A stretch of 30,713 nt of DNA from a virus. The stretch lies in IMG/VR virus record IMGVR_UViG_3300030104_002852, positions 1 through 30,713 of that record. One strand, given 5' to 3'. The notes under the pieces were generated by a model. That model was given only the letters and a program-made list of their open reading frames with translations, was not told where the DNA came from and made no database searches. This document shows positions 1 through 30,713 of this stretch, piece by piece; the first letter of the stretch is position 1, and each line of letters opens with the position of its first letter. Both the position numbers and the translations under genes were made by a program.

Positions 1-7
1 TCTCCAT
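1..7 (-). CDS. possible start of a further CDS leaving the window
   Basis: A minus-strand ATG at 7-5 lies 12 bases downstream of AAGGAA (revcomp of 20-25). Only two codons are inside the window, so nothing can be said about the product. The spacing is longer than for most genes here, so the call is tentative. Confidence 0.3.
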
Positions 8-27
8 TTTGTTTTTATTTCCTTAAC

Positions 28-129
28 CTAAATTCTTGGTGCATTTTGTATAGGGGTGGTATCACCTAAAGCTGCCCTTCTACCTTGTATGCACCAAACA
101 AGTTTATAACTCTGAATAAGTGCCACCAT
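28..129 (-). CDS. possible 33-residue small protein
   Basis: An ATG at 129 opens a 33-codon frame ending in TAG at 30-28. It overlaps the 3' end of the gene at 104-538 in another frame. The peptide looks protein-like: LVWCIQGRRAALGD in the middle and a C-terminus of PIQNAPRI. However, no Shine-Dalgarno is visible and the frame also covers an inverted repeat. It could be translationally coupled to the upstream gene, or it could be chance. I do not recognise a family. Confidence 0.25.
   Translation of the reverse strand: MVALIQSYKLVWCIQGRRAALGDTTPIQNAPRI
36..97 (-). repeat. inverted repeat with nested hairpin
   Basis: The arms TTGGTGCA (36-43) and TGCACCAA (90-97) are perfect 8-base complements. 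Inside, GGTG (55-58) pairs with CACC (63-66) over a 4-base loop. The element follows the stop of the gene at 104-538, so it could be an RNA fold at an operon 3' end or a regulatory structure before the next gene. No T-run follows an arm, so it is not a standard terminator. Confidence 0.4.
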
Positions 130-538
130 ATACATTAGGCTCATATATTTCTGAATAATCATACTCAGCACAAGCATTTTTATTATAAGACCTACTAGTT
201 ACCTGCCTAATCAATCTGCCATCAACAAAGGTAAACCATAAATAATCAGGGTATGCAAAAGCACCTCTCAACATTATTTTATTATCTTCAGGATAAGTAA
301 CAGGAATGTCATAATCTTCATCATTAGGATCATTAGATTCTCTAAATTGCAATCTCATCATATTCAAATCTTGATTAGGAACACCTTTTAATGGTAAGCA
401 AACTACATTATTTGAACAACCACAATAAAACTTATCTTTTGAAAAACATTCAGTACATAGATTGTTATCAATAGATTCCCTTCTATTAATTTCATTCTGC
501 AACTGTCTAAATTGTAATTTAAAAATATCTTTATTCAT
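104..538 (-). CDS. hypothetical protein with N-terminal Cys cluster
   Basis: This 144-residue protein is of unrecognised family. Cysteines at 28, 31, 39, 41 and 47 form a compact cluster (CTEC, then CGC) that could bind zinc. The rest is rich in aromatic and acidic residues, with FAYPDYLWFTFVDGRLIRQV near 93-112. The start is supported by AAGGAGATTAAA immediately before the ATG. It is the second gene of the small operon beyond the late terminator and lies 10 bases after the gene at 549-755. Neither membrane segments nor a signal peptide are seen. Function unknown. Confidence 0.75.
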   Translation of the reverse strand: MNKDIFKLQFRQLQNEINRRESIDNNLCTECFSKDKFYCGCSNNVVCLPLKGVPNQDLNMMRLQFRESNDPNDEDYDIPVTYPEDNKIMLRGAFAYPDYLWFTFVDGRLIRQVTSRSYNKNACAEYDYSEIYEPNVYGGTYSEL

Positions 539-548
539 TTTAATCTCC

Positions 549-755
549 TTAACCTATTTTTTTGATTGATTGATAATTACATTCAGAAGCCACATAATTA
601 ATGTGCTTTTGAGTTGTTACTGACCACCAGCCTAATGCTCTTACTTGTCTGTTCTTATGATCAATAGTAGCAACTTTAGTATTGTAACTATATACATTAT
701 TGCCTTCAACTCTTAAATTCATTTTATATTTTTCTAAATACATTTTAATCTCCAT
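549..755 (-). CDS. small conserved phage-type protein (LGWWSVTTQKHINYVA motif)
   Basis: A 68-residue protein containing NVYSYNTKVATI and LGWWSVTTQKHINYVA, a pattern I associate with small proteins of many phages that have no assigned function. Two starts are plausible: the ATG at 755, preceded by GGGAGG with 6-base spacing, and the ATG at 743, preceded by GGAGATTAAA like its neighbour. The longer form is listed. It is the first gene after the late-operon terminator and carries a GATC site (659-662), unlike the late genes. Confidence 0.75.
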   Translation of the reverse strand: MEIKMYLEKYKMNLRVEGNNVYSYNTKVATIDHKNRQVRALGWWSVTTQKHINYVASECNYQSIKKIG

Positions 756-862
756 TGTTAACCTCCCTAAAGTTCTAAATTATTTTTTAATTATCCAAAC
801 AAATATATATGTTTTTTATTTTTACTAAAGAGAAAAAAGTATATATAAAATATATGTATAAC
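756..862 (-). promoter_or_regulatory. AT-rich intergenic region, probable promoter of the left operon
   Basis: About 100 bases of very AT-rich DNA separate the late terminator from the gene at 549-755. Possible elements are TTGTTT (802-797) and GATAAT (796-791), but they are not correctly spaced with each other, and no convincing -35/-10 pair is present. The promoter call rests mainly on position after a strong terminator. Confidence 0.3.
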
Positions 863-886
863 AAAAAAGGCCCTAAAAAGAGCCTT
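863..886 (-). terminator. Rho-independent terminator of the late operon
   Basis: On the minus strand AAGGCTCT (886-879) pairs with AGGGCCTT (874-867) over a TTTT loop. There is one mismatch in eight positions, and a further TTTT follows (866-863). It lies 27 bases beyond the stop of the last tail gene. This is a textbook intrinsic terminator in the direction of all genes here. Confidence 0.85.
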
Positions 887-913
887 AATTGTTGTGCGAT
901 TTGTATTGTTAGT

Positions 914-2101
914 TTACCATGTTTCTGTTATAACAAGGGAGGTTGAAAACAAGTTGTTTGCTACCTGTTTGAAGGAGGGTTTGTTAGTTATTCTGCATAA
1001 TGCAAATTCTAAATCATCTGCCTGTGCATCAGGGCAAAAGATAAAAGCCAAGTTGCCCATGTGGCTGAGTTTAAAAAATGAAGATAATGAAGTATCAAAG
1101 TTGTCTACTGAGTAGTCATCTTCAATTCCATCTGTAAAAGTATCATTATAAAATTTATTAGCATTGCCTGCTTTGTCAAACATATTATCATCAGATATAA
1201 AAGATAAGCCTACTGTCCATTCTCTCCTTGCTCTATTTGACACTGTTGTATAATCTCTGCCATTTGTTTTTTGGAGTGTCCATGCAGGCAAATCGCCAAA
1301 GTTTGGAACACCTAAATAGTTAATATTAGAAATTGTTGAGCCACCTATTGTAGACACTTTTTTAATTCCTTCTTGTTTGTAAGTAGCAGTAGCTTGCAAC
1401 TCAAAAGCATGCTCAGGTTCAAAAAAAATACCACATGTATTTGCCCCTATAGTTATTTTATTGTTAAGCCAGCCTGCCCAACTTGCATCTGCTTTTCTGC
1501 TAATGTTTATAAATTCTGAAACATTAAATCTTCTATCTTCATTATTGTTTTTGCCTGTTATTTCCCATAAAGAATAGCCATCATATTTAGCCTTTCCTGT
1601 TGTGCCTGCATTTGAACTAGTTGCTGTAGCTTCATAATTAACAATTTCTTTGAAAGCATTAGGATTGCAATATAAATTATTTCCTAAACCATCGCTACCT
1701 ATAAATCTTTGACACATGTGAATTTCAGAGCCAAGTTCTTCTTGCAAACTTGCAAACTTGTGACCTAGAACACCTGCATACCAACCTGAAGAATGATGTT
1801 CGTCAGCACTTGCATTATAATATTTTAATAATTTATTAATTTCATAATCTTGAACTAATTCTTGCCCATCAAGGTTTGCAGGCTCTTGATTTATTCCAAA
1901 TCTAAAAGCTGCTTTATAATTGTTATAGTCACCTTGAAAATTATTAGGTTGGTAGGGGTTCATTGTATGTACTTTTTCTTGATTAGGTTCATCAGATGTT
2001 AGCAGTCCTGAAGATGTTGTGCCAAAGTATTTCCCTATACTTTTTAAATAACTTAGTATATCTGCATAAAATCTTGGTTTGCCTATTTGTCTTTTTGCCA
2101 T
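914..2101 (-). CDS. distal tail/virion structural protein, unknown family
   Basis: A 395-residue soluble protein, the last gene of the late operon. It has no signal peptide or membrane span. It begins MAKRQIGKPRFYADILSYLK and is rich in Gly, Asn and aromatic residues, as is common in beta-rich virion proteins. AGGAGTAAAA precedes the ATG. Position directly after the tail-tip genes and before the terminator suggests a tail-tip, fibre or receptor-binding role, but no domain is recognisable. Confidence that it is a gene is high; the role is inferred from context only. Confidence 0.6.
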   Translation of the reverse strand: MAKRQIGKPRFYADILSYLKSIGKYFGTTSSGLLTSDEPNQEKVHTMNPYQPNNFQGDYNNYKAAFRFGINQEPANLDGQELVQDYEINKLLKYYNASADEHHSSGWYAGVLGHKFASLQEELGSEIHMCQRFIGSDGLGNNLYCNPNAFKEIVNYEATATSSNAGTTGKAKYDGYSLWEITGKNNNEDRRFNVSEFINISRKADASWAGWLNNKITIGANTCGIFFEPEHAFELQATATYKQEGIKKVSTIGGSTISNINYLGVPNFGDLPAWTLQKTNGRDYTTVSNRARREWTVGLSFISDDNMFDKAGNANKFYNDTFTDGIEDDYSVDNFDTSLSSFFKLSHMGNLAFIFCPDAQADDLEFALCRITNKPSFKQVANNLFSTSLVITETW

Positions 2102-2109
2102 TTTTACTC

Positions 2110-2541
2110 CTAAATAACTGACTTCTTTATTGTTTTCTTTATGATGGTCTGTTGTTCTATTTCTTCATATTTTCTGCTATCTATTTCAAATTTAGAATTA
2201 CTGCTTGACCACAAACTATCATTTTTAAATATAATATCTGCATTATATTGTTCTAAATTCCAATTAACTACTACACATTTTGTTATGTTTAAAGTACCAA
2301 CATAAGTAAAAAGTAAAGGAGTAAATTCTGATTGTGATAAACTATAGATAACAATCTTTTTTTTGCCTATTTTTATAGTCCAACCATCTCCTAATTTTTT
2401 TATAGCTTTTATTGCACCAGTGTAATTAATTTCAATTCCTGCAACTTCTCCTGTTGTTTTAAAAAAAACATTCCCATTACTATAATCTATTTTTCCCCTT
2501 ATAGATTGTGGTTTGTTTAGTCTGTCTATTTTATCTATCAT
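2110..2541 (-). CDS. small tail-region protein, unknown
   Basis: A 143-residue protein whose ATG overlaps the TGA of the tail-hub gene (ATGA), so it is probably translated by coupling; no Shine-Dalgarno is visible. The sequence suggests beta strands (GNVFFKTTGEVAGIEINYTG), while the C-terminal 25 residues are charged. It lies between two tail-tip genes and is probably a virion or tail-assembly component. I do not recognise a family. Confidence 0.55.
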   Translation of the reverse strand: MIDKIDRLNKPQSIRGKIDYSNGNVFFKTTGEVAGIEINYTGAIKAIKKLGDGWTIKIGKKKIVIYSLSQSEFTPLLFTYVGTLNITKCVVVNWNLEQYNADIIFKNDSLWSSSNSKFEIDSRKYEEIEQQTIIKKTIKKSVI

Positions 2542-4991
2542 TCGTTTACAATCCTTTGTACCATAGCAACAACATCTAAAACATTTAAATTTCCATCTTG
2601 ATTCATATCAGCTGATTCAATTTCTTGTTCAGTAAAATCTGCAACTTGCACAATTGAATTTACAATTCTAACTATATCAAGGATATTTACAAAGCCATCT
2701 TGGTTAATATCTCCTGTCAATTCTGTATATGTGCCATTATCTGTATATGTGCCATTATCTGTATATGTGCCATTATCTGAATTAAGCTCATATATTGATT
2801 CAAAAGTTGTATTTCTCCAAATTAAAGAGCTGTAACTCATGTGGTGTAATTGTATAGCTTTTATTTTTACTGAATTAACTGATTTATTGGTTTCTGTTAC
2901 CATAAACAAAGGCAGTATATATTGCCCAGACCTTATAGGCATATCATTCATAATATTATCTAAGACATATTTTTCACCATATACTTTCTTTCCTAATATC
3001 ATTTTGTCAAATTCTACAAGGTCACCTATTTCTAAATTAAAATATTTCAAAGGCAATGTAAGCTCTACTATATTATGCTGATTTTGTCTAAATTGCAATA
3101 TGTGTTCAGCTAAATCTTTAGCTGTAGCACCATCTTGAATATATTTATTTTCAACAATAACATGAGAATCTATGTGGTTAATTGTACCATCTTCATTTGT
3201 TTTTACACCATAATAATTATCTGTTTGAAGATTTTGTGCAGTACCTGATTTAAAGTAACCACCATTAGCTTGTATTTTGCCTGTAGACTTAACAAAACTA
3301 TCTAAGCCTATATCATAGCCATACCTGACCTCAGTTTCAGTTAATATATCTTTTATAGGTGTTCTTTTGAAATTATATTTTATAACATCATACTCAAATA
3401 TTTTATATATATCTTCATTACCATTATAGGTATTTTTTATTGTATTAAATTTTAAAATATCAGATGATAAGCTTGTTATTAATTTTGAGCTTTGTGATAT
3501 TTCAGATATTAATTTTTTAGCACCTATTTTTTCAAATAAACTAAAATCTAAATTCCAGTCTATGTTTTCACCATTGCTGTTAATCTTGTGTTCTAATCTT
3601 GCCTCTCTAAGCAAATCAAAATTTACTGCCTCTGAATAACCTAATTCTTGCTCTAACAAATGAAAAATTACATCACAAGGTTTTTGTATTAATTCACTTG
3701 ATGGAGTATATTCACTAATTATTGGTTCATCAGGTAATATAGTTTGTATTGTTGGAATATCAGTATAAATTATTTTTGATGAACTCTCCATTGAATCAAA
3801 TTGTGTTTGTGCATCTTCTGAATATTGCACATAAGCTGAAGAATCTAAAGAATTCATAATAACTATAATGCTGTAGCTATCTGTTTGACTAGATATTTGT
3901 GTGCTTGTGTATGTTATAGGCACTTCAACTGATTCTCCTGCACTTATTGTATAAGATGTTTCATTGTACTCTATAGTTCCATATTGTGCTGCATCTTCTT
4001 CATCTAAACTAGCCTGCAACATATCATTAAAAGAAGTTAAATCATCTTCATAGTCAAAAGCATAGACATTAAATGTTCCATTAAAATCTGCATTTGATTC
4101 AACAGTAAAGATTCCTTCAGCAGTTTCTCCTGTTTCAACAAATAATTGTAAGTTTGATAAGCCTGTAATTGATAAGCTAAAGTCATAAGTTGGGGCTTGT
4201 AATACAGGTGCAGGATATGGTAAAAAAGCATAGCTTTTATTAGCTGAACCAATATGCTTTCCTGCTCCAATCGTAAATTGCCTTGACCCCACCCCATCAC
4301 TTACATATCCAATTGCTAAATTTAAGTGGATTAATACTTCTGTTTGTATTTGATATAAATTTATATATCTTTCTTGATATTCTTGAGTTTGATTTTCATC
4401 ATAAAATGGAGCATCTTCATTAATTGCCAAATCCCCTAGACCATTATTTAGGGTACTCCATATTGTGTTATTTTTAGCAGAAGAAGTATATCTTATTCTT
4501 TTTACACCACCTACTGTATCTATAGACCCTACAAAAAAAGGAATATCTACATATACTGATTCATTTTCAATGTTCCAATAAGGCTCTAAATAAGCCATGT
4601 GCTCTCCATTAGAGCTGTAACTTTCGTGTTCAACATACTCAAGCCCTGTGCTTGGTGGAGTCATCTTTAAATAATGTCCTAAAATTTTCTCATTATAATC
4701 ATAAACATAACCTATATTGCCTTCATTGTTGTAAGACATAGCATTACTACTAATTCCTGTAACTTCTGTAGTCCAGTATGTAGCCCAATCATAATTGTTG
4801 TATCCTTGACCTAAAGCCATAAGCCCTTCAATAAAAAATAACTTATCACTTGCATCAGGATTGTTTACAATATCAGTAAGCTTAGTCCATTCTGAAGTAG
4901 CTGTATTTCCATCATGAGGTACAATTTCTATTTTTAAAGTGTTATTGCCAATAATTATATCATTAACTTTTCTCCAAATAAGGGCTTGCAT
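2538..4991 (-). CDS. tail-tip/baseplate hub-like protein with C-terminal dockerin-like domain
   Basis: An 817-residue protein. Around residues 600-700 it carries a segment typical of tail-hub or Tal-like proteins (VELTLPLKYFNLEIGDLVEF). The C-terminus has three tandem DNGTYT units (about 739-756), then two calcium-binding loops of dockerin type: GDINQDGFVNILDIV (about 760) and ADMNQDGNLNVLDVV (about 794). Each shows the DxNxDG..N..D pattern followed by a hydrophobic helix. Type I dockerins bind cohesins in cellulosomes; in a phage tail such a domain could mediate Ca-dependent protein or glycan contact. The start ATG overlaps the previous stop (TAATG), and its ribosome binding site is formed by the Gly codons (GGAGGA) that end the upstream gene. 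Hub identity is moderate; the dockerin-like repeats are clear. Confidence 0.65.
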   Translation of the reverse strand: MQALIWRKVNDIIIGNNTLKIEIVPHDGNTATSEWTKLTDIVNNPDASDKLFFIEGLMALGQGYNNYDWATYWTTEVTGISSNAMSYNNEGNIGYVYDYNEKILGHYLKMTPPSTGLEYVEHESYSSNGEHMAYLEPYWNIENESVYVDIPFFVGSIDTVGGVKRIRYTSSAKNNTIWSTLNNGLGDLAINEDAPFYDENQTQEYQERYINLYQIQTEVLIHLNLAIGYVSDGVGSRQFTIGAGKHIGSANKSYAFLPYPAPVLQAPTYDFSLSITGLSNLQLFVETGETAEGIFTVESNADFNGTFNVYAFDYEDDLTSFNDMLQASLDEEDAAQYGTIEYNETSYTISAGESVEVPITYTSTQISSQTDSYSIIVIMNSLDSSAYVQYSEDAQTQFDSMESSSKIIYTDIPTIQTILPDEPIISEYTPSSELIQKPCDVIFHLLEQELGYSEAVNFDLLREARLEHKINSNGENIDWNLDFSLFEKIGAKKLISEISQSSKLITSLSSDILKFNTIKNTYNGNEDIYKIFEYDVIKYNFKRTPIKDILTETEVRYGYDIGLDSFVKSTGKIQANGGYFKSGTAQNLQTDNYYGVKTNEDGTINHIDSHVIVENKYIQDGATAKDLAEHILQFRQNQHNIVELTLPLKYFNLEIGDLVEFDKMILGKKVYGEKYVLDNIMNDMPIRSGQYILPLFMVTETNKSVNSVKIKAIQLHHMSYSSLIWRNTTFESIYELNSDNGTYTDNGTYTDNGTYTELTGDINQDGFVNILDIVRIVNSIVQVADFTEQEIESADMNQDGNLNVLDVVAMVQRIVNE
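2723..2776 (-). repeat. three tandem 18-bp repeats in the tail gene
   Basis: Three exact direct copies of CTGTATATGTGCCATTAT (2723-2740, 2741-2758, 2759-2776) encode DNGTYT units joining the hub protein to its dockerin-like domain. Being a multiple of three and perfectly identical, the array can change copy number without breaking the frame, so it is a likely variable-length linker. Confidence 0.9.
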
Positions 4992-6973
4992 TAATATCCT
5001 CCTCCACCTGACCCACCTGACCCACCTAGCCCACCTGACCCACTTGATTTAGCTATACTTCTTGTTTGTTTTTTATATCTTTTTTTGCCTTGTTGTTTCA
5101 TAGGTTTTGATATATTAGCTTCCCTAGATTGCATTTCATTCATATCTTGCCTTACAACAAAGTCAGATTCACCTGATAGCACAACAACCTCATTACCTGT
5201 ATATCTTCCACCAAGGTCATCAACCCTGCCTTCAACTGTTGCAAATAAACCATAATCCATAAAATCACTTAATATTGCTCTTTTGAAAACTCTTAAATAA
5301 TTAAATTTTAACCAATCTATGCCCATTCTTCCACCTTCAGTTGCATATATGTAGGGTTCAATGCTTGCTCCATCTGCACCTCTACCATAACCACCTATAG
5401 TAAAATGTGTAAATCCTATATCATCAACAACTACTTCATATTGACTAGGGTTTGTTGAGCTATCAGAATAAAATTCAACTTTGTCATAAGCAAGGGTCAA
5501 AGGGTTTGCATTTTCATCTTGCACAGTATCATCAGGTGTTAGTTCATCAAATCTTGTAAACCTAACAACTTTATTTCCTATTTGAAAGTGTATTTTTGGT
5601 CTGCTATAAGACCATTCTCCTGAGATTGTATAGAAACCCAAAACCTTTACAGCAGCATTTAAATCATATAAAATAGATGCTTTGTTGTCTATTATTTTAG
5701 TTTGTTTTTCTCCTGTAGCATCAGGCAATGTTTCTACTTGTGTTAAAATATTGTTAGAATTACAAAATGGTTCTGTTTGCATTCTTAAAGCATTTCCTGA
5801 TACATAGGCTTCATATAGATAATAACCATCAGTGGCAGAGAAAGGAGTATAAATAGCATGGTCATTTTTCCCCCAAAGCCATGTTTTTTGTTCTGCGAAG
5901 GGAGCAGGCACTCCTCCAAAATCTTGTTGAGTAAAATATGAGCCATCTACTTCAGTTGTATCGTTAATTCCATTAATGTCTGTTGAGCATACTATAGGAC
6001 AAGTAACATCACCTATAGCTGATAGATTTGCATATTCTTCTCCAAAATATGGAACTAAAAAATCTTCTCCATACAATTGTACAACTATACTCAGCCATTG
6101 GTGTCTTGTCCTTCCTGATACAAAAGTTGGTTTTGATTCTTGATAAACTTCAACAAAATTATAAGATATAGGTGATGAGCCAAAAATTGCTTGACCTTGT
6201 GAAGTTTCACCTTCAATATCTATTGACCTAGAAAAAATAAATTTATTATCATCAGTTTCTTCAAACTGGTCACGATTTGCACTCGCAAAAGGTGTGTTTG
6301 ATTTTATTTCATTAAATTTTACAGGGTTTTTAGTGATTTTTAAATATACATCATCTAAAAATACTTTAGGTGTAATCGCACTTTTTATAAAAAAATCATC
6401 AGCTACAGAGGCATAATTTTCCTGCCCATCATTTGGCGTGTAGATTAGTGGACTTCTTTGGACTACACCAAAAACAATAGGAATAGGTTTGTTTCTGTAT
6501 TTTTCAGGCACTCCTTCAGAAGGTGAATATCTTAATGGCAAATCTTTATTTAATGTTAATTCTGTTCTATCTTCTGCACTTATTGTAATATTATCTATAT
6601 TTTCATTTATACTAGCAACATATCCTGAATACACTTTAAGGCAATCATCTAATGATTGTGCAGATTGAGATTTGTAATATATATTTAATTTTTTATTCAT
6701 TACTGAAGGAGAAAACAACCTTTCTCCTAAAGTTTTGTCATTATATATAACATTTATTAAAGATATATTAACAGATGAAATTTTAAATATTTTTTTTACA
6801 GGGTCAATAGATTCTTTTATGTTACCAATATTTTTAAGAAGTGGGTCATAATTTTCTCCTAAAACAACTTTAGATGTTGAGAGAAAAATTCTATCATCTA
6901 TAACCAACAATGGTATTAAGTAAGTGTCTTTGCTTTGTATATCATTTTTAAATTTTTGAGGTAAATCTAACAT
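4991..6973 (-). CDS. tail-tip structural protein with Gly-rich C-terminus
   Basis: A 660-residue protein directly after the tape measure gene, the usual position of distal tail and tail-tip components. The N-terminal half reads as beta-rich (VSGYVASINENIDNITISAE region, about 115-135) and the last 20 residues are almost only Gly and Ser (GSGGLGGSGGSGGGGY), probably a flexible or low-complexity tail. That tract is written with near-identical GGTGGG/TCAGGT units, so the DNA is locally repetitive (about 4998-5042). The start is coupled to the tape measure stop (TAATG). I cannot name a specific family; role inferred from position. Confidence 0.55.
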   Translation of the reverse strand: MLDLPQKFKNDIQSKDTYLIPLLVIDDRIFLSTSKVVLGENYDPLLKNIGNIKESIDPVKKIFKISSVNISLINVIYNDKTLGERLFSPSVMNKKLNIYYKSQSAQSLDDCLKVYSGYVASINENIDNITISAEDRTELTLNKDLPLRYSPSEGVPEKYRNKPIPIVFGVVQRSPLIYTPNDGQENYASVADDFFIKSAITPKVFLDDVYLKITKNPVKFNEIKSNTPFASANRDQFEETDDNKFIFSRSIDIEGETSQGQAIFGSSPISYNFVEVYQESKPTFVSGRTRHQWLSIVVQLYGEDFLVPYFGEEYANLSAIGDVTCPIVCSTDINGINDTTEVDGSYFTQQDFGGVPAPFAEQKTWLWGKNDHAIYTPFSATDGYYLYEAYVSGNALRMQTEPFCNSNNILTQVETLPDATGEKQTKIIDNKASILYDLNAAVKVLGFYTISGEWSYSRPKIHFQIGNKVVRFTRFDELTPDDTVQDENANPLTLAYDKVEFYSDSSTNPSQYEVVVDDIGFTHFTIGGYGRGADGASIEPYIYATEGGRMGIDWLKFNYLRVFKRAILSDFMDYGLFATVEGRVDDLGGRYTGNEVVVLSGESDFVVRQDMNEMQSREANISKPMKQQGKKRYKKQTRSIAKSSGSGGLGGSGGSGGGGY

Positions 6974-8790
6974 TATCCTATACCTATATCTCCACCTTTT
7001 CTCAAAGCATCTTGTATAAGAGGTATCGCTTCATCTTCAATAAAATCTCTACTTAACACATTGCCTTGAAAGATTACAGTACCACTACCTCTATTTGCAC
7101 CTTCATTGTTTGTAGGTTCAATATCAACATACTCTGCACCTGCTTCACCTGCTAAAAATAAAGTAGGTTCTGTAACTACTCCATCAAAACCTTCTGCTGC
7201 TTTTACTAGTCCCATTTCTTTAACAGCACCTTGCATTAAACTTCCAACCACACCACCTGCTGCAACACCACCTATTGCACCAAAAATACCAAACTTTTTA
7301 AAGCTATCTGCAATAAAAGCTGCAACTGCTTCTTGTGCTTTAGCTACAATAAACTGACCTGCTGCTGCCCCTGCTGCATCTCCTGCTGATTTAAAAGCTG
7401 CTCCTGTTGACATAGCACTTGCAACTTGTGCTTGTGTTAAATCACCAAAGGCAGCACTGACTTTATTGTATGCTCCACTTAACTTGCTTAGTGTTGCTAT
7501 TTCTAGCTCTGCATTTTCTACAGATTCAATCTTTAAATCATTGTTTTTTCTAAATTGCTGATTCTGAACTTCAACAACTTCAATATCTTCCTGCTCTTGT
7601 TGTGTTATTCTTGCATTAATATCTTCTAAATTCTTTTTTTCTTCAGCTAATTGTGTGACTATAGTTAATTCATCTATTAATCCCTTAATTCTTTTATCTC
7701 TTTCAGCAATAGCATCTTCTATGTTTTGAGCCTCATATTGTGCTGCTTTTATTTCATCATCTGACATTTTGCTTCTGTTTTTATGCAAATCTTCTTCAAC
7801 TTTTTCAAGCCTTTTCATTCTTATAGCTCTTTTATCTTCATAAACTTGTATAGTTGCTTGTAATTGTTCAGCACTTCTTGTGCCTTCCCTATCTCTCTCT
7901 AGCTGTCTTATATTTTGTTCTGCTAATATTTTTTCTAAGCCTAAAACTTCACCACCCATATTTTGTATTTGTCTGATTCTTGTTTCTAAATCAGTTTCTG
8001 TCATTCTCTTAAAGAAGTTGCCAACTGCACCTGCTGCACTTTTTACATAGCCTGTCAATGTATTAATAGCAGGTGATAAAGCCTCACCAATAGATTGAAA
8101 CATGCCATCTGAAGCTACAGACATTTGTGCTATAGCATCTGATGTTGTTAATTGTTCATCACCTAGTGCTGCAACTTTTTCTGTAGCTGAATCTAAAGCA
8201 GCATTATTAAAAGCAATTTTCTTTTCTTGGTCTGTTAATTGTGATACTGTTTTACCTATTGATGCAGCATAATCTTCATTAGCTTTTTCAGTTGAAACTA
8301 TAATACCTAAATTGTCAAGCATCATTATAGACTGCCTACCCATACCAGTAACTAAAGAATCAACAGCATCTTTAGTATCTACACCAAGAGATTTACCTAG
8401 TCTTTGTGCAGTATCAAAAAGTTGAGCCATTTCTTCTTCTGAGCTAGCAACTCCAAGTGTCATAGCTTGGTTTGCCATTCTCATCAAATCTACATCATTA
8501 ACTGTTCCATCTAGTGCTTTTCTATATTTACTTAATGCACTACTTGTTCCACCCATAGCTTTATTTAAATTATCAAATGGAGTAGATAATGCTTCTGCTT
8601 TTGTCGCTAAATCTATAGATTGCTTAAATCCATTAATAATACCTTGAGCTCCAAAATATGCTGCACCTGCAATGCTTGCTGATTTAGCAAGTTTTCTCAT
8701 ACTAAGCCCTACTTTATTTGTACCCTTAGCAGCTTTTTTAGCTCCAAATAGCTTTATTCTTATTCTTTGTGTAAATGTTTTTACTGCCAT
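6973..8790 (-). CDS. tail tape measure protein
   Basis: A 605-residue protein. The N-terminus is basic and alpha-helical, followed by Ala-rich helices, a long charged coiled-coil section (about 280-420, repeated KxxE/ExxK runs) and hydrophobic Gly/Ala helices (about 455-525) of the kind that may insert into the host membrane. The C-terminal EPTLFLAGEAGAEYVDIEP is typical of phage tape measures. It follows the frameshifting chaperone, which is the canonical order. At roughly 0.15 nm per residue, the rule known for tape measures, the tail would be about 90 nm long. AGGAAG precedes the ATG. Confidence 0.88.
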   Translation of the reverse strand: MAVKTFTQRIRIKLFGAKKAAKGTNKVGLSMRKLAKSASIAGAAYFGAQGIINGFKQSIDLATKAEALSTPFDNLNKAMGGTSSALSKYRKALDGTVNDVDLMRMANQAMTLGVASSEEEMAQLFDTAQRLGKSLGVDTKDAVDSLVTGMGRQSIMMLDNLGIIVSTEKANEDYAASIGKTVSQLTDQEKKIAFNNAALDSATEKVAALGDEQLTTSDAIAQMSVASDGMFQSIGEALSPAINTLTGYVKSAAGAVGNFFKRMTETDLETRIRQIQNMGGEVLGLEKILAEQNIRQLERDREGTRSAEQLQATIQVYEDKRAIRMKRLEKVEEDLHKNRSKMSDDEIKAAQYEAQNIEDAIAERDKRIKGLIDELTIVTQLAEEKKNLEDINARITQQEQEDIEVVEVQNQQFRKNNDLKIESVENAELEIATLSKLSGAYNKVSAAFGDLTQAQVASAMSTGAAFKSAGDAAGAAAGQFIVAKAQEAVAAFIADSFKKFGIFGAIGGVAAGGVVGSLMQGAVKEMGLVKAAEGFDGVVTEPTLFLAGEAGAEYVDIEPTNNEGANRGSGTVIFQGNVLSRDFIEDEAIPLIQDALRKGGDIGIG

Positions 8791-8791
8791 A

Positions 8792-9193
8792 TTATTTATC
8801 TTCCTTGCTAGCTTTTTGTATTTCTTTCTTAATTAATAAAAAATCATCAACAAGTTGTGCAGGTGTTTCTTGCAAACTTGGATAAGGTGGGCATTTGAAG
8901 TTATCACAAAATATGTATTTTTTAATTAAGTTTTGACATTTTTCATTATATAATTGATGGTGGTCTGCAAAGAAAAATAATTGTGTATAAAGGGCTTCAC
9001 CTATATCATATCCTTTATTTGTTGCTTCTTCATAACATTGCATCAATATATTATATACCTGTTCTTTATTTTGTATTATAACTTTATTTTGTGTTACAGG
9101 ATTTAAACCTTCATAAGGATATTCTTTTAAAATTGTAGAAGATGGTTGTTTTACTGCAAACCAAACATTTAGAATTAAATCTATTTCATCAAT
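8792..9193 (-). CDS. tail assembly chaperone, -1 frameshift extension (gpT-like part)
   Basis: This frame is open from the A9 tract at 9201-9193 to TAA at 8794-8792, adding 133 residues to the first 86 of the upstream chaperone (about 219 in all). No ATG with a ribosome binding site opens it: the first ATG is at 9043 and the TTG at 9046 is poorly placed. The peptide between the slip site and 9046 (KQPSSTILKEYPYEGLNP) looks like normal coding sequence. In lambda-like phages the gpG-gpGT fusion made by -1 slippage binds the tape measure and major tail protein during tail assembly. Gene order and frame relation fit exactly here. Confidence 0.8.
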   Translation of the reverse strand: MDEIDLILNVWFAVKQPSSTILKEYPYEGLNPVTQNKVIIQNKEQVYNILMQCYEEATNKGYDIGEALYTQLFFFADHHQLYNEKCQNLIKKYIFCDNFKCPPYPSLQETPAQLVDDFLLIKKEIQKASKEDK

Positions 9194-9450
9194 TTTTTTT
9201 TATTCACAACCTCATAACATCTATTGGCAATAGCTATTATTTCTGTATCAGTAAAAACATTAATTTCATCATCAGTTAATGTAGTTGCTACTCTAACCAT
9301 ATTAACCCAATCACCAAAACCAATATTACCTATACCACCACTTTTTGTTATGACATTATTAAATTCAATCCTTTCATCAAGGTTTAAATCCTTTACCTCA
9401 AATGTCAATTCTTTGACATTCTCACCTTTTATTTTAGCATTCTTTGACAT
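9181..9450 (-). CDS. tail assembly chaperone, short form (gpG-like)
   Basis: An 89-residue protein between major tail protein and tape measure. It begins MSKNAKIKGENVKELTFEVKD and ends VVNKKKLMK just after the slip site. Its size and acidic/helical character fit gpG-type tail chaperones, which are not part of the finished virion. GGAGATTAAAT precedes the ATG. In the zero frame, translation ends at TAG (9183-9181), shortly after nine consecutive A residues; a fraction of ribosomes should shift -1 into the extension. Confidence 0.8.
   Translation of the reverse strand: MSKNAKIKGENVKELTFEVKDLNLDERIEFNNVITKSGGIGNIGFGDWVNMVRVATTLTDDEINVFTDTEIIAIANRCYEVVNKKKLMK
9193..9201 (-). other. programmed -1 ribosomal frameshift site
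   Basis: Minus-strand A9, read AAT AAA AAA AAA TTG in the zero frame, contains the efficient bacterial slippery heptamer A AAA AAA. Slipping back one base continues as ATT GAT GAA and stays open for 133 codons. The zero-frame stop is three codons after the A tract. I did not identify a clear downstream stem-loop. Confidence 0.8.
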
Positions 9451-9495
9451 ATTTAATCTCCATTTAGTATGTTAATATACTAAACAAGATTATGT

Positions 9496-10593
9496 TTACC
9501 AAGCTGATTGAGATTCACCTACAAACTGCTGAAGTAAAAATGCTTCAGTTGAGCCATTCTGCACACACTCAAAAGATAAGTTGTGGAATATTCCATTTTC
9601 ACTTATGTCTTGAGCTGGGTCGCCTGTGTATTGTATTTCAGCTAATATGTTCATTTCACCTGCTGCACTTACAGTTCCATCACCCCACTTTAAAGCAAGT
9701 GATAAAGTATCTCCATCTAGGAAATCTTGAATTACATTGTTACCACTACCATAATCAAACTCGTCATCATATTTAAGTGATATGCTTCCAGTAATTGCAT
9801 ACTCAGGCAAAGCATAGGCTTCAGCATTACCATTACCATCAAAACCCAATCTATTTACACCATTTGCTATATTAAAGTTAAATGATTTTAAAACTAAGTT
9901 TTGTGTAGCATTACCTTCAACATCAAGTGTTTTAGTAGTAAGCCCTCCAATATGGTAATATGAAGTGCTTGGTGCTGTCCAGTTAGCTATAGTAAAATCA
10001 GTTTCTAAAGCTGTAGATGTGCTAACAGGTTTGGAGAATCCTGAGAAGTAATTACCACTCATGCTCAAAAATCCACCATTTGTACCATAGTCAGCAGATA
10101 TGCTTAAATCTGAACACACTGCACCACAAACCTTAATTCCTTCACTAGCAGCAGGATAGTAAGCTAAATTAACACTATGTGGCAAATTCCCACTTGTTGC
10201 AGTACCAACTGATGTTTTGTTACTGCTGCCATCAAATTCAGTTGTATGAACTTCACTACCACCACTACCTGATTCACTATGCTCTTGCCCTACTAAACAT
10301 AAGTGTTGTGATAACAATTCAGGTGTAGCTATCATCTCAAATGGCATTGTAACAGTACCACCTTTCTGACTTATAATTGTATCAGTAGCATTTTTAATAC
10401 TGCCTTTTCCTGATAATAATCTTGATTCCCTAGTGATGTTAAATGTAGGTTTTTGTACTTGTACTATTGGTAACTGTCTATAGGCAGTACCATCAGCACC
10501 TGAGCTATCTAAGCCTACACCAAAATTACCATCAGTTTCAGCTTTTATACCTGCTTTTACATTACTTATAGGAAGAACTCTAGCATCTGCCAT
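9496..10593 (-). CDS. major tail protein
   Basis: A 365-residue, Gly/Ser/Thr-rich, beta-type protein placed just before the tail chaperone pair, the standard position of the tail tube protein. It starts MADARVLPISNVKAGIKAET, has no signal or membrane segment, and its stop is 45 bases before the chaperone ATG. The start is supported by AAGGAGAATAAATA and overlaps the previous stop (TAATG). I infer the tube subunit from position, size and composition; no diagnostic motif is visible. Confidence 0.7.
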   Translation of the reverse strand: MADARVLPISNVKAGIKAETDGNFGVGLDSSGADGTAYRQLPIVQVQKPTFNITRESRLLSGKGSIKNATDTIISQKGGTVTMPFEMIATPELLSQHLCLVGQEHSESGSGGSEVHTTEFDGSSNKTSVGTATSGNLPHSVNLAYYPAASEGIKVCGAVCSDLSISADYGTNGGFLSMSGNYFSGFSKPVSTSTALETDFTIANWTAPSTSYYHIGGLTTKTLDVEGNATQNLVLKSFNFNIANGVNRLGFDGNGNAEAYALPEYAITGSISLKYDDEFDYGSGNNVIQDFLDGDTLSLALKWGDGTVSAAGEMNILAEIQYTGDPAQDISENGIFHNLSFECVQNGSTEAFLLQQFVGESQSAW

Positions 10594-10787
10594 TATTTAT
10601 TCTCCTTACTTTTTTTAGATTTTTTATTACTTACTTTTTCTACAATTTTCATAGCTAATAGTTTACTAGCTACACTTTCATCAATATCTACAACCTGACC
10701 ATTTTTTAATGCTTTTCTTTCTGAAACATCACAAGGAATAGCTTGAGGTTGTAGATTATTAAATTTTTCTTTTGCTTTTACTTTCAT
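10593..10787 (-). CDS. small Lys-rich protein of the neck/tail region
   Basis: The ATG at 10787, preceded by AGGAGAAAT, gives 64 residues; longer readings in this frame lack a ribosome binding site. The middle part (VSERKALKNGQVVDIDESVASKL) resembles a compact domain and the C-terminus is a lysine run (KKSKKSKENK). Its stop overlaps the major tail protein start (TAATG), so the two are translationally coupled. It may be a small virion or assembly protein; I do not recognise a family. Confidence 0.65.
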   Translation of the reverse strand: MKVKAKEKFNNLQPQAIPCDVSERKALKNGQVVDIDESVASKLLAMKIVEKVSNKKSKKSKENK

Positions 10788-10794
10788 ATTTCTC

Positions 10795-11235
10795 CTATGA
10801 TACATTGCCAATATGCTGACAAGTAAAATCATACTCTGCTACAAAAAAACCTTCTTCATCAATTTCTGCATCTAATTCCATATCATTCATTCTTAAGTCA
10901 AATGCAGTAGTTGAATCTGCTAGTGTTAATGTTAGATTGTCATGTATTAATGCTTCTATTCTAGAGCATTGGTTCATAACATGGTCTAAAAAGTTGTGAT
11001 TTTCTCTCCTATCAGTAAACACATATTGTATTGTAATACTAAACTCTCTTTGCTCCATGTGTGAAGCATACTCTACTAAACTTGAGCCATTTGGTATAAG
11101 TCTAATAGATTCATTTGCTTTTAATAATGGTTGAGTTGTGGTTGTTTTCTGTACTGGTACAGGCATCTCTGACTTAATAGTTTCCATCAACTTGTCCATA
11201 ATATTATTAAAATTATTTGTGTAAGTAACTGCCAT
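10795..11235 (-). CDS. tail completion/terminator-like protein
   Basis: A 146-residue protein that starts directly after the adaptor-like gene and precedes the major tail protein. Size and place match tail terminator or head-tail joining proteins of siphoviruses. It has an N-terminal helix (NNIMDKLMETIKSEM) followed by alternating strands (EFSITIQYVFTDRR; FFVAEYDFTCQHIG), consistent with that fold class. No specific motif can be named, so the function rests mainly on order and length. Confidence 0.5.
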   Translation of the reverse strand: MAVTYTNNFNNIMDKLMETIKSEMPVPVQKTTTTQPLLKANESIRLIPNGSSLVEYASHMEQREFSITIQYVFTDRRENHNFLDHVMNQCSRIEALIHDNLTLTLADSTTAFDLRMNDMELDAEIDEEGFFVAEYDFTCQHIGNVS

Positions 11236-12240
11236 CTATAATATTTTTCCTTTTCTACTTAAACTTATAGTTCCTGTAGAGGCATTTGATATTTTTCTTG
11301 TTTCAGATACTACTGGTATTTCCCACTGGTCATCTTCAGCCATAGCTGAACCTTGAAATCTTACCTGCAATCCACCCATACCTGCCCAACCATCTAGGCT
11401 TCCTGTTACTATATTTTCTGTTGTTTCTTGACCAAATAACTTATCATTTCCAAAGTACTCTACTTTACATTTAGCTACACCATAAGCACCTAATGTAGTG
11501 CAAGTTATTCTAAGAACATCATAGGCTTCACCATAATATTCACCTGCTGTTTCTACAAGTTGCATACTGCCTGTTTGTGTAATCTTTCTTATAGAGCCTT
11601 GAGAATCTTTGTCATCTACCTCAAATGATAACTTAAACTCACCTGCATTTAATCTATCTGTAATGCCTGTTTTGTCTGCATTTGTAACTAGATTGTAATA
11701 GTAATCTGCTTCTTCACTCATTGGGTCTTTGCTTCTAATTAAATTGCTAGCACATATATAGCAAGTAGCTTTAATAACTAGAGCATCATACTCTGCTGTC
11801 AAGCCACTAGATGCACTTTCTGAAATTTGTGTATTCTTAGGCAAAGGTGTTGGGTATCTAGCATCAAGTAAGTTGTTAAGCTCCATACTAGCATTAACTA
11901 GCTGCTGATTTAAGAAATCTGTGAAATCTTTTCCTGCTTCAAATATTTGGTTGTTTATAGTTGTAGATGTATAGTTGCTATTATAATATTCTAATTGATT
12001 TGTTGCACTATTATAAAACCATTCACCATTAGCATCTACTGCACCACTTGTTCCTTGTGCTGCTGCTTGTTCTTCACCATTAATAAAAAGAGTATCTATA
12101 TAACCACAATCTCTAAACAAATGTAAATTCCCTGATGTTAGAGTTGGAAATATTTGAACCTTGTTGTCAAAATCTCCTGCCTTACTAAAGTAATTACTTA
12201 AGTCTGATATTCCTGCATAGCTAAAGCTAGTAACTGCCAT
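11236..12240 (-). CDS. head-tail adaptor-like virion protein
   Basis: A 334-residue protein. Residues about 100-190 (FTDFLNQQLVNASMELNNLL, then DARYPTPLP, then a Cys/Ala-rich helix and EEADYYYNLVTNA) resemble the all-helical head-tail connector family seen in Mu gp36/DUF1320-type proteins: a helix, the D-A-R-Y turn, then packed helices. The flanking N- and C-terminal parts look beta-rich, so the connector unit may be embedded in a larger protein. AGAGGTAAACA precedes the ATG. It is followed directly by the tail-completion-like gene. The family assignment is by pattern only. Confidence 0.5.
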   Translation of the reverse strand: MAVTSFSYAGISDLSNYFSKAGDFDNKVQIFPTLTSGNLHLFRDCGYIDTLFINGEEQAAAQGTSGAVDANGEWFYNSATNQLEYYNSNYTSTTINNQIFEAGKDFTDFLNQQLVNASMELNNLLDARYPTPLPKNTQISESASSGLTAEYDALVIKATCYICASNLIRSKDPMSEEADYYYNLVTNADKTGITDRLNAGEFKLSFEVDDKDSQGSIRKITQTGSMQLVETAGEYYGEAYDVLRITCTTLGAYGVAKCKVEYFGNDKLFGQETTENIVTGSLDGWAGMGGLQVRFQGSAMAEDDQWEIPVVSETRKISNASTGTISLSRKGKIL

Positions 12241-12322
12241 TGTTTACCTCTTTTTTTAAAGTGTAGGGTGGAGCAAAAACTTGAACAACAACCCCAATTA
12301 TTATATCAAAAATCTGCTCCAC
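12227..12322 (-). CDS. possible 31-residue small protein in the intergenic gap
   Basis: A GTG at 12322 opens 31 codons ending TAG at 12229-12227, overlapping the start of the next gene by 14 bases. It has a hydrophobic helix (IFDIIIGVVVQVF), then APPYTLKKEV. AGGA lies about 10 bases upstream. It also spans a long inverted repeat, so sequence constraint here may instead reflect RNA structure. It could be a small membrane peptide or coupling leader; uncertain. Confidence 0.3.
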   Translation of the reverse strand: MEQIFDIIIGVVVQVFAPPYTLKKEVNNGSY

Positions 12323-12327
12323 TCTAC
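12263..12327 (-). repeat. 13-bp inverted repeat (long-loop hairpin)
   Basis: GTAGGGTGGAGCA (12263-12275) pairs with TGCTCCACTCTAC (12315-12327), 13 pairs with one G.U, around a 39-base loop. It occupies the 89-base gap between two virion genes. No U-run follows on the minus strand, so it is not a standard terminator; an RNA processing or stability element is possible. Confidence 0.6.
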
Positions 12328-12329
12328 TA

Positions 12330-13892
12330 TTATCCTAAACTGATTACTCTTATTTCTGTATCTGCTTTAGAGTTGCAACTTCTTGCCTCTAAAGTAACTG
12401 CACCATTAATTGTAGTAGCTGCATCTTCCATACCTCCTGAATGTGCTGCTTTAGTATTAGCACTCACTACAAATTCTGCATTTGGGTATGCATTTAAACT
12501 TATCTCACCTGTTTCTGCATTATATGAACCACTGCCACCTGCTCCACTTAAATTACCTTTTCCATCATCAAGCAAAAAGGCATTTACATTTTTCATTTCT
12601 GCATAGGTAACAGAATCTCTTATAGTGTCATCAGGTAGCTTTGCTGCAACAGGAGCTTCAAGCACACCTACAGCAGGAACAATTCCCACTCCAAATGGTG
12701 TAGTGCCTGAACTTGGTGCTGCCATTAATATTGCACCTGTAGATAATCTTGAATTATCTGTTATTCTTATATCTCCATTAACTATACCTATACTGGCTTT
12801 TTTGTGTTTTAAATTAGTGCCTGACCTAAACTTTTCATTAATTGCACTTTGTATTTTAGATATTACATTGCCAAAAGTAACATCACTTGAATCAGTTGTA
12901 AAAGCTACATCATCAGCAGAGCCTCCTGAGATTTTAAGAGATAAGGTGTATGTGGTTGATTTTGCTAAACCAGACAAAGTGCTTGAAGTAATGCCTGATA
13001 AACCAAATTCTTGATAGCCATGTTCATAAAACTTAATAGCTACAGACCCTGCAACTAATCCATCACAAACTGCATCACCTGTTCTAGCATAGCCAAAGAA
13101 ATTTTTTGCATGGAACAATCCAGAGCCATTAGTTTTTACTACTGTTGCACTACCATTACCACCACCATTATAAGAAGTATCGTCAAAGTCATGGTGCATA
13201 TTAAAGAAAGGAAATCTAATTGCAACATCGTCTGCATGAGTTGCTGCTGTTGAGCCATACAGTCCTCTTTTTATTGTGCAAGTGCTATTAGCTAAATCAG
13301 CTCCTGTACCTACAGCAGTTACCTCACATATTTCATTTTCTATTCTTATTAAATCACCTACCTTAAAATATTTACTATGTCCATCTTCTAAATTTAAAGT
13401 TGTATGTGCAGAATCTGAACCCATTGTAGCTGAGGTTGCATGGTCTAAATCTGCACCACTATCAACATACTCATTTGAATCAGGCACAGCATTATCAACT
13501 AAAACACCCATGCCACCACCAACTGCTCCTGTTGCTCCAATTAATCTGTTATTAGGAAGATAAACACACTCACCTGCAGGAAGAAGCATTGCTAAATAAT
13601 GTGTTGCATCACTTAATGAATCTGCTGTGTTGTCTGCATCAGTAGTCCATTCTGCTGTTGATATAAGAAGCTCACAGCCCACATTGCCAGTATTTTCTAC
13701 TAGTATTGCTTTAGGGGCTGTCATTGTATCATTAGCTACACTTGTTCCATAATTAACTAAATCTATTCCTGCATTAGAATTATCTACTTTAATTACTTTA
13801 TCAAATACTACATTGTAATTACCTGTTATTGTTTTAGTGTAATCTAATCCCTTTCCTGTACTTAATTTTATCTCTTTTGTATATTGAGCCAT
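12330..13892 (-). CDS. large virion structural protein (fibre or decoration type)
   Basis: A 520-residue protein rich in Gly, Ser, Thr and Ala. A segment at about 175-225 reads VGDLIRIENEICEVTAVG, then CTIKRGLYGSTAATHADD, the GD.I.I..E...V..V....V.RG..GT.A..H pattern common in phage virion proteins. The rest alternates beta stretches and Gly-rich loops. AAGGAGATAAA precedes the ATG. It lies between the fibre-like genes and the neck genes. Whether it is a fibre, collar or surface protein cannot be decided from sequence. Confidence 0.6.
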   Translation of the reverse strand: MAQYTKEIKLSTGKGLDYTKTITGNYNVVFDKVIKVDNSNAGIDLVNYGTSVANDTMTAPKAILVENTGNVGCELLISTAEWTTDADNTADSLSDATHYLAMLLPAGECVYLPNNRLIGATGAVGGGMGVLVDNAVPDSNEYVDSGADLDHATSATMGSDSAHTTLNLEDGHSKYFKVGDLIRIENEICEVTAVGTGADLANSTCTIKRGLYGSTAATHADDVAIRFPFFNMHHDFDDTSYNGGGNGSATVVKTNGSGLFHAKNFFGYARTGDAVCDGLVAGSVAIKFYEHGYQEFGLSGITSSTLSGLAKSTTYTLSLKISGGSADDVAFTTDSSDVTFGNVISKIQSAINEKFRSGTNLKHKKASIGIVNGDIRITDNSRLSTGAILMAAPSSGTTPFGVGIVPAVGVLEAPVAAKLPDDTIRDSVTYAEMKNVNAFLLDDGKGNLSGAGGSGSYNAETGEISLNAYPNAEFVVSANTKAAHSGGMEDAATTINGAVTLEARSCNSKADTEIRVISLG

Positions 13893-13901
13893 TTTATCTC
13901 C

Positions 13902-14678
13902 TTACTGATAATGATATTTTACTATTAATTGAGCTGTTAAATCTGTTGTTGCACCTACATTTTCTATAAAAGCTAATACTACTTTATCTGCTGCTACATT
14001 TGCAGAATCTATTGTTAATGTTGTTGTTGTTACTCTGTCGTTTCCTGTTGTTAGTGTAGAACCATTGTGTGCTAACAATGTACCATCAGACAAATCACCT
14101 GCACCACTTCCTGTGCCTGAAGCCATTGTATATGAAAACAAATGGAAATTGACACTATCTGCTGCTTCTCCTGCTGCTATAACTCTAACTTCATCTATTG
14201 TTATTGAAGATGGTATATGGAAAATAGAACCAACTAAAGCATTTGCATTAGCTTCTGAAGATGATAGTGTAAATGTAGTTGCAGGGTCTGTGCCTGTTCC
14301 AAAATCTAATGGCGTTAGCCCTGCCCAGCCACTATCAACAAACATAGAGTGGTGCTGTCCATCTGTAGTACCTATATCTGTAACCATAAATCTTTGAACC
14401 TGACTATTAATGTAATTTTGATTTGTGCCTACTTTTATTGCTGTATTAGTTGTATCTACAGTTAGTAAATTACTGCCACTTGCTGTTTCAACTACCATAG
14501 CATCTGTTTGGTCAGTAGTAGGCTTTATATGAAGCTTGTTCTGACCCAATGTTAAAGCAGTTTCTTGACCTAAACCATCTTTGATAGTTGTACCATTAGC
14601 AGTCCTGCCACTACCACTATTGTCTGTTTGTAATATATCTCCATAAGTTGATGATATAGATTTGTTTGTAAAAGCCAT
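13902..14678 (-). CDS. fibre-like structural protein
   Basis: A 258-residue protein. The N-terminal half has short beta repeats (TNKSISSTYGDILQTDNSGS, then LLTVDTTNTAIKVGTNQNY) typical of trimeric fibre shafts. The C-terminal half (about 140-258) is a beta-sandwich-like domain with SSITIDEVRVIAAG, then VNFHLFSYT and KVVLAFIENVG. The same order of elements occurs in the protein at 14800-16095, so the two may be paralogous and build one fibre. AGGAGATTAG precedes the ATG. Confidence 0.6.
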   Translation of the reverse strand: MAFTNKSISSTYGDILQTDNSGSGRTANGTTIKDGLGQETALTLGQNKLHIKPTTDQTDAMVVETASGSNLLTVDTTNTAIKVGTNQNYINSQVQRFMVTDIGTTDGQHHSMFVDSGWAGLTPLDFGTGTDPATTFTLSSSEANANALVGSIFHIPSSITIDEVRVIAAGEAADSVNFHLFSYTMASGTGSGAGDLSDGTLLAHNGSTLTTGNDRVTTTTLTIDSANVAADKVVLAFIENVGATTDLTAQLIVKYHYQ

Positions 14679-14686
14679 CTAATCTC

Positions 14687-14800
14687 CTATTGCGAATTTA
14701 TCCAGTCTACAATTTCATTTATTTTATCTACTAATTCTTTTAACAATAATAAATCTTCATTGCCCTCATCTATCATAGTATCATAATTAATTTTATCCAT
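14687..14800 (-). CDS. 37-residue coiled-coil peptide
   Basis: The ATG at 14800 overlaps the stop of the fibre gene (TAATG) and the frame ends TAG at 14689-14687. Hydrophobic residues are spaced as in a coiled coil (LLLLKELVDKINEIVDWINS), and the peptide is acidic. GGAG lies about 9 bases upstream. Tight coupling between two fibre-like genes suggests a small fibre-assembly or trimerisation factor, but that is inference. Confidence 0.6.
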   Translation of the reverse strand: MDKINYDTMIDEGNEDLLLLKELVDKINEIVDWINSQ

Positions 14801-16095
14801 TAGCTATACTCTCCACTTATTGTTACTGAAAAATACAAGTCTTGGTTGGCACTTGTTGAGTCTTTTTTTAACATTACAAACAAAGCATCGCCTTCAGAAA
14901 AAGTATTGCTACTGCTTATGTCTGTACTTATTCTCACATTTCTTAATGAAGCTGCTGCTGTAATAGCACCAGTTACACCTATTTGTGTTAAGCTAGTAGT
15001 AGTTCCATCATGGGCAGATTGACCTTTAAAGACATAAAATTTAACAGGGTCAGTTGCTCCAGTATCATTAACATATCCTTGAATAGTTATATTTGTTAGA
15101 GTGCCTGCTGCAGGGGCTATCCATTGTGCAGCAGAAGAATCATATACATTAATAGTTGTAGGACTTGAATCTGAATTGCTCCAATTGTCATTGTTTGGTC
15201 TGTATTGAAAATAATAAAAGCTTGATGAGTTGTTATTTACCTTATAGCCACCTGTTGAATATGTCCATCTTTGAGTGCCACCTCCACCACCTGCTGTACT
15301 TGTTCCATCTGTAAGCTGTATATCATCACCTGCATCAGTTTGAAAATAAAGCTCACAAGGTGTTTCATTTTTTACCCAAAATTTGCCATAACCTGCATCA
15401 GCACTTATTGGTGCTAATGCTTGTTCTTTGATGCCAACAGGCTTGTCTGACAATACTTTTGTATCAGCTACTTGTAATACTGTAGTATTGTCTCTGGCTA
15501 ATATTGTGGCAGTATCATTGCCATAAATACTATCATTGTTAGTACCAAATTTAATTTTTCTATCAGCAATTAAACTTAATGCCCTACCAACTGAAATATC
15601 CCTACCACAAATAAAATCTCCTGCATTTTCTAAATGACCATCAGCATCTAAAGACATTGCCTGACTACTTCCTAAAGCAGCACCAGTAACAAAAGAAAGC
15701 GTAGCAGTTGATTCTCCTGCATCATTACCTATGCTCCAAGATGAACCACCTGCCTCTGAAAAAGTAATTTGTGAATCAATACCATTAGCAGCAGAAAGAA
15801 ATACGCTTGCAACTGTAGTAGGATAATTAGTTCCTGTGTTAAGCAAAATATTAGTAGCATCTACTGTTAAATAATCTTCATTAGACCTAGCTTCTAAAGA
15901 TACATTTTTATTAAAAACCACACTTGAGCTATCACCTATTATATCTAAATCACCCTTTACTTCTAAACTCTTTTCTATTGTAGTTTTTTCATTAACTCTA
16001 AACTCAGTTTCTGATACCTCTAAAGGTGTTGTTTTGTCATCTATTTTTAGAGGTTTTAAATGTTGGTCTAAATTTGTTATCTCAAGTGATTTCAT
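14800..16095 (-). CDS. tail fibre-like protein
   Basis: A 431-residue protein with repeated short beta segments: YLTVDATNILLNTGTN, LSFVTGAALGSSQAMSLDAD, ISVGRALSLIADRKIKFGTN, then YGKFWVKNETPCELYFQTDA followed by GDDIQLT (about 235-265). The last motif is common in marine phage fibre and structural proteins. A C-terminal domain (about 300-431) with VYDSSAAQWIAPAAGTLTNI and VKFYVFKG is probably the tip or receptor-contacting unit and resembles the C-terminal domain of the next gene. The ATG overlaps the previous TGA (ATGA). Confidence 0.7.
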   Translation of the reverse strand: MKSLEITNLDQHLKPLKIDDKTTPLEVSETEFRVNEKTTIEKSLEVKGDLDIIGDSSSVVFNKNVSLEARSNEDYLTVDATNILLNTGTNYPTTVASVFLSAANGIDSQITFSEAGGSSWSIGNDAGESTATLSFVTGAALGSSQAMSLDADGHLENAGDFICGRDISVGRALSLIADRKIKFGTNNDSIYGNDTATILARDNTTVLQVADTKVLSDKPVGIKEQALAPISADAGYGKFWVKNETPCELYFQTDAGDDIQLTDGTSTAGGGGGTQRWTYSTGGYKVNNNSSSFYYFQYRPNNDNWSNSDSSPTTINVYDSSAAQWIAPAAGTLTNITIQGYVNDTGATDPVKFYVFKGQSAHDGTTTSLTQIGVTGAITAAASLRNVRISTDISSSNTFSEGDALFVMLKKDSTSANQDLYFSVTISGEYS

Positions 16096-16292
16096 TTTCT
16101 AGTAATTAACAACCTCTTTTCTATCTTTTTTATCTTTCCTTGTAACTTCTCTAGTTTTAAAATTTTATTCTCTAGCTCAACTACTTTGTGGTCAAGTTCA
16201 TTAGGCTTTTCAACATATTCTAATATTTTAAATAACTTAAAATTTTTAGCTAATATACTGATTATTTTATTTATAACTAATTTTTGTAACAT
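16092..16292 (-). CDS. 66-residue coiled-coil protein
   Basis: A basic, helical protein: an N-terminal hydrophobic/basic segment (LVINKIISILAKNFKLFKIL), then a clear heptad section (VVELENKILKLEKLQGKIKK). The start overlaps the stop of the upstream gene (TAATG) and no separate Shine-Dalgarno is visible. It could anchor at a membrane or act in fibre assembly. Family not recognised. Confidence 0.6.
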   Translation of the reverse strand: MLQKLVINKIISILAKNFKLFKILEYVEKPNELDHKVVELENKILKLEKLQGKIKKIEKRLLITRK

Positions 16293-16561
16293 TATTTGTT
16301 ATCTGACCTTAAACCTTTAATCAAACCTCTTAATGCACCACCTACCACATTATCAATAAGGTCTATAAAATAAGGCTCTATTGTTTTGTTCCATAGTGCT
16401 TTAGTAGCCCAAAACTTTGTCAATCCTGCTGTCATTAATATACCTAGCTTTTCAAAACCACCCTCAACTACTGCACATATCTTTTCATTTGGTATTTTTT
16501 TCAATATAAATAGTGCTATTCCACTACCACCTAATCCTAATCCTAATCCTAAAAAGTCCAT
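16292..16561 (-). CDS. small membrane protein, holin candidate
   Basis: An 89-residue protein with a Gly/Leu-rich hydrophobic segment at about 3-22 (FLGLGLGLGGSGIALFIL), then a basic turn and a weaker hydrophobic helix around 38-50. AGGAG with 6-base spacing supports the ATG. It lies among lysis-region genes, so a holin or holin-like role is possible, but with one strong membrane segment it could equally be a virion-associated membrane protein. Confidence 0.55.
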   Translation of the reverse strand: MDFLGLGLGLGGSGIALFILKKIPNEKICAVVEGGFEKLGILMTAGLTKFWATKALWNKTIEPYFIDLIDNVVGGALRGLIKGLRSDNK

Positions 16562-16562
16562 A

Positions 16563-16721
16563 TCATTCTCCTTTATTTTCTAATCTTTTGACTTTAGCCC
16601 TGAGGCTTCTGACCTCAGTTTCAAGCCTTCTTATCTTTAAACCAAAAGCATTTAACCTTACATCTAATTCACCTTTAACTATGGCTATTGCTTTCTTATC
16701 CTGTAACCTGCTTCTAATCAT
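16563..16721 (-). CDS. 52-residue basic coiled-coil peptide
   Basis: The ATG at 16721 lies within the end of the MscS-like gene (overlap 8 bases) and TGA is at 16565-16563. The C-terminal two thirds are heptad-like and highly charged (LKIRRLETEVRSLRAKVKRL). No membrane segment is present. It sits between two membrane-protein genes of the lysis region; a role as a cytoplasmic partner is possible but unproven. Confidence 0.6.
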   Translation of the reverse strand: MIRSRLQDKKAIAIVKGELDVRLNAFGLKIRRLETEVRSLRAKVKRLENKGE

Positions 16722-17082
16722 TGCCTTCCCATTTGCTTAAATCTAACATCTGCAATGGTCTTTCTATTGTGTGGTCTTTGAGCTTATCATTTTGGATTTG
16801 TATCTTTGTGCCACCTTTGACAAAAGGCTTGCCATTGGCTGTACCAATATCATAGGCAAAAAAGGTTGTTTTCCATAATCCAACTCTAATAACTCTTGCA
16901 GGTCTATCATCTAAAATAACCACATCATCTGTATTAATATCCTTCCCTAAAAAAACTTTTATTCCTTCCACAACACTTTCTATTGTTGATTTGAAAAGAA
17001 GAAATGCTATGCCTGAAAGAAATAACCATAACCAATTACCTAGAAAGCCCTCTGCTTGTTTTTGTAATTCTTCTTCATTCAT
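16714..17082 (-). CDS. miniature MscS-like membrane protein
   Basis: A 122-residue protein with one membrane helix (about 15-31, GNWLWLFLSGIAFLLF), an amphipathic continuation (32-46) and a soluble beta part (52-110). The beta part reads DDVVILDDRPARVIRVGLWK, then KIQIQNDKLKDHTI. This resembles the middle beta domain of MscS channels, where D-x-V-x-I, a G/A-x-V-x-x-I-G turn and I-P-N-x-x-L recur after the pore-lining TM3. MscS proteins normally have about 280 residues and three helices; here only a TM3-beta unit remains. The ATG overlaps the stop of the holin-like peptide (ATGA). It might form a pore or a membrane scaffold during lysis. Resemblance is by eye. Confidence 0.55.
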   Translation of the reverse strand: MNEEELQKQAEGFLGNWLWLFLSGIAFLLFKSTIESVVEGIKVFLGKDINTDDVVILDDRPARVIRVGLWKTTFFAYDIGTANGKPFVKGGTKIQIQNDKLKDHTIERPLQMLDLSKWEGND

Positions 17083-17219
17083 TTATTGTAAAGTTTATAA
17101 ATTTTTAAACATATATATATAAAAGTTGCTAACCCTACCATAACTCTAACAGCTACTGGCAACCATTCTATCCATGTAACTGTCAGACCACTTAAACTTG
17201 CCATTAATGTCTTAGACAT
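17079..17219 (-). CDS. 46-residue single-span membrane peptide, holin-like
   Basis: The ATG at 17219, preceded by AGGAGAAGTT, opens 46 codons; its TGA overlaps the next ATG (ATGA). A hydrophobic helix covers about 19-38 (LPVAVRVMVGLATFIYICLK) and the C-terminus is basic (KIYKLYNK). Size, topology and coupling to the MscS-like gene close to the lysozyme gene suggest a holin or a holin partner. No family can be named with certainty. Confidence 0.6.
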   Translation of the reverse strand: MSKTLMASLSGLTVTWIEWLPVAVRVMVGLATFIYICLKIYKLYNK

Positions 17220-17281
17220 AACTTCTCCTAAATAAAGGAAGCACACAACACACTAAATAAGAGAAGGTTTGCACTTTGGAG

Positions 17282-18478
17282 TCAAACAACAACTTTGAAG
17301 ATTGTTTCTTGTTTGTTTGTTTTTTTAGCTGATTTTGCATTGTATGCTTCCAAACTTTTATCAATTTCATATCCTTTATTACTTACATTCTGTAAATCTA
17401 TTTTTATACCATCTCTATTTCCATTGTTATAAAATATATAACAATTCTGAGATGCTCTACCTGTCAAATTTAAAGCCTTTTCAGAGTAATCATTTGCACC
17501 TACCATACTTGAGCTTCTTGCATAATTATCTCCTACTCTTGCTGAATGAACATGTCCAAATATTACATAATCAATATCTATTGACCTAGTTGAGTACCTG
17601 CCCATTACTTGGTTTATTGCTTTCTCTGTTCCACCCTTTAATCCACCATGTCCATGTAGCAATAATAAGTTTTGACCTGCTATGTTTACTACTATTTCAC
17701 TTGGGTCACCATCTATAAAATTTACTTTAGAATCTTTAAATAAATACCTTAAGCAGTTATAAATCGTGTAATCATAGTTGTCAGTAGCTATTGCATCACT
17801 CCAACCTAGCTCTTTGTTGGCTCTACCTTCATTCCCAACCACACTTGCAACAGATACATTAAAATCTTTATTTAAGTCAAGTATTACTTGTTGCATAATA
17901 TCTACAGATAAAAAAGTAGCTTTAGCCCTGTTTGTAGCTTGGTTTAACAGTTCATCTAACCTTCTATCAGAATTAAGTAAATCTCCTGTTAAAGCCATAA
18001 CTACATTCGTTATATTAGCATTTGCAAAGTATTGTTTAGCTTTAGATACAAAATATTGACATCTTTGAGCTGCAACTTTAAAATCATACCTGTTATTGCT
18101 CAACTCTACCAACTCGTTAAAGTGCAAGTCACTAAATTGGATAACTCCTACTGCTTTGCTGCTACTCTTATGCTTTCTAGTTACCTTGTGTAGCTTATAA
18201 TTTTCAAATAGCTTTTTTAACTCTTTGCTGTATTCCTCTACAGCATTTTCAATTCTTGCATGTTCTCTAAAGCCCTTTCTTTCTATTCTTGTGACATCTT
18301 GGGCTTTTTGTTTTTCTTTCCTATATCTTACATTCTCTCTTAATAAATCTAAATCTGTGATAGGAAATACTGTTCTGCTTCTACATCTTTTGCACCTGTA
18401 TCTTTGTTTCCCATGCTCTATGCCACTCTTGGTTAATTGAATACTATAACAATTAGGGCAACCAAGCCTATCTTGCAT
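17282..18478 (-). CDS. zinc ribbon-calcineurin-like metallophosphoesterase fusion
   Basis: A 398-residue protein. Residues 7-32 form a zinc ribbon (C7PNC10, GKQRYRCKRC with C29 and C32), very like the N-terminal ribbon of IS1/InsA-type transposases. A charged helical linker (45-105) leads to a metallophosphoesterase domain with FSDLHF (D117, H119), LTGDLLN (D166), a VGNEGR motif where GNH(E/D) is usual (215-218), LLHGHG (275-277) and FGHVHS (308-311). Such enzymes hydrolyse phosphodiesters with two metal ions; with a nucleic-acid-binding ribbon, a nuclease role is plausible. The start overlaps the lysozyme stop region and has no visible Shine-Dalgarno, so coupling is likely. Confidence 0.75.
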   Translation of the reverse strand: MQDRLGCPNCYSIQLTKSGIEHGKQRYRCKRCRSRTVFPITDLDLLRENVRYRKEKQKAQDVTRIERKGFREHARIENAVEEYSKELKKLFENYKLHKVTRKHKSSSKAVGVIQFSDLHFNELVELSNNRYDFKVAAQRCQYFVSKAKQYFANANITNVVMALTGDLLNSDRRLDELLNQATNRAKATFLSVDIMQQVILDLNKDFNVSVASVVGNEGRANKELGWSDAIATDNYDYTIYNCLRYLFKDSKVNFIDGDPSEIVVNIAGQNLLLLHGHGGLKGGTEKAINQVMGRYSTRSIDIDYVIFGHVHSARVGDNYARSSSMVGANDYSEKALNLTGRASQNCYIFYNNGNRDGIKIDLQNVSNKGYEIDKSLEAYNAKSAKKTNKQETIFKVVV

Positions 18479-18872
18479 ATTTCATTTGGTCTGATAGTTT
18501 CTTTGCTCTATTGGGTGTCTGTTTAGCCCACTTGCTATTTAGCATTTCAACACTAGCTGCTCTATAGTCTTTCCTCATAATATGGTCTATAGTTTTAGAA
18601 AATTTAGATACACCCTTTACACCAATTTGATAGCACATTTCTATAATAACATCTTGCACTTCTACAGGGCAATCTTGTAAGAATGGAAATTGGTGGTGTG
18701 CTCTTAATTTAAGTTCTGCTAGTTTTCTTTCTAGAATCATATCACAAATATCTTCACCTAGCACTAAATCCTTAATAGCAAAGCCATAGCCTATAGTATC
18801 ATAACCTTCAGTACATTTATAGACTTTAGACCTAAACCCTTCTGATAGTTTAATGTTTTCTATTAGTGACAT
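18468..18872 (-). CDS. endolysin, T4-type lysozyme (GH24)
   Basis: A 134-residue muramidase cleaving the glycan backbone of peptidoglycan. KLSEGFRSKVYKCTEGYDTI aligns with the T4 lysozyme active site: E11, C20 in place of D20, and T26, at the exact E-8-D/C-5-T spacing known for phage lysozymes. C-terminal motifs (VIIEMCYQIGVKGVSKF; NSKWAKQTPNRAKKL) match the family's W...Q.P.RA region. There is no signal peptide or SAR segment, so export must depend on a holin; the nearby membrane peptides are candidates. It starts by TAATG overlap with the previous gene. Confidence 0.9.
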   Translation of the reverse strand: MSLIENIKLSEGFRSKVYKCTEGYDTIGYGFAIKDLVLGEDICDMILERKLAELKLRAHHQFPFLQDCPVEVQDVIIEMCYQIGVKGVSKFSKTIDHIMRKDYRAASVEMLNSKWAKQTPNRAKKLSDQMKYAR

Positions 18873-19180
18873 TACCCTGCTGATTTTGAATATTTTTTAG
18901 GCTGTGCATCTGATATAATAGTAACACCACAAGCAAGGACTGCTGCATTAGCTGCAAAGATTTTGTCTGTTGCTGCTTTTCTTATTATCACAGTATCTAA
19001 TCCTTCTAAACTAAAAGTACCAATATCTGTTCCATCAGATGTGTTTAATGTTACTAAATGCTCTGTTCCTGCAGCAGCAGAATTGTATAGCCTAACAAAT
19101 TCACTTGAGCCTACATTTGAAGACCCTGCATCATCTGTTCCTAAAGCAGCTTCTGTAGTTATTGGTGAAAATATAATCAT
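18872..19180 (-). CDS. small virion-type protein, possible decoration protein
   Basis: 102 residues from the ATG at 19180, which has GGAGG about 10 bases upstream; the longer reading to 19204 lacks a site. The sequence is small, Ala/Thr/Ser-rich and beta-like (EHLVTLNTSDGTDIGTFSLE, then DTVIIRKAATDKIFAAN). Proteins of this look near the capsid gene often decorate virions, but I recognise no specific family. It is coupled to the lysozyme gene at its 3' end. Confidence 0.5.
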   Translation of the reverse strand: MIIFSPITTEAALGTDDAGSSNVGSSEFVRLYNSAAAGTEHLVTLNTSDGTDIGTFSLEGLDTVIIRKAATDKIFAANAAVLACGVTIISDAQPKKYSKSAG

Positions 19181-19182
19181 AA

Positions 19183-19347
19183 TTAAACACCCTCCACTTT
19201 GCAACCTTTAGACTCATACATCTTAATCTCTGCATCTACTAAGCTATCTCTTTTAATTACATTGCCATTAGGCTTTGTAATTTTGTAGCTCATTGCTTTT
19301 ACTTCTTTCTTTACTTCTTTTTTTACTTCTTTCTTTTTATCTGACAT
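19183..19347 (-). CDS. 54-residue Lys/Glu-rich small protein
   Basis: The ATG at 19347 has AGGAG about 9 bases upstream and the frame ends TAA at 19185-19183. The N-terminus is a repeated KKEVKKEVKKEVKA tract, then a compact part (YKITKPNGNVIKRDSL...). The repeated KKEV is visible in the DNA as near-identical units at about 19295-19340. Function unknown; a small head-associated protein is possible. Confidence 0.6.
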   Translation of the reverse strand: MSDKKKEVKKEVKKEVKAMSYKITKPNGNVIKRDSLVDAEIKMYESKGCKVEGV

Positions 19348-19350
19348 ATT

Positions 19351-19617
19351 TTATTCTCCTTGAATAACATTACCTTTATCATCAAAACTTACACCACCAA
19401 AGATGCCTATGTTATCTACACCTTTTCCTTTTTTATTTCTTTCAATTCTGTCAGAAACCTCTTGCACATAATCCATATATTTCATTTTCTTGCCTTTATA
19501 GTATGCTTGTTGTCCTTTATCTTTATTTTGAACAAGCTTTAGTTTTTTGTCAGGGTCAAGCTGACAACCAAAGGTCTTATTATTTAGGTTTCCTATATCT
19601 TTTTTATTGCTTGACAT
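19351..19617 (-). CDS. hypothetical 88-residue hydrophilic protein
   Basis: The first gene after the capsid-gene terminator. It is highly charged (about one quarter Lys), with GKKMKYMDYVQEVSDRIERN in the middle and VDNIGIFGGVSFDDKGNV at the C-terminus. The ATG at 19617 lies only 8 bases beyond the terminator hairpin and has no free Shine-Dalgarno, so expression may be low or coupled to read-through. An alternative internal ATG exists at 19485. Family not recognised. Confidence 0.55.
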   Translation of the reverse strand: MSSNKKDIGNLNNKTFGCQLDPDKKLKLVQNKDKGQQAYYKGKKMKYMDYVQEVSDRIERNKKGKGVDNIGIFGGVSFDDKGNVIQGE

Positions 19618-19621
19618 TGTA

Positions 19622-19651
19622 AGTAAAAGGGTGGCTTTTACACCACCCTTT
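19622..19651 (-). terminator. intrinsic terminator after the capsid gene
   Basis: AAAGGGTGG (19651-19643) pairs perfectly with CCACCCTTT (19634-19626) over an 8-base loop, with T-rich sequence TTTT in and just after the stem end. It lies 10 bases after the capsid stop codon. This fits a partial terminator or 3' stabiliser that sets capsid mRNA above the downstream genes. Confidence 0.7.
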
Positions 19652-19661
19652 CCTTTATCTA

Positions 19662-20555
19662 TTATGAGATTTCAGTATGTATTTCTACACCATGTAAATC
19701 AACTAATTCAGATACTGCCCAATATCCATTGGCTACCAAATTAGTAGATGCACCTAGCTCATTTCTTTCAGTTTTCAACTCTATGAAGTTTCCACCACCA
19801 AAATCAATGAAACCTACACCTATTGCAGTTTTTGAATAGATAGCACCTTTCTTTCTACCTGTAGCACCATCAATTACTTGAGGTGAAGTGAAGAAATCAA
19901 TACCTGCTAAACTAGTTACAAAACCTGCTCTGTAGAATTGCTCACCTACAAAACTAGCTCCACCATGAGCAAATGCACCAACACTTGAAGCAGTTGCTGT
20001 AGTAGCTAGCTCATTAGATAAACCAAAAGAGCCATACATTTGTTGTGGGTGAAGAACTGCTGAGTAAGGTCTTGGAGCATCATTAGTTTCTAAAGAAGCT
20101 ACTGCATCCATTATATCTAAAAACCTTAAGCCATCATCAGTACCTTTGCTTGTAGCAAAACCATCAAATAATGCACATATATTAGCATCCATTTCTGCTG
20201 CTACTGCATTACCTAGAACTTGTCCTGCATTTACCATTAAAGCATCTGCATTACCATGAGCTGCTAAGTCAGTAACTCTTGCATTAATGTGGTTTCTTAA
20301 TACTTCCACATTAGTTGCAGCAGTTGTAATGCTAGTTGCTGCTACTTCTGTATCTTCATCTCCTGTAGCCTCATTAGTTACATCTGATACACCTAGTTTT
20401 GCATATACTGGGAATTGAACAACATTAGAGCCTGGTTGTGCTGCTTGTAGTGAAACAGTGCCAGGAGTTACTGCTGCTTTGTTGAATTGTACTATTGCTG
20501 CTGCAATGGTTTTTCCTAAACCACCTGCTGCAACACCTACATCTGTATTTGCCAT
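19662..20555 (-). CDS. major capsid protein (HK97-like fold likely)
   Basis: A 297-residue protein, Ala/Gly-rich, after a scaffold-like gene and before a terminator. It has an N-terminal helix (AAAIVQFNKAA), an extended region rich in T/A/E (about 55-85), a long helix (about 100-130) and domain segments such as PRPYSAVLHPQQMYGSF (about 160-177) and YRAGFVTSLAGIDFFTSPQV, the pattern of HK97-fold capsids ('...V.hP.q...' then '...G.i.G..v..s...'). Length is typical for capsids with a separate scaffold. The 5' leader (20556-20640) holds AAGGAAACTGTAAA before the ATG. Confidence 0.82.
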   Translation of the reverse strand: MANTDVGVAAGGLGKTIAAAIVQFNKAAVTPGTVSLQAAQPGSNVVQFPVYAKLGVSDVTNEATGDEDTEVAATSITTAATNVEVLRNHINARVTDLAAHGNADALMVNAGQVLGNAVAAEMDANICALFDGFATSKGTDDGLRFLDIMDAVASLETNDAPRPYSAVLHPQQMYGSFGLSNELATTATASSVGAFAHGGASFVGEQFYRAGFVTSLAGIDFFTSPQVIDGATGRKKGAIYSKTAIGVGFIDFGGGNFIELKTERNELGASTNLVANGYWAVSELVDLHGVEIHTEIS

Positions 20556-20640
20556 TTTACAGTTTCCTTATATTACACATTCTTTCAACTGCTAATAGCC
20601 TTCATTTTGAATGTGCTGCTATTTAAAGCTTGTTATTAAA

Positions 20641-21210
20641 TTACTTAATGTAACCTTGAACATTCTGCTCTAAATACTTTTCAGCACCTTTTGGGTCTTT
20701 CATAGCGAACTCTTGTATGCTATCATAACCACCAAAATCACCTTGTGGTGCATTTGAAGCTGCTCTGTTTGTATTTGTAGGAACAGAATTTACTTTAGTT
20801 ACTTTATTTACATACAACTCTAGTTTGTCAAGTGATAGTCCTTCTGCAATAGATTTGTCAGTATCTTCTGTTAGTGATTCCATTAAGGAATTTCTCTTAT
20901 TAGACTTGTACTCCTCGTATTCCTTTACAACAACTGAGGACTTTTCAAGTTTAGCATTAGCTTCATCAAGAAGTGTTTTATATTCACCCTGCTTTTCTAA
21001 CTGCTTCTGCCTAGCTGATTCTTGGTCTGCTTTAAACTTATCTAATTGAGATTGAAGGTCTGATACTTGAGATTTATAATCATTCTTTTGAGTATTAACC
21101 TCATCAAATCTTGACTTAGGGATTGCATCTGATACATTGTTTTGACTAGCTTCTGTGCTAGGTTGATTTACCTGATTTGCTTCAGTTTGAGTTGTGTTGT
21201 TTTCTGACAT
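20641..21210 (-). CDS. head scaffolding protein
   Basis: A 189-residue acidic/basic helical protein with a low-complexity N-terminus rich in N, Q, T and S, a coiled coil at about 40-110 (DYKSQVSDLQSQLDKFKADQ and onward) and a C-terminal part ending AEKYLEQNVQGYIK. Scaffold proteins of this build lie directly upstream of the capsid gene in many phages and are lost during maturation. No protease gene is evident next to it. GAGG precedes the ATG. Confidence 0.78.
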   Translation of the reverse strand: MSENNTTQTEANQVNQPSTEASQNNVSDAIPKSRFDEVNTQKNDYKSQVSDLQSQLDKFKADQESARQKQLEKQGEYKTLLDEANAKLEKSSVVVKEYEEYKSNKRNSLMESLTEDTDKSIAEGLSLDKLELYVNKVTKVNSVPTNTNRAASNAPQGDFGGYDSIQEFAMKDPKGAEKYLEQNVQGYIK

Positions 21211-21284
21211 TTGAACCTCTTTTGTGAGTAATTAGTTTATAAAACTTCGCTATAATATAATTAAAAATACTTAATAAAAAACAT
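21211..21284 (-). promoter_or_regulatory. AT-rich gap, possible promoter for scaffold and capsid
   Basis: A 74-base gap, unusual among genes that otherwise overlap. It contains TATTAT as a possible -10 and a T-rich -35-like stretch about 18 bases upstream, but neither matches consensus well. Strong demand for capsid protein makes an internal promoter plausible. Confidence 0.25.
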
Positions 21285-21773
21285 TTATTTTTTCTTACCT
21301 ATGGTAATAGTGTGTTTTCCTTTAGGCATTCTTTTCTCCAATTCTGCATTTATAGCAGGCAAAACCTCATCAATTACTTTAGGATTTATAGGATACTGCT
21401 TGCTTGTTAGTATCCTTCCTCCATCTCTTAACCAATCTAATTTTTTAGCATGTGCTGACCAACCTATGTAAATAGAATTTTCTTCTACACTAAAACTAGA
21501 ATCAGTATCTAACATTAAATCACCTGAAACAACAGGTGCTCTAGAATTAGAATATGAACCATCTTGCCTTTTAAGTAAGTTAGCCTTTTTTTTATTTTCA
21601 TAAGACTTGCTTTTGTATTTAGGAAATTTTCTATCATCTGCCATTTTAGGATTTGATTTATCAAATGTTATCTTTCTGTATTCATTAACTATTATAGCTT
21701 CAAATATTGTATATGATTGTTCGTCAAAAATTGGGTCAGGCATTTTAAACTTTTTACTTGTTTTTTTAGCCAT
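21285..21773 (-). CDS. virion morphogenesis protein (gpG/HK97 gp10-like)
   Basis: A 162-residue basic protein. The C-terminal part follows a pattern of Mu gpG and HK97 gp10-like neck proteins: APVVSGDLMLDTDSSFSVEE, then SIYIGWSAHAKKLDWLRDGG, i.e. a 'L..TG.L..S......v.iG....YA...' sequence. These proteins act in head completion or tail attachment. It is coupled to the MuF-like gene by a TAATG overlap, with AAGGA upstream. Confidence 0.55.
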   Translation of the reverse strand: MAKKTSKKFKMPDPIFDEQSYTIFEAIIVNEYRKITFDKSNPKMADDRKFPKYKSKSYENKKKANLLKRQDGSYSNSRAPVVSGDLMLDTDSSFSVEENSIYIGWSAHAKKLDWLRDGGRILTSKQYPINPKVIDEVLPAINAELEKRMPKGKHTITIGKKK

Positions 21774-22504
21774 TAATTTTTATCCTTTTCTATAATCTTT
21801 CTAGCACCTTCAGCATCATGTCCAAACTTATCTTGAACTGCTATCTCCCATTTATGCCTGCAATTATAGCCACCACCTCTTGTGAATACATCACTACCAA
21901 ATGCTGATAATATTTCTGCTTTTGTAAGTTCGCCCCTTGACATCATGTCTAAGCACTCAGGTCTAGTTTTCTCATCTAATGCACCTATATACACATATTC
22001 TGTATCTTCAGGCATCTTGTCTATCATTACTTTTGTAACACTTCTGCTATACTCATTCATGGCTGTATCTATTAATGTTTGCAATTGTCTAGGGCTCAAT
22101 GCTCCTTGACCCCTAACTGCTTCTAATACTGTTTGTACTGGACTACCTGCTATGATGCCATTAACTACTTCTTTTTTAATTATCTGTGCCATGCTATCTA
22201 ATGTGTTAAGCAAAGAGCCTGTGCTATAGTTTTTTAGTGCTTGTAAGGTTTCTTCAGATAGTGCTGCAAAGCCTTGTATTGTTTGCAACATTACACCATG
22301 TGAAGCGTTATAAATATTAATAGCATTAGCTGATTTAGCTCTTACTATTTCCATCACATTTAAATCTTCTATAAATAACAAAAATTCTTCAGCAGACTTT
22401 TGCCCTTTTAGTTTGTATAATTGTTCTATAGTTTCTTCTTGTACTTGTAGTAGAATATCTGTAACAAGTTCTGAGTTTTGCTCTATAAATAGTTGGTCTG
22501 ACAT
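21773..22504 (-). CDS. MuF-like minor head protein
   Basis: The ATG at 22504 gives 243 residues; a GTG at 22522 would add six. It is helical through most of its length, with a C-terminal Mu gpF-type module: RQLQTLIDTAMNEYSRS, then YVYIGALDEKTRPECLDM and GGGYNCRHKWE. The D.KTR..C and N.CRH pattern is the family hallmark. MuF proteins are internal head proteins encoded right after the portal. The place, next to portal and before scaffold, is as expected. Confidence 0.75.
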   Translation of the reverse strand: MSDQLFIEQNSELVTDILLQVQEETIEQLYKLKGQKSAEEFLLFIEDLNVMEIVRAKSANAINIYNASHGVMLQTIQGFAALSEETLQALKNYSTGSLLNTLDSMAQIIKKEVVNGIIAGSPVQTVLEAVRGQGALSPRQLQTLIDTAMNEYSRSVTKVMIDKMPEDTEYVYIGALDEKTRPECLDMMSRGELTKAEILSAFGSDVFTRGGGYNCRHKWEIAVQDKFGHDAEGARKIIEKDKN

Positions 22505-22511
22505 TTGCCCA

Positions 22512-22814
22512 TCAACTCCCACTTAATAAACTTGTAACTGATTTCCTTGATTGCCAAAACTTGCATGACCAATATCTAGCCTTTGTCTTGTCTGTTGGTT
22601 TGTTTGAATCGCACTTATGCCTAGCTCTAAAACTTCTTCTCCTCTCATCAGAGAATCTTTTAATAGATAAGTTAGGGTCACCAAACATTACTTTTTTTAC
22701 TTTATCACCTGATTTAACATATACTTGAAATTTCTTTCTACCATAACCTGCCTGCCCCTTAGTGATTCTACTAGGTTTATCTAGGGTTACTTTTCTACCT
22801 TGATATTCTGCCAT
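22512..22814 (-). CDS. conserved phage head-region protein (FGDPN...SFRARHKCD...YWSC)
   Basis: A 100-residue basic protein with the signature KKFQVYVKSGDKVKKVMFGD, then RRSFRARHKCD and RYWSCKFW. I know this pattern from many phage genomes, where it lies in the head block without an assigned function. Two cysteines and a His near the centre could bind metal. Its ATG overlaps the previous stop (TAATG). It is probably an assembly or packaging accessory. Confidence 0.65.
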   Translation of the reverse strand: MAEYQGRKVTLDKPSRITKGQAGYGRKKFQVYVKSGDKVKKVMFGDPNLSIKRFSDERRRSFRARHKCDSNKPTDKTKARYWSCKFWQSRKSVTSLLSGS

Positions 22815-22918
22815 TACTTCTTAGTTTTTCTTCTAACTTTTCTTTTTATAGATTTTTTAACCATTCTTTTCTTTGGTCTGCCTACTTTACTTCCATAAGT
22901 TCCTTTACCTTTTGGCAT
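22814..22918 (-). CDS. 34-residue basic peptide
   Basis: The ATG at 22918, preceded by AAGGAGAATAT, opens 34 codons ending TAA at 22816-22814. The sequence begins MPKGKGTYGSKVGRPKKRMV and ends in Lys/Arg runs. Small basic peptides with this MPKGKGTYGSK start are frequent beside portal genes in phages. It may bind nucleic acid or neutralise DNA in the head; function unknown. Confidence 0.7.
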   Translation of the reverse strand: MPKGKGTYGSKVGRPKKRMVKKSIKRKVRRKTKK

Positions 22919-22927
22919 ATATTCTCC

Positions 22928-24286
22928 TTATACTGGTCTAGTTAATTGTGATAATAATGTGTTTTCTTCTTCTACTTCTTCATCATCTTCTGCTAAGTCT
23001 GCACCACTTCTTTCAAATAAATAATCCTCTGCTGAATCTCTATCAGGAAATCTGTCAGGGTCTTTCTGCATTAGTATATCTGCTTTATCTATTAAACCAT
23101 TAGATAGCTCCCATTCCCACTTATCTCTTTGCTCTTTGTCTGACAATACTTCCATACTTTCTTCAAAGTCTACCTTCTCAAGTTCTCCTGCATCTTTACC
23201 AAAATCAACTGCAATGATTAGCCTTTCTAGTTCAAAAAGTTGTTTCTCTATCTGCCTCCACTTAATAACATCAGATATTCTTTCATCAGTTAGCTCTTGG
23301 TTTCTTAGTTTAATAGCTACACCTGATTGTGCAGTAGTGCCCTCAACGAAGCTAATGTCTATGTGGTAGTTTTGTGCTAACATCTTATAAGCAGTAGTAA
23401 CTGCACTTGTTATTGATTCTACTGTGTTAGGTGGGCTTACTAGATTCATAGTACCATCTGCACCTAAAAAGCTAATCTTATCAGGCCCAACATCTAAATC
23501 ATCTTTCTCTATCATGCTTCCATTCACATAAATATAACCAAATGATTGGAACATTATGTTAGCATTCTTATTGGTTTCTGCTACATTGATAAGCAAATTA
23601 GTTTGTATTAAATCAGAGCTTGCATCTGTATCTAGGTAGCTTGATTCAGGCTTTCCATCTCTCCAACACTCAACAAATGGCAATACACCATAAGGATTAA
23701 TCATGTCAGGGTTAAGCTCATCTGTATAAATCTTTCCATTGTTATCAAATGTGTAGGTATTTTCTTTATCCCAGTACACATACAATTCAGGAGTGCCATC
23801 AAGTACACTATCTCTGCTTGATATAGGATAAACAATAGCAGTAGGCTTTAGTGGGTCATCACCATCAAATATAGGCTCATAATCAAATATAATATCATAT
23901 TCAATATGCTGCTCATCTTTATCATTGTATCTCATGCAAGGCTTTATCAGTACAGCATCAAGTAGGTTGCACATTCTTTCTGCTCTTTGCAGCTTAAAGT
24001 CTTTGTGGTGAAACATCAGAGGAGTTTCTTCTTTTGAGTAGGTTCTTGTAGGTGGCTTCATGTACACTAAGCTAACCCTGTCAACAATTCTTTTAGTAAC
24101 ATTGATATTAGCAGAAGGCACTTTTTCAAATAAAGTAGAATCAAAGTAACCCATAGTGTATGGCAAAGACCTGCCTTTATAGTATTCTAAAGCATCTAAT
24201 CTACTTTCTTTCCACTTGTTTTTTCTTTTCTGACTAGCATCATATTTAGCATTTAAGACAACTAGCTCTGCACTTGATTTTATCAT
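22928..24286 (-). CDS. portal protein
   Basis: A 452-residue protein forming the dodecameric DNA gate at the head vertex. It directly follows terminase and starts in ATGA overlap with it. It has the usual N-terminal helices (ESRLDALEYYKGRSLPYT), a central segment of strands (about 120-220), a long helix (about 300-350, VTTAYKMLAQNYHIDISFVE, then GVAIKLRNQELTDERI) and an acidic C-terminus. The GVAIK...E motif and total length fit the SPP1/Mu-type portal group. Confidence 0.85.
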   Translation of the reverse strand: MIKSSAELVVLNAKYDASQKRKNKWKESRLDALEYYKGRSLPYTMGYFDSTLFEKVPSANINVTKRIVDRVSLVYMKPPTRTYSKEETPLMFHHKDFKLQRAERMCNLLDAVLIKPCMRYNDKDEQHIEYDIIFDYEPIFDGDDPLKPTAIVYPISSRDSVLDGTPELYVYWDKENTYTFDNNGKIYTDELNPDMINPYGVLPFVECWRDGKPESSYLDTDASSDLIQTNLLINVAETNKNANIMFQSFGYIYVNGSMIEKDDLDVGPDKISFLGADGTMNLVSPPNTVESITSAVTTAYKMLAQNYHIDISFVEGTTAQSGVAIKLRNQELTDERISDVIKWRQIEKQLFELERLIIAVDFGKDAGELEKVDFEESMEVLSDKEQRDKWEWELSNGLIDKADILMQKDPDRFPDRDSAEDYLFERSGADLAEDDEEVEEENTLLSQLTRPV

Positions 24287-25548
24287 AATCTGTTAATACT
24301 CCCCAATGTTTGTTTGATGATTGGTTTTTCCCAATGAACTGCATATCCTAGTGCATCACTCATGTGTGTAATATCTTTGTTGCTCTTATCTATTTCTCTA
24401 GTTCCTTGTTTATTTGCTACTTTTTCTAAGTCCTCAATAAGTGCTTTACACTTTGGATCTATTATCAGGTTGCCATCTAATGCTCTATTGACTGCATTTA
24501 CTCTATCAACTACAAGTGGATTAGTCTTTAATGCTTTAATCTTAAAGCCACTTTTCATAAGTAAATCTATATCACTAAACATAGCTGAACTTCCTCTCTT
24601 TACTCCTGTTGCATCAGGATATGCTACATATTCACTATTTGGGTATTTCTGTCTAATTGTATTAGCCATTCTTTCTGTTAGTAAATCACCACTACCACCA
24701 TGTGATAAGGCTATACAATCAAACACTTTTATTTGGGGTTGTTGTTCGTATAATTGAAATAAAACTGCACATTCAGGCTCACAGTTGAAGTCAATTCCAA
24801 TTCTGACTGGTCTTGATCTATCATAACTGACTTCTGATACATTGGTATCTCTGTTGAACTGATAGTATGTTTGACCTTGTTGTAAATTGACAAATTCACC
24901 TAATGAGTATGCCTTGAGTAAAGTTTTATCATAGTTTTCTTCTAAAAGTTTTAAATAAGACTTTGGTAAATATACATTATCTTTTGTTTTTCCCCTAACT
25001 AAAAATTTGTTATCATCTGCCTTTTCAACCATTAGGGTGTAAGTGTACTTCATTCCCTCAGGTGTTGTGCAGATAAATATCTCAGGGTTTTCACAATCTC
25101 TCATTCTACCAAGTGCTTTGTTAAATGCTAATTCACAGTATCTATAACTGGATATATCAAACTCATCAAAGCCACAATAAGAAAGAGATACACCAATAAT
25201 CTTATCAGGCTTAACCATTTGGAATATCTTAATGTTTCCATAAGCTGTTTTGATTGTGTGTTTAGATACATTGTAATTGTAATCAATGCCTTTATCTCTT
25301 AGTATATCAAGAAAGGGTGGTATAAATACTTCTTCTGCTAATGAGTAGGTAGGATATATAATCCAACCATTGCTAAAACCTTCTTTATTCTTTCTTGTAA
25401 TGTGATTGATAAATGTCTTATGCAGGAAGCTATATGTTTTGCCTGATCCAAATCCACCAACATAAGCATTGATTTTCTTTTTACTTTTCAGGAAATCCCA
25501 TTGGTGTGGGAAATAATCTTCTTTGTGTATTGTTAAGTTAGATGCCAT
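24283..25548 (-). CDS. terL: terminase large subunit
   Basis: A 421-residue DNA-packaging motor. The ATPase part has Walker A GGFGSGKT (about 31-38), Walker B-like YCGFDEFD and the coupling motif FICTTPEG. The nuclease part has GIDFNCEP, YPDATG and HMSDALGYAVHW with the expected acidic residues. The ATG at 25548 is used; the in-frame TTG before it is a weaker choice. It overlaps the small subunit gene by 11 bases. It carries three GATC sites (24456, 24815, 25445), unlike everything downstream to 662. Confidence 0.93.
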   Translation of the reverse strand: MASNLTIHKEDYFPHQWDFLKSKKKINAYVGGFGSGKTYSFLHKTFINHITRKNKEGFSNGWIIYPTYSLAEEVFIPPFLDILRDKGIDYNYNVSKHTIKTAYGNIKIFQMVKPDKIIGVSLSYCGFDEFDISSYRYCELAFNKALGRMRDCENPEIFICTTPEGMKYTYTLMVEKADDNKFLVRGKTKDNVYLPKSYLKLLEENYDKTLLKAYSLGEFVNLQQGQTYYQFNRDTNVSEVSYDRSRPVRIGIDFNCEPECAVLFQLYEQQPQIKVFDCIALSHGGSGDLLTERMANTIRQKYPNSEYVAYPDATGVKRGSSAMFSDIDLLMKSGFKIKALKTNPLVVDRVNAVNRALDGNLIIDPKCKALIEDLEKVANKQGTREIDKSNKDITHMSDALGYAVHWEKPIIKQTLGSINRL

Positions 25549-25849
25549 CAAACACTATATCATCAATAGGTTTAATTTCTGTAAGCTCTTGCTTGTCTGT
25601 TTGTTCTAGCATTTGTTTTCCTAGCCATATTAACATAGGCACAGACCCTTTTTCTGCTGCTTGAATCTGCATCTTTCTGAGCCTTATTTTTCCAATCTGC
25701 TTCCCTTTTGTAATATTTGTGGAATAACTCTTAGATATTAAATCTTTTGAACAACCAAAAAATGAAGCTATTTCTGTATTAGTACAGCCTAGTGCTGCTA
25801 GTTTTTCTACTTGCTCAGGATCTATATTATATTTTTTTGGTCTTGCCAT
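25538..25849 (-). CDS. terS: terminase small subunit
   Basis: A 103-residue DNA-recognition subunit. A helix-turn-helix lies at about 10-40 (EQVEKLAALGCTNTEIASFF, then GCSKDLISKSY), followed by basic helices and an acidic C-terminus that would contact the large subunit. The ATG overlaps the stop of the oxygenase gene (TAATG), and the oxygenase's terminal Arg codons (AGG AGA) supply its ribosome binding site. Confidence 0.85.
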   Translation of the reverse strand: MARPKKYNIDPEQVEKLAALGCTNTEIASFFGCSKDLISKSYSTNITKGKQIGKIRLRKMQIQAAEKGSVPMLIWLGKQMLEQTDKQELTEIKPIDDIVFDGI

Positions 25850-26583
25850 TATATTGTTCTCCTTAAAGGATAAAATACAAAACTATTTCTGTATCCATCT
25901 TGATCTGCTTCTATAGGTGTTACTCCATGCATATCTCTCCATGCAGGATAAACTAACATTGAGCCATCTGTAGATGCTATTGTTGCACCATACTTAGGAA
26001 CAGACAAATCTCCTCCTCTAGCTTTCCTTTTTTTATAGAATATGCAGTTTACTGTGTTTTTTAAATTTGCATTATCTTGATGGTAATCTGCACTTATATT
26101 TGCATTGTTAATAGATGATGTAAACATTTTTCCAATCCTAAACTGCTCAGGAATAGCATTTGCTATAATTTTAACCTGCCTATGGTATATCTCAGGTGCA
26201 TATTTTTTTATTACTTTTTCAGCTTCTATATTTAGGGCCAGCATAGCCCTTACAAACTTTCTTGCTTTCTTATCTCTATGTACTGATGATTGTAGTGTGT
26301 GCTTTCTTAGTCTTGATGGAGGTATTGATCCTATTATTGTTGAATACTGCTCTACACCTGAAGCTCTCCTCATAATGCTCTTAGGTACTCTGTCAGACAA
26401 AAGCTCTTTATTAGCTATATTAAGTAAATTAAATACTTTATCAGGAACTTTATTTATGTAAAAGCCTATAAGTTCTCCATTGTGTATAAACAGGCTATCT
26501 TCTGTTATGTTAGGAGCTGAATCTGTTGGATTATCTCCAACTTTTTCTGTAAAAGGGATTTCCTCTAATGTTACTTCTTGCAT
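25849..26583 (-). CDS. TET/JBP-like 2-oxoglutarate/Fe(II) oxygenase
   Basis: A 244-residue protein; catalytic residues lie in the C-terminal half. FTSSINNANISADYHQDNAN gives the HxDxxN iron motif (H168, D170, N173), followed by the GGDL turn (190-193), YPAWRDMHGVTPI with the distal iron ligand H219, and DGYRNSFVFY with R232 for 2-oxoglutarate. This order, and the N..n..a.H.D..N lead-in, match the TET/JBP family, which oxidises the methyl group of 5-methylcytosine or thymine in DNA and is known in phages. The N-terminal 140 residues are helical and not recognised. It starts 13 bases inside the ParB-like gene without a visible Shine-Dalgarno and is coupled to terS. The substrate cannot be read from sequence, and no DNA methyltransferase is in the window. 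Confidence 0.8.
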   Translation of the reverse strand: MQEVTLEEIPFTEKVGDNPTDSAPNITEDSLFIHNGELIGFYINKVPDKVFNLLNIANKELLSDRVPKSIMRRASGVEQYSTIIGSIPPSRLRKHTLQSSVHRDKKARKFVRAMLALNIEAEKVIKKYAPEIYHRQVKIIANAIPEQFRIGKMFTSSINNANISADYHQDNANLKNTVNCIFYKKRKARGGDLSVPKYGATIASTDGSMLVYPAWRDMHGVTPIEADQDGYRNSFVFYPLRRTI

Positions 26584-27170
26584 TTTTTTAATGCATCTAA
26601 AAATATTGAATCTACTGGTAGCTTTTTATCTTTATAATCACTTAGCAGCATCTTAATCTCTTCGTACATTTCATTTCTTATTGGTATCATAACAGATTTA
26701 AGAGCTAAGCCTTCCATCTCATTAATCTTGTCATCTATATCATAATCATCTAGAGCTGATTCGTCAACATCAATACCTAAATCTCCTATGTCAAAATCCT
26801 CAAAGCCCCAGCCCTTCAACTCCTCTATATCAAAAGTATTTGCTAAAACATCATAATCCCATGATCCTACATTTTTATTAAGTCTTATATTTAATTCTCT
26901 TTCTTTTTCGTAAGATAAATTTAGCTCTATGCAAGGAATTTTATCTATTCCAATACTTTTAGCTACTCTAGCTCTTTGATGTCCACCTATAATAATATTT
27001 TTTCTATCTTTGTTTTTGTTTATTATGATAGGATCTACTAAGCCAAATCTTTCAATAGAATCTTTTAAATGTTTAAACTGAGATTCTGTAAGTTGTCTAG
27101 GATTGTACTCTGCAAATATTAAATCATTTACATCTTTTGTTACTATATTTTTTATGTTTGCCATAGCCAT
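26571..27170 (-). CDS. ParB/Srx-fold nuclease-like protein
   Basis: A 199-residue protein with an N-terminal ParB domain: FAEYNPRQLTESQFKHLKDS (about 19-38), FGLVDPIIINKNKDRKNIII (42-61) and the GGHQRARVAKSIG box (62-74) that binds nucleotide or acts as nuclease in this fold. A second part (RELNIRLNKNVGSWDYDVLA, then GWGFEDFDIGDLG) is typical of ParB-like proteins found beside phage DNA methylases and terminases. There is no helix-turn-helix partner for plasmid-type partition, so DNA modification, packaging or nicking roles are more likely. Two starts (27170 and 27164) are possible; neither has a clear ribosome binding site. Confidence 0.8.
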   Translation of the reverse strand: MAMANIKNIVTKDVNDLIFAEYNPRQLTESQFKHLKDSIERFGLVDPIIINKNKDRKNIIIGGHQRARVAKSIGIDKIPCIELNLSYEKERELNIRLNKNVGSWDYDVLANTFDIEELKGWGFEDFDIGDLGIDVDESALDDYDIDDKINEMEGLALKSVMIPIRNEMYEEIKMLLSDYKDKKLPVDSIFLDALKKCKK

Positions 27171-27177
27171 AGTATAA

Positions 27178-27570
27178 CTATAAATATATTATTCTTTCTA
27201 CTATTATTTTAAATTCTGCTGCTTTAATCTGTTTTATTTCCTGAATATCAAGCCACTTAGGACTATCATCATGTATAAAGTTTTCTAGTGTTAAGCTGTC
27301 TATAAAACCTTTCAGGCCCCCTACAACATTGTCATAGTCCATAAGCCTTTTAACATAGCAATTAATTCTAAGCTCACATTTTTGCTCTATTTGCCTTATA
27401 TCGTTAAGGCGCATTTGATTTCTGACTAATATCCTGTATTCATCTCTTAATCTTTGTTTTTTTGCCCAATGCCATCTATCTAGCATATTTCTAGAATACA
27501 CTCTATGATCTATTTCTATAGTATCACTAAAAAAATTTGAATTGTTTTTTTCTTCTTTTGATTTCATCAT
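27178..27570 (-). CDS. RusA-type Holliday junction resolvase
   Basis: A 130-residue endonuclease resolving branched DNA during replication and packaging. RLMDYDNVVGGLKGFIDSLT, then FIHDDSPKW shows the RusA catalytic acids (D78, D80, D91 and D101/D102) in the usual order DxDN...D.L......DD. The N-terminus (about 1-20) is low-complexity and may not be translated from the first ATG; no clear ribosome binding site is seen. The 5' end overlaps the zinc-finger microprotein by 44 bases. Confidence 0.88.
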   Translation of the reverse strand: MMKSKEEKNNSNFFSDTIEIDHRVYSRNMLDRWHWAKKQRLRDEYRILVRNQMRLNDIRQIEQKCELRINCYVKRLMDYDNVVGGLKGFIDSLTLENFIHDDSPKWLDIQEIKQIKAAEFKIIVERIIYL

Positions 27571-27697
27571 TTCTTTTTTTTCTGATCTTTATATAGCATT
27601 CTTTGCATACTTTAATCATATAGCCTGTATGTACTTTATAAAACTGATCAGGATCTTTCTTTTTATTGCATTTATTGCATTTAGGTAAAGGGGCCAT
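27527..27697 (-). CDS. 56-residue double CxxC zinc-finger protein
   Basis: The ATG at 27697 opens 56 codons to TAG at 27529-27527. CNKC (7-10) and CKEC (31-34) flank DPDQFYKVHTGYM, a 'C..C...K....F........C..C' pattern shared with small phage zinc-finger proteins. The C-terminus is strongly basic. TTGAGG lies about 10 bases upstream. It lies between replication and recombination genes and probably binds nucleic acid. Confidence 0.7.
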   Translation of the reverse strand: MAPLPKCNKCNKKKDPDQFYKVHTGYMIKVCKECYIKIRKKRNDEIKRRKKQFKFF

Positions 27698-27755
27698 AGA
27701 GATCAAACCTCAAGAGTGTGTGAGGATTTGAAGTAGGTTAAGGTAGGCCCCTTCA

Positions 27756-27872
27756 CTATTTTATACTATTCCTAGCTTTCCTAATAATCTTTTTAGTTCT
27801 TTTGTATTTTTTTACAGCAGCATTCTTTTTTCTTCTTTCCTGCTTTCTGTATTTTGCCTTCTTGTTTGGCAT
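27756..27872 (-). CDS. 38-residue Lys/Arg-rich peptide
   Basis: The ATG at 27872, two bases after the stop of the initiator-like gene, is preceded by GAGAGGATAGGT. About half of the residues are Lys or Arg (NKKAKYRKQERRKKNAAVKK and onward). Such short basic peptides recur in phage replication blocks. A nucleic-acid-binding role is plausible; family unknown. Confidence 0.65.
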   Translation of the reverse strand: MPNKKAKYRKQERRKKNAAVKKYKRTKKIIRKARNSIK

Positions 27873-27874
27873 AC

Positions 27875-28681
27875 CTATCCTCTCTTTGGTAATATTTTTG
27901 CTTTACATTCACATTTAGAATCTCCTGAAAGCTCAAACCTGTCATAACTCTCACTTTGTCCACATTTTTGGCAATAGCCTATATAAAACTTACCTGTGCC
28001 ATCTAGCTTAAAGTTACTAGGGTTTTTTATTTTATTGAAATCATTTTTTGCCCACCTAGCTAATCTCCTTCCTATATCAAATACCTTCTCTCGTTCCCAG
28101 CGCATCTTATTATTGCTTGCCTCAGTCCAGTAATCAGTAAAATCAATTCTCATATCTTTTTCATATTCCTGAAAAGCACTTACATTTTTTTTAAACTGAA
28201 CTTCCCTATAACCTATTGTTTTCTTATGTGCTGCACTCACTTTTAATATGCTTGGATCCATTTTTTCTTTCTCCTTAACCTTATTATTATCTTTAGATAA
28301 AGCCTTATCTTTAACTTGGTCTGCTTGTGAGGGGCAAGCCAGCCCCTCATCTGCAGCTAAAATTCCATATTTTTTTAATATCTTAATAACAGATATGTGG
28401 GCATTATTTGTATCTTTTAGCTCTCCATATTGAAAATCTATAAATCCTTTAATGTGCCACTTGTCCTCTTTTACCATTTTAATATGCTTTAATATCTTAT
28501 TTATATCTGATGAACTTATAGGCATACCTATCTGAAAAGCTGCTAGCTCAAGATCTACATCATACATACCTGCATGGTCGCAGTTAGTAATCATATAAAA
28601 ATAAAATAATTTTGTTTTAGGTTTTAATTCTCTAAACCACTTCTTACCCCATATACTTGTATCAACAAACCTTTTGGCCAT
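27875..28681 (-). CDS. replication initiator/replisome organiser-like protein
   Basis: A 268-residue protein. The N-terminus (FVDTSIWGKKWFRELKPKTK, then YMITNCDHAGMYDVDLELAA) is the winged-helix region found in many phage replication-initiation proteins, which load the helicase at an origin. A linker (115-150) is charged and low in structure. The C-terminus holds a zinc finger: C237QKC240 and C257EC259. AAGGAGATCAAGTT precedes the ATG. No helicase or primase is in the window; they may lie beyond the right edge or be supplied by the host. Confidence 0.7.
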   Translation of the reverse strand: MAKRFVDTSIWGKKWFRELKPKTKLFYFYMITNCDHAGMYDVDLELAAFQIGMPISSSDINKILKHIKMVKEDKWHIKGFIDFQYGELKDTNNAHISVIKILKKYGILAADEGLACPSQADQVKDKALSKDNNKVKEKEKMDPSILKVSAAHKKTIGYREVQFKKNVSAFQEYEKDMRIDFTDYWTEASNNKMRWEREKVFDIGRRLARWAKNDFNKIKNPSNFKLDGTGKFYIGYCQKCGQSESYDRFELSGDSKCECKAKILPKRG

Positions 28682-28716
28682 AACTTGATCTCCTTATTTT
28701 TTACCTTAACCTGTTG

Positions 28717-28989
28717 CTAAATTTCTAAATATTTTGCTAACAATAAAACACTTTCTTTCCATAAATTAATATTATGTTTTTTTTCAAACCTCTGTATGCC
28801 TAAATCGTGCCTTTCTCTATGGTGTGTTCTGCATAATGGCACACAGGTATAGTGTTTATAATTAGGCTTTTTTCTGTTGCCTCCCATTCCAATAGCTTTT
28901 AAGTGGTCAGCATCAACAAGATCTCTAAAACACACCAAGCACCTCTGCTCTTTTATGTACTCAATATATTCTAAAGATTTATGCTTCAT
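28717..28989 (-). CDS. HNH nuclease, YbcO/DUF968-like
   Basis: A 90-residue protein with CLVCFRDLVDADHLKAIGMG, then CVPLCRTHHRERHDLG. C17/C20 and C49/C53-type cysteines frame the zinc site, and DH...H.......H supplies the HNH catalytic residues. The 'ADHL...GMG...VPLC..HH' pattern matches small recombination nucleases of phage nin-type regions. It could trim branched DNA together with RusA. It overlaps the upstream gene by 11 bases. Confidence 0.82.
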   Translation of the reverse strand: MKHKSLEYIEYIKEQRCLVCFRDLVDADHLKAIGMGGNRKKPNYKHYTCVPLCRTHHRERHDLGIQRFEKKHNINLWKESVLLLAKYLEI

Positions 28990-29236
28990 ATATAGGCCTG
29001 TTATCTCTGTCTAGCTCAGTTTCTTGATCGTTACCATCTTCCCAATCTAGCAGCCTATCAGGAAGCTGGACAGGCAATAAAACAAAATTTTTTTCACCTG
29101 AAGGCTTATGCCCAATAATAGCATCACCTACACCTAAATCAACAATTTCCCAACCATCATCACCTGCAAGCCAAACACCTATTTCAGCATTAGGATCTTC
29201 TTTTTTGAGTAATTCTATTAGTTTTTTAACTTTCAT
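28979..29236 (-). CDS. hypothetical 85-residue phage protein
   Basis: MKVKKLIELLKKEDPNAEIG at the N-terminus is a pattern seen in many small phage proteins without an assigned role. The C-terminal part is acidic (DWEDGNDQETELDRDNRP). The ATG overlaps the nuclease TGA (ATGA) and the 3' end overlaps the HNH gene, so the three are coupled. Function unknown. Confidence 0.7.
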   Translation of the reverse strand: MKVKKLIELLKKEDPNAEIGVWLAGDDGWEIVDLGVGDAIIGHKPSGEKNFVLLPVQLPDRLLDWEDGNDQETELDRDNRPIYEA

Positions 29237-29730
29237 ACTTTTGTTCCAAACCTTCTTACATCTTCCATAGGTATTTTATAAAAAATCTTATTGTTTTCAG
29301 GATAAGTGCCAGTTTCTAAATCACAATTATCAAATAGGTTTCTTATATAGTGCATTTCTACTAAATAAGATTCTTTGTATTGAGGGCTGTGAATATGAAA
29401 TAGTAAGCTACCACCTTTGCTTTCTGCCAAACTATGATACTGCTGATAATACTTAAGATCATATTCTTTAATCTTGCAATGATCTCCTGTTTCTTTGTCA
29501 GCTACTTTACATTCTACAAAATGAAAGTCCTTATTAATCATAATATAGTCAGGTGAAGCCTGAACTAGTTTTGGCAGCTTAAAATATAATTCTCCCATAG
29601 CAAAGCCTTCTTCTTTAGAGATACCATACTGCTTAAAAAATATATGGTGCCTACTACAAAACCTTTCAAACTCCATCTCACCTAGATGCCCATAAGCCTT
29701 CCTTCTTTCAAGTGGATTATTCATCATCAT
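29233..29730 (-). CDS. PD-(D/E)XK nuclease-like protein
   Basis: A 165-residue protein. The core reads ASPDYIMINKDFHFVECKVA: P60-D61, then E73-x-K75, with an upstream E20/E22 in the first helix. This is the catalytic layout of PD-(D/E)XK nucleases, which act in DNA recombination or restriction-like cleavage. Three ATGs are in tandem (29730, 29727, 29724); AAGGAG spacing favours the third. It overlaps the upstream zinc-ribbon gene by 14 bases. Confidence 0.7.
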   Translation of the reverse strand: MMMNNPLERRKAYGHLGEMEFERFCSRHHIFFKQYGISKEEGFAMGELYFKLPKLVQASPDYIMINKDFHFVECKVADKETGDHCKIKEYDLKYYQQYHSLAESKGGSLLFHIHSPQYKESYLVEMHYIRNLFDNCDLETGTYPENNKIFYKIPMEDVRRFGTKV

Positions 29731-29872
29731 CTCCTTCTTCTAAAAAGTGGCAATGCTCTTTACATTGTGAACAAAGGCCTGTAATAAGATCTAAATCACT
29801 ATAATAATAAGTTTCATAGAAAGGCAATGCACCACAACAATTACTAAAAACATCTTCAATTACTATGTTCAT
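29717..29872 (-). CDS. 51-residue zinc-ribbon protein
   Basis: The ATG at 29872 has AAGGAG upstream. SNCCGALPFYE (10-20) and GLCSQCKEHC (32-41) form a four-cysteine zinc ribbon of the CCGA...C..C.EHC type common among small phage proteins. The C-terminus is acidic (EEGDDDE). It overlaps the start of the nuclease-like gene, suggesting coupled translation. Confidence 0.7.
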   Translation of the reverse strand: MNIVIEDVFSNCCGALPFYETYYYSDLDLITGLCSQCKEHCHFLEEGDDDE

Positions 29873-29882
29873 AATCATCTCC

Positions 29883-30014
29883 TTATTTAACTATTTTAAC
29901 ATAGATAGGATTCCAAGCTGCAGCACCTCTTTCCATACTGCTAGATCCCATCATTAAAAACATACAAGTGGCTAGTAAAAAGCCTATAATTATACTTTTA
30001 ATATTCTTCATCAT
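29883..30014 (-). CDS. 43-residue single-span membrane protein
   Basis: The frame is open further upstream, but AAGGAGATA directly before the paired ATGs at 30014 and 30011 fixes the start. One hydrophobic helix (SIIIGFLLATCMFLMMG, about 6-22) is followed by SSSMERGAAAWNPIYVKIVK. A Cys in the helix might be taken for a lipobox (LATC), but Thr at -1 is atypical. It lies between early genes; function unknown, perhaps a host-membrane modulator. Confidence 0.65.
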   Translation of the reverse strand: MMKNIKSIIIGFLLATCMFLMMGSSSMERGAAAWNPIYVKIVK

Positions 30015-30021
30015 TATCTCC

Positions 30022-30612
30022 TTAATCAAATAAGCTATCAGCTTCTTCTTTGCTGACTCTAGGGTTAATTTCTTGCTCAACTTCACCTGACCTGATGTTG
30101 ATTTCTTTAGCAGCTTTTTCTTTCCAAGCCTCTACTTTGCATTGCTCAATAATCCAAATAAGAGTTTCAGAATCTACCTCCCTATAACTCTTGCCTTCAT
30201 TTTTACCACTCTTAAAGCCTATAGGTTGATCTCTCCAACCATCACCACTCAAATCTTCTTTTTTAGCCTTAGAAGGTGTATTTTGCTTGTTTAAAGCACC
30301 AACTAGCTCATCTGCACTTGCAAACTCAGATCCTAAGTAGCCTGCTGAGGCAAGCGCACGACCTATGCAACTCGTTTCTGCACATTCTATGTAATTATAC
30401 TCATTAATTTTTGATGATGTCTTATCTTCTATTGCATGACCTGTAAAAACATTATCTCCAATCTTAACTGCTGCCTTCATTACTACTATATCATCTTTAA
30501 ACTGAATAATCTCTGTAACTATTGATATATTCTTATCACTATGCTCATTATGAAATTCAGTAACTCTTTCTGCTACTGTTTTATAGTCCTTCCCATGTAT
30601 TTTAACTGGCAT
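30022..30612 (-). CDS. ssDNA-annealing/binding-like protein with ExoX-C-like tail
   Basis: A 196-residue protein. The N-terminal two thirds carry a pattern common in phage recombination proteins: YNYIECAETSCIGRALASAG (about 72-91), then GSEFASADELVGAL. I cannot decide between Rad52-like, ERF-like or plain ssDNA binding. The C-terminal part (GFKSGKNEGKSYREVDSETL, then IWIIEQCK) resembles the small ExoX C-terminal/DUF3820 domain ('GK.KGK...E...YL.WLL'), which binds nucleic acid. AGGAGATAGAAAA precedes the ATG. As the first complete gene of the block it probably acts in recombination or replication. Confidence 0.5.
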   Translation of the reverse strand: MPVKIHGKDYKTVAERVTEFHNEHSDKNISIVTEIIQFKDDIVVMKAAVKIGDNVFTGHAIEDKTSSKINEYNYIECAETSCIGRALASAGYLGSEFASADELVGALNKQNTPSKAKKEDLSGDGWRDQPIGFKSGKNEGKSYREVDSETLIWIIEQCKVEAWKEKAAKEINIRSGEVEQEINPRVSKEEADSLFD

Positions 30613-30623
30613 TTTTCTATCTC

Positions 30624-30713
30624 CTATTTATTTATCATTTGAATTTTATTTGTAATATGTATGTATGGATTCTGTGGATTGAATCCTAAGAGTTCTAGTA
30701 AAGCATCAGCTAG
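30624..30713 (-). CDS. partial CDS, C-terminal end only
   Basis: A minus-strand frame open from the right edge to TAG at 30626-30624 gives 29 residues (ending ITNKIQMINK), with a coding-like start ALLELLGFNPQNPYIHI. It ends 11 bases before the next ATG, within its ribosome binding region. The gene continues off the window and cannot be identified. Confidence 0.6.
   Translation of the reverse strand, partial: LADALLELLGFNPQNPYIHITNKIQMINK

Follow-up and report, generated by a model that had tools for sequence, protein, structure and literature searches.

Why does a phage genome lack one tetranucleotide over most of its length and carry it at ordinary frequency on both sides? The question is raised by a window of 30,713 bases, positions 1–30713 of a 31,422-base (31.4-kb) IMG/VR record of a marine tailed phage. 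Its main genes all lie on the minus strand, and comprise early genes, the small and large terminase subunits, portal, scaffold, capsid, tail with tape measure, and distal tail. Direct counting located 27 GATC sites in the window, at 328 and 659 and then 25 from 24456 to 30329. This count reproduced every coordinate listed by the first-pass annotation, which had claimed that no GATC lies between 659–662 and 24456–24459. A Markov-corrected tetranucleotide count, also suggested there, was run at maximal order from trinucleotide content. It gave an expectation of 50.6 for 663–24455, where no GATC is found, 21.9 for 24456–30713, where there are 25, and 2.2 for 1–662, where there are 2. An observed/expected ratio below 0.1 at an expectation of at least 15 is thus reached by the late block (0/50.6) and not by the early block (25/21.9). 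No 4-mer with an expectation above 5 other than GATC is missing from the gap, and if the 28 sites of the full record were scattered uniformly, a gap this long would arise with a probability of ~2e-16. When ten words were tested in ~60 related contigs, GATC in the window was by far the strongest mosaic. Base composition was ruled out as the cause of the split, the GC content being 0.331 vs 0.324. Avoidance in the window is therefore limited to 663–24455, and is genome-wide in three relatives (G002, G004 and G046).

The GATC-purged block (663–24455) is the late module, from the portal gene to the distal tail gene, and the unpurged block (24456–30713) holds the terminase, small terminase and early genes. 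The right border (24283–24456) runs from the 4-base overlap of the portal and terminase genes (24283–24286) up to the first GATC. On its late side lies the portal protein gene (22928–24286, minus strand, 452 aa), assigned by gene order with no PHROG match, whose relatives are 54–95% identical. On its other side are the genes for the terminase large subunit (24283–25551, minus, 422 aa; phrog_2, E 3.5e-36; Terminase_6N), a probable terminase small subunit (25538–25849, minus; phrog_309, E 2.4e-7), a predicted TET/JBP-type 2-oxoglutarate/Fe(II) dioxygenase (25849–26583, minus; PF12851, E 9.8e-13, over the cut-off, with an HxD motif, YHQD) and a ParB-like protein (26571–27170, minus; PF02195). The first gene of the early block in the window is at 30022–30612 (minus; phrog_11717, unknown function). 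The late module includes the major capsid protein gene (19662–20555, minus), the tape measure protein gene (6973–8790, minus; phrog_3779) and, as the last late gene before the left border, a gene at 914–2101 (minus) placed in the distal tail region by position. The left border (662–914), defined by two GATC sites only, lies between the gene at 549–755 and this tail gene, with a GGCC at 869–872 inside it. In the tail region, the C-terminus of the protein encoded at 2538–4991 resembles, by eye, a dockerin type I repeat with DxNxDG motifs. A scan with the neighbouring protein (4991–6973) found no relative, and megablast of window positions 1–25000 against sequenced phages found no similar DNA.

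In the four relatives that cross the gap between early and tail genes (G001, G002, G004 and G012), the gene order places the two ends of the record next to each other. The early/tail spacing is ~1.1–1.6 kb in these genomes vs ~1.7 kb from the two ends of the window combined. The GATC-bearing right part and the left end (1–662) therefore form one block, and the record is a near-complete genome. Ten N at 30714–30723 of the full record, just past the window, identify it as a scaffold; this N gap lies away from both borders.

The split extends to other words. GGCC is the next most depleted palindrome in the gap (2 vs 15.5 expected, compared with 7 vs 7.8 in the right part), and its largest gap, 869–23483, nearly matches that of GATC. 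GCGC occurs 0 times vs 2.7 expected in the purged block and 3 times vs 0.9 in the unpurged block; it accounts for none of the 36 CGs in the late block and for 3 of the 15 in the early block.

Loss of GATC is seen at the level of codon choice. Synonymous-codon shuffling of the late genes gave 56.0 ± 5.4 GATC with a minimum of 39 in 300 shuffles, against 0 seen, and shuffling of the early genes gave 22.3 ± 2.8 against 19 seen. The first-pass annotation had noted that late genes write Asp before Gln or His as GAC and never GAT in the cases checked, and had concluded that selection acts on codons. In aggregate, all 32 late Asp codons that precede a C-starting codon are GAC (0 GAT), which bears this out; the equivalent early codons are 14 GAT and 3 GAC, and late Asp codons before other codons are 414 GAT and 64 GAC. 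Taken together, the shuffles and the Asp codons indicate that the GATC loss is real, acts on codons and is restricted to one block.

We then compared the window site by site with its relatives (~100 related contigs from IMG/VR scans with terminase, portal and capsid, including some 50 records examined in full). In the late block, 69 columns carry GATC in at least two relatives and the window keeps 0 of the 69, vs 29–36% retention at late columns for the control words AGCT, CTAG and CATG. Of 22 GATC columns in the early block, it retains 8 (36%), a rate like that of the control words. The commonest plus-strand replacement of a late GATC is GGTC, corresponding to a GAT-to-GAC change on the coding strand. 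One relative, G001, aligns unbroken across 23006–25598 at 90% identity; 4 of its 5 early GATC sites are common to both genomes, as against 0 of its 8 late sites. Another, G031, shares 88.6% identity with the window along 6 kb of late genes and has 19 GATC there, none common to the window. Its major capsid protein is 99.7% identical to that of the window, and its capsid gene contains 2 GATC, against none in that of the window.

The nearest relative changes at ~24.3 kb. On the portal side, G013 (90–98%) is ahead of G001 and L015 (84–94%); on the terminase side, from ~24.2–24.6 kb on, G001 and L015 are at 92–98%. The N-terminal part of the terminase is closest to G012 (97.8% over 135 aa), in which GATC and GGCC are normal. 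G013 covers portal to terminase at 88–93%, with a break of its own close to the junction. Our search found no purged late-module donor more than 97% identical, and the closest late relatives (G031, G032 and G013) bear GATC.

GATC is polymorphic within the clade, being absent everywhere from some near-complete relatives and present throughout others. Seven relatives have none, early block included (G002, 30.7 kb; G004, 30.0 kb; G046, 29.7 kb; G006, G024, G021 and G044), and GATC occurs in both blocks of G001, G025, G012 and others. The GATC-free state has to change nine times on a 75-row portal tree, and well-supported branches force eight of these changes. Between G016 and its three closest neighbours, at 94–95% DNA identity, GATC differs by 6–10 vs 0–1 sites, with control words mostly shared. 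The tree changes and the differences between such similar genomes show that the switch between purged and unpurged states is fast and repeated. Repeating the comparison in relatives, as the first-pass annotation had proposed, thus yielded wholly GATC-free and wholly GATC-bearing sisters; no other contig of at least 9 kb has an early/late GATC partition. Weaker heterogeneities of other words do occur in relatives, with borders elsewhere.

A phage-encoded nuclease or methylase was rejected as the cause. No gene cluster tracks GATC among 29 near-complete relatives, and no perfect gene association was found for other words in this set, which has few genomes per class. Dam (PF05869) is found in G001 only and MethyltransfD12 in none of the relatives scanned; both Dam and MethyltransfD12 (PF02086) are absent from the window record, which may miss a small part. 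That no phage gene follows the purge points to the host. In G001, which bears GATC, two fragments within 16577–17003 match PF05869; their frames differ or are interrupted, and they may be the remains of a decayed gene.

In summary, the portal-to-tail block has lost all GATC and, for the most part, GGCC and GCGC; the terminase/early block together with the left end has not been purged. The blocks differ in signature and in nearest relatives, and their borders fall at gene junctions, the pattern of modular recombination. Based on these findings, we propose that the window is probably a recent natural recombinant, in which a late module purged under host restriction was combined with an early/terminase module from an unpurged lineage. 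The late module would derive from a lineage whose hosts carried Type II enzymes that cut GATC (DpnII/MboI-like), so that any site was costly; the same hosts probably also cut GGCC and GCGC. The early module would come from a lineage free of GATC restriction pressure. Exchange may have occurred at the portal/terminase junction and in the early/tail gap, either by replacement of the early/terminase block with that of an unpurged lineage or by transfer of the late block in the opposite direction. The recombinant would now live where GATC is uncut or protected. If the late block is now neutral, its lack of regained sites would imply at most ~1.5% substitutions per site since the exchange under a simple 4-base turnover model.

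Two of the causes offered by the first-pass annotation, GATC restriction acting on the donor of the late module and exchange of the early module with the terminase, agree with this proposal. They are supported by the wholly GATC-free and GATC-bearing sisters, the codon-level loss on the late lineage and the concerted change of GGCC and GCGC. More generally, synonymous loss of 4-bp palindromes, quick switching, different words in each genome and the lack of a tracking phage gene fit Type II restriction by changing hosts. Two scans for hosts by portal and capsid alignment in GTDB genomes found no relative.

The main rival, also among the causes offered by the annotation, is that an assembly joined the early region of an unpurged phage to the late region of a purged one. 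Related phages co-occur, the scaffolded record contains an N10 gap at ~30714, and the borders are near a well-conserved gene junction, all of which favour such a chimera. However, two false joins would be required because the GATC-bearing ends neighbour each other in the gene order of relatives, and the N gap is not at a border. A chimera would also leave to chance an unusual CG rule that the two blocks have in common. CG is depleted in both (O/E 0.06 and 0.09) without a split at the borders, and ACGT, TCGA and CCGN are absent among the 36 late and 15 early CGs of the window. Since these contexts make up ~27% of CGs in six pooled GATC-bearing relatives, the chance of their absence is ~0.01 for the early block. 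We therefore consider a chimera unlikely. We regard as the least probable of the alternatives the idea that selection acts on the late block only, the early block being protected or the first to enter the cell. This position-dependent exposure, which the annotation had listed as stepwise entry, matches the coincidence of the border with the early/late gene organization, yet the early block of fully purged relatives is likewise free of GATC, the late genes of unpurged relatives contain it, no other contig of at least 9 kb is split for GATC, and the weaker heterogeneities of other words are bordered differently.

The remaining alternative involves the dioxygenase and ParB-like cassette (25849–27170). 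Acquired with the early block, it would modify the DNA and render new GATC sites harmless, while the late genes kept their old state. Consistent with this, the cassette is located within the GATC-bearing block, close relatives do not have it, and many Type II enzymes are blocked when bases are modified, for example to 5hmC (PMC7653180). Most GATC-bearing relatives nonetheless lack it, G044 carries a TET gene and is GATC-free, and no cytosine methyltransferase was recognized among the window genes scanned. Moreover, how GATC reached equilibrium in this block without exchange is left unexplained, and the cassette is very unlikely to account for the split. A protective role for it is possible but unnecessary, and base hypermodification is a possible function of the dioxygenase. 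TET/JBP dioxygenases are rare in the clade, and together with the ParB-like gene that of the window has no close relatives (best 60%, L158 and L159). The related TET/JBP-bearing records G011, G044 and G047 all lack AGCT, which the window has.

Restriction-site avoidance itself is well known, and complete elimination was found in about one tenth of surveyed phage genomes (PMC6286503). As in the window, the non-temperate dsDNA phages of Rusinov et al. 2018 (PMC6286503) show near-complete synonymous loss of a Type II 4-bp site, with GATC a typical target. Avoidance in that survey is whole-genome, and the terms 'recombin' and 'mosaic' are absent from its text, whereas in the window it affects one block with a sharp border, which is unusual within one genome. 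Lactococcal 936-type phages (PMC4190342) are similar in that GATC restriction of the DpnII type is the pressure and close relatives differ. They are protected by an acquired Dam methyltransferase, unlike the window record, in which no Dam or D12-type gene was found. By capsid protein, the isolates nearest to the window are Pelagibacter phages HTVC111P, HTVC202P and HTVC026P and Phage DSL-LC06 (27–30% identity), with genomes of ~30–32 kb and the same terminase–portal–scaffold–capsid order. All four have CG and 55–127 GATC sites, unlike the late block of the window for GATC. The relation is remote, and no host is therefore inferred from them.

The proposed recombination has broader implications. 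The mark left by purging outlasts the pressure, and could serve to date and map exchanges between phage lineages and to reveal the restriction specificities of uncultured hosts. With two marks and a sharp border in one genome, recombination between phages of differently armed hosts becomes directly visible, and the purging rate could be measured in this clade, in which near-identical phages have several times independently lost different words altogether. We tentatively suggest, as a possibility we hold with less than even confidence, that the clade forms a natural collection of phages from which different sets of 2–4-bp words have been purged, one set per phage (GATC, CATG, AGCT, CTAG, GGCC, CCAG and CG), and in which each genome or block records the defences of past hosts. 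The window would then be a splice of two records, and CG loss in ~30-kb genomes would imply an undescribed CG-directed defence. A narrow literature search found no report of CG-free phage genomes.

Several words other than GATC vary across the clade. Seven near-complete genomes of 26–32 kb (G004, G005, G016, G039, G041, G048 and G056, with L164/L165, L166/L167 and L173/L174 as examples) are CG-free, with 0 CG vs 560–719 expected by base composition. Some short contigs are CG-free as well, and other relatives reach an O/E of up to 0.69. As CG drops, TG/CA rises only slightly (rho −0.61; 1.25 to 1.33), which is consistent with methylation decay or selection. Complete or near-complete loss was seen for CATG in G033, G036, G037, G040 and G045, for AGCT in G011, G036, G043 and G044, and for CTAG in G005, G015, G020, G045, G048 and G056. 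The non-palindromic CCAG/CTGG is lost in G009 (0/112), G040 (0/113) and G045 (0/110). It is also low in the late genes of the window (29 vs ~83 in synonymous shuffles) and less so in the early genes (11 vs ~19).

Follow-up and report, generated by a model that had tools for sequence, protein, structure and literature searches.

A TET/JBP-family oxygenase gene paired with a ParB-like gene beside the terminase genes of a virus: a putative thymine-modifying module

Which base does a phage TET/JBP oxygenase act upon when its gene is wedged between a ParB-like gene and the terminase genes, and what do these neighbours tell us about its function? The question is raised by the right end of a 30,713-nucleotide stretch of viral DNA (positions 1 to 30,713 of IMG/VR record IMGVR_UViG_3300030104_002852, the whole of which is hereafter the window), whose minus strand encodes, in this order, an HNH protein, a RusA-like protein, a ParB-like protein, a TET/JBP oxygenase, a terminase small subunit-like protein (TerS) and the terminase large subunit (TerL). 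The answer that we favour, with a probability of roughly 0.55, is that the ParB–TET pair is a module converting thymine in phage DNA to 5-hydroxymethyluracil (5hmU), which would be left bare, with the ParB-like protein as an accessory.

The genes concerned overlap one another. The ParB-like gene (26571..27170, minus strand, 199 aa) and the TET gene (25849..26583, minus strand, 244 aa) share 13 nt (26571..26583), and TET shares a single base, common to its stop codon and the start codon of the next gene (TAATG), with terS (25538..25849, minus strand; phrog_309 terminase small subunit, E 2.4e-7), which is followed by terL (24283..25551, minus strand; PF03237 Terminase_6N, E 2.7e-9). The coordinates and overlaps given in an earlier note on this DNA proved exact when the ORFs were rechecked. 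The same note had read the C-terminal Arg-Arg codons of TET (AGG AGA) as the terS ribosome binding site, and they do provide a Shine-Dalgarno-like AGGAGA ahead of that gene; since a feature of this type was not seen at the equivalent TET/terS junction of most of the relatives displayed, we regard it as ordinary gene packing. Elsewhere on the minus strand of the window lie a large tail-region protein (2538-4991) with a C-terminal domain of the dockerin type I family (PF00404, E 1.8e-10), which is unusual for a phage and possibly mediates attachment to cohesin-bearing surfaces, and a calcineurin-like phosphoesterase (17282-18478), whose N-terminus looks like a zinc ribbon (CPNC...CKRC) and whose gene lies between the lysozyme gene and structural genes.

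Judged from its sequence, modelled fold and active-site residues, the oxygenase belongs to the TET/JBP dioxygenases, which use Fe(II) and 2-oxoglutarate (2OG). The profile search proposed in the earlier note matches it to Pfam Tet_JBP (PF12851; E 9.8e-13, 48.1 bits against a curated cut-off of 34.9), and the complete HxDxxN...H...R set described there is present, with H168, D170 and H219 as metal ligands, R232 as the 2OG-binding residue, N173 at the base-reading position and Y238 at the stacking position. This active site is intact in the relatives compared, H168, D170, N173, H219 and R232 being invariant across an alignment of 49 relatives, the profile of which finds TET2, NgTet1 and CMD1 as its sole matches in the PDB. 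An AlphaFold2 model built on an alignment of 44 viral sequences, leaving out those from phage collections, has a pLDDT of 95.4 and a pTM of 0.92, and its best structural match is TET2 (Z 19.6 over 238 residues), followed by NgTET1 (18.9), CcTet (17.2) and CMD1 (16.4); these four enzymes fill rows 1-16 of the fold matches (Z 16.1-19.6). A better match to prolyl hydroxylases, which the earlier note had named as one outcome that would speak against its assignment, was not found. Identities as a prolyl hydroxylase or an AlkB enzyme were rejected, the fold similarity to these classes being lower than to TET enzymes (AlkB-type/FTO ~14, PHD2 12.7). For the TET of the Methylophilales phage Melnitz, phmmer found no PDB match.

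Databases tell a different story, as phrog_6059 and RefSeq/GenBank entries (Nigel, KayaCho, MED4-184) name this TET/JBP protein "queuine tRNA-ribosyltransferase", and one record calls it "DpdA-like". That the window protein is a tRNA-guanine transglycosylase (TGT) or DpdA-like enzyme, as these labels say, has virtually no chance of being correct: Tet_JBP is the only Pfam match in it and in Nigel gp2, with no TGT domain found by Pfam in the window protein, the predicted fold is TET-like and the PDB profile matches are to TET2, NgTet1 and CMD1 only. The survey described below corrects a widespread mislabel of phage TET/JBP proteins. Another label concerns MED4-184, whose gene CPAG_00033, named "DNA methylase", reads as a ParB protein from its sequence, which disposes of this gene as a methyltransferase adjoining the closest named relative of the window TET; the actual methyltransferase-like gene of that phage is CPAG_00034, which is FkbM-type and not a cytosine-5 methyltransferase (C5-MTase).

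The partner encoded upstream (26571-27170, minus strand) is ParB-like in its NTP-binding part, and need not be a partition protein. It matches ParB_N (PF02195) above the Pfam cut-off with E 1.9e-10, and consists of an N-terminal ParB/Srx nucleotide-binding domain (~residues 7-101) followed by a short helical C-terminus. Profile matches to Noc/ParB CTPase domains reach E ~1e-13, the fold match to ParB/Noc (Z 13) is limited to residues 6-103, and nearly all fold matches of the full-length, 199-aa query stop by ~residue 126; a search with the full-length protein, rather than with its C-terminus alone, recognised no parS-binding HTH domain. ParB-like proteins are found near other base-modifying enzymes. 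DpdB, a ParB-like ATPase, assists base insertion by another phage-type base-modifying enzyme in Dpd systems (PMC12839542), and ParB genes also adjoin the cytosine carboxymethyltransferase CmoX, where their function is stated as unknown (PMC12783734). By analogy with these two cases, we propose that the ParB-like protein is probably a dedicated accessory of TET that lets the oxygenase reach the genome or act on it processively. Nuclease and NTPase functions have been reported for other ParB-like domains (PMC5512222), so that opening the DNA by nicking it would be an alternative role. Phage enzymes that modify bases, it seems, are repeatedly partnered by ParB-like proteins.

How general the pairing is was assessed by scanning viral contigs, which yielded at least 585 relatives; 226 TET loci (up to 80 per scan, taken by similarity) were analysed, and partners were counted in the 215 of them whose upstream sequence extends to 400 bp or more. 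TET is preceded by a ParB gene in 158 loci, by a C5-MTase gene in 48, by neither in nine and by both in none. On a quick-search tree of 85 representatives, the partner changes once. ParB pairing, which the earlier note had picked out in this one locus, is a conserved property of the lineage to which the window TET belongs. The two groups also differ at the residue three positions after the metal-binding Asp, which contacts N4 of 5-methylcytosine (5mC) in TETs of solved structure (Asn1387 in TET2, Asp234 in NgTet1, Asp350 in CMD1; PMC11040006). It is Asn in 163/163 ParB-linked TETs and Asp in all 46 of the C5-MTase-linked TETs in which that position is readable, although, because the two groups are separate clades, this split is one evolutionary contrast and not 209 independent ones. 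The window TET falls on the ParB-linked (Cooper/Nigel-type) side, with a ParB gene upstream on the same strand and N173, and not on the C5-MTase-linked side, as no PF00145 match is found in the 31,422-bp record that contains the window and Asp is replaced by N173. This residue by itself does not indicate thymine, because the 5mC-specific TET2 also has Asn there; either thymine or 5mC could be read, so that Asn is compatible with thymine but no proof of it.

A further comparison concerns the genes that accompany the pair. In the window, the slot between ParB and TET is empty, whereas in relatives it holds an FkbM methyltransferase, a glycosyltransferase (GT), or a kinase, an amidotransferase and an ADDT (amino acid:DNA transferase, a family tied to thymine hypermodification, whose substrate in these phages is presumed on the strength of the family name and of what related phages do). 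Tailoring genes sit in this slot in the clade of the window and mostly after TET in an actinophage clade, and the kinds seen are a trio of P-loop kinase, GATase_6 and ADDT, GT-type proteins (one above the PF20691 cut-off for TET-associated glycosyltransferase, or TAGT, the others weakly TAGT-like) and FkbM methyltransferases. ORFs were called mechanically in this survey, and "no tailoring gene" means that none was recognised; profiles for "kinT" (the Tonitrus kinase) and "TerSm" matched too broadly and were excluded from the conclusions. On the 85-representative tree, a minimum of 31 changes in the tailoring class beside ParB-linked TETs (none, FkbM, GT or ADDT) is needed; when only well-supported branches are counted, ADDT, GT and none still require 11 changes or more apiece. 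The window itself groups with other bare loci, seven rows in all (support 85), and this group is nested in a well-supported set of 26 representative rows, in which ADDT is found in four, GT-type genes in seven and FkbM in seven. ParB–TET is therefore a core of wide distribution, in which one base-decorating enzyme has repeatedly been exchanged for another.

Several of these cassettes are worth recording in their own right. Between ParB and TET, L017:8024-10004, L028:2322-4908 and similar loci encode a kinase, a class II glutamine amidotransferase and an ADDT, joined in L028 by a GNAT-like gene, which makes them candidates for a thymine hypermodification pathway in which one step donates an amide or ammonia. 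The cassette proteins of L026:5953-6786, L039:4999-5712 and L042:9123-10004 (237-293 aa), none of which matches a Pfam family above cut-off, are candidate glycosyltransferases for base-J-like DNA; those of L026 and L039 are distantly TAGT-like by custom profiles, and that of L042 is unmatched by them. Three genes before TET in L075:7754-10004 (nucleotidyltransferase-like, HAD/kinase-like and TAGT) suggest that the activated sugar for a thymine glycoside is produced by this phage itself. Finally, L034:4819-6138 contains two adjacent short C5-MTase-like ORFs with SPPC motifs, 4 kb upstream of a bare ParB–TET pair.

The favoured mechanism is as follows. The ParB–TET pair would be a post-replicative DNA-modification module, in which thymine, flipped out of the double-stranded DNA of the phage itself, is hydroxylated at its methyl group by the TET/JBP enzyme in a reaction that uses Fe(II), O2 and 2-oxoglutarate. 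The product would be 5hmU, possibly oxidised further, and the ParB-like nucleotide-binding protein, acting on DNA, would aid the oxygenase. Oxidation of thymine already in DNA to 5hmU is biochemically known from kinetoplastid JBP. In many relatives, a second enzyme of the same operon would then decorate the hydroxyl (by amino-acid transfer, glycosylation or possibly methylation); with its tailoring slot empty, the window phage is predicted to end with plain 5hmU, made late in infection and mainly serving to blunt host restriction. This protective purpose is inferred because phage DNA with 5hmdU-derived bases resists restriction (PMC6449724). That thymine is the substrate is suggested by the neighbours of related enzymes, ADDT lying beside 45 ParB-linked TETs and none of the C5-MTase-linked ones. 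Furthermore, no gene of the thymidylate-synthase family, which would supply 5hmdU by way of the nucleotide pool, was recognised in the record of the window or in any of the 21 records searched, 20 of them ParB-type; with the pool route missing, 5hmU would have to arise by oxidation within DNA.

The earlier note had left three substrate options open, namely thymine, 5mC made by the host, or a system with further genes beyond the right edge of the window, and it is the first that the gene neighbours of relatives support best, the other two ranking below. Oxidation of host-made 5mC (CpG or other) to 5hmC, by which the phage would escape methyl-directed restriction, is improbable in our view, even though the best-matching solved TETs (TET2, NgTET1 and CMD1) act on 5mC, N173 equals N1387 of TET2, and the extreme CpG depletion of the window would be expected if host CpG were methylated and deaminated. 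The window has just 50 CpG sites in 30.7 kb (observed/expected 0.06, and 0.11 across codon boundaries, with 29 seen for 257 expected), and most ParB–TET relatives are far higher in CpG, with values of 0.23 in the sister contig L006 and 0.44 to ~1.3 in others. Since most relatives with the same pair lack this depletion, it is not explained by TET and was rejected as a footprint of the enzyme; a host that methylates CpG, or restriction directed at CpG, may be the cause. The shortage of GATC (27 sites in the window vs 74 expected), which is completely absent from several related contigs of both TET lineages (L016, L021, L031, L043, L071 and L087), suggests avoidance of a GATC-directed host system. 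Hence both signals invoked by the earlier note in favour of base modification are real, but their tie to TET is unsupported, and they look like host or lineage properties. Also against 5mC, the C5-MTase-linked phage TETs, which lack ParB and have Asp as the base-reading residue, stand apart in a clade of their own, the clade of the window includes members with ADDT and thymine-type partners, and a C5-MTase was matched in only two of ~40 ParB-type records searched as a whole, which means that most of these cannot make 5mC themselves. The bare relative L034, with its two short C5-MTase-like genes, speaks against the thymine reading.

It is also possible, though unlikely, that TET does make 5hmU and that a tailoring gene beyond the ends of the record turns it into a larger hypermodified base. 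Many relatives carry such genes, and the record (31,422 bp) may be incomplete by several kb, MED4-184 and MED4-117 having 38-39 kb against its 31.4 kb. However, where tailoring genes were seen, they either separate ParB from TET or come immediately after TET, and both places are empty here, and the annotated genomes with the bare ParB-TET-terS-terL order (Nigel, KayaCho and Margaery) have no C5-MTase, ADDT or TAGT anywhere. As to what the record does hold, the absence of methyltransferase and glycosyltransferase genes reported by the earlier note extends, for the families searched (C5-MTase, PF00145; TAGT, PF20691; ADDT, PF18724; FkbM; Dam), to the whole of this possibly incomplete sequence; the few hundred bases to the right of the window contain small ORFs only, and profiles built in this study for ADDT, kinase and amidotransferase gave no match anywhere in the window. 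The remaining claim of the earlier note, that modification is coupled to packaging, survives in part. The terminase link is a real, conserved association, but one of gene order only: among ParB-linked loci with enough flank, 77 of 93 have TerL no more than 5 kb downstream, against none of nine C5-linked loci, while gene order is silent on timing. That TET acts with terminase on DNA entering the capsid, for which this TET-terS-terL order and the translational overlap of the genes in the window could be invoked, is very unlikely, as the terminase of Tonitrus is ~4 kb from its ParB–TET pair with several genes between, the pair of Bolt007 is in a different region without a nearby terminase, and no ParB–TET fusion was found in the surveyed loci. 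Compact overlapping genes are the norm at the start of phage late operons, and since this location explains the association, physical coupling is not needed.

There is also a broader proposal, which we hold with slightly less than even confidence: phage TETs would fall into two classes, those with ParB and Asn oxidising thymine in finished DNA and those with a C5-MTase and Asp oxidising 5mC, and the ParB–TET core would be a tailoring platform, so that uncultured phages carry plain 5hmU (as in the window) and amino-acylated, O-methylated or glucosylated (base-J-like) thymine. Hundreds of viral contigs would then be predicted to make 5hmU from thymine already in DNA, with the attached tailoring enzyme predicting the final base, and a single residue is proposed to tell thymine-reading from 5mC-reading phage TETs, which would be useful for sequencing-chemistry enzymes. 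Glucosyl-5hmU was unreported in phage genomes as of 2019 (PMC6449724).

How does this locus compare with known systems? Kinetoplastid JBP1/2, which act in base J synthesis, are of the same dioxygenase family, with thymine hydroxylation as the proposed reaction; genes of the TET-associated glycosyltransferase type occur in relatives of the window, whereas its own, possibly incomplete record has no PF20691 match. Phage TET systems were reportedly predicted by Iyer et al. in 2013, which together with Burke et al. in 2021 is said to be the original prediction, and the joint action of a phage TET and a methyltransferase was reportedly demonstrated in a 2021 study. The Melnitz type shares the TET/JBP domain with the window, but has an HhaI-like C5-MTase next to TET, no ParB, no nearby terL and Asp at the base-reading position. 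Thymidine hypermodification systems (M6, ViI, phiW-14 and Tonitrus) have a base derived from 5hmU, as proposed for the window. In M6, ViI and phiW-14, 5hmdU is incorporated from the nucleotide pool, and a kinase and transferases act later (PMC6449724), whereas the pool route and the later steps are both missing from the record of the window, a PF18724 match (ADDT/aGPT-PPlase transferase) being absent from this possibly incomplete sequence. The Rhodococcus phage Tonitrus shares the ParB and TET pair in a ParB-TET-ADDT-kinase locus, which its authors describe as a thymidine hypermodification system (PMC11955845). In Kozie and MO526, TET is followed by ADDT (PF18724) and then by the terminase region, while the Arthrobacter phage Bolt007 has ParB-TET-glycosyltransferase-deacetylase, away from terminase. 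The window is, in fact, one more example of a known phage arrangement, and its ParB-TET-terS-terL order is not new, being that of the mycobacteriophages Nigel and KayaCho and of the Microbacterium phage Margaery. Mycobacteriophages of cluster B (Nigel gp2, KayaCho gp2) have a TET of the same family, overlapping ParB/TET genes and no tailoring gene, as in the window, but with ~25-28% identity, actinobacterial hosts and larger genomes (~70 kb); a recent alignment takes gp2 of mycobacteriophage Cooper as its phage TET/JBP reference (PMC12730594). Among named relatives, the closest are the Prochlorococcus siphophages MED4-184, MED4-117 and P-HS2, whose TET is 45% identical and which, like the window, have ParB upstream and a terS-like gene and terL downstream, but, unlike it, an FkbM-type methyltransferase (PF05050, E 4e-11) between ParB and TET.
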